Origin: Tragulus kanchil
Lineage: Eukaryota; Chordata; Mammalia; Artiodactyla; Tragulidae
NCBI GenBank assembly: GCA_022376925.1
Contig: JAIOJX010000005.1
Location: 158,239,501 to 158,303,500 of the forward strand
DNA: 64,000 nucleotides
Direction of reading: 5' to 3'
Position 1 is the stretch's first letter, and each line of letters opens with the position of its first letter. The position numbers and the translations under genes were made by a program. The notes beneath the pieces were generated by a model, which saw only the letters and a program-made list of their open reading frames with translations, was not told where the DNA came from and ran no database searches. Positions 1 to 64,000 of this stretch are shown piece by piece.

Positions 1-623
1 CTTCTGTGGTTCTGCCATCAGCTAAGGCCTCGTCAGCATCGTCTGCCTCCAGCTGGCAGATGGGGAAAGAGCAGAGAGAAGGGATACCTGGTTCTGAACA
101 GCTCTGGCCTGGGTATGGTGAACATCACTTCCACTTGCATTTCGCTGGAGAGAACTAGTCGGTTGCCACAGTGGACGCTGGTAGGACTCGGAGAGGTAGT
201 CAGCTCCTGGCCGGGCAGCCACTTCTCAGTGGAACACACATCTTGTCCCCATCTCTACCATAGAATAAAAAACTCACGATTATTTAGTAACTAGTACTTC
301 TCTGCTGCCTGTATTTTGTCTCACTTGATCCTGAATACAGATCACCTTGTGTGGGATAGTGTCCTGAGGCTATAAAAGAGAAAAGGAAGGGCTCTTACTG
401 CAGCCTAGAACCCAAAGCAGTGCTCAGCCAAGGTAGGTGATGGAAACTGGGAAATGAAGTGATTCACTTATTTCCAAGCTCCCATAGCCCTTTTTATACA
501 CCAGGAAGGCCTTCAAGGCCCATGAACCACCAACCATTTATCTTGCCAGAGTCACTGCTATTGGGTATACAGTTCACAGACCAGCCCCTCCGCTTCCTCA
601 TCTTTTACACATCTCCCTGGTTA
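1..623. other. Unique non-coding stretch, no gene recognised
   Basis: No repeat family or coding frame is recognisable. The two overlapping reverse-strand open frames near 22-239 have no recognisable motif. A TATAAAAG box lies at 371-378 and a good splice-donor-like sequence (AAG followed by GTAGGT) at 430-438. Both are short motifs expected by chance at this scale, so they are not annotated as a promoter or exon. Confidence 0.6.
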
Positions 624-967
624 TGATCACCCATCTCTTCTGTCATTTTATGTGTTATAAATTGGATTCCTCATCTCTTTTATGTCCCCCTTTTGAAGAT
701 GTTATACAATTGGGTTTTCAATAAGAACTGGTTGACTGACTACTGACAAGGTGCATATCATAATGATTTTGTATTTATTTAAATACACTCATGAGATCCT
801 CTCCCAGTAGCCTTGCATTAAGTCATGAACATCTTTTACCTTTTCGTCTTTTTAATTGTTTGTTTCCATTAGTTGGCAGGTTTCAATAATTTAAATGTTT
901 TTAATCTTGTATTTCAGCACTTAGATGCTACAGCAGTGAGCGTTTTACAAACTAATAAATAAATACT

Positions 968-1099
968 ATGTTAGAAGAACAAGAGCCAGAGCAAGAAGGC
1001 GAGTGCCCGCCAGCCGTCTCTGAACCAGGGAGCCCGAGCTTACGGTTTCATGTTCATAGACACAACCTGAACCTGCTGCGCCTCCCATTTTTGAGTTAA
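968..1099 (+). other. Unproven 43-codon open frame
   Basis: An ATG at 968 opens a 43-residue frame ending in TAA at 1097-1099. The start is Glu/Gln/Pro-rich and the end is Arg/His/Leu-rich. A pyrimidine-rich tract ending in CAG at 917 resembles a splice acceptor. I recognise no family. The only change between this copy and its duplicate is a synonymous Glu codon (gag/gaa). The frame is short enough to arise by chance, and nothing shows that it is expressed. Confidence 0.12.
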
Positions 1100-1504
1100 G
1101 TCTTAAGAGATGTAGTAGAAGATACACAGATGATATAAGAAGCCTTTCCTTTTGACCTAATGTACTCCAGAGCAGTCCTCAAGAGAAGATCCCATTAACT
1201 TCAAGAATTGTTGCCTGCTTTTTTTAGCGAAACAAAGTATGTAACATTATAAATGAAATTCTATAGGATCTGCCTCTTGATAGCATTCTATCTAGTCAGG
1301 GAATCAGAGGACAGATTTTTGCTGTCCTCTGGAAAAGACTAGGGCATGAGATTCTCTGGTGTCTCCCTGTGAGTCTGCTCCTGGGTAGGGTGGTTTCTTT
1401 TTTTCTCAGTGTCCTTTCTGCTACAGTTGGAACTTTCAGGATAATTGCTCATTTTCTGTCATAGATGGTTCTGGTGTTTTTTGTTCTGGTTTGGTTTTGA
1501 TTAT

Positions 1505-1626
1505 TCCACATCTTGTTTGAGCCAAGTGGGACCTTTAGCTGTGGCATGCAGACTCTAGTTCTGTGACCAAGGATCGAACCCAGACCGGAGTGTGGAGCTT
1601 AACCACCGCACCACCAAGGAAAGCCC
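1505..1626 (-). repeat. CHR-type tRNA-Glu SINE fragment
   Basis: On the reverse strand this starts with a gggctttccttggtggtgc-type tRNA head and contains a B-box-like ggttcgatcc. It ends in a short body typical of the small CHR elements of cetruminants. It is diverged, consistent with an old insertion. Confidence 0.75.
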
Positions 1627-1654
1627 AGTAATTCTGTTTTGGTGTTGACTGATA

Positions 1655-1762
1655 TGGAGTTTTTTCCAGCTTATTGAGGTGTGTTTGGTATATAACGTTG
1701 TGTAAAGTTAGAGTGTACAGTACAGTGGTTTGGTGTATGTATATCTTGTGAAATGATCACCC
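1655..1762 (-). repeat. L1 3' end, cut by the duplication seam
   Basis: The cttattgaggtgtgtttggt segment followed by a tatataacgttgtg-like stretch is the reverse complement of an old mammalian L1 3' untranslated region. The match stops at the seam at about 1762 and resumes in full in the second copy. Confidence 0.7.
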
Positions 1763-2097
1763 ATCTCTTCTGTCATTTTATGTGTTATAAATTGGATTCC
1801 TCATCTCTTTTATGTCCCCCTTTTGAAGATGTTATACAATTGGGTTTTCAATAAGAACTGGTTGACTGACTACTGACAAGGTGCATATCATAATGATTTT
1901 GTATTTATTTAAATACACTCATGAGATCCTCTCCCAGTAGCCTTGCATTAAGTCATGAACATCTTTTACCTTTTCGTCTTTTTAATTGTTTGTTTCCATT
2001 AGTTGGCAGGTTTCAATAATTTAAATGTTTTTAATCTTGTATTTCAGCACTTAGATGCTACAGCAGTGAGCGTTTTACAAACTAATAAATAAATACT

Positions 2098-2229
2098 ATG
2101 TTAGAAGAACAAGAACCAGAGCAAGAAGGCGAGTGCCCGCCAGCCGTCTCTGAACCAGGGAGCCCGAGCTTACGGTTTCATGTTCATAGACACAACCTGA
2201 ACCTGCTGCGCCTCCCATTTTTGAGTTAA
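2098..2229 (+). other. Second copy of the 43-codon frame
   Basis: This is the counterpart of the frame at 968-1099 in copy 2 of duplication 1, offset 1130. The encoded peptide is the same and codon 6 is gaa instead of gag. It carries no independent evidence of function. Confidence 0.12.
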
Positions 2230-2634
2230 GTCTTAAGAGATGTAGTAGAAGATACACAGATGATATAAGAAGCCTTTCCTTTTGACCTAATGTACTCCAG
2301 AGCAGTCCTCAAGAGAAGATCCCATTAACTTCAAGAATTGTTGCCTGCTTTTTTTAGTGAAACAAAGTATGTAACATTATAAATGAAATTCTATAGGATC
2401 TGCCTCTTGATAGCATTCTATCTAGTCAGGGAATCAGAGGACAGATTTTTGCTGTCCTCTGGAAAAGACTAGGGCATGAGATTCTCTGGTGTCTCCCTGT
2501 GAGTCTGCTCCTGGGTAGGGTGGTTTCTTTTTTTCTCAGTGTCCTTTCTGCTACAGTTGGAACTTTCAGGATAATTGCTCATTTTCTGTCATAGATGGTT
2601 CTGGTGTTTTTTGTTCTGGTTTGGTTTTGATTAT

Positions 2635-2756
2635 TCCACATCTTGTTTGAGCCAAGTGGGACCTTTAGCTGTGGCATGCAGACTCTAGTTCTGTGACCAA
2701 GGATCGAACCCAGACCGGAGTGTGGAGCTTAACCACCGCACCACCAAGGAAAGCCC
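2635..2756 (-). repeat. CHR-type SINE fragment, duplicated copy
   Basis: Same element as at 1505-1626, carried by tandem duplication 1. It is not an independent insertion. Confidence 0.75.
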
Positions 2757-2784
2757 AGTAATTCTGTTTTGGTGTTGACTGATA

Positions 2785-3235
2785 TGGAGTTTTTTCCAGC
2801 TTATTGAGGTGTGTTTGGTATATAACGTTGTGTAAAGTTAGAGTGTACAGTACAGTGGTTTGGTGTATGTATATCTTGTGAAATGATCACCACAAGAAGA
2901 TTACCATCCGTCACCTGCCCTGGTTATAATTTTAGTTCTTGTAGTGAGAACTCTTTAAGACCTATTCTTTTAGTAACTTTGAAATATACAAGACAGTGGT
3001 GTCCACTACAGTCATCATGCTGTACATTCCATCTCCGTAGCTTATACCCGGAAATGTGTGCTCTTAACTACCTTCTCCCATTTCCTCCAGCTCTGGCAGC
3101 CATCAGTCTTCTCTGTTTCTAAGAGTTTGTTTTTGGGGATTTCACATGTGAGGTCAAACAATATTTGTCTATCTCGCTTAAGTTATTTCACTTAGCATAA
3201 TGCCCTCAAGGTTCATCCATGTTTTCACAAATGTA
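2785..3235 (-). repeat. L1 3' untranslated region, antisense
   Basis: A continuous match by eye to the 3' region of an L1M-type element on the reverse strand. It includes the segment ending in a cataatgccctcaaggttca-type block followed by atccatgtt. The 5' part of the element is missing. The family is certain at the L1 level; the subfamily is not resolved. Confidence 0.8.
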
Positions 3236-3404
3236 TTGGCTGATTTTATAAAATTACTTTTTATTCTTTTTTCACATGATCTGTTCCTGGACCTTTTAAC
3301 CTTATTTCATTTTTTAATCACTGATTCTCTTTCTCCGCTGTCTTCTAAATTGCTGAACCCTAAATCTGTGTCAATACAGTAAAACACTAACATTGGGAAT
3401 TTTT

Positions 3405-3744
3405 TTTTTTTTAAGATTTATTTATTTATTTATTTTGGGCGAGGGTCGGGTTGGGGAGGGAGGGGAGCAGGCGGGCCACTTCTATTGGTCTTTCATTTCT
3501 CTATGTTCATCCATCTTTGTTCTTTGGCTCCTGTGGTCCTCCCACTGCGGTGGCATCTGTCGTTGCAGAGCGCCGGCTCTGGGCACACGTGTTCCAGAGC
3601 TCCAGCTCGGTAATTGGACACATCGGTCCAGCTGCTCCGTGGCACGGCTGGGGCACGCCTGGGATCTTCCCAGGCCAGGGATCGAACCGGCGCCCCTTGC
3701 ACTGCAAGGTGGTGTCCTTACCCACTGGACCACCAGGGGAAGCC
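3405..3744 (-). repeat. Unnamed tRNA-derived SINE, long form, with TSD
   Basis: On the reverse strand it begins at a gggcttcccctggtgg-type head with A-box TGGTCCAGTGG and B-box GGTTCGATCCC. The body, about 250 bp, is GC-rich and ends in a (AAAT)n tail. An 18-base target-site duplication beginning ctaacattggg flanks it at 3387-3404 and 3745-3762 (the T-run end is ambiguous). The body is not that of Bov-tA, Bov-A2 or the CHR elements I know. Open frames of up to 124 codons read across it are spurious. Confidence 0.85.
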
Positions 3745-3762
3745 CTAACATTGGGAATTTTT

Positions 3763-4020
3763 AATTATAAATGTAAAATATGCTCATGGAAAGTTACTTT
3801 CAACTGTACAAAGAGATATAAATGAAAAGTAAATTTTTACTCTCCCATCTCTGTTTCATTCCTTAAAATTAGCTACTTTTGACTGTTTTTAGTTTCTATA
3901 ACTTCTAAATTATAAATAATATTTTTACATCTCTGTTTCTTAATTTATCAACTTCGCTGACTCCTTGGTATATAAAAAAGGAGGAACTTAGCTAGCTTAA
4001 CCACTCCTCATTTTTTGTTA
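3763..4020. repeat. AT-rich, possible old L1-related remnant
   Basis: The aaagttactttcaactgtac to tttttacatctctg stretch resembles a degenerate L1ME/L1MC-type 3' segment. It is too diverged to assign by eye. No coding signal is present. Confidence 0.3.
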
Positions 4021-4039
4021 TGTGTTTCTTTTTGGGTCT

Positions 4040-4362
4040 GTTGTTGTTGTTCAATCACTAAGTCATGTTACTCTTTGTGACTCCCATGGACTGCAGCACA
4101 CCAGGTTCCCCTGGCCTTCACTGTTGCTCAGATTCATGTCCATTGAGTCGGTGCTGCTATCTAACCAGCTTTTACTCTGCTGCTTCCCCTTTCACCTTTC
4201 AGGGTCTTTTCCAGTGAGTTGGCTCTTCACATCCAGTGGCCTGAGTATTGAAGCATCAGCTTCAGCATCATCCTTCTAATGAATACTCAGGGTTGATTTC
4301 CTTTAGGATGAACTGGTTTGATCTCCTTGCATTCCAAGGGACTCTCAAGAGTCTTCTGCAGC
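4040..4362 (-). repeat. BovB LINE (RTE clade) 3' fragment
   Basis: This is the reverse complement of the BovB 3' region, recognisable from the ggactgcagcacaccagg, gtccattgagtcggtg and ccaagggactctcaagagtc blocks. It is 5' truncated and diverged. BovB is a ruminant hallmark acquired by horizontal transfer (established knowledge). Confidence 0.85.
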
Positions 4363-4370
4363 ACCACTAC

Positions 4371-4650
4371 TGTTGTTGTTCAGTTGCTAAGTTGTGTCCA
4401 ACTCTTTGCGTCCTCATGAAATGCAGCACACCAGGCTTCCCTGTCCTTCGCTGTGTCCCTGGGTTTGCTCAAGTACATGTCCATTGAGTCAGTCCGTTGG
4501 TTGATGCCATCCAACCATCTCATTCTCTTTTGCCCCTCTTTGCCCTCAGTCCTTCCCAGCGTCAAGGGCTTTTCCAATGAGTCGTCCATCAGGTGGCTAA
4601 AGTATTGGAGCCTCAGCTTTAGCATCAGTCCTTCCAATGAATATGGGAAG
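4371..4650 (-). repeat. BovB LINE 3' fragment with decayed ORF tail
   Basis: A second BovB fragment lies directly beside the first and covers an overlapping part of the element, so it is a separate insertion or a tandem rearrangement. The reverse strand still encodes the C-terminal part of the BovB polyprotein, with RMRWLDGI, a DREAW motif and a KSWTQLS ending. It lacks all catalytic domains and is a dead fragment. Confidence 0.88.
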
Positions 4651-5207
4651 TGAGAACCCCACTACTATTACTCCTTTTGAAGATTAGACAAAATACTTAA
4701 ATACTTAATACCTCTGCTGTTTGACTGATCAATTGTGGATAGTATTTCTTGACTCCCTACTATTTGGTAAAGAAATTGCCACCACTACATTTCCCTGTGT
4801 ATCTCTCCACCTGTTAACTGTCCCACTTCATTGACATTGTGAAGATTTATGATTTTTTTCTGGTTTTTGACTTATTTAAATCTTCCATGTGGGCTATAAA
4901 ATGATTCTGAAAAGGGAAAAGAACTCATTATGATTATATTAACATTGTTCACTACAGACCTAGGAATTTGTTGGCTCTATAGTGAAAGAAATTCTGTTCT
5001 GTGTCACTGAGCTTGTGCTCCCTTTGGAAGAGTTGTACTGTGTTCAGGGCACAGATTCGATTTTATTACAAGTGCTCAGGTTTATTCCATAAGTGACAAC
5101 TAAGTAGCTTCATGATAGCCAGCTTTCTCTTTTCCTGGAGTTCCTAATTGCCTCTTTTTCCTGTTACAGAAACTTCTGAAGCATATTTTTGTTCAATGCT
5201 TAATTAT
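4651..5207. other. Unassigned non-coding DNA
   Basis: AT-rich sequence with no recognisable repeat, open frame or RNA gene. Confidence 0.5.
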
Positions 5208-5960
5208 TTTCCTTTTTAAAAATTGAAGTGTAGTTGATATACAATATTGCATAAATTATAGGTATATACTACAGTGACTCACAATTTTTAAAGGTAATAC
5301 TCCATTTGTAGTTATAAAATATTGGCTGTATTCCCAGTGTCGTACAATATATCCTTATAGCTTATCTTATTAGAGATGGTTTGTACCTCTTAGTCTCCTA
5401 CCCCTGTAATTAGTTGTCTGTATCCGTGAATCTGTTTGTTTGTCCTTTTATTAGTGTGTTGTACTTTTCAGATTTCACATGTAAGTGATATCATACAGTA
5501 TTTGTCTTTCTTTGTCTAACTTATTTCATTTAGCAAAATATCCTCCAAGTCAATCTGTGTTGTTGCAAATGGCAATATTTCATTTTTTATGACCAATGAA
5601 GTTGGTCCAATTTCTATTAGACCAATGACTGTTGTATAGATATGTGTGTGTGTGTGTGTGTGTCACACCCCTGCGTACATACATACAGACGTACACTCAC
5701 ATACATGACAGCTCCTTTATCCATTTGTCTGTTGATGAATACTTAGGTTGCTTCCATATCTTAACAGTTGTAAATAATGCTGCTATGAATATTGGGGCGC
5801 AAGTACCTTTTCTAATTACTGATTTTGTTTTTTTCAGCTCTGTACCAAGGAGTGAAATTGCTGGGTCATGTGGTAGTTCTGTTTTTAGTTTCTTGAGACT
5901 CCTCTGTAGTGTTTTCCACCACGTCTGTACCTATTTACATTCCCACCACTGGTTAATTTC
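5208..5960 (-). repeat. L1 3' region, antisense
   Basis: This is the reverse complement of a ruminant/mammalian L1 3' end. It runs from a gaagtgtagttgatatacaa start, through the gatttcacatgtaagtgat block, to a tttacattcccaccact end. Only the non-coding 3' part and the very end of ORF2 are represented. A (TG)n microsatellite interrupts it. Confidence 0.85.
5643..5663. repeat. (TG)n microsatellite
   Basis: About 10.5 TG units inside the L1 fragment, followed by a CATA-rich stretch. Confidence 0.95.
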
Positions 5961-6674
5961 TGAACAGACTGCTTCTAAGGCCTGCTCTACAGCTGTGATC
6001 CTGCAGTTTCTTTCTCTTTTTGTAGAATTTGGATAAAGGAGTAGTAAGACCCTTTAACCTTTAGTGGATACTGTCCTTTGTCCCAGTTACCTTTCTAGAT
6101 CTCTTCCCCTGGAAACCTGATAGAAGTGGAATGTCAGCTGTGTTACCAGGCAGCACTGCTGATGAGTAAAATCACCCCTGACTGGTGAATTGTCTCTGTC
6201 TTGGGAGAACTTTAAATATCTGGTTGGAAGTTATAGCTTTGGGTTTCCTGACTGTGTTGAGTTGTGATTAGACATGTCCTTTGTGAAAGTTCTGGGATGT
6301 GTGTTTATAAAGCTATTCCAAGAGAGATTAGTTTCAATTTAAAATCAGAGGTTTTTAGGCCAGAGAGCTTCCACACTTGCCCAGTAACAGTCTCATAAGC
6401 TTACCTGAACTGTCACCTGCTCACCAGTAGGCACGGCTTGTATACACCTGTGTGGAGGCTACAAGCCCCCCCCAAACCCCCGAGGAGAAATGCCTGCTGC
6501 CACCCTGGTGGCACGCTTGCATTTCCTGTTCTCTCTCCTAGGTGAATTGGAAGCCAAGTGTGACTTGATTGGGTCTTAGTTAAGAAGATCCCTCTTGAGC
6601 ATTGCACAGAGTAGGTAATTTTCTCAGAAAGGGCATGTGGAAAGCAAGTTTTCACGATACTTGCATGCCTGAGT
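5961..6674. other. Unassigned non-coding DNA
   Basis: No repeat family or coding exon recognised. A C-rich tract of about 17 bases lies near 6466-6482. Confidence 0.5.
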
Positions 6675-7085
6675 CATAGTTTGACTGGGTATAGAGTTCA
6701 GTTCCTTCAGAATTTTGAAAGCCTGGATTTATTGCCATCTAGCATCTAATGTTGCTGATGAGATAACTGATATAATCATGTTCTTAGTCTTTGTAGTAAT
6801 TTGTTTTTCCCCATAGACGCCTTTAGGATCTTCTCTTCATCTTTGGAGGTCTTAAATTTTACAATGGTATGGCTGGGTGTGGGTCGTTTTTCTTCCATCC
6901 CGCTCAGTTGCCTGCTCTATGGAAATCTGCCCAATTCCCCTCAGATTTATGAATAATATTTCATCCACTTACCATTTTCTAGAAATTCAACAAAATCTTG
7001 ATTTGCTAATAGCTTTCCTTTCAGTTTGCAGCACTATTATGAATGTATTCCTTTTGTATTTCTTTGATGTCCCCTCATTGGATTC
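6675..7085 (-). repeat. Possible old L1 3'-region fragment
   Basis: The order of blocks (a ctgggtatagagttc start, then gttgctgatgag, then ggatcttctcttcatctttg, then atggtatggctgggtgtggg) follows an L1M-type 3' region in antisense. Divergence is high, so the assignment is tentative. Confidence 0.4.
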
Positions 7086-7626
7086 CAGGAAGAGAACAAG
7101 GTAAATGTGGCTGTAATGTTGGCCATGTTGAACTTGAATTCCCAGAAGCTCTACCCCATGGGCCGCTGATACTCCCTAGACACGCCATTCCATTCCTTTC
7201 CTTCCTTGGGCCTGGCTGCAAACTTCTCTTGTCTTAGGCAGCCTTGGTTCCTGCCGGTATGAGCTTACTGCATACTGACTTCATTTGTGTTCATTTTTTA
7301 ACCATTTCTTCACTTTGTCATGCCCCCATTCAGTAGTAATTGTATCTGCCAAAGTGTTAGTGATCTTGGCAATCATCTGTCTAGGACTGTGCCCTAGACA
7401 AACATATTGACAAATATAAAAGATTAGATACAAAAAAAATCGGTATTACTGAAAATTTTCTCCTTCTGCTTCAGAATTCTGTGGTCCTAATCTGGAACTA
7501 CCTAGCATTTCTAGATTTTAGCCTAATTTTCTCATAAACTACCTACCTTTCAGATATACTACCCATATTTCCTTTTGAATAAGTTTTCTTCCTCAGCCTA
7601 ATGGTTCATTAAAAATGATGTTGTGG
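7086..7626. other. Unassigned non-coding DNA
   Basis: No repeat or gene recognised by eye. Confidence 0.5.
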
Positions 7627-7981
7627 GACTTCCCTGGCAGTTCAGTGGTAAAGAGTTTGCCAGTGCAGGAGACATGGGTTCACTCCCTGATCCCGGAAGA
7701 TCCCACATGCTGCGGAGCAACTAAACCTGTGAGCCACATCTATGGAGCCTGTGCTCTAGAGCCTCGGAGCCACAACTCTTGAGCCCATATGCTGCAACTA
7801 CTGAAGCCCGTGTGCCTTAGAGTCCAAGCTCCACAACAAGAGAAGTCACCGCAACAAGAAGCCTGCTCACCTCAACTAGAGAGTAGCCTACACTCCCTGC
7901 AACTAGAGAAGAGCCTGTGGCAGCGGTGAAAACCCAGAATAGCACCCCCAAAAAATAAAGTAAATAAATAAATAAAATTTT
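7627..7981 (+). repeat. CHR-2-type SINE, near full length
   Basis: It has a tRNA-Glu head (gggacttccctggcagttca), a degenerate B-box and the characteristic run of gagccacaactac/gaagcccgtgtgcc modules. The tail is (AAAT)n. This family predates ruminants and is shared with whales and hippos (established knowledge). Confidence 0.88.
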
Positions 7982-8008
7982 AAAAATAAGAAGTTGTGAA
8001 GAGTTTTA

Positions 8009-8122
8009 GGGAATTCTCTGGTGATTCACTGGTTAGGACTCTGCACTCTCACTGCAGAGGACCTGAGTTCAGTCTCTAGTCAGGGAACCAAGATCCTGTA
8101 TGCTGCAGCCAAAAATAAAAGA
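8009..8122 (+). repeat. CHR-1-type short SINE
   Basis: The head gggaattctctggtgattca and the agtcagggaaccaagatcct block, followed by gcagccaaaaataaaa, match the short CHR element. It lies 27 bases after the CHR-2 element in the same orientation. Confidence 0.85.
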
Positions 8123-9375
8123 GTTTTTAATAACTTAAGAAAATACTCATTCAAGAGTTTTAAAACAGGACTCCAAATTGTAGAAGTATGATTACAAGTA
8201 GGAAAAAAGACTACAGAAGGCGAAATCCAGGTGATATGCCAAAACATTAATAACAGTTGACTTTGTTTATTAGGAGTAGGGAGATTATTTTGGGGTTCAT
8301 ACATTTTTGGTCAACTTATATGTACTTCTCTTAAAATCAAGAAGAAAACTTTGTTTTAAAAATATCTTTTCCAGCTGCAGCCATAAACATTTTGTAGAGA
8401 TTTGTCCTTGCCCTTATTTGAGAAGCACAACCTGGCAGAATGGCATGGTTTATTCACCGTCAGCAATAAATTAAAGCAATTAAATAAGTGCTGTACCGAG
8501 CAGTATCCTACCAGCCTTTTAGAACCTTGGAGCCACTTACCCTGAGCACAAGTGTTTCCCTGAAAGGACACCTGAGCCCCACTTTGCCTGCACTTCTCTC
8601 CTTGGGCCTCTTGGAGCCCAGCTCTCCAAGAGTACTTCTTTCTGCCTTTCGTGTATCCCCAGGATTTTATAAGGCCATTTCCACTTGAGTTCCCCCTCAG
8701 AGGGGCTGGGCCTACTCAGAGCACCACCTGGGGTCAGGCAGCTTCTGTGGCATCCTGACTTCAGAGGAAGGCTTCTTCCCCGGGCCTTCCGTGGGAAGCA
8801 GCTGGGCTGTGTCGCCTGCAGAGGCCTCTGTGGGGGTAGCTGGTCTGCTCCCTGTGCGTCAGCCTGGCCGTGGTCCTGTCTGACAGGCGGTGTGTCCCGT
8901 TGCTGAATGTACTGTCACTGCGTGCGGCGGAGGGGCAGCGTTCTGTTCTGGGGTCTGTTTCTGTAACTGGGGCCATCCATTCCCCAGGAGCCTTAGGACG
9001 AGGAGTCATGTTTCTTCCTCTAAGTGCTGCCGTGGTTCAGGACAACGGGATAAATTAAAGGTAGAGAGTTACAACCTCCGTAAACTCTGCCAGGGTGTAG
9101 CAAGATTGAAAAACGGGACATTTAAACCTACACTATTTATTAACCTTGCCTGCATCCTCTTTGCCATTCTTAGTGATAAAGCTGAAAAAACTTCCTTGCC
9201 GCCAGCTTTGTTTCTTAGGCTGACACTTAACAAAGTGAAAATTTCAGGTTGGTTCCAGGAGGGCACTACTAGCCATGTGACCTGGGGGAGGGGGCTGTGT
9301 GTCATGGGCTTGGGGGTCACTAATGTGATGCATTAGAAAGAGAATGAGTTTCAGTGGAGGAAATATCTTCACCGC
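8123..9375. other. Unassigned; GC-rich in the middle
   Basis: No repeat family recognised. 8700-9010 is GC-richer than its surroundings with scattered CpGs. The overlapping frames there (up to 148 codons) show no family motif or domain, and several frames are open at once, as expected of GC-rich non-coding DNA. Confidence 0.5.
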
Positions 9376-11560
9376 TGAGACTGCTGGTGAGAAGTTCCTG
9401 GTTAGGGTCAAGTTTTAGTTTCCAGGATGGGGCTGCCGCTCTTGGTGGTCGCGTAGGTCCTGTGATGAAGTATTACCATTTCTCGTGAGTGTGCCGTGGT
9501 AATAGGCGGGCTGCTGCCCTCAGACCCCCTCCCTGCACCTTTGGAGGGCTGTGCTTACCGCTCCTTCTTGAAGCCTGAGCCAGTTAATGGGCTCTGGTTG
9601 TGTAATTGTCACTTCTAAATGTTCAGTGGAGATTTTATTTTTCTCTTTTCATACTTAATTCCATTTTTCTACACAGCATTTGACAGCAATGAGAAAAGCT
9701 AGTCATGTTCTTTCCTGTGTTTTTTCCCCAAAGGGCAAACATTGCTGTTAATTTTGTCAAGAGTTTTAGAACTTGAATGATAGAGAAACATGTACCTGTA
9801 AAAGGAATGGCAAAAATGAAAAAATAACAATCCAGCTGAAACACAGAGGACAAGTCTGGTATGAGACAGACCCCCTGTGTTCATGATGAGGTGTCAGAGT
9901 CTGCCTGTGGAGGCATCTGTCTGTCAGACCAGACTTCTAGATACTTGTTCATCAAGCTTTTGTTTGTGGGATTATGAGTAGCAGGAGTTGAGGAATATTT
10001 TAGAATAAAGAACGTCCAGAGGGAGTCAGGCAGTCCTCCCTGCACATCTAGAGAAGGGATTCACCTTTGTGTCTTGCAGAAAGCTTTTAAGGGAAAATTT
10101 ACTTCTATGTTGGAAGCCACATGGAAAGTAGATTCTGATGCTCAGTTTGTGAGCTGAGTTGTAAGTCTGGAACTGTCTGCAGGTTATGTGGACCGCTAGT
10201 GGGGAAGCTCCAGGCCATGTGACAGGCGATGACTCTGGAAAGAAACAGGAGGGAGAAGCTGAGAGCTCTCTTTCCTCTCCCTATCTTAACCCAGGAGCTG
10301 TGTTATTCCGTGAGGATGATAATTGTTCCATGCCTGTTATCAAAAAAGAAGCGTACCTCAATAGAACTTTATCAAAAGTCCTATTGGACACAATGGATGG
10401 ACACACTTAAAATGTACATAGTCAGAAAGATGTTTTCTTTTTTGGAAATAGCTTTCATATTAATATTTTGAGACTGCTGGTGAGAAGTTCCTGGTTAGGG
10501 TCAAGTTTTAGTTTCCAGGATGGGGCTGCCGCTCTTGGTGGTCGCGTAGGTCCTGTGATGAAGTATTACCATTTCTCGTGAGTGTGCCGTGGTAATAGGC
10601 GGGCTGCTGCCCTCAGACCCCCTCCCTGCACCTTTGGAGGGCTGTGCTTACCGCTCCTTCTTGAAGCCTGAGCCAGTTAATGGGCTCTGGTTGTGTAATT
10701 GTCACTTCTAAATGTTCAGTGGAGATTTTTTTTTTCTCTTTTCATACTTAATTCCATTTTTCTACACAGCATTTGACAGCAATGAGAAAAGCTAGTCATG
10801 TTCTTTCCTGTGTTTTTTCCCCAAAGGGCAAACATTGCTGTTAATTTTGTCAAGAGTTTTAGAACTTGAATGATAGAGAAACATGTACCTGTAAAAGGAA
10901 TGGCAAAAATGAAAAAATAACAATCCAGCTGAAACACAGAGGACAAGTCTGGTATGAGACAGACCCCCTGTGTTCATGATGAGGTGTCAGAGTCTGCCTG
11001 TGGAGGCATCTGTCTGTCAGACCAGACTTCGAGATACTTGTTCATCAAGCTTTTGTTTGTGGGATTATGAGTAGCAGGAGTTGAGGAATATTTTAGAATA
11101 AAGAACGTCCAGAGGGAGTCAGGCAGTCCTCCCTGCACATCTAGAGAAGGGATTCACCTTTGTGTCTTGCAGAAAGCTTTTAAGGGAAAATTTACTTCTA
11201 TGTTGGAAGCCACATGGAAAGTAGATTCTGATGCTCAGTTTGTGAGCTGAGTTGTAAGTCTGGAACTGTCTGCAGGTTATGTGGACCGCTAGTGGGGAAG
11301 CTCCAGGCCATGTGACAGGCGATGACTCTGGAAAGAAACAGGAGGGAGAAGCTGAGAGCTCTCTTTCCTCTCCCTATCTTAACCCAGGAGCTGTGTTATT
11401 CCGTGAGGATGATAATTGTTCCATGCCTGTTATCAAAAAAGAAGCGTACCTCAATAGAACTTTATCAAAAGTCCTATTGGACACAATGGATGGACACACT
11501 TAAAATGTACATAGTCAGAAAGATGTTTTCTTTTTTGGAAATAGCTTTCATATTAATATT
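9376..11560 (+). repeat. Tandem duplication 2 (period 1093)
   Basis: Copy 1 is about 9376-10467 and copy 2 about 10469-11560. The copies are almost identical; I saw a T-run length change near 10727 and one substitution (tctag/tcgag near 11031). The unit itself is unassigned unique DNA. The last 350 bases recur a third time through duplication 3. Confidence 0.95.
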
Positions 11561-13346
11561 GAATTCCAAATGACAAAGAGAAAGACCACCTAGTCCAACT
11601 ACCATCATCTCTCTCCTCTCTGCTTTGCTCACTGACCTCCCTTTGCCTGACATTCTCTCTGTACCCCTTCTCAAGCTGACCTTACTTGTCGCCAGAGTGG
11701 CGTTTTCTATGCACAGCTCTTGTATTACATCTGCTTGGAATCTGTAACTGGCTTCCCATTACTCTCTAGACGAAGACCGTGATTCTTCACAGGGCCTGTA
11801 GGCCTCCACGCCAGGCCCCTCCTGCCTCTCCAGACTTAGTCTGCATTCTCCTCCCTCTGCTCCCCAAATTCCCATCAGTCTCACTTCCTCTCATCTCACA
11901 CCCCCAGTCGTGCTCTTTCCTCCCACAGGGCCTTTGGCCCTGCCAGTGACTTCTTTTCGGATCCCACTCCCCTGTCCTTGGGCTGGTTAATCTTTATTAC
12001 GCTTTTGTTCTCAGCTCAAACCCTCTTTGAAACTCTGCCCTGACCACCTGTCACCACCATTGCATTGCTGTTCCCATTCCCGGAACTGAGCTTCTGCCCT
12101 TCACAAGTGCTACTACAGTTTGCACGGACACTGTGCTTAGCAAGGTTGTTACATTCCTGCTGCTGTTTCCCCGCTAGAGTGGCAGCACCACTCTAGTGGG
12201 GAATTTGGTCTGCTTCACCTGCTCGTAGCTGTGGTTGCCTAGCAAGGACCTAGCACATGCACCCTTTGCCCCCCGGCTGATAAAACTTCTATGTGACATG
12301 GAAAGTAGATTCTGATGCTCAGTTTGTGAGCTGAGTTGTAAGTCTGGAACTGTCTGCAGGTTATGTGGACCGCTAGTGGGGAAGCTCCAGGCCATGTGAC
12401 AGGCGATGACTCTGGAAAGAAACAGGAGGGAGAAGCTGAGAGCTCTCTTTCCTCTCCCTATCTTAACCCAGGAGCTGTGTTATTCCGTGAGGATGATAAT
12501 TGTTCCATGCCTGTTATCAAAAAAGAAGCGTACCTCAATAGAACTTTATCAAAAGTCCTATTGGACACAATGGATGGACACACTTAAAATGTACATAGTC
12601 AGAAAGATGTTTTCTTTTTTGGAAATAGCTTTCATATTAATACTGAATTCCAAATGACAAAGAGAAAGACCACCTAGTCCAACTACCATCATCTCTCTCC
12701 TCTCTGCTTTGCTCACTGACCTCCCTCTGCCTGACATTCTCTCTGTACCCCTTCTCAAGCTGACCTTACTTGTCGCCAGAGTGGCGTTTTCTATGCACAG
12801 CTCTTGTATTACATCTGCTTGGAATCTGTAACTGGCTTCCCATTACTCTCTAGACGAAGACCGTGATTCTTCACAGGGCCTGTAGGCCTCCACGCCAGGC
12901 CCCTCCTGCCTCTCCAGACTTAGTCTGCATTCTCCTCCCTCTGCTCCCCAAATTCCCATCAGTCTCACTTCCTCTCATCTCACACCCCCAGTCGTGCTCT
13001 TTCCTCCCACAGGGCCTTTGGCCCTGCCAGTGACTTCTTTTCGGATCCCACTCCCCTGTCCTTGGGCTGGTTAATCTTTATTACGCTTTTGTTCTCAGCT
13101 CAAACCCTCTTTGAAACTCTGCCCTGACCACCTGTCACCACCATTGCATTGCTGTTCCCATTCCCGGAACTGAGCTTCTGCCCTTCACAAGTGCTACTAC
13201 AGTTTGCACGGACACTGTGCTTAGCAAGGTTGTTACATTCCTGCTGCTGTTTCCCCGCTAGAGTGGCAGCACCACTCTAGTGGGGAATTTGGTCTGCTTC
13301 ACCTGCTCGTAGCTGTGGTTGCCTAGCAAGGACCTAGCACATGCAC
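11212..13346 (+). repeat. Tandem duplication 3 (period 1084)
   Basis: Copy 1 is about 11212-12262 and copy 2 about 12296-13346. A 33-base spacer (12263-12295) separates them. The spacer ends in acttctatgt and otherwise resembles 11148-11211 with many bases missing. The start overlaps duplication 2, giving three copies of about 350 bases (10119, 11212 and 12296). Confidence 0.95.
11575..12262 (+). repeat. L2 LINE 3' region
   Basis: The order of blocks (cctctctgctttgctcactg, cagggcctttggccctgcc, tcagctcaaaccctctttga, ctgccctgaccacctgtca) is that of an L2 3' end in sense orientation. It is old and diverged, with no coding remnant. Confidence 0.8.
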
Positions 13347-13375
13347 TGCTGTCTGAATGGATGAGGCCACCACTC
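12659..13375 (+). repeat. L2 3' region, duplicated copy with tail
   Basis: The same L2 fragment in copy 2 of duplication 3. Here it runs into the natural L2 end (gacctagcacatgcactg, then tgaatggatgag), which copy 1 lacks because it is cut at the seam. Confidence 0.8.
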
Positions 13376-13611
13376 TGTCTCCAGTCAGGCATGCGCCCTG
13401 GTTTCTTTTGCTCTGTTGCTGTCTGGAGCTCTTGTCATCACAGGGCTCAGTCAGGACCTCTGTCCACCCCAGCTCAGGTGCTGCCACACAGAACAAGGAG
13501 GAGTTTGTGGGAGAGAACAAGTGTTGCCTGCTGCCCTGATACTGCAGTCCTTGTAGGTTAGGAATATGTCTTCCTATCCTCCCTTTGTTTTATTATTTTT
13601 TTAAATTTTGG

Positions 13612-13753
13612 CCTCTTATATTGGTTTTTTATTTGTTTATTTTCATCCATCTTTATTCTTTGGCCTGTATGGGCCTCCCATTGCAGAGCACCGGCCCCGG
13701 GCACAGGCGCTCCAGAGTGCTGGCTTGTAATTGGACACACCAGCCCAGCCGCC
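13612..13753 (-). repeat. Unnamed tRNA-derived SINE, truncated
   Basis: On the reverse strand this is the body of the same SINE as at 13780-14124, lacking the tRNA head. It holds the gtgtccaattac, gcaatgggaggcccatac and aagaataaagatgga-type blocks. It is 5' truncated and adjacent to the full-length copy. Confidence 0.75.
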
Positions 13754-13779
13754 TGAGTGCTTTAAAAACTGTTTGCCAG

Positions 13780-14124
13780 GGCTTCCCCTGGTGGTCCAGT
13801 GCGTAAGGACACCGCCTTGCAGTGCAAGGGGCGCCGGTTCGATCCCTGGCCTGGGAAGATCCCAGGCGTGCCCCAGCCGTGCCACGGAGCTGCTGGACTG
13901 ATGTGTCCAATGACCGAGCCGGAGTTCTGGAGCGCATGCGCCCAGAGCCGGCGCTCTGCGACGACAGACGCCACCGCGATGGGAGGCCCGCAGGAGCCAA
14001 AGAACAAAGAAGGATGAAAACAGAGAAATGAAAGACCAATAGAAGTGGCCTGCCTGCTCCCCTCCCTCCCCAACCCGACCCCCGCCCAAAATAAATAAAT
14101 AAATAAATCTTTAAAAAAAAAAAC
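13780..14124 (+). repeat. Unnamed tRNA-derived SINE, long form, perfect TSD
   Basis: The head holds the A-box TGGTCCAGTGC-type (one mismatch at its end) and a perfect B-box GGTTCGATCCC. The body carries the ccaggcgtgccccagccgtg segment seen only in the long form. The tail is (AAAT)n followed by an A-run. A perfect 13-base target-site duplication, aactgtttgccag, lies at 13767-13779 and 14125-14137, which proves insertion by retrotransposition. The 157-codon antisense frame across this element and the truncated neighbour is an artefact of its GC-rich body. Confidence 0.9.
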
Positions 14125-14137
14125 AACTGTTTGCCAG

Positions 14138-14985
14138 CTATGACCCTTTCACTTTGGAAATTGATTTAATTTAAAATTCCAAGTTTGTCAGCTTAATATG
14201 TTTCAATTTTTTTCTCTGGATTTTCAGAGTAAAAGGTTAAAGAAGGAGAAAAAACAAAAACAAAAAACTGACCTTATCTCTGGGGAGGAGCTCTAAGCCA
14301 TTTGCTAAGACATTGTCTCTCCCAGCAGGGCAGAATCTGTTCCACAAAACAGGTCTGCTCTGAAATCTAGAGCTCTGATCCCTCTTGGAGTTTTAGGATG
14401 GCTTGCAGATGGTCCAGAGGGGTGCTTGGGAGGCACCCCCTACCGTGACCAGTCCTTGATTATTAACCCCTTTTCCATTGCCAGTAAAGCAGTGCAGTCC
14501 GCTCCCTAGCCCTGGGCCTCTAGGCTGAGTCACATAACCCTGAATAAGCAACCACACTGGGCACCTAAAGACACCAGAGTAACAGTCGTGGTAGAAATCT
14601 GTTCGTTAAAATGAATGGTTAGCGTGTGATCTGCTAAAAACAAAAGCCGAGCCTATTAGTTGGCCAGGGAACAAAGGCAGCAGAAAGTAAAGTCAGTGTT
14701 GCTTTGACTGTATCTTCTTAAAGTGATTTGCCTGAGTCTGTCTGAGTCAGCATGAGAAGCACTGGCTTGATAATCATGCCCTGACTAACACTAACTCAGC
14801 TCAGTCCTGGAGTCCTGGGAGGCTGGTGTTTTCTTCCTAGGTTAAAGAAAGGAAAGAGAGAAAGTGTTCCTTTGAATGTAGGTGTCCAGCATACATAGAG
14901 AATTAATTTTTAGAGTTAAAGGCCACCCTTCCTTGACTGTCTGATTTATTCTCTTGGCTTGAGGGGTCTTTTCCACCCATGGTGG
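14138..14985. other. Unassigned non-coding DNA
   Basis: No repeat family, RNA gene or coding exon recognised. Confidence 0.5.
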
Positions 14986-14989
14986 TGGT

Positions 14990-15425
14990 GGTTCAATTTT
15001 TGCAGCCAAGTTTGTCCAATTCTTCGTGGCCCCATGGGCTGCAGAATCTCTCTTTCACCCACCATCTCCTGGATTTTGCTCAAGTACACATCTGTTGAGT
15101 TGGTGATGCCATCCAACCATCTCGTCCTTTGTTGCCCTCTTCTCCGTCTGCCTTCAGTCTTCCCCAGCATCAGGGTCTTTTTCAGTGAGTTGGCTCTTCA
15201 TATCAGGTGGCCAAAGTTTTGGAGCTTCAGCTTTAGCATCAGTCCTTGCAGTGAATATTCACAGTTGAGTTCCTTTAGGATTGACTGGTTTGATCTCCTT
15301 GCAGTCCAAGGGACTCTCAAGAGTCTTCTTTGGCATCATAGTTTGAAGGCATCAGTTCTTTTACGCTCAGTCTTCTTTATGGCCCAGCTCCATTTGTGAC
15401 TACTGGAAAGACCATAGCTGTCACT
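14990..15425 (-). repeat. BovB LINE 3' fragment
   Basis: The reverse strand shows a degraded polyprotein tail (RTRWLDGI) and the usual BovB 3' blocks ending with gaccactgg-like sequence. The unnamed SINE lies immediately downstream. Confidence 0.85.
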
Positions 15426-15452
15426 GTATGGACCTTTTCCATTCATATTTTC

Positions 15453-15699
15453 TTTTTGGGGGGCCACTTCTTTTGATCTTTCATTTTTTTATCTTTGTTC
15501 TTTGGCCTGTGTGGGCCTCCTATCACAGTGACCTCTGTCGCTGCAGAGCACCAGCTCAGGGCACATGTGGTCCAGAGCTCCAGCTTGGTAGTTGGACACA
15601 TGGGTCCAGCCACTCCACGGCACGTGGGATCTTCCCAGGCCAGGGATCGAACTAGCGCCCCTTGCACTACAAGGACCCACTGGACCACCAGGGAAGCCC
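15453..15699 (-). repeat. Unnamed tRNA-derived SINE, short form, with TSD
   Basis: On the reverse strand it has the tRNA head with a B-box variant (agttcgatccc) and goes from cccacgtgccgtgg straight into the body. It lacks the extra segment of the long form and ends at aaagaagtggccccccaaaa. A 14-base duplication (ccattcatattttc) lies at 15439-15452 and 15700-15713. Confidence 0.85.
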
Positions 15700-16176
15700 C
15701 CATTCATATTTTCCATTAAATGTTGGTCCCTTTGAGAATAGCTTCTCCAGCTCCATTTGTCTAAAACTGGGTTCATCGTCATTTTTCCCCGTAAAGCCGC
15801 TCCTCCCGTGATGTCCCTGCTTGTGCTGGTGGTGATACCGCTTCTCCTGGGCATGTCTTACCCCTCTGACTCCTTCCTCTCCTTTGCCTTCCACAGCCAT
15901 GCAGGTACCATGCCTTTTGTTTTTCACCATTATTCTTTTATTTCTATTCCCTGTGTTGCCTCCATCTTAATTCAGACCCTCATACCTCTCTCCCAGAATA
16001 TTATATTGGCCTTAGTACACTCCTCAGTCTATACTCCATTTGGGTCTGTTGCTGTTTTGGTGTCTGGAACACAGTTGCAGGGTTGTTCTGGCTGTGGTTC
16101 CTTGTTTGCCTGTGTAGGCACCTCCAGGGGTCAACTGAGAAAACCCTCAGATCCTTGCCAGGGTCATGTGTTCTTC

Positions 16177-16597
16177 GCCAAGTTTGTCCAGTTCTTCGTG
16201 GCCCCATGGGCTGCAGAATCTCTCTTTCCCCCACCATCTCCTGGATTTTGCTCAAGTACACATCTGTTGAGTTGGTGATGCCATCCAACCATCTCGTCCT
16301 TTGTTGCCCTCTTCTCCGTCTGCCTTCAGTCTTCCCCAGCATCAGGGTCTTTTTCAGTGAGTTGGCTCTTCATATCAGGTGGCCAAAGTTTTGGAGCTTC
16401 AGCTTTAGCATCAGTCCTTGCAGTGAATATTCACAGTTGAGTTCCTTTAGGATTGACTGGTTTGATCTCCTTGCAGTCCAAGGGACTCTCAAGAGTCTTC
16501 TTTGGCATCATAGTTTGAAGGCATCAGTTCTTTTACGCTCAGTCTTCTTTATGGCCCAGCTCCATTTGTGACTACTGGAAAGACCATAGCTGTCACT
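16177..16597 (-). repeat. BovB fragment, duplicated copy
   Basis: The second copy of the BovB fragment at 15005-15425, carried by duplication 4. Confidence 0.85.
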
Positions 16598-16624
16598 GTA
16601 TGGACCTTTTCCATTCATATTTTC

Positions 16625-16871
16625 TTTTTGGGGGGCCACTTCTTTTGATCTTTCATTTTTTTATCTTTGTTCTTTGGCCTGTGTGGGCCTCCTATCACAG
16701 TGACCTCTGTCGCTGCAGAGCACCAGCTCAGGGCACATGTGGTCCAGAGCTCCAGCTTGGTAGTTGGACACATGGGTCCAGCCACTCCACGGCACGTGGG
16801 ATCTTCCCAGGCCAGGGATCGAACTAGCGCCCCTTGCACTACAAGGACCCACTGGACCACCAGGGAAGCCC
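16625..16871 (-). repeat. Unnamed SINE short form, duplicated copy
   Basis: Same element and same flanking target-site duplication as at 15453-15699, offset 1172. It must not be counted as an independent insertion. Confidence 0.85.
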
Positions 16872-17340
16872 CCATTCATATTTTCCATTAAATGTTGGTC
16901 CCTTTGAGAATAGCTTCTCCAGCTCCATTTGTCTAAAACTGGGTTCATCGTCATTTTTCCCCGTAAAGCCGCTCCTCCCGTGATGTCCCTGCTTGTGCTG
17001 GTGGTGATACCGCTTCTCCTGGGCATGTCTTACCCCTCTGACTCCTTCCTCTCCTTTGCCTTCCACAGCCATGCAGGTACCATGCCTTTTGTTTTTCACC
17101 ATTATTCTTTTATTTCTATTCCCTGTGTTGCCTCCATCTTAATTCAGACCCTCATACCTCTCTCCCAGAATATTATATTGGCCTTAGTACACTCCCTCAG
17201 TCTATACTCCATTTGGGTCTGTTGCTGTTTTGGTGTCTGGAACACAGTTGCAGGGTTGTTCTGGCTGTGGTTCCTTGTTTGCCTGTGTAGGCACCTCCAG
17301 GGGTCAACTGAGAAAACCCTCAGATCCTTGCCTGGGTCAT

Positions 17341-18071
17341 CTTATATCTCCACATGACCAGCTTTCCTCAAACTTCTTGTTTTCAAATATTCTGTTCTTG
17401 AGTCCAGATTTCAGATACATAATTATATCTCTCTGACTCTCACCAAACTTTCTAATCTTGATCACTTTAATTCTCTCCTTACAGGTGTCCTACTTTATTT
17501 CAGTCTGGTCCAATTACTATTGCCAAATGAGTCCATGTTTTAGATCAGCTAATTATCTTTATTTCTGCTGGCTAATATTCAAGTCTCTGCCTGTCCTCTC
17601 CCATCAGAACCTAGCCAGAAATGCTCTGTGAGTTCTTCCATGATCTTTCTCCTCCCAGATACAAGTAACGGCTCCATTAGCTGAATGCCCGCTGCAGTCT
17701 GTTTACATTCAAAGTTGACAGCATTCACTTTTTCTTGAATCAGTTTCAAAGGAGGGAGAAAATAGGGGCTAGGCTGGGAGGAAGTTTGCTTTTTTACAAA
17801 TCTAGCCATTTTCCAAAGTGCAGTGGTATCCCCTATCCCCACACCACCTTGGAAGTAAAGGCCAGATTTTTTCAGAGTAGCCTCTAGTTAATAGGTCTAC
17901 AATCAAGTGCATAGTCTGACCGATTTTGATTGAGTCATATCTATTGAGTGACCCTGGTAGGCAGAGGCAACATTGTTGAAGGAAAGTGCTGAGGAACCAG
18001 GAAGACATCTGTCCTCTGAACTTACAGACTCTACCCACCTTCCAAACATTTGGGAACCATCACCACATACA
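17341..18071. other. Unassigned non-coding DNA
   Basis: No repeat or gene recognised by eye. Confidence 0.5.
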
Positions 18072-18090
18072 ACACACACACACACACACA
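18072..18090. repeat. (AC)n microsatellite
   Basis: About 9.5 AC units just upstream of the SINE insertion. Confidence 0.95.
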
Positions 18091-18110
18091 GAGTGTAAAA
18101 CAGAAAACAG

Positions 18111-18375
18111 GGGCTTCCTTGGTGGTCCAGTGGGTAAGGACACCGCCTTGCAGTGCAAGGGGCGTCGGTTCGTTCCCTGGCCTGGGAAGATCCCATGTGC
18201 CGTGGAGCGGCTGGACCGATGTGTCCAACTACCAAGCTAGAGCTCTGGAGCACAGGTGCCCAGAGCCGGTGCTCTGTAGCGAGAGAGGCCACTGCGATGG
18301 GAGGCCCACACAGGCCAAAGAGCAAAGAGAAATATATGAAAGACCAATAGATGTGGCCAAAAAAAAAAAAAAACC
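18111..18375 (+). repeat. Unnamed tRNA-derived SINE, short form, with TSD
   Basis: It has an intact A-box (TGGTCCAGTGG) and the B-box variant GGTTCGTTCCC. The body resembles the copy at 15453-15699, ends in atgtggcc and then an A-run. A 10-base duplication (cagaaaacag) lies at 18101-18110 and 18376-18385. Confidence 0.88.
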
Positions 18376-20468
18376 CAGAAAACAGTTTCCTGTCATTCTA
18401 AAATATTGTGCCTTAAAATACCTTGGAAGTCACAGTCCAGCCTCTCCATGTATGCACAAGGATCTGAGACAGAAGGCCCACATGCTTTCCAAGTCTTCAT
18501 CCAATGAAAGTTCAGATTAGAACCCAGATCTCCTGATTATGCACCCCCTTTTCCCAGAACTTGGCATGGCCTATATAAGACCACAGTAAGAAAAAAGAAA
18601 AAAAAAAAAAAACAGACAAGGGGGCTCTAAGACTGTAGACATGATCAGAATGTCAGAATGTGGTATGGGGTTAGGGAAATTTTTCTGGGAAAAAGGATTT
18701 GGACCTGGCCACCTACTATTGGTCTGCATTGTAGCTGGGAAACCTGGTAATTTCCCAACCAAAGGGACCTAAGAACTTCAGATTTAAAAATCAAGTAGAT
18801 GTACAGGTCAGAAATAGACTCATCTTCAAGAAGGTATGATGAAGACTATAGGTTACTCAGAGGTCCACTTATATTTCCATATAATTTCCTACCTTATTGT
18901 CACTGCTGCTTCCTCCACACAATATTAATTTGACCAGCCTATTAGCTGTATCATAATTCATACTTTAAAACTTGGCTTTAAAATTATAGTCTCTAAACCA
19001 GATTACCTTGGGCTTCATTTTCCAGGTTTAGAGTCATTAGCCTCTGTTTTTCTTCCCTTTTTCTTCCTATTGCCTACTTAAAAAAAAATCATTGCATTGT
19101 TCATTAGGCCATTTATGACATTATTTCCTTCGACCGAAAGAGACTTGCATGTGTGTTTTTCCTGTTTTAAGCCAAGATCCATAAAGCATATTTTCCCCTC
19201 AGATGACATTTTCTTTTTTCATGATCTCTTAAAACAGAATGTAAGTGAATTTCACCATGGTGGTTGTAAATTACCTACTGAGTATCAGTAATAAACATTT
19301 CTTACAAAGTTCTAAAGTGTAGTTTCAGAGTGGTGATCATCTGGAATTGCACATATTTGCTAGAGCAGCACGGTGCCCAGAGCCGGTGCTCTGAGAGAGG
19401 CCACTGCGATGGGAGGCCCACACAGGCCAAAGAGCAAAGAGAAATATATGAAAGACCAATAGATGTGGCCAAAAAAAAAAAAAAACCCAGAAAACAGTTT
19501 CCTGTCATTCTAAAATATTGTGCCTTAAAATACCTTGGAAGTCACAGTCCAGCCTCTCCATGTATGCACAAGGATCTGAGACAGAAGGCCCACATGCTTT
19601 CCAAGTCTTCATCCAATGAAAGTTCAGATTAGAACCCAGATCTCCTGATTATGCACCCCCTTTTCCCAGAACTTGGCATGGCCTATATAAGACCACAGTA
19701 AGAAAAAAGAAAAAAAAAAAAAACAGACAAGGGGGCTCTAAGACTGTAGACATGATCAGAATGTCAGAATGTGGTATGGGGTTAGGGAAATTTTTCTGGA
19801 AAAAAGCATTTGAACCTGGCCACCTACTATTGGTCTGCATTGTAGCTGGGAAACCTGGTAATTTCCCAACCAAAGGGACCTAAGAACTTCAGATTTAAAA
19901 ATCAAGTAGATGTACAGGTCAGAAATAGACTCATCTTCAAGAAGGTATGATGAAGACTATAGGTTACTCAGAGGTCCACTTATATTTCCATATAATTTCC
20001 TACCTTATTGTCACTGCTGCTTCCTCCACACAATATTAATTTGACCAGCCTATTAGCTGTATCATAATTCATACTTTAAAACTTGGCTTTAAAATTATAG
20101 TCTCTAAACCAGATTACCTTGGGCTTCATTTTCCAGGTTTAGAGTCATTAGCCTCTGTTTTTCTTCCCTTTTTCTTCCTATTGCCTACTTAAAAAAAATC
20201 ATTGCATTGTTCATTAGGCCATTTATGACATTATTTCCTTCGACCGAAAGAGACTTGCATGTGTGTTTTTCCTGTTTTAAGCCAAGATCCATAAAGCATA
20301 TTTTCCCCTCAGATGACATTTTCTTTTTTCATGATCTCTTAAAACAGAATGTAAGTGAATTTCACCATGGTGGTTGTAAATTACCTACTGAGTATCAGTA
20401 ATAAACATTTCTTACAAAGTTCTAAAGTGTAGTTTCAGAGTGGTGATCATCTGGAATTGCACATATTT
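18255..20468 (+). repeat. Tandem duplication 5 (period about 1110-1117)
   Basis: Copy 1 is about 18255-19358 and copy 2 about 19372-20468. The spacer 19359-19371 (gctagagcagcac) equals 18236-18254 with six bases missing, so copy 2 really begins about 20 bases earlier in a deletion-rich form. Copy 2 also lacks five bases of the SINE near 19394. Most of the unit is unassigned. Confidence 0.95.
19359..19487 (+). repeat. Partial second copy of the 18.1 kb SINE
   Basis: The 3' half of the SINE at 18111-18375, present only because duplication 5 starts inside it. Its apparent 5' truncation is a seam effect. Confidence 0.85.
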
Positions 20469-22647
20469 ACCAGATGTCTTGAAGGGAGTTAAGAGTTTTC
20501 TGCTCATACACTTTTCACCTCCTTATCCAAATTTATGCAACAGTTCAGAGCCCACATAAAGAAAAAGCCCAAAGTGAGCAAAAGAATGTGTGTGTCCTTA
20601 GTGACACGGCTGCACAGTCTTGAAGGGAAGGAGTAGTGAGCAATCACCTTGTTTGTCTTCCTCCCTCCAGGCCGGGTTGCACAGTAAACATGTCCCAGGA
20701 TGCTCCTGGCTTGCCTCTGTTGAGAACTCTGGAGAATAGCCCTTGCTTCCTCATCTAGAGTTCTCAGAGCATGGGGGCGATGCTCAGGAGAAGGAGGGCA
20801 GCACTTGTTGGTGCTGACTGCTGTCAGATGAAAGTAACTTGTTTATATTGTTCGCCTTGCCTTCCTAATTCTCTAGGGAGTACCCGAATTCTCTGTAGGA
20901 TTTGGCAGTGGATACATAGGCCTAATAGAAACTCAGGCTGCTGGAGCTTTGAAATGTATGGTCTTTTCTCTAGGGTGTGCTGGGGTGGGGGAAGGAGCGA
21001 CTCATGGAAGCTGGGTTATTTATTCCATGTTTTCGAATCTTTTCAATTCATTTTTCCTAACTAAAATAAAAATCCCAACCTATATTATCTAATGTTGAGA
21101 CCCCAGGCTTAAACTACCAAGAGGATATGACCCCAAAGTTCGTGTTCTGACAGCACCAGTGGGCGCCTGCACCGCAGCCTCTGCCTGTTCGTAGGTGCTT
21201 CAGGTAGACTGACTGAAGGCCTCCCGTGGCAGCAGTGTGGCCAGGGCCCTGTGAGGACAGACATACCCAGTGACATTTACTGGTCAAGTTTTTAGTAAGG
21301 TGTGCCATGTGGTGTGTGTGGTCTTCAATTACAGATGCATTCAGTTTAGGATTTCTAGTCTGGTTTTGAAATTTATACCTTCACATTGCATTAATATCAT
21401 ATTCATACATTAATACTACTTCATAAATTCCTGAGGAGATGAGAAGGGAGGCCAGGGCACAATCTTCTCAGCTGTTCGTATTGTGGGTGGACCTTCACAT
21501 TTGCAGTTAAGTAAGTGGACATAGGTGGTTGTAAATTACCTACTGAGTATCAGTAATAAACATTTCTTACAAAGTTCTAAAGTGTAGTTTCAGAGTGGTG
21601 ATCATCTGGAATTGCACATATTTACCAGATGTCTTGAAGGGAGTTAAGAGTTTTCTGCTCATACACTTTTCACCTCCTTATCCAAATTTATGCAACAGTT
21701 CAGAGCCCACATAAAGAAAAAGCCCAAAGTGAGCAAAAGAATGTGTGTGTCCTTAGTGACACGGCTGCACAGTCTTGAAGGGAAGGAGTAGTGAGCAATC
21801 ACCTTGTTTGTCTTCCTCCCTCCAGGCCGGGTTGCACAGTAAACATGTCCCAGGATGCTCCTGGCTTGCCTCTGTTGAGAACTCTGGAGAATAGCCCTTG
21901 CTTCCTCATCTAGAGTTCTCAGAGCATGGGGGCGATGCTCAGGAGAAGGAGGGCAGCACTTGTTGGTGCTGACTGCTGTCAGATGAAAGTAACTTGTTTA
22001 TATTGTTCGCCTTGCCTTCCTAATTCTCTAGGGAGTACCCGAATTCTCTGTAGGATTTGGCAGTGGATACATAGGCCTAATAGAAACTCAGGCTGCTGGA
22101 GCTTTGAAATGTATGGTCTTTTCTCTAGGGTGTGCTGGGGTGGGGGAAGGAGCGACTCATGGAAGCTGGGTTATTTATTCCATGTTTTCGAATCTTTTCA
22201 ATTCATTTTTCCTAACTAAAATAAAAATCCCAACCTATATTATCTAATGTTGAGACCCCAGGCTTAAACTACCAAGAGGATATGACCCCAAAGTTCGTGT
22301 TCTGACAGCACCAGTGGGCGCCTGCACCGCAGCCTCTGCCTGTTCGTAGGTGCTTCAGGTAGACTGACTGAAGGCCTCCCGTGGCAGCAGTGTGGCCAGG
22401 GCCCTGTGAGGACAGACACACCCAGTGACATTTACTGGTCAAGTTTTTAGTAAGGTGTGCCATGTGGTGTGTGTGGTCTTCAATTACAGATGCATTCAGT
22501 TTAGGATTTCTAGTCTGGTTTTGAAATTTATACCTTCACATTGCATTAATATCATATTCATACATTAATACTACTTCATAAATTCCTGAGGAGATGAGAA
22601 GGGAGGCCAGGGCACAATCTTCTCAGCTGTTCGTATTTGTGGGTGGA
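20369..22647 (+). repeat. Tandem duplication 6 (period 1155)
   Basis: Copy 1 is about 20369-21491 and copy 2 about 21524-22647. The 32-base spacer ends in ttaagtaagtggacatagg, an exact 19-base match to sequence beyond copy 2 near 22689. Overlap with duplication 5 gives three copies of about 100 bases. No repeat family or exon is recognised in the unit. Confidence 0.95.
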
Positions 22648-24898
22648 ACATCTGATAGTCTCAGGCACTATTTCCTTAAGTCACTGCCTTAAGTAAGTGG
22701 ACATAGGCCCGTGTGAACTCAAAAGCGTATTAGAGATCCATCCATCACTTAGCAGGCGTACTTTTGCCACTGCTGGAGGTCAGGCGCTGTGCTGGGCACT
22801 TCCCTCATCTCCTGGGCTCGTTAGCTGAGCTTTCCCCATTGTCTCAGGACCAGTAGTACCTGAGGGGCCTTGATCCAAATGTAAACAGAGGCATTTGTAG
22901 ATTCTGCCATGCTTAGCTAAACCACATCTTCTCTGCGTGAGTCAGTGGCAATGACATTTATGGGAGCAATCAGCATGCTAAATTGGGGAGCACATACTAT
23001 ATAGAAAGGAGTAAGCTGGGCCTTGGTGGATAAGTAGAGATCACTCCTCCTCCCTTCAGCACGCTAGAGGGAAGTTCAAGTGTGCCTTTGAGCTGAGAAG
23101 ATCTTTGGGATGGCAGGATTGCAGCCGGCACACTCAGCCCGTCTGCTCCTTTGTTACCTTTGTGCTGGAAACAGTAACCTCACCACAGGGAGCCTGAGTG
23201 CTTTGAGCAGGTTTTGTTACAGGCTGTGCCAGGGCTCTGGCTGCCCTCTCTGATGATAAGTGTGATGTTCAGTTTGTAATGAGCACTTGCAGCTTCTGTA
23301 AACTGTGTAATACCATATAATAAGCAGTAATTTCCCACTTATCCTTAATAACAGGAGTTTTTACTTGGCTTTTAGTGATAGCCAAAATGTGGGTGGTTTT
23401 TTCTTTCCCCTCCCCTTCACCAGTGCGATGAATTTCCAGAGGCATCTTTTTTTTTCCCCACAAGATAGATTGACAAGCTGTTTTCCAAGTGTGTCCAAAA
23501 TGTGTAATAGCTAATCTTGCCTTTAAAAAGTCAAAGTCAAATAAAATGGTGCTGAAGTAGCCATTTATAATAAAATGACTCTATACATTCCTAAGCTCGT
23601 TTTAGCTGTCTCCTGGCTGTGCTCTTCCTCGGGGATGCTTTAAGCTAGCCCAATAGCTTGGATGATAAAACTGCCAAGTCTCAAGTTATTGTTTTAAATT
23701 TCCTGTAAGAGATTATATCTTAAGTATAAAGTGATAAGGCTTCCTGAGGAGATGAGAAGGGAGGCCAGGGCACAATCTTCTCAGCTGTTCGTATTTGTGG
23801 GTGGAACATCTGATAGTCTCAGGCACTATTTCCTTAAGTCACTGCCTTAAGTAAGTGGACATAGGCCCGTGTGAACTCAAAAGCGTATTAGAGATCCATC
23901 CATCACTTAGCAGGCGTACTTTTGCCACTGCTGGAGGTCAGGCGCTGTGCTGGGCACTTCCCTCATCTCCTGGGCTCGTTAGCTGAGCTTTCCCCATTGT
24001 CTCAGGACCAGTAGTACCTGAGGGGCCTTGATCCAAATGTAAACAGAGGCATTTGTAGATTCTGCCATGCTTAGCTAAACCACATCTTCTCTGCGTGAGT
24101 CAGCGGCAATGACATTTATGGGAGCAAGCAGCATGCTAAATTGGGGAGCACATACTACATAGACAGGAATAAGCTGGGCCTTGGTGGATAAGTAGAGATC
24201 ACTCCTCCTCCCTTCAGCATGCTAGAGGGAAGTTCAAGTGTGCCTTTGAGCAGAGAAGATCTTTGGGATGGCAGGGTTGCAGCCAGCACACTCAGCCCGT
24301 CTGCTCCTTTGTTACCTTTGTGCTGGAAACAGTAACCTCACCACAGGGAGCCTGAGTGCTTTGAGCAGGTTTTGTTACAGGCTGTGCCAGGGCTCTGGCT
24401 GCCCTCTCTGATGATAAGTGTGATGTTCAGTTTGTAATGAGCACTTGCAGCTTCTGTAAACTGTGTAATACCATATAATAAGCAGTAATTTCCCACTTAT
24501 CCTTAATAACAGGAGTTTTTACTTGGCTTTTAGTGATAGCCAAAATGTGGGTGGTTTTTTCTTTCCCCTCCCCTTCACCAGTGCGATGAATTTCCAGAGG
24601 CATCTTTTTTTTCCCCACAAGATAGATTGACAAGCTGTTTTCCAAGTGTGTCCAAAATGTGTAATAGCTAATCTTGCCTTTAAAAAGTCAAAGTCAAATA
24701 AAATGGTGCTGAAGTAGCCATTTATAATAAAATGACTCTATACATTCCTAAGCTCGTTTTAGCTGTCTCCTGGCTGTGCTCTTCCTCGGGGGATTAGTAG
24801 CTTGAAGCTTAGCCCAATAGCTTGGATGATAAAACTGCCAAGTCTCAAGTTATTGTTTTAAATTTCCTGTAAGAGATTATATCTTAAGTATAAAGTGA
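22583..24898 (+). repeat. Tandem duplication 7 (period 1158-1164)
   Basis: Copy 1 is about 22583-23734 and copy 2 about 23741-24898. This pair carries the most substitutions: about nine between 22950 and 23130 against 24108 and 24290. A deletion-rich patch lies near 23633-23650. The unit is unassigned AT-rich DNA. Confidence 0.95.
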
Positions 24899-26662
24899 AC
24901 TTGCCCTAGATAACTTTGGTGTCCTTCCTGGAGAGAGGAGGGAAGGCTGTTATGCTGTGTACTCTTCTTGCCTGAGTCCCACACTGTTAAGACTGTTAGG
25001 AGTTTTTTGCTCTGATTTTTTTTTTTTTGATCACTGGGAAGTCATTCCAGAAAGGAAACAGACACAGTTTTACATTGTAAACCTTCTTACCTCCATTTAA
25101 GATCATCCCTTGACTTTCCCCTGATGCTCAGAACACCGTAAAATTCAGTGTTTTTCTGTAATAAATTAAGATTACTTTTTCATCAGACTGCCTTGTCCCT
25201 TTCTGAGATATAGCTGGCATTACCTATTCATTCATTTATTTCTGTAGGCCTCTTGGTAACCACTTACCCCTATCAGATGGCTTGGGCAAGACCAGCAGCT
25301 GTTGATTTTGTGATATCAGGGAAGTCTCATGAATCATGTTGATGGGAGCCTTGATACTTCCATGATCGCTGAGCACTGCCGTTTATCTGTCACAGAGCTG
25401 GCCTTCCTGCAGATTTCTTGCCTGAGACTTCGGTGTGTCTGACTTGCTAAAGCTAGGATATCAGGAACAGTGGCAACTCAGATGCAGAAGTTGCTTAAGC
25501 TGACCTCACCTCTGAAAGAGGATTGCGCCTTTGGCACGAAAGGTTGGATTTGGTTCAGCTTCTGTAAACTGTGTAATACCATATAATAAGCAGTAATTTC
25601 CCACTTATCCTTAATAACAGGAGTTTTTACTTGGCTTTTAGTGATAGCCAAAATGTGGGTGGTTTTTTCTTTCCCCTCCCCTTCACCAGTGCGATGAATT
25701 TCCAGAGGCATCTTTTTTTTTCCCCACAAGATAGATTGACAAGCTGTTTTCCAAGTGTGTCCAAAATGTGTAATAGCTAATCTTGCCTTTAAAAAGTCAA
25801 AGTCAAATAAAATGGTGCTGAAGTAGCCATTTATAATAAAATGACTCTATACATTCCTAAGCTCGTTTTAGCTGTCTCCTGGCTGTGCTCTTCCTCGGGG
25901 GATTAGTAGCTTGAAGCTTAGCCCAATAGCTTGGATGATAAAACTGCCAAGTCTCAAGTTATTGTTTTAAATTTCCTGTAAGAGATTATATCTTAAGTAT
26001 AAAGTGAACTTGCCCTAGATAACTTTGGTGTCCTTCCTGGAGAGAGGAGGGAAGGCTATTATGCTGTGTACTCTTCTTGCCTGAGTCCCACACTGTTAAG
26101 ACTGTTAGGAGTTTTTTGCTCTGATTTTTTTTTTTTGATCACTGGGAAGTCATTCCAGAAAGGAAACAGACACGGTTTTACATTGTAAACCTTCTTACCT
26201 CCATTTAAGATCATCCCTTGACTTTCCCCTGATGCTCAGAACACCGTAAAATTCAGTGTTTTTCTGTAATAAATTAAGATTACTTTTTCATCAGACTGCC
26301 TTGTCCCTTTCTGAGATATAGCTGGCATTACCTATTCATTCATTTATTTCTGTAGGCCTCTTGGTAACCACTTACCCCTATCAGATGGCTTGGGCAAGAC
26401 CAGCAGCTGTTGATTTTGTGATATCAGGGAAGTCTCATGAATCATGTTGATGGGAGCCTTGATACTTCCATGATCGCTGAGCACTGCCGTTTATCTGTCA
26501 CAGAGCTGGCCTTCCTGCAGATTTCTTGCCTGAGACTTCGGTGTGTCTGACTTGCTAAAGCTAGGATATCAGGAACAGTGGCAACTCAGATGCAGAAGTT
26601 GCTTAAGCTGACCTCACCTCTGAAAGAGGATTGCGCCTTTTTGGCACGAAAGGTTGGATTTG
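24448..26662 (+). repeat. Tandem duplication 8 (period 1108-1110)
   Basis: Copy 1 is about 24448-25552 and copy 2 about 25556-26662. The first 450 bases are also present at 23290, so that block occurs three times. Two transitions and T-run changes separate the copies. Confidence 0.95.
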
Positions 26663-28748
26663 TTCATCAGGATGATAGATCGATCCTCTCTGCGTGCAGA
26701 ACTCTGTGTGGGATTATAAAGAAAAGAGATGGACCACTTGTCTGAAGTCTAGTTCAGAAACAACATACACGTCAAAAGACTCTTATCAGCTGGCTCCTGC
26801 CGGAAGAGCAAACTGAGGTTGAATAACTGTTTGCTTCCCATGTCTGCTTAAAAATTCACTCAAATCACAGAAATAGTGGTGTGCAGCTTATGAAGAAAGT
26901 TTTTTAGGACTTTCAGCAAGCAAGTCACACTTCTACAGAGTTAGAATGGTGATCAGCAGGGTGTGGGTGGCCGGTGTCCAGGCAGGACCCAGGCTTCTCC
27001 CAAACGCCAGCAAGTCCGGTGCTGCTCAGAAAAGTGCTGCTCACCCGTCTGGCCCATCTGCATTCCCACAGCTCTCTGTTTCTCAGATCTGAGTCCAGAT
27101 ATGGCACCTCAATGGCTCTGGGGTCTGGGGAGCTATTGTTTTGTGTTCTTCCTCCCTCAGGGCCCTCCATGAAAGGCTGCCCTGCTTGGGGAACTGAATC
27201 GACTCTGCACAAGAAATGCCGTGACTCAGGTGGAAGCAAACTTTTAATCAAACATCAGGAGAACAAACCATTTTCTACTGAAATCTCTGGAGTCGTAGTA
27301 TCACTGGTGCCCACATTTTCCAGTTGTTTACCGGGATTTGATATCTAGCTCCACAGGCTTGTCTTTGGGGTTACCTTAGATCAATGTAATTAAATTAGAA
27401 TTTAGAGTCCTATGATCCTCCTACTGAGGAATTTTACTTGGAGACCTGTCACTGCAGATCAAATGCTGTGTGTTGGCAGTCAGTCGTGATCAGAATGAGG
27501 GGCTTTTCTCCAAAGCAGATGTGGCTTGCCCCACATTTGGTTTGAATGTTATTGTTTAGCTTCTGTCAGGGTGTAGAGTGTTTGACTTTCAGGTGTGGGC
27601 AAAGCTTCTCAGCTTGTTAGAAATGATGTCACAGGCCAGTGTTCTCCTTTAGAAATGTATGCATCACATGATTTGTGAATGTTAGCACAGTGAAAAGTAA
27701 AGTTACGGGGGAAAGCTGTGGACTGAAGGAGAGGACCTAACATTTTTGCCAGTGTTGCCAGTTCCCAGCCTTTGTGCTGTTTGAAAGCAGGGCTGAGGAG
27801 GAAAAGCACCTGACAGAGAGGGAACGGAGAAGAGTGGGTAGGGAACATATACAAAAGCTGTCGTCATAATTATTACTTCTCAAATGAAGCATGCCTTCCC
27901 TTCAAGAACATCTAACATAAGTTCTTCTTGAGAAATGAAGGTTCTGGCTACAAAGAGGCCCAGTTTCAGGTTCCAGGCTCTGAAGTCTTGTCCCATCCAG
28001 CCCCATTATGCCCAGTGCCCAGGCCTGCCCTTTTCCCCTTGAGCCAGGGGCCTTTCAAGATCATTTTTCCCAAGGAGTCCTGGGCAGCACGATATGTCAG
28101 TATCGTGGGACTTCCTTGTGTGGTTTGCTTTATGCATTTGAAAACATTCTGAGAAGGGTTTCTAGTTCATCACTGGAGAGATCCATGGTACACAGAGGGA
28201 CGGTGTAAGTGTCAAATGAATACTTAAGTATTCAGACCTTCAGATGAAGTGGACATTTCAGAAAAAAAAAATAGGAAGCATGGGTTTACAGACCTCTGGT
28301 TACTGTGTTTTTCCCTTACCTGATTTCTGCCTGGTCTCCCGTGACCTTGTCCATCTGGGACACACCACAGGTCTGAGGCCATATGCTGCTAAGGTGAGCC
28401 TATCATCTCATCTTTGTCACTGACCTCTTGATCGCAAACCTTCAAGCGTGGTGACCTCAGTTACGCTGCAGCTGATGGCGCTGGGAGGCTTTCTGCAGTG
28501 GAACCCGAGCCCTCCTCCCCAACCCAGATTTCAGCAGCACTCCTCTCTCTGGAGCTGCACTTGCATGGCACAGAAATCCTGAAGGTGTGTTCTAGAAGAT
28601 CCGAGCTGGGGAACTGTGGCCGCCCCTGGCTTCTCCTCAGCCCTCCACCTGACCCTCCAGGCCCACCTGCCTCCTTTTAGGACTCGCTAGGTATCTACGT
28701 GCTGGAAGCCTGTCCAGACCTTTATCATGCAGCTCACCTTATGAGGTG
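26663..28748. other. Unique non-coding DNA, start of duplication-free stretch
   Basis: No repeat family or exon is recognised over about 2 kb. Frames of up to 124 codons near 26925-27348 are open on both strands at once and show no domain. The block from here to 33.8 kb is the longest without tandem duplication. Confidence 0.5.
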
Positions 28749-28938
28749 CAGTTAACCCTTGAACATAAGGCTTGATCTGCGTGCAGCTTATGGTCGGTCC
28801 TCTGTACCCAGAGTGCCTGCACATCCTTGGATTCTACGCATCCTAGACCCTGTAGTGCTGTGGCATTTACTACTGAAAAATATTCACATATAAATAAGTG
28901 GACTCTTGGCATTTAAACCATTGTTCGAAGGTCAGCTG
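28749..28938. mobile_element. MITE-like DNA transposon (Tigger/pogo-type TIRs)
   Basis: About 190 bases bounded by imperfect inverted repeats: cagttaacccttgaaca at the left, and at the right the reverse complement reads cagctgaccttcgaaca (14 of 17 match). The left motif is typical of mammalian Tigger-derived non-autonomous elements. The right side is followed by TA, the left is not preceded by a clean TA. No transposase remains. Confidence 0.6.
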
Positions 28939-29249
28939 TACCTACTGTGAGGTTGGTGCTATGCTAGACAAAAATCCACCTGACCACAAAGCTCAAGAAC
29001 CTGTGGTCTTGGGCTGATGCTTGCAGGGTGCCTGCCCTTCCCCAGGAAGATGGGCCTGATGGAGGAAATAGCACAGGCATGGGTATGGAAGTCTGTTTTG
29101 CATTTGTTTGTTTTAAATGTGAAGTGAATTCGAGCTTAGCCTTTATTTTCGTGACTATGTTCCTGAAGCTTTTACCAGTGTCTTGCCACCAGAAGGAAAA
29201 GTGTGCAGTATGGCACCATTAACTCACATGAATAAAGTGAAAGAGGCAA

Positions 29250-29400
29250 AATTAAAATCCCTGGACTAGAAACCAGGACGCCTGGCTCTCAGCCTTGGTT
29301 CCGTTACCAATTGGGGGTGTCCGTCAGCAGGTCCTTTACTCTCCCTGTGTCTCTGTCTCCACAGCTGGGAAACAAGGCTCAGTGGAGACTCGTGGGGCGG
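29250..29400 (+). repeat. MIR SINE
   Basis: The central MIR pattern is visible: a ggactagaaaccaggacgcc start, then ttccgttaccaattggg, then gtcctttactctccctgtgt, then cagctgggaaacaaggctc. It is ancient and diverged. Confidence 0.65.
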
Positions 29401-29989
29401 TTTTTATTTAAATAGTACAGTTTGTTGTTATATTATCAATAAAAATGTGACCAGGAAAGCTCTTTCCTTACTTTGTCCTTTTTACTTTGTTTCTTTTCAT
29501 GTCCTGTGTTTCTAAAGTTGTACTGGATAGTTTGTTGGTGGGAAGGATAAGAGATGCTGACGTACATGTGTGCTGTACACTTAAAGCATATGTGTGTGAG
29601 CTTCTGACTCTTACTTGTGAGGTGGAATCAACCCTGTAGCTGCTTCTCTGCATCTCCTTAGGCCTGGACTCCAGAATTTCCTGTCAAATACCGGGACCCA
29701 GTTGGCCATAAGGACCTCCATCTCTAGAGAAACATTTGTAACCTCAAATAATAATAACAACAAACTGAAATGTATTAAATACTTTTAAGCTTCCTGGAGA
29801 TGGAGACTGTAATGTAATGTGTATAATTAAATTATATTTGAAATATGATCATGTGGCGCAACAAACAGAAGTGCTGAAACCCAGGTCAGATAAGTTGGTG
29901 TTGAAAGACATCATTTTTTACTCCTAAAATCACTGAGAACATATCTGCCTGGAAGCCTTCTCCTAATAAACCGTTAACATCCATTAAAT
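29401..29989. other. Unassigned AT-rich DNA
   Basis: No repeat or gene recognised. An ATAATAATAACAACAA-type simple stretch lies near 29748-29764. Confidence 0.5.
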
Positions 29990-30350
29990 GTTAGCCGTGC
30001 ATTAAAAATGTCTTAATATTTGTATTTTTAGCATGGATACAGTGGTATCAGTTAAAATAATCAGCCCTTGCCTGTAATCTGAAAGTCTTATCTCTTTACT
30101 CTTGCGTTTTTAGAAGGCAGATGTTTTAAAACTGATTTGAAAATCAAATTTGCCCTTCAGTGATTTCATTTGGAAGAAACATAGAAGTAAACATTATGAA
30201 GAAGGCTTTTCAGTACATTATGCATGCAAATGTGGCAGCCAAATGCAGGTTCACAAGCGAAGGTGGATGGCTGTTCCGGTTGAGAAAGGTTGAGTTGTGT
30301 AAATGAATACAAAGGTCATCGACCCTCGGATTGTGCTTTTTTGTCATTTA
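29990..30350. promoter_or_regulatory. Candidate regulatory block with octamer
   Basis: Repeat-free AT-rich DNA with an octamer ATGCAAAT at 30224-30231 and several TTAAAA/TAAT cores. The composition is like that of conserved non-coding elements, but conservation cannot be judged from one sequence. Inference only. Confidence 0.2.
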
Positions 30351-30574
30351 GTAGCAAGGCTATATAGCTTCGTGTTTACCTCCGGAGCCACAAAGATGAA
30401 CTTGAAACGCGGGGCAGGCAATGAGTCGAGCAGTGGCTGCTGAGGCAGTCGCGGTGGGCTCTCGTCCAGCCCTCGCTCCTGGCCTCATGCTGTGCCGGAT
30501 GCAGCAGAATGGGGTTTACGTGGGACAAGGATCTTCCCAGAATTAAATATGTGCTACAAAGACAATCTCTGATA

Positions 30575-30720
30575 CCTTTGGAGGTTTGTCTGATACCCCT
30601 CAAGGGTCAGGGACTGTGTCTTTGAATCACCACAACAGGGGAGAGCCTGACATGGAGGAGGAGCTTATACATGATCCGAGGACAAATGAATGAATGAACT
30701 TATGAATGAATGAGTGGTTA
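30575..30720 (+). repeat. L2/MIR-like 3' end with (GAAT)n tail
   Basis: A gggtcagggactgtgtcttt block followed by gaatgaatgaac/gaatgaatgag is the usual L2-type 3' end with a short tetranucleotide tail. Confidence 0.45.
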
Positions 30721-30917
30721 TATTTGGGGGCAGTGTGTTATTTTCTAATGGAATTGTAACAGATTGTTCAGACTTTTAGAGTGAATTAGATAAAGATTCT
30801 CACTGCGGTAGAGCAGAAAAGGAGATTTGGGATAATCCAAACCAAATGCTTGTTCTCTGTCCTGAAGATCAAAAACTTGAGCAGGCAGAGTGGAGGTCTG
30901 CAGGTCTGAGAGAAGTG

Positions 30918-30967
30918 TGAGGAAGTGTGACCACCCTGAAGCTGAGGAAGTGTGACCACCCTGCCTG
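30918..30967. repeat. 25-bp tandem repeat, two units
   Basis: The 21-base block tgaggaagtgtgaccaccct plus g occurs at 30918-30938 and again at 30943-30963. Confidence 0.9.
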
Positions 30968-31834
30968 AAATCTGCATTAAACCCCAGCTGGCCCAGCTCC
31001 GCAGTAGGCCAATTCAGGAAGAGGACTCTGGGAAAGGCTTGCTGGAGTGGGCGGCCTCAGCCTGAGCTTTAGCGGGAAGCCCGACCTCTTTATGTGATTC
31101 TAATCCAGGCTCCAGAGAGACTCATTTAAAAAGGCCTCATTAACGGAACTGCAGCTTCAGAGTCCAGTGACAGTCGGGATCCTTCTGGGAAGAGCTTTGT
31201 GCTACACTGCGTCTTACTGTATCTTTTATCTCGTTTCTGTTGAAGACTCTGTATTTATCTCGGGTTTCTTGGGGAATGTGATGAAAACTTCTGGGGGCCC
31301 TTCTCCTCCAGTTTCCCCCCTCCTTCCCTGCTGGAAGTGTTCAGACTGGTGAGAGGCCTGTGCTGTTCATAACCTTTGCTGCTTGTTGTTTTAGCAGACT
31401 CCTCCGCCCAAGCAGGCAAGACTGGGGTTGCCTCTTGTTTAAAACTGCTGGTGGCTCCCAGAGTTTTGCCTAGACGCTGTTTTCTGAGTACATCTAGCTG
31501 ATGTTATTGATGTATCTCTAACCATTAGAAAGTGTAAAAGGGCTTTCTTCCAACAAATAAATTGAGCACCACTGTATGTGAGGCACAGACTCAGTGCTGC
31601 CTTCCTACTTGCTGTCCTGTTACCAGGCTCAAGGGGAGAGTTCACGGAACTCTTTCCTGCATCGTGGAAAGTGGATTTCTTACATTATCAGCCTCCATCA
31701 TCTTGCCTCCCTTGTAAGACAAGACTCTTTGCCACCTCAACAAGCAAATAAGAATTTCGTATTTCACAAAAACAGTAAGAGAGGTTCTCTGGCTTAAGAA
31801 CTTTGTCATTTGGTGCATAAAAAAGAAGTGCGCT
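30968..31834. other. Unassigned non-coding DNA
   Basis: No repeat family or exon recognised. Confidence 0.5.
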
Positions 31835-32285
31835 TACATAACGGGATATGATTCAGCCATGAGAAAGGAGGGTATTCTGCCCATTGTGACAGAGCAGATA
31901 GATACTGAGCACAGTGTGCTGTAAGATAAGTCAGACAGAGAGAAGTTCCGTGTGATCCGCTCAGCTTTGGGATTTAAAAAGGTCAAATCTGCCAAAGAAA
32001 CAAACCCCAGATAGTAAAATGGTGGTTAGCAGGGGATTGAGGGTGAAGGGTAAGACTAATGGTGTTTAAGAGTATAAACTTGTAATGAAGAGTAAATAAG
32101 CCATAGAGATCCTGTGCACAGTATAATGAATATAGACAATAATATTGTACTTAATTATGTAATGTGATAAATATTGCCATAAAGGCAATCTTATTACAAT
32201 AAATAAATGCATCAAAGTAACATACTTTAAACTTACACAGTGTTACATGTCATAACTATTCAATTAAAAATATGTTAAAAGGAAA
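31835..32285 (+). repeat. L1 3' untranslated region, sense
   Basis: The gggatatgattcagccatga start, the aagtcagacagagagaag block and a cataactattcaattaaaa end follow an L1M-type 3' region. This is the same element type as at 2785-3235 but in the opposite orientation. Confidence 0.8.
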
Positions 32286-33379
32286 AAGGACTTAGTCATT
32301 CAGGAATAAAGTGGGTGGGGTGGGAGAGGTAGGGCGTGGGTGACCAGTGCAGGAAGGAGAGATGGTGCCGACCCCACTGCTGTGCCTCTGGGTCTCCCAG
32401 AGCTGGCGTGTGTAGAGCAATGGTGAAGGAAACCTCCCTGGCTTCCTCTAGGATTGAGGCGTTCTGGTAGGTAGGAGTCCAGAGAGCTCACACTGGTGCT
32501 CTCTGCTTCCTCCTGCCCACAGAGGGAGCCTCCGTCATGACGGGCCAGGGTGGCCCAGTGAGGGGGTGGGGAATCCTCCATGGCCAGCTTCACACAATGG
32601 CCATGTTGTCTCCTAGAAAGAAGCCCTGGGTGGGCCATCTCGCAGGCCCCCCAGAGTCAGCTCATCCTAACCTCCTCCCTGCCCAGCTCTCCCACATAGT
32701 TCACACCCTTTTCTATATTCACATCCATCTATTCCCCCACCTAGAAGCATCCTCTCTGTTGTCTAAGCCAGTTGTCCACTTCTGTCCTCTCGTAACTCTC
32801 AGGTAGGGTCTCCCCAGCCTCTCTTCGCTTCCACCTCTAGAATTACCATTGTGAACCAGAGGTAGAAGTCCAGAGAGCTAACACTAGTTCACGCCCCTCT
32901 TCTCACAGCCTGACATGCGTGTATCTGAGTGTTCACCTCTTCCTTGTCTCTCAAGGCTCTCTCCCAGTAGATCTGTGACTGGACCAGGGTTTACTGTTTT
33001 AACACTTTGTTAACTTACATGCAAATCCAGAGAGTTCATTCTGGGTTTCAGGTTGTGAGAAGAGCAAAGCACAGACCAGAGGGCACTGCCGTCAGAGTGC
33101 AAAGGCTGCCCCCCATTCCTTTCATGTGACTGGTTCGCATCTGCCACCGGTCAGGGAGCGGGGAGGCCAGTGCTGCTTTAGTGGCTCTGGCTGGGCCACC
33201 AGTTCCTTCTGCAGCCGACTTTATGGGTTGGCCCTAGGTCAATAGTAGGAGTCCCTACTGTAAATGGAGTCCTACACCAGCATTGTAATGGGATTCTAAG
33301 TCAGTAAAATTCAGATATTGAAGTCAGAATGATCCTTGCCCCTAATGTTATACTGGAAAATATCTAAATATATGTAAAT
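32286..33379. other. Unassigned non-coding DNA
   Basis: No repeat or exon recognised. The 112-codon antisense frame at 32300-32638 has no recognisable domain. Confidence 0.5.
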
Positions 33380-33760
33380 GCACAAGTTAGACACATTTGC
33401 ATGTACTTGACCTGACTGAGCCACAACCCTGATGAATGGCTCTTTTGATAATGAAAATACTCAAATCCTATAACCACAAAGCTGCATATGAGATGTTGAT
33501 TCTGTACCAGCATCACAGAGGTCTTTCATACTACATAGTTTTTGAGTAGCATGTCTGTGTTACCCTGCATAATGCATTTTTACTACCGATTATTGTCTGA
33601 TCTGACTCAGTGCTAGTGATTCAATTTGATTATTTAATGGCATCATAAATATTAATTACAAAGTTGATTATAGTAATGGTGAAAGAATGGAGCCAAGAAC
33701 CATTTTTATTAATTCAAGTGAAGTGATAGCAAATATATTTGACTTCTCCTGATTCTATAA
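33380..33760. promoter_or_regulatory. Candidate regulatory block, AT-rich
   Basis: Repeat-free DNA with many homeodomain-type cores (tgataatg, cataatgcat, tgattatttaatgg, tattaattac, tgattatagtaatgg). This is typical of developmental enhancers but is not proof of one. Confidence 0.22.
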
Positions 33761-33810
33761 GTCTTTCTCTTTTTCATTCATCCAAGAAACAACAAATTGA
33801 GCACCTACTC

Positions 33811-36054
33811 AGTGTTTGGCACTGAATAAAGCAGATAAGATCTCTACCTTCATCAGCTTTACGTTCTAGTTGGGGGAAACCAGCAATAACAAGTTCTCAC
33901 TACTGATATAAATGCTATGAAGAAAGGATGCAGGGTGGCAGGTAGATAGTGACAAGCCTGTGGTCTGCAAGAAGCAGCTCCTTGAGGTCAGAACAGTCAC
34001 CCTGAAAAAGTGACATTTGAACTAAGTGATACAGAAGCCAGCTTTACAGAGGGCAGAGGGAAGAGAATCTAAAGAGGAGTTAAGTCCATGAGGGGGAATG
34101 AACTTGGTGTGTGTGCCGAACAGAAAGATGGCTTGTGCTGCTGAGGCTTGGAGGAATCGAGAGACGGGGAGACCCGTGAATCTCCGATTGCGTATGACCT
34201 TTAGGTCTTGTGAAGGACCCTGGATTTGGTTCTCAGAGCAATGGGGAGCTGTTAGAGGGTTTTAAGCAAGGGAGTGGTGTGAACTGATATTTTCTTTTTC
34301 AAGATCACTCTGGTTGCTGCATGGAGAATGCACTGGAGAGAGGTAAATACAGAATGGGAAGACCAGTAAGGAGGCTCGTGCTATGACCTGGAAGAGAATA
34401 TGGGGTCTTGGACTAGGATCCTGATGTTGGCGATGGTGAGAAGTGGTTGGCTGTGGAAAACATATTGCTGATGGACTGGAGGCCAGCAGGGACTGGGGAG
34501 AGGAGAGAAAGAGGTCTTGATACAGACCTTCTGGCTCTGTCCTTGGTCCTAGACATTTCAACACTTCGCCCTTTCTGTCAGTGCCCCAAAAGAAGACAGA
34601 CGCTTGCTTCCTGGGTTTCTAGATGAGAAAAAGCTAGGAGGGGTGACTGCTGTGGTAGGTGACAGACATGAGATTCAAAACGATCCCTCCAACCCCACTG
34701 TGGACCAAACCAACAGGAAGGGAGTTAATGGGGATAAATGTGATGCCTCCACTTAGGCTCAGAAAATCAATAGTGTGGGGGAGTCAAGCTTGAGAGAAGT
34801 TCATGTGAAAAAAGAGCTGTGGTTTTAAATGGGCACAAACTCCGTGTGAGGTAATGGTTAGCATGAGCCTGCTGCAGACCTGGGCAGTCTTAGGTAACTG
34901 ACGCAGTGTCCATGTGCCACACCCTTCCTGAGTGTTTGGCACTGAATAAAGCAGATAAGATCTCTACCTTCATCAGCTTTACGTTCTAGTTGGGGGAAAC
35001 CAGCAATAACAAGTTCTCACTACTGATATAAATGCTATGAAGAAAGGATGCAGGGTGGCAGGTAGATAGTGACAAGCCTGTGGTCTGCAAGAAGCAGCTC
35101 CTTGAGGTCAGAACAGTCACCCTGAAAAAGTGACATTTGAACTAAGTGATACAGAAGCCAGCTTTACAGAGGGCAGAGGAAGAGAATCTAAAGAGGAGTT
35201 AAGTCCATGAGGGGGAATGAACTTGGTGTGTGTGCCGAACAGAAAGATGGCTTGTGCTGCTGAGGCTTGGAGGAATCGAGGCAGGGAGACCCGTGAATCT
35301 CCGATTGCGTATGACCTTTAGGTCTTGTGAAGGACCCTGGATTTGGTTCTCAGAGCAATGGGGAGCTGTTAGAGGGTTTTAAGCAAGGGAGTGGTGTGAA
35401 CTGATATTTTCTTTTTCAAGATCACTCTGGTTGCTGCATGGAGAATGCACTGGAGAGAGGTAAATACAGAATGGGAAGACCAGTAAGGAGGCTCGTGCTA
35501 TGACCTGGAAGAGAATATGGGGTCTTGGACTAGGATCCTGATGTTGGCGATGGTGAGAAGTGGTTGGCTGTGGAAAACATATTGCTGATGGACTGGAGGC
35601 CAGCAGGGACTGGGGAGAGGAGAGAAAGAGGTCTTGATACAGACCTTCTGGCTCTGTCCTTGGTCCTAGACATTTCAACACTTCGCCCTTTCTGTCAGTG
35701 CCCCAAAAGAAGACAGACGCTTGCTTCCTGGGTTTCTAGATGAGAAAAAGCTAGGAGGGGTGACTGCTGTGGTAGGTGACAGACATGAGATTCAAAACGA
35801 TCCCTCCAACCCCACTGTGGACCAAACCAACAGGAAGGGAGTTAATGGGGATAAATGTGATGCCTCCACTTAGGCTCAGAAAATCAATAGTGTGGGGGAG
35901 TCAAGCTTGAGAGAAGTTCATGTGAAAAAGAGCTGTGGTTTTAAATGGGCACAAACTCCGTGTGAGGTAATGGTTAGCATGAGCCTGCTGCAGACCTGGG
36001 CAGTCTTAGTGTACACTGACGACGCAGTGTCCATGTGCCCACACACCCTTCCTG
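33811..36054 (+). repeat. Tandem duplication 9 (period 1120)
   Basis: Copy 1 is 33811-34930 and copy 2 34931 to about 36054; they abut exactly. The last 40 bases of copy 1 are a deletion-rich version of 36008-36054 (bases missing in at least four places). Confidence 0.95.
34000..34460. repeat. Ancient mammalian interspersed repeat, family uncertain
   Basis: The order of blocks (tgacatttgaactaagtgat, ggttttaagcaagggagtgg, agatcactctggttgctgca, gaccagtaaggaggctcgtg) is one I know as a mammal-wide old repeat, but I cannot name the family safely. A second copy at about 35120-35580 comes from duplication 9. Confidence 0.45.
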
Positions 36055-36265
36055 TCACCCCTCAGGCCCTGTGCTGGTCAGGACGGGGGTGTGAATGCTT
36101 AACGGAGTACAGTGAAGAGGACCATGTGATGAGAGTTCAGGAAGCTGTTTCATGAGGGGAATCAATTGAAGGAACAGGGATAAGACAAGACCAGGTAGGA
36201 CAAGACTGAGGGAATTGTGAGGTCATGATAAGTATCTTTAAATGTGTGCAGAGCTATGTTGTGGA

Positions 36266-36400
36266 AATGTTAGTTGCTCAGTCGTGTCTGACTGTATGTG
36301 ACACCATGGACTCCTGCCAGCCCTCTCTGTCCAGGGATTTTCCAAGCAGGAACACTGGAGTGGATTGCCGCCTCCTCCTCCCGAGTAGGAAAAGCTTTGT
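36266..36400 (-). repeat. Bov-A2/Bov-tA SINE fragment
   Basis: This is the reverse complement of the Bov-A unit: ttagttgctcagtcgtgtct, then the gggattttccaagcaggaac block, then actggagtggattgcc. Ruminant specific. Confidence 0.85.
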
Positions 36401-37005
36401 AGCTCTGAGTCCTGGTGCCCAGAGACAGTGGAGCAGAGTCATGTGGCCAGTCAACAAGCTGGACAGCTGAGGGCCAGAGGGTGAGGCAGAGGGACTTCTT
36501 CTAAAGAAAGCTGCACATAACATTCCTAAAGCACCAATGGCAGAAGAGCCCACTGTTCTCAAGGCTGCCCACCCGTCTGACTCAAGGTGCCTGGGTTCTC
36601 AGCATGGACAGACTGCCAACCCCACGCCGCCTGCTCCCTTTCTCAGCCCAGCTCCATCAGCAGGAGGAACTGCCGATGAGAAGAGAGCGAGCCCTCGTTT
36701 ATCATGGCCACAGCGCCATGAGCCTCTGTAGATACATCTACCCACTCCTGAAGCTCCCCAACTTATTCCTCAACCAACCCACCCCTGCAGCCCACCAGCC
36801 GCGCCGCCCTATCTGCCTTCTGTGGTTGGATTGCCTTCCTTTCCTCCTGCCCGTCAGAGCCTAGGGGACAAGGACAGTGGCCAGTGGCAGTAGGGTCCTG
36901 AGTAATCCTCCAGGCTTCATGGTGTGGCTCTCTGTTCTTCAGCTGTTGTTGAGAGGCTCATTGTTAGGCCTCCAGGAATCTTTGGATTCACTGAGGAATC
37001 TGAAG
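36401..37005. other. Unassigned non-coding DNA
   Basis: No repeat or exon recognised. The overlapping forward frames at 36537-36864 show no domain. Confidence 0.5.
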
Positions 37006-39176
37006 TCAGGAGGTGGAAGACTATAACTGTGAACCACATAATAAGTATGTGCTCCTAAAACAACATAAGTGGCAGCACTAATGACTTCAGCCAGGACTTC
37101 AAAGCACAAACCCCAGAAGTGGCCTCCTTTGGAGAGCAATCAGAGTCCCCGAACTCCGTGGAGAGGAGAAGTGTCTGACGCCTCTCCAGACGCTGCTTCG
37201 CGTCTCCGTGCAGCACAGCGTTCGTTTGGTCTCCCTGGGCAGGGAGCCTGGGGCGCCCACTGGATGGGGAGGCCACTCCAGGGCACACTTGCTTCAAGGT
37301 GACGTGCACTGCCCGACCTCTGCTCGTTTTAGCCGTAAAATCCCGGGTCACACTGTGGTTAGAAAGTCGATTGCTTGCAAAGCAACCCTGCCGTCTTTCG
37401 GTCTTTGTTTTATTCAGGGCTGCTCTGTCAGCTGTGGACTTGCCTTTGATGGAGCCCAGCAGTGTTTTTCATGTCTAACTAGTGTTTTAATGTTTGTGAG
37501 AGACTGTGGTTAATTGGTTCCCCATGGTACCACAGATGGCCCTAGAAACCTCTTGTGTCTGGGGTGTAACTCTGGGACTGTGTGTGCGTGCGTGTGTACC
37601 TATGTCCCCTACACCTGAGCAGGCACCATGAGAGTTTTAAGTGTTCCTTGACCCACATCTCAGACTCGAGAATTTTTAGTACTTGCTTTTTTCCAAAGTC
37701 AAAAATCATGGCGTCTCACGTAGACTCGTAACCTTCCTCCTCCAACACTTGTTTGTTGTGCATGTTGTCTGGGGCCAGTTGGAGCTGCCCCACCAGCCTC
37801 ATCTTGATGTCTGACGCTCATGTCTGATGCCCATGCGTGGGCATGTTCCGCATGCCCGCTGTCTTGCAGGCCACTGGGTGCCTCTGGCCTCTGCCTGCCG
37901 ACTTTCCTCTTGTAGACTTGCAGCAGCAACCAGGCCCCTGCTCATCTCTCTTGTGCTCTGGGGCTGCGATAGCATCCAGGAGCCCGCCTGGTGCTCATCC
38001 TGAGAAGGGCGGCCACAGGCAGTTCCTTCCGCACAGGTTGCCATTCTTTGGCTTGCGCAGCCCGATCGCTGAGATCGGGATCAGCATCTTATCAGGAGGT
38101 GGAAGACTATAACTGTGAACCACATAATAAGTATGTGCTCCTAAAACAACATAAGTGGCAGCACTAATGACTTCAGCCAGGACTTCAAAGCACAAACCCC
38201 AGAAGTGGCCTCCTTTGGAGAGCAATCAGAGTCCCGAACTCCGTGGAGAGGAGAAGTGTCTGACGCCTCTCCAGACGCTGCCAGCGTCTCCGTGCAGCAC
38301 AGCGTTCGTTTGGTCTCCTGGGCAGGGAGCCTGGGCGCCCACTGGATGGGAGGCCACTCCAGGGCACACTTGCTTCAAGGTGACGTGCACTGCCCGACCT
38401 CTGCTCGTTTTAGCCGTAAAATCCCGGGTCACACTGTGGTTAGAAAGTCGATTGCTTGCAAAGCAACCCTGCCGTCTTTCGGTCTTTGTTTTATTCAGGG
38501 CTGCTCTGTCAGCTGTGGACTTGCCTTTGATGGAGCCCAGCAGTGTTTTTCATGTCTAACTAGTGTTTTAATGTTTGTGAGAGACTGTGGTTAATTGGTT
38601 CCCCATGGTACCACAGATGGCCCTAGAAACCTCTTGTGTCTGGGGTGTAACTCTGGGACTGTGTGTGCGTGCGTGTGTACCTATGTCCCCTACACCTGAG
38701 CAGGCACCATGAGAGTTTTAAGTGTTCCTTGACCCACATCTCAGACTCGAGAATTTTTAGTACTTGCTTTTTTCCAAAGTCAAAAATCATGGCGTCTCAC
38801 GTAGACTCGTAACCTTCCTCCTCCAACACTTGTTTGTTGTGCATGTTGTCTGGGGCCAGTTGGAGCTGCCCCACCAGCCTCATCTTGATGTCTGACGCTC
38901 ATGTCTGATGCCCATGCGTGGGCATGTTCCGCATGCCCGCTGTCTTGCAGGCCACTGGGTGCCTCTGGCCTCTGCCTGCCGACTTTCCTCTTGTAGACTT
39001 GCAGCAGCAACCAGGCCCCTGCTCATCTCTCTTGTGCTCTGGGGCTGCGATAGCATCCAGGAGCCCGCCTGGTGCTCATCCTGAGAAGGGCGGCCACAGG
39101 CAGTTCCTTCCGCACAGGTTGCCATTCTTTGGCTTGCGCAGCCCGATCGCTGAGATCGGGATCAGCATCTTATCAG
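37006..39176 (+). repeat. Tandem duplication 10 (period 1081-1086)
   Basis: Copy 1 is about 37006-38095 and copy 2 about 38092-39176, sharing atcag at the seam. Copy 2 has lost one base from four homopolymers within 120 bases (near 38234, 38319, 38334 and 38349) and is altered at one more place near 38281. The rest of the copies look identical. The unit is unassigned. Confidence 0.95.
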
Positions 39177-39562
39177 TTCTCCACAAAGAGAAGAGGGTCT
39201 TGCACTCTCGTCCTCTCTCGTAACCTGAACATGCCTCACATGCCTTTAGACAGAGCAGTGAGGGCATGTTAGTGCAGATGCTTTTAAGAGGGAGCAGGAA
39301 GTACAGAAATAGCTCAGTATACCGTGGGGCAGGGCAGCCTGTTAGGATTTGGGATGCCCAGGAACTGGGGAAGTTAATCCTCCTCTGACCTTTACCCTCC
39401 TCTTCCGTTCCTGCCAGTGGACTGTACCCACCAGTCGAGTATGCCTGTCTCATGTTAGTCTGCTCTTGTTATTGTGTGTCTTATCTGCCTCAGGTGAATT
39501 AGCGTCCAGGATCTAATCTCTTTGAGTGGTAACATTCTAATAAACCCAGATGAGATGTCATT
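39177..39562. other. Unassigned non-coding DNA
   Basis: No repeat or exon recognised. Confidence 0.5.
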
Positions 39563-39565
39563 AGG

Positions 39566-39660
39566 GGCTTCCCTGGTGATCCAGTGGTTGAGACTCTGTG
39601 CTTCCACTACAAGGGGAACAGGTTGGCCCCCTGGCCAGGGAGCTGAGATCACACATGTTG
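39566..39660 (+). repeat. CHR-type SINE, 3' truncated
   Basis: The head ggcttccctggtgatccagt and ggccagggagctgagatcac match the short CHR element. The B-box is mutated. Confidence 0.75.
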
Positions 39661-40381
39661 GGTCATGCATTTCTTGAACTAGGGCATGAACTCCTTGAAG
39701 CCAGGTTGTGTTCTCACGGAGAGACTGACCTCTCTGCTCTTTGCTTGGCTGGTGAAGTGACTGTTTCCAGACAAGTTGTTCTCTCCTTTTCTTCTCTCGT
39801 AGTGCTATGTTCTGTTCCTTCCTTACAGCCTGTCACAACTTATAATTTTATGTTATTTGTCATTTACTTATTTATCTATGTCTTTCCCAATATGTTTTAA
39901 GTTCTATAACCATAGGGACCCTGTCTGAATTGTTCATATGTACATGCCTAACATTCGTATGATGCCTGGCACATGATAAAATCTTTGAAGACATCAGTTT
40001 ACCCCCTAGGGCCGTCCTTGGCCTTCACCTTCAGGTTCTGCTGGGCTAGCTTCCTAATGTACCCTGAGCATTCTGCCTCTCCCCATTACCTCTGCATGTG
40101 ACTGCTGGGGCTTGATTCAAATGCACCTCAGAGCTGCTGGGGCCCAGCACTGGGAGAGAGATGGCAGCTTCCTGAGCTGATGTGTTCCTGTCCCGTTTGC
40201 CTGTGGAAGCAGAGATGGATGACAGTAGGGCTCCAGATGCAGAGAGGTGACTGAGTGGATATCTGGCCAAGCATGTAGGGACAAATGCAGAGGCCGTCCT
40301 CGGGGCACGCAGAGGAGGCATGTGGTCCCCAGTGGTGGTGTGCCATCTCATAGGGGAGCCTGTCTCATTAAGACTGTCACC
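39661..40381. other. Mostly unassigned; possible L2/MIR end
   Basis: A weak L2/MIR-type 3' end is visible at about 39890-39995 (catagggaccctgtctgaat, then gatgcctggcacatgataaa). The remainder is unassigned. Confidence 0.4.
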
Positions 40382-42594
40382 ATGTACAGTGAAAGCTCCA
40401 TCTGAAGTCAGTTACCTTAAACTGAAAGTGACTTTCTGACCCACATTTATGGATTTACCTTCATTAGATTGTGAAATTGCAGCATCACATTCATCATTAC
40501 CTTAAAATGACAGTGTCGTTCTGAATGACCAGGGGTTGTAAAGAGTGGACACGCCACCTGACACATATCAGAAGCAAGCCCCATGTTAAGCTCCAGGCGT
40601 GTAATGGGCAGTGTTTGAAGAATCTGATTGAATATATAAATCATGAAAATCAGAAATGGAAAGAAAAAAGTGAGCTTTTCCTTGAAGCAGCTGCACACCA
40701 GTCTTGGGCTCAGGGGTGGACTGTCCTGTCTCTGGCCGTCTGGGTCTTATGCAGGCTCTTCCTGTTCTGCTCATGGCGGCCCCTTATCCCGTGAAGATCT
40801 CCTGGCACAGGGTTTCTCCACTGCTACTGTTGATACAGTGTGTGTACTTTGGCTGGTATTTTCTCAAAACCTTTATGTTTCATCCAGCATTGATTTAGCC
40901 CCAAGATTCGCTTTCCCCAGGCAGTGGCTCCGGTTCTGACAATCCTTTTTTTCCTCATCATTATGAGATGGCCCTCGTCCAGAAGTATGCTCATGGCCGT
41001 GTCCAAGATGAGGAATACTTGGCGAGGGGCCTGCCAGCTGAGCCAGGCAGACAGATAAGCCCCCAAAGAGGAATGAAAAACACAGAAACGGAAGTTGTAC
41101 CGCTATGAAGCTCAAATCCATCTTATTACTGAATTATCCATACCTCAGAATAGTTAGGATCTCCCATAGGGAGAAGTAAGACCAAGACAGGGACTTCCAG
41201 AGTGAGAAGAGACGTTAGGAAAGTTTGGGGAAGATGTTGGGACTGGATGTAACAGATTTAAAAAAAAGAAAAAAAGGAAAGAAAGGAAGGGAGGAAAAAC
41301 CAAAGGAATAAAGAGAATGTTTGGCAGAGATGGTTCAAGTGTGGCAAGGAGGGGTGTGACAAGGTGGGGCTGCAGTTGGTGAGGCCCTGGGGAGGACGAA
41401 AGATGACCGAGGGGCCAAAGTCAGAATTCCTGGGCAGGCGTGTCCCCGCTCAGAAGAGCGACGACTGGGCTCTGGAGGGCTGTGGGGATCTTCCGATGTA
41501 CAGTGAAAGCTCCATCTGAAGTCAGTTACCTTAAACTGAAAGTGACTTTCTGACCCACATTTATGGATTTACCTTCATTAGATTGTGAAATTGCAGCATC
41601 ACATTCATCATTACCTTAAAATGACAGTGTCGTTCTGAATGACCAGGGGTTGTAAAGAGTGGACACGCCACCTGACACATATCAGAAGCAAGCCCCATGT
41701 TAAGCTCCAGGCGTGTAATGGGCAGTGTTTGAAGAATCTGATTGAATATATAAATCATGAAAATCAGAAATGGAAAGAAAAAAGTGAGCTTTTCCTTGAA
41801 GCAGCTGCACACCAGTCTTGGGCTCAGGGGTGGACTGTCCTGTCTCTGGCCGTCTGGGTCTTATGCAGGCTCTTCCTGTTCTGCTCATGGCGGCCCCTTA
41901 TCCCGTGAAGATCTCCTGGCGCAGGGTTTCTCCACTGCTACTGTTGATACAGTGTGTGTACTTTGGCTGGTATTTTCTCAAAACCTTTATGTTTCATCCA
42001 GCATTGATTTAGCCCCAAGATTCGCTTTCCCCAGGCAGTGGCTCCGGTTCTGACAATCCTTTTTTTCCTCATCATTATGAGATGGCCCTCGTCCAGAAGT
42101 ATGCTCATGGCCGTGTCCAAGATGAGGAATACTTGGCGAGGGGCCTGCCAGCTGAGCCAGGCAGACAGATAAGCCCCCGAAGAGGAATGAAAAACACAGA
42201 AACGGAAGTTGTACCGCTATGAAGCTCAAATCCATCTTATTACTGAATTATCCATACCTCAGAATAGTTAGGATCTCCCATAGGGAGAAGTAAGACCAAG
42301 ACAGGGACTTCCAGAGTGAGAAGAGACGTTAGGAAAGTTTGGGGAAGATGTTGGGACTGGATGTAACAGATTTAAAAAAAAGAAAAAAAGGAAAGAAAGG
42401 AAGGGAGGAAAAACCAAAGGAATAAAGAGAATGTTTGGCAGAGATGGTTCAAGTGTGGCAAGGAGGGGTGTGACAAGGTGGGGCTGCAGTTGGTGAGGCC
42501 CTGGGGAGGACGAAAGATGACCGAGGGGCCAAAGTCAGAATTCCTGGGCAGGCGTGTCCCCCCCGCTCAGAAGAGCGACGACTGGGCTCTGGAG
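40382..42594 (+). repeat. Tandem duplication 11 (period 1114-1117)
   Basis: Copy 1 is about 40382-41477 and copy 2 about 41496-42594. The spacer 41478-41495 contains atcttcc and resembles the sequence after copy 2 with about 20 bases missing. A C-run is 3 bases longer in copy 2 (near 42560). A purine-rich tract lies at about 41262-41300 and again at about 42376-42414. Confidence 0.95.
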
Positions 42595-42674
42595 CTGGGG
42601 GGGAACTGTTGTGTTAGTCCCCTGATCTTCCTCCCGTCTCAGGGCTAGAGCCTCTTTACTTTCTCTCTCTTTTT

Positions 42675-42813
42675 TTTATTATTTATTTGTTTATTTGGCT
42701 GTGCTGGGTCATAGTTGCAGTATGTGGGATCCAGCTCCCTGACCAGGGATCGAACCCAGGCCCCCTGCACTGAGAGCCTGGAGTCTTAGCCACTGGGCCA
42801 CCAGAGAAGCCCC
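42675..42813 (-). repeat. CHR-type SINE
   Basis: On the reverse strand: ggggcttctctggtggccca head, intact ggttcgatccc B-box and gtcagggagctggatcccac body, ending in an A-rich tail. Confidence 0.85.
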
Positions 42814-42815
42814 CG

Positions 42816-43366
42816 AGCCTCTTTTCTTCAGGCTTCCCTACATCAGATCTATTTTTTTTTAAATAGAGGATAAGTAAAGCAGTGGGAGGCCAACTAGAAT
42901 GGGAGGCCAGACAGAGCACACGTGGCCACAGGGCCTCCTCTGACAGGTGGGCGTGGACCCCCTCCCCGAGGCCTCCTCTGACGGGTGGATATGTACCGAA
43001 TGTGGCTGTATGGGTGTATCTTCCTTGTCTGTTTATCTTTGCTAGGTGTGCTTTTCCTGTGAGACACAGGGGCTCTTCAGCTCGTGCCTTTTCAGCTCAT
43101 GGTGCCCCCACAGGACTGTATACTTCATCTTATTCTGTCCACGATTAAAATTAGTCCTTTTGTTACGTAAATAAACTGATGCATTATCCATGTGAATGTA
43201 GCCCTTTCTCCCTTCATCAGTGTGATATTTATTTGCATTAATACCCGTAAGTGTTGTATTTGAGTGGCTACCAGCCCTGTGTTTTCAGATCTTTCTTCAC
43301 GTCATAGTGGTTCAGTCTTAACTGTATTTGATCCGTGCTCAGTGCCTGGACCTTCTGTGGGCTTTG
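42816..43366. other. Unassigned non-coding DNA
   Basis: No repeat recognised. The part at 43135-43250 is AT-rich with an aaactgatgcattatccatg block that resembles enhancer-type DNA, without proof. Confidence 0.5.
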
Positions 43367-43839
43367 TTTCTTCCGAACAGGGAATAGCTCTGGCTCCTCC
43401 CTGCGCTGTGGGAATACGTGGGCGGCCAATGAGGGCATGTTTCTGATAGCACTGCCTGCTCAACAGAGAAAATCCTCACTGCTGTTACTAGGTTAATACT
43501 GTTCTTTTCCAGAGCGCACCCTACCTAATACTTGTGGCGCCACCGTCTTGCTGGGCTTTTTCACGGGCAAACCGGCTTCGGGGCAGTGGCCTGCTGCACG
43601 CTGTGCTTGGGTTTCCTGTGATGGTCTGTGGGCAGGACTCTGGGTTGCTCCTGGCCTGTGTGTCTGTGTCCTGAGGTGCTGGGTGTCTGAGACTGAAGGA
43701 GAGACGATGCCAGTGGCCTTCTAGGGAGAGACGTTGGATTCGGGGAGGCAGGGTGATTACAGGAAGGCAGGTGCTGATTTACCTGTTTGCCAGTTTATTT
43801 TCTTTGGGGAGGCAGCGTTTCAATTTACTGCATTCCTTG

Positions 43840-44160
43840 GAGGTTTGACATATCAATTAGATGTTATCGACAGTAATAGAGGGGCAGTTGCTGTAAATGT
43901 GAAGTTTTTACTGGTAGGCCGTGAAATGACACCCCAAGGGACTGTAACACAGGGCATGATGAATATCATGTTACCTGCGTACGGGCAGAGGGGCTGATTA
44001 GTAGGGGAGGGTGATTCTATCTCCTGCACTAAAACATTATTTATTCACTTGCTGTCAATCAAACCCTCTGTTCTAATTGGCTGAAAGGTTAAATCATCAA
44101 GATTTGCTCATAAACCAAGTTAAGGTGGGACGAAGAGCAGCGTTAAATCATAATCCGTAG
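43840..44160. promoter_or_regulatory. Candidate regulatory block (duplicated at 44938-45258)
   Basis: Repeat-free DNA with gctgtcaatcaa, a ctaattggct site (TAATTG core) and several TTAAAT cores, beside a GC-rich CpG patch. Inference from composition only. Confidence 0.22.
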
Positions 44161-44214
44161 CTTGTTTGTTTACTGTGTTATCACGTCCGGGTGACCTGGC
44201 CCACCCTCTCTCCC

Positions 44215-44300
44215 CCTGGTCACAGTAACGGCCCTGGGCCGGGGGCCGCGCCGGGGCCGCGTGGCGGGGAGGAGCAGGCGGCTTCCGTGCCTTCTGGCGG
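44215..44300. other. Short CpG-rich patch (copy at 45313-45398)
   Basis: A run of cgcg/ggcc-rich sequence around gggccgggggccgcgccgg. It is too short to call a CpG island promoter. Confidence 0.5.
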
Positions 44301-45541
44301 GCCCGGAGTCTGAAGAGGGCAGCAGCGACGCTCCATGCCACGCTGCCTGGGCGGAGTGAGACCACGGCTGCCCTTCCACTGCGTCCTCATGTGTGGCTCC
44401 TATATTGGCCAACACTTATAAAAGGAAGAATTATTTGTCAAAAGAAAAAAAAAGTTTTTGTCTGGGCTCCTTCGGCTTTCTTCCGAACAGGGAATAGCTC
44501 TGGTTTTGGTGGGAATACGTGGGCGGCCAATGAGGGCATGTTTCTGATAGCACTGCCTGCTCAACAGAGAAAATCCTCACTGCTGTTACTAGGTTAATAC
44601 TGTTCTTTTCCAGAGCGCACCCTACCTAATACTTGTGGCGCCACCGTCTTGCTGGGCTTTTCACGGGCAAACCGGCTTGGGCAGTGGCCTGCTGCACGCT
44701 GTGCTTGGGTTTCCTGTGATGGTCTGTGGGCAGGACTCTGGGTTGCTCCTGGCCTGTGTGTCTGTGTCCTGAGGTGCTGGGTGTCTGAGACTGAAGGAGA
44801 GACGATGCCAGTGGCCTTCTAGGGAGAGACGTTGGATTCGGGGAGGCAGGGTGATTACAGGAAGGCAGGTGCTGATTTACCTGTTTGCCAGTTTATTTTC
44901 TTTGGGGAGGCAGCGTTTCAATTTACTGCATTCCTTGGAGGTTTGACATATCAATTAGATGTTATCGACAGTAATAGAGGGGCAGTTGCTGTAAATGTGA
45001 AGTTTTTACTGGTAGGCCGTGAAATGACACCCCAAGGGACTGTAACACAGGGCATGATGAATATCATGTTACCTGCGTACGGGCAGAGGGGCTGATTAGT
45101 AGGGGAGGGTGATTCTATCTCCTGCACTAAAACATTATTTATTCACTTGCTGTCAATCAAACCCTCTGTTCTAATTGGCTGAAAGGTTAAATCATCAAGA
45201 TTTGCTCATAAACCAAGTTAAGGTGGGACGAAGAGCAGCGTTAAATCATAATCCGTAGCTTGTTTGTTTACTGTGTTATCACGTCCGGGTGACCTGGCCC
45301 ACCCTCTCTCCCCCTGGTCACAGTAACGGCCCTGGGCCGGGGGCCGCGCCGGGGCCGCGTGGCGGGGAGGAGCAGGCGGCTTCCGTGCCTGCTGGCGGGC
45401 CCGGAGTCTGAAGAGGGCAGCAGCGACGCTCCATGCCACGCTGCCTGGGCGGAGTGAGACCACGGCTGCCCTTCCACTGCGTCCTCATGTGTGGCTCCTA
45501 TATTGGCCAACACTTATAAAAGGAAGAATTATTTGTCAAAA

Positions 45542-45740
45542 AGACAAATATATTTCCACACTAACAGTTTTATAAAGATGTCAGTGAATAAGCATAGGCA
45601 TCCTTAAATCACATTTTAAAGGCAGGCTCCTCATTGTGATAAATCTGCATTATCCAGTCTCATTTCTGAAATGACTCATACATTGTAAAACTTTATGAGA
45701 GTAAAGGGTCCCTTGTTGGCCAGTACAAGTGTGTATTGTC
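45542..45740. promoter_or_regulatory. Candidate regulatory block (copy at 46619-46817)
   Basis: Repeat-free AT-rich DNA with homeodomain and AP-1-like motifs (atgactcata). Composition only. Confidence 0.2.
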
Positions 45741-46099
45741 AAACCGTGCAGAAGGGTAGCTTCAGACCCCAGTGAGAACACCGACGGGGTTCTAGAAGCA
45801 GTATTTCAAGTGCAAGCTACTTTAGGGAGCTAAGGAGCTTTTCTCACTGGCAAAGCAGCTTGCTCAGAGAAAACCAAGCGTATATTCGCATTCAGAGGAT
45901 CTTTCTCCTCAGAGCTTGGTGCTCAGTGCAGCTTGCTCTTGAGCAGGGCTGGAAAGCCCAGCCTCCCACAACCAGGGGCTGAGCAAGGTGGGCCTCCGCC
46001 CCCGGGGTCCATACACCCTTCCGCACACATGGGCGCCCTGCCTCCACCGCCACCGCACCGGGGAGCCAGGCGCTGCGGCCTTCCACACAGACTGCTTTC

Positions 46100-46300
46100 C
46101 CTTCATTAGGTGTTCGACACATTCACAACTGCAGTTGTTGATTTCCGTATTTCAAGCCCAAAGAGCCATGCTGACTCACGAATCTGACATACTATATTAC
46201 CGTGTTAAATACCATTGACATGCCGTGTTAAAAATAAATTAGCCAAAGAGGGTCTAATTGTCTGCTCTTTGGAGAGTGTCTCTGCAGTAACAGAGATGCG
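46100..46300. promoter_or_regulatory. Candidate regulatory block (copy at 47175-47375)
   Basis: Repeat-free DNA with catgctgactcacg (TGACTCA, AP-1/MAF-like), aactgcagttgtt and ggtctaattgtc. Composition only. Confidence 0.2.
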
Positions 46301-47656
46301 GAATGCCTTCCTCCATTTGGGAATGACGTGTGTTTATGTGTGTGTCTTAGGTTATCGTGATCGTGGCAAACCTAACAAGCGTGTGGCGATGGCTGGTGTG
46401 GCAGGAACGGCCACCGTCACCCGCTCGCTCCTCTTGTGGACTGCTGAGCCGGCCTTCCCCTTAGGAGCGCTCGCCCGCCTCAGACCCACCCGGTCCCACG
46501 TATTCTCAGTGAATGACGTGACTCTGTGGCCGGGTGGTTCCACAGTCAGGTTGCATGTGAGACGCATGACAGACTCCGAGTGAGACCACGTGCCTTCACT
46601 TGTGATAGAATTTTCAAAAGACAAATATATTTCCACACTAACAGTTTTATAAAGATGTCAGTGAATAAGCATAGGCATCCTTAAATCACATTTTAAAGGC
46701 AGGCTCCTCATTGTGATAAATCTGCATTATCCAGTCTCATTTCTGAAATGACTCATACATTGTAAAACTTTATGAGAGTAAAGGGTCCCTTGTTGGCCAG
46801 TACAAGTGTGTATTGTCAAACCGTGCAGAAGGGTAGCTTCAGACCCCAGTGAGAACACCGACGGGGTTCTAGAAGCAGTATTTCAAGTGCAAGCTACTTT
46901 AGGGAGCTAAGGAGCTTTTCTCACTGGCAAAGCAGCTTGCTCAGAAAACCAAGCGTATATTCGCATTCAGAGGATCTTTCTCCTCAGAGCTTGGTGCTCA
47001 GTGCAGCTTGCTCTTGAGCAGGGCTGGAAAGCCCAGCCTCCCACAACCAGGGGCTGAGCAAGGTGGGCCTCCGCCCCCGGGGTCCATACACCCTTCCGCA
47101 CACATGGGCGCCCTGCCTCCACCGCCACCGCACCGGGGAGCCAGGCGCTGCGGCCTTCCACACAGACTGCTTTCCCTTCATTAGGTGTTCGACACATTCA
47201 CAACTGCAGTTGTTGATTTCCGTATTTCAAGCCCAAAGAGCCATGCTGACTCACGAATCTGACATACTATATTACCGTGTTAAATACCATTGACATGCCG
47301 TGTTAAAAATAAATTAGCCAAAGAGGGTCTAATTGTCTGCTCTTTGGAGAGTGTCTCTGCAGTAACAGAGATGCGGAATGCCTTCCTCCATTTGGGAATG
47401 ACGTGTGTTTATGTGTGTGTCTTAGGTTATCGTGATCGTGGCAAACCTAACAAGCGTGTGGCGATGGCTGGTGTGGCAGGAACGGCCACCGTCACCCGCT
47501 CGCTCCTCTTGTTGACTGCTGAGCCGGCCTTCCCCTTAGGAGCGCTCGCCCGCCTCAGACCCACCCGGTCCCACGTATTCTCAGTGAATGACGTGACTCT
47601 GTGGCCGGGTGGTTCCACAGTCAGGTTGCATGTGAGACGCATGACAGACTCCGAGT

Positions 47657-49660
47657 TGGCCTGACAAAACCAAAACAGTTTCCAGCCAGAGAATTAATGA
47701 GAAAGAAAACTGGACCTAGGAGGCTGACTGAGTAAGGAGAGAACATTCAGTCCAAGGAAGAGAAAGAAGTAAAGGGGTGGCCTTGTTTTCCTTCTGAAGG
47801 AAGAGCCCGGGCAGCGCGTGGAGGAGCGTTGTGTTTCGCTAGGCCCGCGCAGAGAGCTGGCTGGGCCTCGGCGGCCGTCAGTGTCACCACACCTGGTGGC
47901 AGTCTGGGCAGACACTCACACAGACACCGCATGAGAGAGGGGGTCCATCTAGAAAGCCAGACAAACAAGTGGATTGTTTTCCCCCAATCAGGTAAAGTGC
48001 CATATAGAATTATGATCGGAATTACATTTCGTGTACGTAGAATGCGTACACATTGGGGTCTGAGAATAAAAAGTCTAGTCGAGATGGTATCAAGATGACA
48101 GTTTCCTTCATAAGGTTGCCTGGTCACAGCTTCTGTATGACTGTCCTTTTGTGAGCTTCTCATCTCAGGTTAGAGCCCCGACAGTTGGTGGCAGACATCA
48201 GGAACTTTGGGGCCTGAACATGGACCCAACCTACTTTGATGGACAGAGTATTTGGGAAAGTCTCTGTACTAGGAGGGGTGAAAGTCACGTGGAAATCGGC
48301 AAGTCCAGGGAGTTATTCTAGACCAAAGCCAGTCAGCACAGCTTAGGGGGTGTCCCAGGCAAGTGGCAGCAGGGTCCCAACCTTGGAAACTGGGAGCAGA
48401 AACAGACTGTGGGCCTAGGTGGGAAGGAAAGGTTAGGGCAGAACCCTAGGGCTTTACAGAGAGAAAAGGGCTGGATATTAATAGAATAGGGCTTGGGGCC
48501 ACTCTCAGCACGTAGCCTGTGTTTATAGGCCGGCTAGGCCTAGTTTTGAAGGCTGAGTTTGGAACCTCTCTGCACACAGTATACCCACCATTTCAATCCT
48601 CTATCCTCACTGCCACTGAAATGATCTCCCCAGTCTTCCTGATTCCCTTATTCTGAAACCTCCCTAGATTTTTTCCAACTTGTGCTTCCCACCAAGTGGA
48701 ACACAAGCTTATCTTCTTTGTGACAGAGCAGAACAGTAGGCTTCGAAGGCTGGTACCCGGGCTGTAAGCATCCCCTGGGAACATGTTAGAAACACAGATT
48801 CTGAGGCCTCACCCCAGACCTACTGAGTCAAACTTGGAGGAGGGGGCGTTCCCGCTGTGTGTGCCGGCGCCCCCTCCAGGAGGTGCCGGGGAGCTCAAGC
48901 TGGAGACCCCGCCAGAGCACGTCAGAGCTCCCAGGAGAGTCACCATGGACAGACGCCTCTTCTGGGCTGGAGCGTCACCTCTCTTCTCTCCAGAAGGTGG
49001 TGGCTTTGTCCTTCACTGACGGCGACCGTGCTAGGACCAGCGACAGCAAGGCCATTGTGTTCTGTTAGGAGCAGTGGGAATTTCACTGCCATGGCAAGTT
49101 CTTCAGAATGTGCTAAGCACTCCTTTCCTGGGGGGATGTCGTAGGGTTTAAGCGTATGCCACATAGATGTACGACTCTGCCTGTGGACGCAGGCTTGGGA
49201 GCCCCACATCCAGACCTTCACAGAGAACCTGCATTTCCCAAACTCTGCATTTCTTTAGAATTCACAGAATTCTACAGTGCATCTGCCCAGACTTCTTACA
49301 CTTGCCCATGAAAAGAGGCCCCAGCCACGGGTTCTCAGAAACATTCTGCAGAACTTGTACCAGTCTTCTGGGTCCCGGATCCACTTGCTAACAGGGCATT
49401 TTGACTCAAAGCTGGGAGTCATGATCTTTCCAGCAAACATTATGAAATAGACTGTAAGCAAATGATAAAGGCAAAGATGGCTCTCCCCAAGGTGCAGCCA
49501 GCCCATCACGGGCGCTGGTTCACAGGTGGCACAGCGTCACTTTCATTGCTAATTCAGTACAGGTCCCTCTCGTGATGTTTTGTCACATCCAGAAGAAATG
49601 TTTCCGGAAGGACATTTGTCCCCTTCAGCTATAGACTAGAGCAACAGTGCTTCATGAGAA
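47657..49660. other. Unassigned non-coding DNA
   Basis: Two kilobases without a recognisable repeat, RNA gene or exon. Frames of up to 138 codons at 47747-48163 and 48857-49144 overlap in several readings and show no domain. Confidence 0.5.
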
Positions 49661-51873
49661 CCAGAAGGTGAAAATATAGATATCCTCCCCAGAGCCTTAA
49701 AATGGATGCTGAGGGATCTTCTTCCCAGAGCAATCTCTGGGCAAGGGTCGGGATTGTTATTGGTGGTGGTTCTGGGTGGGGCAGGGAGAGGGTGGTCATT
49801 GTTATTCACTAGCGCAAAGGCTTCTCAGTATAGAGTTTCCGATCTAGAGTTCTGCTGACTTGATGGTGGGGGAGGGGGGCGGGGGGAAGAAAACAACAAC
49901 AAAAAACAGCTGAATGACAAAACGGTTTTAAACTTCATCCATTTCTACGTGTCGCATGCCCCAGAGCCCTTCAGGACTGCCCAGCAGGACCCCAGTGCCA
50001 TCCTGATGGGGGCCAAGCCACAACAGAGCAGGGAGATGAGTAAATCATCTAGCAACTTTAGGAAAATCTACTCTGGGCTTTCACACACTTGGTTGAACTT
50101 TTCAAAAATATCGACTATACCACTTGCCAGCTGTGATTACCCACAGCTCTATTTGACAGTCCTTGACAGAAAGCCAATGGGCATGCGCGACGTCACCCGG
50201 CTCTAACAGGGCCTTCGTTAGCAGCTGCTGGGGGGCGAGGGCGCTCCTGGGCCTGGCGATGATTCCTGTCCCCGGGTGCTGTGCGCTCGAGCGTGGCTGA
50301 ACCATGTGCCTAGCGAGCCCAGGCGCGGACACGAAGCCTGCCTGTACATCTCCATCACTCAGGGCACTTTTTATGTTCTGACTGCCAGAAACACAAATAA
50401 TATTCTTCCTGAGCCGCTCCAAAATACCAGTGATAGAAAATATCATAGAGAAGGTGAAGTGCCAGACAGGAAGCCCTCATGACCAAGAGCTTATTCATAA
50501 AATGAAGACAAATTTATTGCACACATTCACTGCCGGCTTTCTGAGATTAATAGCTGCTCTGTCTGATTTTAGAGCCTGACAGTGGAATCAGAAAGAGTTA
50601 CAGGTTCGTTTTCTCACCCATCCCCTTCACCCAGCAGCCTTCCTCCCCAAGAAGTAATCCGGAGAAATCAGCTGATTTAGCCTCAGCAACGGTTTTACAG
50701 TATTTTATGGCAGGAGATTTCCATGTGCCAAGGATAACTTCTAACCTTGTTGAATGCAACTTCATGGCCAGAAGGTGAAAATATAGATATCCTCCCAGAG
50801 CCTTAAAATGGATGCTGAGGGATCTTCTTCCCAGAGCAGTCTCTGGGCAAGGGTCGGGATTGTTATTGGTGGTGGTTCTGGGTGGGGCAGGGAGAGGGTG
50901 GTCATTGTTATTCACTAGCGCAAAGGCTTCTCAGTATAGAGTTTCCGATCTAGAGTTCTGCTGACTTGATGGTGGGGGGGGGGAGGGGGGCGGGGGGAAG
51001 AAAACAACAACAAAAAACAGCTGAATGACAAAACGGTTTTAAACTTCATCCATTTCTACGTGTCGCATGCCCCAGAGCCCTTCAGGACTGCCCAGCAGGA
51101 CCCCAGTGCCATCCTGATGGGGGCCAAGTCACAACAGAGCAGGGAGATGAGTAAATCATCTAGCAACTTTAGGAAAATCTACTCTGGGCTTTCACACACT
51201 TGGTTGAACTTTTCAAAAATATCGACTATACCACTTGCCAGCTGTGATTACCCACAGCTCTATTTGACAGTCCTTGACAGAAAGCCAATGGGCATGCGCG
51301 ACGTCACCCGGCTCTAACAGGGCCTTCGTTAGCAGCTGCTGGGGGGCGAGGGCGCTCCTGGGCCTGGCGATGATTCCTGTCCCCGGGTGCTGTGCGCTCG
51401 AGCGTGGCTGAACCGTGTGCCTAGCGAGCCCAGGCGCGGACACGAAGCCTGCCTGTACATCTCCATCACTCAGGGCACTTTTTATGTTCTGACTGCCAGA
51501 AACACAAATAATATTCTTCCTGAGCCGCTCCAAAATACCAGTGATAGAAAATATCATAGAGAAGGTGAAGTGCCAGACAGGAAGCCCTCATGACCAAGAG
51601 CTTATTCATAAAATGAAGACAAATTTATTGCACACATTCACTGCCGGCTTTCTGAGATTAATAGCTGCTCTGTCTGATTTTAGAGCCTGACAGTGGAATC
51701 AGAAAGAGTTACAGGTTCGTTTTCTCACCCATCCCCTTCACCCAGCAGCCTTCCTCCCCAAGAAGTAATCCGGAGAAATCAGCTGATTTAGCCTCAGCAA
51801 CGGTTTTACAGTATTTTATGGCAGGAGATTTCCGTGTGCCAAGGATAACTTCTAACCTTGTTGAATGCAACTT
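49661..51873 (+). repeat. Tandem duplication 14 (period 1107-1111)
   Basis: Copy 1 is about 49661-50762 and copy 2 about 50768-51873. Four transitions were seen (near 50020, 49733, 50306 and 50723 in copy 1 coordinates), plus homopolymer changes in a C-run and a G-run. Confidence 0.95.
49866..49887 (+). repeat. G-rich tract with quadruplex potential
   Basis: Three G-runs of five or six separated by single bases, preceded by GG. In copy 2 (50971-50998) the first run is longer, the usual length instability of homopolymers. Confidence 0.7.
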
Positions 51874-54213
51874 GACTTCTTGGCATCTGCCTTCAACTCT
51901 GCCAAAGCCTCAGGGCAAGGGGACCAGCGGGGTGACTAACTAGGGGTTGATTGAAACACAACCTGAGAGGAAGCCGTATTTTTGTGTGTCTCCTCGCTGC
52001 CTGTTTACTATTAAGGAGTAAAGAAGCCATTGTTTGATGTCTTAGCCTTGGGGGCATGAACGGAATTCAAAGCAGGTGTGAAGAAACACACTGCATCAAG
52101 ACTTAGGCCTGCCAGCGAACACAGACACGCAGCCTAGATCCCGAAACAAAGAGGAGGTGATCTCTGAGGTCTCTGGTTGGGGGAAAGCCAGGATTTGTCA
52201 CAGAGAGCAAGGTACTGCCCATGCGCTTTCTTTCTCCTTGAGCCTAACTGAAGGATCTGACTCTAACCCCTGGCCTGCTGTCCCTCTGACCTCTCTCTGA
52301 CAAGCTGAATCCTCCTACCTGGCTTCACATCTGATTGTTGTGTCAGAAATTTTCTAAATTATTCGATGTATGCACTTAGCACGTGCCCTGGTTTTCTCCT
52401 GCCCTGCCTCCTTGCCCAGCACGCGCGTGAGTTCCCCGGAGCCCGAGGCCGCCCCTCCCTCTGGCACCAGCGCCCGGCAGCCTGGCTGAAGGTGCTGAGA
52501 TGGCGGAGCGAGGTCACAGGGAGCTCAGGCTTGCCTGGGTCTCAGCCACTGTCCATCAGGAATTTGGAAAGGGGTCAGAGAAGGACTCGGGACCAGCCCC
52601 GGAGAGCAGGGGGCCCATGAGAGCACACTTGCCCCTTCTGAGTCTTATGAGAGATCTAGGCTAACAGAGGCTGGGCCCAAGGAGTCACCGACACCAAGCT
52701 GAAGGTGGCAGTGATGTTTTTCATCAAGAAAGTGTTTGAAAAGAGGAAGAGATGACTTTTAAAATTCAACTTTTTTACCCTCAGAAAAATGTCCCGGAAA
52801 GAAGATTGTTCCGTGCGCATACTGCCTTCTGTTCTTTCAGGTCCCTCACTATCTTGCTTGAGTTGAATGTGGCAGTTTATGCAAATTCCAGAAGAGGCCT
52901 TCCTGGGGCCGCCACGAACCTTGTCACCTTGTCACCTTGTCATTACAGAACTCACATTCGAGACTTCCAGCGGTAAATGGCCCTAGGCTAGTCTTGGGCG
53001 GCTCCATGCTAGGAGCTATAGTTTTCATCATAAAGAAACCCTTTTTTTTTTTTTTGGTACTCTGGAGATTTTTAAAGCTCTCCCCAGTGCCCCCAATTTC
53101 TTATCTGTTCAGTTGCAAATATCAGGGCCTAATGGCTGGAGAGGGAGAGTCTATTTTTAAGTTTTTACTGTATGTCTCCCCAGTGTGAGGTGCTGAACGA
53201 ATTTGGCACGCCATCAGATCTGGAAGCCCTGAGGGGCTGGGTGTGACTCTCAGGCATGAAGTGGGTCAGGTTAGAGTCAGGGAGTGTGCTCAGCTGTGTG
53301 GACTGTTCCCGGTTTCTGAGGTCAGGACCAGGTTTTGTTCCATACACACAGGCTTTTTCCATAAAAGCAGACTTTGTTATTAGACCTAAAATTCAGGGAG
53401 GCATTTAGTCCTCATTGTGTTCTAAATCCTTTTGGTATTTAAAACACTAGGAAATGAAACTGCCAAATTCTTAACATTTGAGAATCGGCTCCGGCCCCTG
53501 CCTGGTCCTCTCGTTTCCAGCAGGCACCTCAGAGAGGGCGCTGCGGGGGCGACGTGGAGCGGGCTCTGGGTGGTCACCGGGGCTGGAGGAGGCGCCACTG
53601 TCCTTGGAGGCAGCCGGCCTCTGCAGAGCGAGCCCGCGGTCCTCACAGGCTGAACGGAGTCACTTGAGCTGAGCGCTGTGCTTGCCTGCCGGGGACGGGA
53701 AATGCTCTGGGGAGCAGCAGCCGCTCTGCCCTCCCGCATTCCTCCAGAGCTGGCCGCTGGTGGAGAGCGTGGCCGCGCCGCCAGCTTCTCAGCCTTTCAG
53801 AGGAGGCCCGGGCCCAGGCGATGATTGTGCTCCAGGCAAATTTCGGTAAAATTTCCAAGAGCCTGAGCTGGGCACTGAGAGGGCAAAAGTAGGAATATCC
53901 CTGATGAGCAGCCAGGAGTGAATCAAGGTATCTGGAGCCTGTGCAGGGCCCCGAGGGAGGAGAAGGGAGTCGTCCATCACCCCGTTTCAAGCTCCCATAG
54001 CTCTCCCCACAGGCACCGCCTAGCTTGGCCCAGTCTGTTCTGGAAGGGAGCGTCGCATCGTGTGAAACCCCAACCGCCTGGAGAGCCCCTGCTTTTCTGC
54101 TCCCCTTACTTCCAGGACAGGGCCACGTCTGCACACCTCTTTACCCCGCCGAGGACAGCAGCCCACAGCCACCCCTGCTCACCACGTCGGCTGGCTTCTC
54201 ATTTGCTTGTGGG
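51874..54213. other. Unassigned; GC-rich in the second half
   Basis: No repeat family or exon recognised over 2.3 kb. A T-run lies at about 53041-53056. From 53490 to 54340 the DNA is GC- and CpG-rich, which explains the many overlapping frames there (up to 163 codons antisense at 53643-54134) without any recognisable domain. Confidence 0.5.
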
Positions 54214-56394
54214 CCAGACCGGGCCGCTCGCTGATTTCCCTTCGGCCCGTCAGCCGCTCGTGGGCCGCAGAAGCTCAGGGGGCCGTGGTGGCCCCGGCTC
54301 GGGGATGCCAGAGCCTGGGCCTCAGCCCTGCCCGCCTCCTGGAGTCAGCTCCAGCGTTGACTTCTAGGGCCGTCTGGGCGTCTGGCCTCTACAGTGGCAG
54401 CCAGGGTCCCTTTGTTAGCGCGCAGACACAGCGCCATCCAGCAGGGACCGCTTGCTGATACATGTTCATCAGAGGCGGAAAAAAGATTTTTGTTTGTGAT
54501 GTGGAATAATGAATTTTGTCTGAAGATGATGAATAACTGATATTTAGCTAATGGCTAATCCTTCAATATCAGACAAACCTGAGCCACAGTGAATTTTTAA
54601 TACAAAATTCTTATTATTGGAGCCTTCGAGAACTCCAAAGAAATGGACAAAACCTGGAGAGTTTGTGCCGGAGGACCTTCCAGTCTCCACACTGTGTCTT
54701 ACGAATTGGTTTGTTGAAATTCTTTGAGGCTCTAGATCTCTACCTTCTGAGCAAGGTGATCTTGGGTGGTAAACAATTTCTGAACCTAGTTCTTGCTCCC
54801 TTATTTGTTCATAAATCTCCTTAGAGGTGTGACCTTCGCAGCATACAGTCTTTGTACCTGAAAAGCTCAGCCATGTTGGTCAGCTTCATCAGAAAAACCA
54901 TGAAGGGAGGCTGCTGAGGAATACCTTTTGCCCTGAGCGGGCAAGAGGCGGGGTGCGGTAGGAATGGCAGGTGCCTGGCCTGGTGTTGGGGAGTGGCCGT
55001 GGGGACTCCTGACTCTGCAGAGTGGTCTGCTGAAGTCACGCTCTCCCTTGGCTGAGCCCCGGCTCTCTCTCTCCTCCTGACGGTCTCCTGGAGAAGGCAG
55101 ATAATAGGCAGGGGTAAAGGTCATTAATTATAAGATCTAAGTGTGACAGAAACCCTATTAGAAAGAACACATCTCTTTGAAAGACTTAGCAGACATTTAA
55201 AAGTTTCAACAGAGTTTAACTTTGCGAGGAAACCGTTAAACCTTGTAAGAAAGAAATGCCAGACCAAGAGGGTGCTTTGTACACAGTAATTTGATGGGCC
55301 CTTTGTAAAAACCGTGGCCCAGACCGGGCTCGCTGATTTCCCTTCCGCCCGTCAGCCGCTCGTGGGCCGCAGAAGCTCAGGGGGCCGTGGTGGCCCCGGC
55401 TCGGGGATGCCAGAGCCTGGGCCTCAGCCCTGCCCGCCTCCTGGAGTCAGCTCCAGCGTTGACTTCTAGGGCCGTCTGGGCGTCTGGCCTCTACAGTGGC
55501 AGCCAGGGTCCCTTTGTTAGCGCAGACACAGCGCCATCCAGCAGGGACCGCTTGCTGATACATGTTCATCAGAGGCGGAAAAAAGATTTTTGTTTGTGAT
55601 GTGGAATAATGAATTTTGTCTGAAGATGATGAATAACTGATATTTAGCTAATGGCTAATCCTTCAATATCAGACAAACCTGAGCCACAGTGAATTTTTAA
55701 TACAAAATTCTTATTATTGGAGCCTTGAGAACTCCAAAGAAATGGACAAAACCTGGAGAGTTTGTGCCGGAGGACCTTCCAGTCTCCACACTGTGTCTTA
55801 CGAATTGGTTTGTTGAAATTCTTTGAGGCTCTAGATCTCTACCTTCTGAGCAAGGTGATCTTGGGTGGTAAACAATTTCTGAACCTAGTTCTTGCTCCCT
55901 TATTTGTTCATAAATCTCCTTAGAGGTGTGACCTTCGCAGCATACAGTCTTTGTACCTGAAAAGCTCAGCCATGTTGGTCAGCTTCATCAGAAAAACCAT
56001 GAAGGGAGGCTGCTGAGGAATACCTTTTGCCCTGAGCGGGCAAGAGGCGGGGTGCGGTAGGAATGGCAGGTGCCTGGCCTGGTGTTGGGGAGTGGCCGTG
56101 GGGACTCCTGACTCTGCAGAGTGGTCTGCTGAAGTCACGCTCTCCCTTGGCTGAGCCCCGGCTCTCTCTCTCCTCCTGACGGTCTCCTGGAGAAGGCAGA
56201 TAATAGGCAGGGGTAAAGGTCATTAATTATAAGATCTAAGTGTGACAGAAACCCTATTAGAAAGAACACATCTCTTTGAAAGACTTAGCAGACATTTAAA
56301 AGTTTCAACAGAGTTTAACTTTGCGAGGAAACCGTTAAACCTTGTAAGAAAGAAATGCCAGACCAAGAGGGTGCTTTGTACACAGTAATTTGAT
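54214..56394 (+). repeat. Tandem duplication 15 (period 1099-1105)
   Basis: Copy 1 is about 54214-55295 and copy 2 about 55319-56394, with a 23-base spacer. The start of copy 2 lacks three bases (gggccgctc/gggctc) and two more near 55519. Confidence 0.95.
55080..55290. promoter_or_regulatory. Candidate regulatory block (present three times)
   Basis: Repeat-free DNA with ggtcattaattataagatct and cagataataggc (GATA-type). It recurs near 56179 and 57255 through duplications 15 and 16. Composition only. Confidence 0.2.
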
Positions 56395-58202
56395 TGAGAG
56401 GCCTCTCCTGTTTGCTACACCACACAGAAGCTCTTTCCCAGATGCAGACGTGTGTGTGCACATGCAGAGAAACAGACACCGGCTCCACCATCAGTTGTGT
56501 ACAAACATGAACACAGAGGCGGGAGGAAACAGAAATTTTCTCTTTTCTGCATCAGACTCAAGATCATTGAGTCTCTAAGCACAACTGCTTGCAAAGAGCG
56601 AGAGAGAAAAGCACTTGGCCCCGGAGTCTGTTTATGTGTTTGAGCCGAGGAAGCGAGTTTTGTTGCAAGGAGCTCTAAGTGAGACAGACAGAGTCAGAGA
56701 ATAAGAGAGAGAGAGATAATTATCTAAATTATGTTCGTGCTATTATCGAAGACGAATATAGTTAAAATGTAATTAAATATGACGGGCTAGCAGGATGTAA
56801 GCCAAGCTTTGGAATGCTAATCATCAATTACTGCATCCCCTTAGGGGAATCAGGGAGCACTGTATGGCAGTAGTAGGAGCGTGAGCTTGGGGGTGGGGCT
56901 GAGCAGGAAGCGCCTGGAAACAGTCCCCCTCATCTGTCTGCCCCCACCATCTCCTTCAGACGCTCCATAGTGGTCCCAGGATGCACACCTTTCTGTAGCT
57001 GCCACAGGGTTGGGCGTTCAGCTCCGCTCTTCAGAGGAGCTGGCGGAGGGTCTCGACCTTCTTTTTGAGAGGAAACGTCTCTAAAAGGGAAAATTAGGCT
57101 CTGAGCAGGGAAACAAGCCAAGGCGGGTGCGGTAGGAATGGCAGGTGCCTGGCCTGGTGTTGGGGAGTGGCCGTGGGGACTCCTGACTCTGCAGAGTGGT
57201 CTGCTGAAGTCACGCTCTCCCTTGGCTGAGCCCCGGCTCTCTCTCTCCTCCTGACGGTCTCCTGGAGAAGGCAGATAATAGGCAGGGGTAAAGGTCATTA
57301 ATTATAAGATCTAAGTGTGACAGAAACCCTATTAGAAAGAACACATCTCTTTGAAAGACTTAGCAGACATTTAAAAGTTTCAACAGAGTTTAACTTTGCG
57401 AGGAAACCGTTAAACCTTGTAAGAAAGAAATGCCAGACCAAGAGGGTGCTTTGTACACAGTAATTTGATTGACGAGGCCTCTCCTGTTTGCTACACCACA
57501 CAGAAGCTCTTTCCCAGATGCAGACGTGTGTGTGCACATGCAGAGAAACAGACACCGGCTCCACCATCAGTTGTGTACAAACATGAACACAGAGGCGGGA
57601 GGAAACAGAAATTTTCTCTTTTCTGCATCAGACTCAAGATCATTGAGTCTCTAAGCACAGCTGCTTGCAAAAGAGCGAGAGAGAAAAGCACTTGGCCCCG
57701 GAGTCTGTTTATGTGTTTGAGCCGAGGAAGCGAGTTTTGTTGCAAGGAGCTCTAAGTGAGACAGACAGAGTCAGAGAATAAGAGAGAGAGAGATAATTAT
57801 CTAAATTATGTTCGTGCTATTATCGAAGACGAATATAGTTAAAATGTAATTAAATATGACGGGCTAGCAGGATGTAAGCCAAGCTTTGGAATGCTAATCA
57901 TCAATTACTGCATCCCCTTAGGGGAATCAGGGAGCACTGTATGGCAGTAGTAGGAGCGTGAGCTTGGGGGTGGGGCTGAGCAGGAAGCGCCTGGAAACAG
58001 TCCCCCTCATCTGTCTGCCCCCACCATCTCCTTCAGACGCTCCATAGTGGTCCCAGGATGCACACCTTTCTGTAGCTGCCACAGGGTTGGAAGCGTTCAG
58101 CTCCGCTCTTCAGAGGAGCTGGCGGGAGGGTCTCGACCTTCTTTTTGAGAGGAAACGTCTCTAAAAGGGAAAATTAGGCTCTGAGCAGGGAAACAAGCCA
58201 AG
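56047..58202 (+). repeat. Tandem duplication 16 (period 1075-1080)
   Basis: Copy 1 is about 56047-57121 and copy 2 about 57122-58202, abutting. Differences are small indels (gattgag/gattgacgag; ttgggcg/ttggaagcg; a G-run). It overlaps duplication 15, so about 350 bases occur three times (54947, 56046 and 57122). Confidence 0.95.
56714..56860. promoter_or_regulatory. Candidate regulatory block with palindrome (copy at 57791)
   Basis: It starts with the perfect 12-base palindrome agataattatct (56714-56725) and continues with aatgtaattaaatatg and atgctaatcatcaattactg, dense in TAAT cores. No repeat family matches. Inference from composition. Confidence 0.25.
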
Positions 58203-58836
58203 ACCCGCTCAGGTTAAAGCATTGAATGCAAGCGCCTTCACCAGAGAGGCCTGAAACCCTCCTTGGCCAGAAAGTGTAAAATCCGCTCCCTCTCCGAGGT
58301 CCAGAAATCACAGGGGCGGGAGGAAGTTAGGGGAAGGCCAATCTGAACTATAATTAGGACCCAAGGTGACACGCGTCGTCCTAGCAGCCTGCTCCCCACC
58401 AAACCACCCCAGCCCGAGGAGGGACTCCACCCGGGAAGACGCTGATGTGACCTGAGGAGCTCGGACGAGGCTCAGACCCCCAGAGAGCCCGAGTTGTAAC
58501 TGCTCTGGGCTGTGGCCTGGGCGGTGGAGGGTTTAGAAGCCCCATAGGTTACTCTAGCATGCAGTCAGGGTTGAGAACCCATGGGGCTGCTTCTGTTAAG
58601 CTAGCCACAGAAGGCAGGCATCATGAACCCCACTCATGCCTGTGTTGAGCCCAAAAAGAGAACAGTGTAAGACAATAGACTGTTTTTTTTTTTTTTTTTT
58701 TTTTTTTTTAGAGAAACAGTTTGTGTATCAGTTCTATTGTTAGGTCCTCAAAGAATTTTGAGGTTTCTGGGATTCCTATACAAGAGTTAGAAATCGAATT
58801 CCCTCCATTTAATGCTGACTGAGCTCTGTCTTCGCA
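58203..58836. other. Unassigned, with a 27-base poly-T
   Basis: No gene recognised. A run of about 27 T lies at 58683-58709 without an attached SINE or LINE body that I can recognise. Confidence 0.55.
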
Positions 58837-59021
58837 GGGGCTTCCTAGGTGGCGCTAGTGGTAAAGAAACTGCCTGCCAATGCAGGAGGCTTAAATCCCC
58901 TGGAGGAGGGCGCGGAAACCCACTCCAGTATCCTTGCCTGGAGAAGCCCACGGTCAGAGGAGCTTGGCGGGCTATGGTCCACAGAGTCGGACACGACTGA
59001 AGCGACTTAGGACACACACGC
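58837..59021 (+). repeat. Bov-tA SINE with near-perfect TSD
   Basis: The head ggggcttcctaggtggcgct is followed by the Bov-A body (cccctggaggagggcg, cttgcctggagaagcccac, cagagtcggacacgactga). An 11-base duplication gag(c/t)tctgtct lies at 58821-58831 and 59022-59032. The B-box is damaged. Ruminant specific. Confidence 0.9.
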
Positions 59022-59243
59022 GAGTTCTGTCTGAGGCTGGGGTAGAAAGCTGACTGCCTCCTGGCCAAGTGGTAGTGTGCGTGAGCGAGGCGGACCGGGC
59101 CAGGGCAGACCCCCAGGTGTGCGGCGACACCCCAGGCTGGAGGGGCCGAGTCCAGCACGCGCACCTTGGTGCCAGTCATGTCCTCTCCACGCGACCCCGG
59201 GATGCCAGGTCATCCAGTTTCCAAGAGAAACCAGAGATTTGCG

Positions 59244-59375
59244 TTTTTTTAGTAGTGTCTATTTATTTGGCTGCACCAGGTCTTAGTTGAGGCGTGTGGG
59301 ATCTAGATCCCTGACCAGAGACCTGGCCCACCTGTATTGGGAGCGTGGAGTCCCAGACATTAGGTCACCAAAAAT
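59244..59375 (-). repeat. CHR-type SINE
   Basis: The antisense body ttatttggctgcaccaggtc, then gtgggatctagatccctgac, then a diverged tRNA head. The B-box is mutated. Confidence 0.8.
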
Positions 59376-59544
59376 TTGTACTTTTGTGTGACATCTTCTA
59401 GTTTTTAAATGGAAGCTAACTTAGCGTTAAAAAAAACCCAGTAAACTAGCAAGGAGCGCCTGTGAGCCTCCCCTTTGTGACCTCACCAGCCTGTGGCTAA
59501 AAGACCACTAGTCCCCGGGGCCCCTGACAAGCTGTTCCCCTGCC

Positions 59545-59635
59545 CCTCAGGGCTGCAGTTAGACCTGGTGCCATTCTTCCTAAGCCTGGCACATAGCAGG
59601 CTCTTGATAAATAGCTGCTGAATGGAGGGACAGGC
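59545..59635 (+). repeat. L2/MIR 3' end
   Basis: The gcctggcacatagcaggctc block followed by ttgataaatagctgctgaat is the classical L2/MIR 3' end. Confidence 0.7.
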
Positions 59636-59640
59636 AGAGT

Positions 59641-60243
59641 GAATGGCACGAGCCCAGAATGCCCTGTAAGTCAGGGCAGTGAGTCGGCCATAAAACCCAG
59701 TTAAGCGTATTGCTAGACGAAAGCATTGACTCCCGTGCCAGATTGTTCGCTGAGGCCCGCACCAAGGAAGGCTTCAGAGTAGCCTGGCGCCAGAGGTCTG
59801 GGCCAGAGGGAGCAGCATGTGCCCGGCCAGGGGCCAGCGGGAGTGCTGCAGGGCCAGCCTCAAGGCAGTAACCAGCGGTGCAAGGGCCCCCACCTTGCCA
59901 CGTCACGGAAGACACCCTCCCCTCATATGCCTGGTCCGTCTCCCTCGCGGTGCCTCTAGACATGGCTCAAGAGGTGCGTGTGGCTCGTGGCTCATGACAG
60001 CAGGGCATCAGACTAAGAACAGCATGCTCAGAGAGACAGAGGGACAGCAAGAGCTGTGGGGTCAGCTCAAGAGGTCCATCCTTAGAGATCCGTCAGCGGT
60101 CTTCAGGCCCGGACCCTGGAGGCTCACGCAGGCCTTCAGCACCTGCCGGCTCGGCGCCACGCAGCTGGGAGGGGGTGCCGCCGCCACTGCGTATGCTCAG
60201 TTGACAGGGGAAAGCTTTAATATTCCCTCCCTTTTCCAGAATC
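59641..60243. other. Unassigned non-coding DNA
   Basis: No repeat or exon recognised. The frames on both strands (127 and 144 codons) overlap each other and have no domain. Confidence 0.5.
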
Positions 60244-62393
60244 TTTTCTGAAGGTTTGCCTTCCAGCCCTACTCCCAAAGGTTGTAAATAAAATGCTCCC
60301 CACGTACCCTTCCCAGTCCTCGTTACCATAGGCTTTTCTCCTGTTCTTGACTCCGCTTTTCTTGTTTTAAACTTAAACTTTTAAATTTTTATCAAAGATA
60401 TACATGTTCAGTTTTCAAAAGACAATACATTCAAAGAAAGTATATTTAATATGGTTTAAAAATATAAAATTACAGATGGTGATGTAATGTCTCCTTCTGA
60501 ACCATCTCTTCCTCCAAAGATGATAGTTTATGCATAAACATAGAAAAATGTGTGCATTTTCCCCATTTTTTTAACACCAGTTTTTCTGCACCTTGGCAGG
60601 CTCTCGACTTTCTCTCTCCCTGTCTCCAGCTGCACAGTCTCTCATGGTAAGGACAGAGATGTACCATAATCTGTTCAACCAGGCCCAACTGATGAGCGTT
60701 TAGGTTGGTTCGGTTCTCCTGCTGGGCAGACAGGGCTGCACTGCTGTCCCTGCGCCTGCTGTGTCCGGCTGGGAACCCAGCCAGAGTTAAAGCTTTTTGA
60801 AAAATCTCTTGTGGCTCTGCCTCCACATCACATCAGTGATTCACCGCGTCAGTGTATTAACCTGCTTTCTTCCCCTCCAGAAGCACTCAGATCTTCTTAA
60901 GTTCCTTAGGAACATGCTTTACTTTCTCCTTCACTGTAGTGGCCCCTCAGTGGTCTCTAGGAAACTTACACCCTTCATATCTGGGAAAACTTCTTGTGTT
61001 GTTTCTCCAACATGTGTCTTCTCTGCTCTTTTTTTGTGGAACATCTGCTAATTGGATAATGGACCTCTTGGTTTGGTCATCTCATTCTCTTATCCTTTTT
61101 CTTCTATTTTCTGTCTTTGTCATTTTGCTTGATCTCCTAGGAAATTTCCTCAAATTTAAGCTTCTAAGTATTTTGTCGAATTACTATTTCAGTTCATAAT
61201 TTTAATTTACAAGAACATTTTCTTGTTCTCCAAATGTTTCTTTTTCACATTATTTTATTCTTAGTTCAAGGGTGTGGTAATGTTTTCTTTTATCTTTCTA
61301 GTGGTAATGTAAATTTTTTCTGAAGGTTTGCCTTCCAGCCCTACTCCCAAAGGTTGTAAATAAAATGCTCCCCACGTACCCTTCCCAGTCCTCGTTACCA
61401 TAGGCTTTTCTCCTGTTCTTGACTCCGCTTTTCTTGTTTTAAACTTAAACTTTTAAATTTTTATCAAAGATATACATGTTCAGTTTTCAAAAGACAATAC
61501 ATTCAAAGAAAGTATATTTAATATGGTTTAAAAATATAAAATTACAGATGGTGATGTAATGTCTCCTTCTGAACCATCTCTTCCTCCAAAGATGATAGTT
61601 TATGCATAAACATAGAAAAATGTGTGCATTTTCCCCATTTTTTTAACACCAGTTTTTCTGCACCTTGGCAGGCTCTCGACTTTCTCTCTCCCTGTCTCCA
61701 GCTGCACAGTCTCTCATGGTAAGGACAGAGATGTACCATAATCTGTTCAACCAGGCCCAACTGATGAGCGTTTAGGTTGGTTCGGTTCTCCTGCTGGGCA
61801 GACAGGGCTGCACTGCTGTCCCTGCGCCTGCTGTGTCCGGCTGGGAACCCAGCCAGAGTTAAAGCTTTTTGAAAAATCTCTTGTGGCTCTGCCTCCACAT
61901 CACATCAGTGATTCACCGCGTCAGTGTATTAACCTGCTTTCTTCCCCTCCAGAAGCACTCAGATCTTCTTAAGTTCCTTAGGAACATGCTTTACTTTCTC
62001 CTTCACTGTAGTGGCCCCTCAGTGGTCTCTAGGAAACTTACACCCTTCATATCTGGGAAAACTTCTTGTGTTGTTTCTCCAACATGTGTCTTCTCTGCTC
62101 TTTTTTTGTGGAACATCTGCTAATTGGATAATGGACCTCTTGGTTTGGTCATCTCATTCTCTTATCCTTTTTCTTCTATTTTCTGTCTTTGTCATTTTGC
62201 TTGATCTCCTAGGAAATTTCCTCAAATTTAAGCTTCTAAGTATTTTGTCGAATTACTATTTCAGTTCATAATTTTAATTTACAAGAACATTTTCTTGTTC
62301 TCCAAATGTTTCTTTTTCACATTATTTTATTCTTAGTTCAAGGGTGTGGTAATGTTTTCTTTTATCTTTCTAGTGGTAATGTAAATTTTTTTT
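60244..62393 (+). repeat. Tandem duplication 17 (period 1072)
   Basis: Copy 1 is about 60244-61319 and copy 2 about 61316-62391. They share ttttctg at the seam. I saw no substitutions between copies. The unit ends in the L1-like block below. Confidence 0.95.
60900..61320 (-). repeat. Probable L1/HAL1-like 3' fragment
   Basis: The blocks gtcattttgcttgatctcct, ggaaatttcctcaaatttaa and aagaacattttcttgttctc follow an old L1/HAL1-type antisense region. Further copies lie at about 61972-62460 and 63246-63570 through duplications 17 and 18. The subfamily is not resolved. Confidence 0.5.
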
Positions 62394-64000
62394 CTGGTTT
62401 TATTATGCTTACTAAGCTGTATCTGAGGTTTTTTGTTTGTTTGTTTGTTTGTTTTCTATTTGCATTTGTTCTCTGTCATTATAGAGTCTTCTGTGATCTT
62501 TTAGCTGTTAGGCACTAAGACAGTTGGCCAAAAGCTTCGTGTTTTGTGTGTGGGCAGGTTTGTGGCCTTCATTCCAGGCTGTCAGGCAGAGCGCAGGCTC
62601 TTCACTGGGGCCCTGTCCACAGACTCAGGCCCAGCCCTCTGGGCGCCGCCTGCTCCTTCTCGTGGGAATGCTCTTCAGTCCCTCACGGAGGGCTCAGCCC
62701 AGCTGTCACTTCACTGGGGAACTTTCTTAAATGTCTTATCTAAAGCCGTGCGCTCTGCTCAGGGTACTTAACCCTGCATATTTTTTCCATGCCTTCTTTA
62801 ACTCTTTCATTTGTCTCTCTCTCCTACTAGAAGGTAAGCTTCCTGAGGGCAGAGTTGAAAATGGGGTCTTCCTCATTAAGCTGTTCATAAGTGTGTGTGG
62901 AAGGAAGACTGGAGGGACAGAGGAGGAGGATCATTGTCTCTAGCTCTTTCCTTCTGGGCTGGTCACGGTCTCAGGCTCCAGGCCCTTCCTCCCCCAGGGG
63001 GTTGAGCCTGGATCACGGTGGCCTGGAAGCCACGGGTGGAAGGGGCCTGGGCATGCTGCTGGCTGGGCTCTTCCCTTCTGTGTGTTCCTTGCTCTCGGCT
63101 CCTTCAGGGTCCCACCCTCGGCTCTGCCTGGGGTCCCAGAGTCTAGATCCTCTCTGTCCAAGGACTCGAGTGGAATCCCTGTCTCCTGCAGGGGTGGAAA
63201 GGGCTCATCCCACTGTGCAAAAGGGGGGGAGCTACGTTTTAAGATCCTCTTGGTTTGGTCATCTCATTCTCTTATCCTTTTCTTCTATTTTCTGTCTTTG
63301 TCATTTTGCTTGATCTCCTAGGAAATTTCCTCAAATTTAAGCTTCTAAGTATTTTGTCGAATTACTATTTCAGTTCATAATTTTAATTTACAAGAACATT
63401 TTCTTGTTCTCCAAATGTTTCTTTTTCACATTATTTTATTCTTAGTTCAAGGGTGTGGTAATGTTTTCTTTTATCTTTCTAGTGGTAATGTAAATTTTTT
63501 TTCTGGTTTTATTATGCTTACTAAGCTGTATCTGAGGTTTTTTGTTTGTTTGTTTGTTTGTTTTCTATTTGCATTTGTTCTCTGTCATTATAGAGTCTTC
63601 TGTGATCTTTTAGCTGTTAGGCACTAAGACAGTTGGCCAAAAGCTTCGTGTTTTGTGTGTGGGCAGGTTTGTGGCCTTCATTCCAGGCTGTCAGGCAGAG
63701 CGCAGGCTCTTCACTGGGGCCCTGTCCACAGACTCAGGCCCAGCCCTCTGGGCGCCGCCTGCTCCTTCTCGTGGGAATGCTCTTCAGTCCCTCACGGAGG
63801 GCTCAGCCCAGCTGTCACTTCACTGGGGAACTTTCTTAAATGTCTTATCTAAAGCCGTGCGCTCTGCTCAGGGTACTTAACCCTGCATATTTTTTCCATG
63901 CCTTCTTTAACTCTTTCATTTGTCTCTCTCTCCTACTAGAAGGTAAGCTTCCTGAGGGCAGAGTTGAAAATGGGGTCTTCCTCATTAAGCTGTTCATAAG
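62136..64000 (+). repeat. Tandem duplication 18 (period 1109-1110), cut by window end
   Basis: Copy 1 starts at about 62136 and copy 2 at about 63246. The match still continues at 64000 (which pairs with 62891), so the end of the unit is outside the window. One T is missing from a run near 63279. About 260 bases at the start are also present at about 61064, giving three copies. 62430-62455 is a (GTTT)n stretch, repeated in copy 2. Confidence 0.93.

Follow-up and report, generated by a model that had tools for sequence, protein, structure and literature searches.

False homotype duplications are the closest described counterpart of the arrangement analysed here. In the extracts of Rhie et al. 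(2021, PMC8081667) on which we draw, they lie near contig boundaries and are about as long as a read, and a hummingbird example is attributed to a bug in FALCON. In the available part of Ko et al. (2022, PMC9516828), a gap mostly lies between the copies of a false duplication, and sometimes the copies are bridged by sequence without read support. At the level of titles and the opening lines of abstracts, a literature search returned no description of a uniform 1.1 kb tandem duplication made by an assembler. The tandem duplicator phenotype, known from certain cancers, comprises numerous tandem duplications that are unrelated in sequence but have a typical span. In the assemblers wtdbg and wtdbg2, nodes of 1024 raw bases are common to adjacent layout units, and a consensus is made for each unit before the units are joined over their overlap. 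The available part of a study that uses wtdbg2 (PMC7247394) does not mention unmerged units as a fault.

The window, a stretch of 64,000 bases of Tragulus kanchil, contains 18 direct tandem pairs. As in the false homotype duplications of the extracts cited above, what is presumably one locus is present twice in direct tandem, with errors near the block ends and a length seemingly set by the assembly data; the window differs from them in its lack of an N gap, its uniform period and its 18 recurrences in 64 kb. The pairs appear to work like homotype false duplications, both copies presumably stemming from one locus, although the published classification rests on read depth and k-mers.

The tandem pairs and their period

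Comparison of the window with itself by BLAST revealed the 18 pairs, each consisting of a copy A followed by a copy B (no strand is assigned), with identities of 98.447-99.907%. They run from base 623 to the end of the window, where pair 18 is truncated, and the duplicated stretch measures 1.05-1.16 kb per pair. An ungapped scan of shifts from 300 to 2999 gave periods of 1072-1173 across the pairs, and high identity was otherwise found only at two-period sums (2174-2273). None of 20 first-order Markov controls contained a direct pair of at least 200 bp. An earlier note on this DNA was therefore right about the 18 direct tandem duplications, their coordinates and their period of 1072 to 1173. 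Its estimate of about 20 kb of added sequence is matched by the 19,644 extra bases found here (18,889 in the 17 complete pairs and 755 in the truncated pair 18), and the window with duplicates collapsed would measure about 44,356 bases.

Pair 18 was omitted from the statistics on period, spacing, differences and seams, which use 17 of the 18 pairs. For these complete pairs, the BLAST start points give a period of 1072-1172, with a mean of 1111.1 and a standard deviation of 29.3. The coefficient of variation is 2.6% (0.026) for the period versus 62% (0.624) for the spacing between seams, which ranges from 1,753 to 9,373 bases. This range excludes the fixed overlap windows of a polisher as the source of the pairs. 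Quantised spacing of the blocks, as the mark of a fixed bin, was also rejected: the best period, 340, reached an R of 0.63, below the 95% level of the null (0.65), for the 15 of the 17 spacings that are shorter than 4 kb.

Neighbouring pairs overlap in seven cases. In six of them the self-BLAST shows 65-452 bp common to the neighbours, giving rise to stretches present three times. These cases comprise pair 2 (A 9376-10467, B 10469-11560) with pair 3 (A 11212-12262, B 12296-13346); the three successive overlaps linking pair 5 (A 18249-19358, B 19367-20468), pair 6 (A 20366-21491, B 21520-22647), pair 7 (A 22583-23734, B 23741-24898) and pair 8 (A 24448-25557, B 25556-26666); pair 15 (A 54209-55295, B 55314-56394) with pair 16 (A 56045-57122, B 57121-58202); and pair 17 (A 60240-61319, B 61312-62391) with pair 18, whose A begins at 62136 and whose B begins at 63246 and ends after 755 bases at the window end (64000). 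The seventh overlap, between pair 12 (A 43367-44449, B 44477-45548) and pair 13 (A 45531-46581, B 46610-47656), is 18 bp long (45531-45548 in self-BLAST coordinates). The blocks had earlier been described as independent and unrelated in sequence; the seven overlaps contradict the mutual independence of all blocks.

Differences between the copies

The copies differ by 41 substitutions in 18,780 aligned columns (0.22%), 26 of them transitions, and by indel events in which bases are missing from A in 20 cases and from B in 31. The missing bases lie late in A (median relative position 0.916) and early in B (0.192; Mann-Whitney p 4.3e-5), so that both sites adjoin the seam. Within 150 bp of a seam, the seam-side copy has missing bases in 27 cases and extra bases in 3 (p 8.4e-6); the corresponding ratios for the outer 100, 300 and 400 bp are 22:2, 35:8 and 39:9, with p from 8.4e-6 to 4.2e-5 over the four widths. 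Inner indels number 21 in 13,672 columns with the 150-bp cut and 3 in 5,180 middle columns with the 400-bp cut. Losses are seen, for instance, in the final 40 bp of A in pair 9 (A 33808-34930, B 34928-36054), in the initial 260 bp of B in pair 10 (A 37006-38095, B 38092-39176) and in the initial 40 bp of B in pair 12. Missing stretches of several bases occur outside homopolymers, which suggests deletion-prone long reads. The length of a Sanger read, with one read present in two contigs, was considered as the source of the 1.1 kb and set aside, since such multi-base losses would suit noisy long reads better.

The stretches present three times indicate which copy departs from the others. In all six, the first copy ends a block, the second lies inside a block and the third starts a block. 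Five of the six differences or clusters of differences mark the first or the third copy, at about 110 bp or less from its seam (four losses and one extra base), while the remaining one marks the interior second copy and falls in a T run. The border columns of threefold stretches 1-3, whose borders were misplaced, were excluded from this count. Departures therefore seem to belong mostly to block ends, and the block-end errors expected of a false homotype duplication are present both here and in the 27 versus 3 events of the outer 150 bp.

The substitutions show the opposite trend to the indels. Thirty-one of the 41 are inner ones, more than 5% of the unit length away from both ends; the other 10 fall within these terminal 5% zones. 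Twenty-four of the 31 lie at 30-60% of the unit length (p 6.3e-7), with contributions from 10 of the 17 pairs, and when pair 7 is left out the proportion is 15 of 21 (p 4e-4). Heterotype false duplication, in which both parental haplotypes are set side by side, would agree with a substitution rate that falls within the mammalian allelic range and with the predominance of transitions. Against it stand the seven pairs without any substitution in the 30-60% zone and pairs 1, 2, 3, 17 and 18, which show one or two differences each in total, and haplotype breaks at a constant 1.1 kb would be unexpected. We consider this origin highly improbable. In pair 7, nine substitutions separate the copies within about 180 bp in the middle of the unit (22946-23127), far more densely than in the other pairs; this cluster is perhaps a haplotype difference or the product of mis-mapped polishing reads.

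Seams and the origin of the duplications

Ten of the 17 seams contain 1-33 bp of filler. The filler measures 1 bp in pair 2, 6 bp in pair 7, 8 bp in pair 5 (where it is found again 5 bp before A), 9 bp in pair 4 (A 15005-16167, B 16177-17340), 18 bp in pair 15 and in pair 11 (A 40382-41477, B 41496-42594), 27 bp in pair 12, 28 bp in pairs 6 and 13, and 33 bp in pair 3. At the other seven seams, among them that of pair 14 (A 49650-50762, B 50760-51873), the copies share 2-9 bp, as any one random junction would with a probability of 0.163. Eight or nine bases are shared at two seams, those of pair 17 (8 bp) and pair 1 (9 bp; A 623-1761, B 1753-2891), and the probability of 8 or more at a random junction is 5e-5. 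Sharing of this length could reflect microhomology repair or a spurious short overlap taken by the joiner.

The filler was also considered as a noisy continuation of the flanks. When the nine fillers of at least 5 bp were compared with their flanks, none was outstanding (the lowest value being 24 of 300 random). For the eight fillers of at least 8 bp, a less strict local test, chosen after the first had failed, gave a total that 11 of 2000 random totals reached, two of the eight fillers being dominant. The first test being negative and the post hoc second one weak, neither was relied upon.

Shared bases at seven seams and filler at ten are reminiscent of polymerase-theta or template-switch joints, and would be in line with real tandem duplications, for which an unknown local mechanism would have had to act 18 times in one region, each time copying a 1.1 kb unit unrelated to the others; re-replication, or microhomology repair that proceeds by a fixed step, would be examples. 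All 18 would then have to be very young, at 98.4-99.9% identity, and uniform to 2.6%, and these 18 events, spaced 1.75-9.4 kb apart, would have to leave bases missing mostly on the seam side. Such an origin strikes us as extremely improbable, and the pairs very probably do not represent a biological feature. The earlier assertion that unrelated sequence is duplicated in steps of a set length by no known process was nonetheless too strong: the tandem duplicator phenotype has duplications of a typical length, though with longer, widely spread spans scattered over the genome, whereas the window holds 18 pairs in 64 kb with a period that varies by 2.6%.

Several features together point to unmerged consensus blocks: a constant unit length, free spacing of the seams, losses on the seam side, interior copies that mostly agree with one of the others, and the lack of any N in the 64,000 bases, and hence of a scaffold gap. 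We think it probable that the tandem pairs are an assembly artefact, in which consensus blocks overlapping by one graph node of fixed length were concatenated without being merged. A noisy long-read assembler would lay the contig as successive consensus blocks, with neighbouring blocks overlapping by a single node whose nominal length is fixed. Where the noisy block ends failed to align, as would be the case at 18 joints, the blocks would be placed end to end with the common node duplicated. The missing bases would correspond to raw consensus errors out of reach of short-read polishing, and the reads would be deletion-prone and Nanopore-like. Read pairs wholly within the repeat may have been divided between the two copies during polishing, which would let heterozygous sites differ in the middle of the unit. 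The preference of the earlier note for contig ends of about 1.1 kb left unmerged gains support from the seam-side losses, from the five of six threefold differences and from the constant period combined with a variable spacing. Fillers without a clear resemblance to the flanks, the 8-9 bp shared at two seams, the lack of clear quantisation in block length and the one threefold difference in an interior copy count against unmerged blocks.

The mean period divided by 1024 (1111/1024) is 1.085, and a raw-read node of 1024 bases would span about 1111 bases if about 8% of the bases are lost in the reads. A 1024-base node of wtdbg or wtdbg2 would fit this period, and adjacent layout units in these programs likewise share a fixed node of about 1 kb. 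The spacing in the window is not clearly quantised, and the choice of assembler is a suggestion, as nothing in the sequence names one.

A later fault would produce a similar picture if contigs with overlapping ends of about 1.1 kb were ordered in scaffolding, the gaps removed or filled, and the overlaps left unmerged. Contig ends would also be expected to show seam-side errors, and homotype duplications at contig boundaries turn tandem after scaffolding in the extracts of Rhie et al. (2021, PMC8081667). In these extracts, however, a gap lies between the copies, and the window has no N, which makes a fault in joining blocks inside a contig likelier than one in scaffolding. Moreover, the contigs of 1,753-1,819 bases that this scheme would place between some seams would be odd in a scaffolded long-read assembly. 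We therefore regard a scaffolding origin as rather unlikely.

The tandem pairs matter as a warning about assembly quality. If they are an artefact, about 31% of the window (19,644 of 64,000 bases) is false, and if the rest of the assembly is alike, counts of exons, genes and repeats would be inflated. A constant period together with seam-side losses could serve as a test for unmerged blocks that needs only the sequence.

Other content of the window

The window resembles what we take to be mammalian non-coding DNA with tRNA-derived SINEs. A Pfam search of 10 of the 26 long open reading frames gave no match at E 0.1, and a search of the window against Rfam gave none at the gathering score. ARAGORN predicted tRNA-Glu and tRNA-SeC at 8015-8090 (+) and 42734-42807 (-); as Rfam reports no tRNA at the gathering score, these calls may be SINE-derived. 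A family of dispersed repeats, about 250-350 bp long and presumably akin to a tRNA-derived SINE of even-toed ungulates, is present in both orientations at 3401-3746, 13778-14123, 15448-15700 and 18110-18372, with members 74-93% alike, and the copy at 15448-15700 has a tandem copy at 16620-16872. Further dispersed repeats, at 4199-4357 and 4464-4644 in the first part of the window, are 76-87% like 15075-15329 in pair 4 and are probably older elements.
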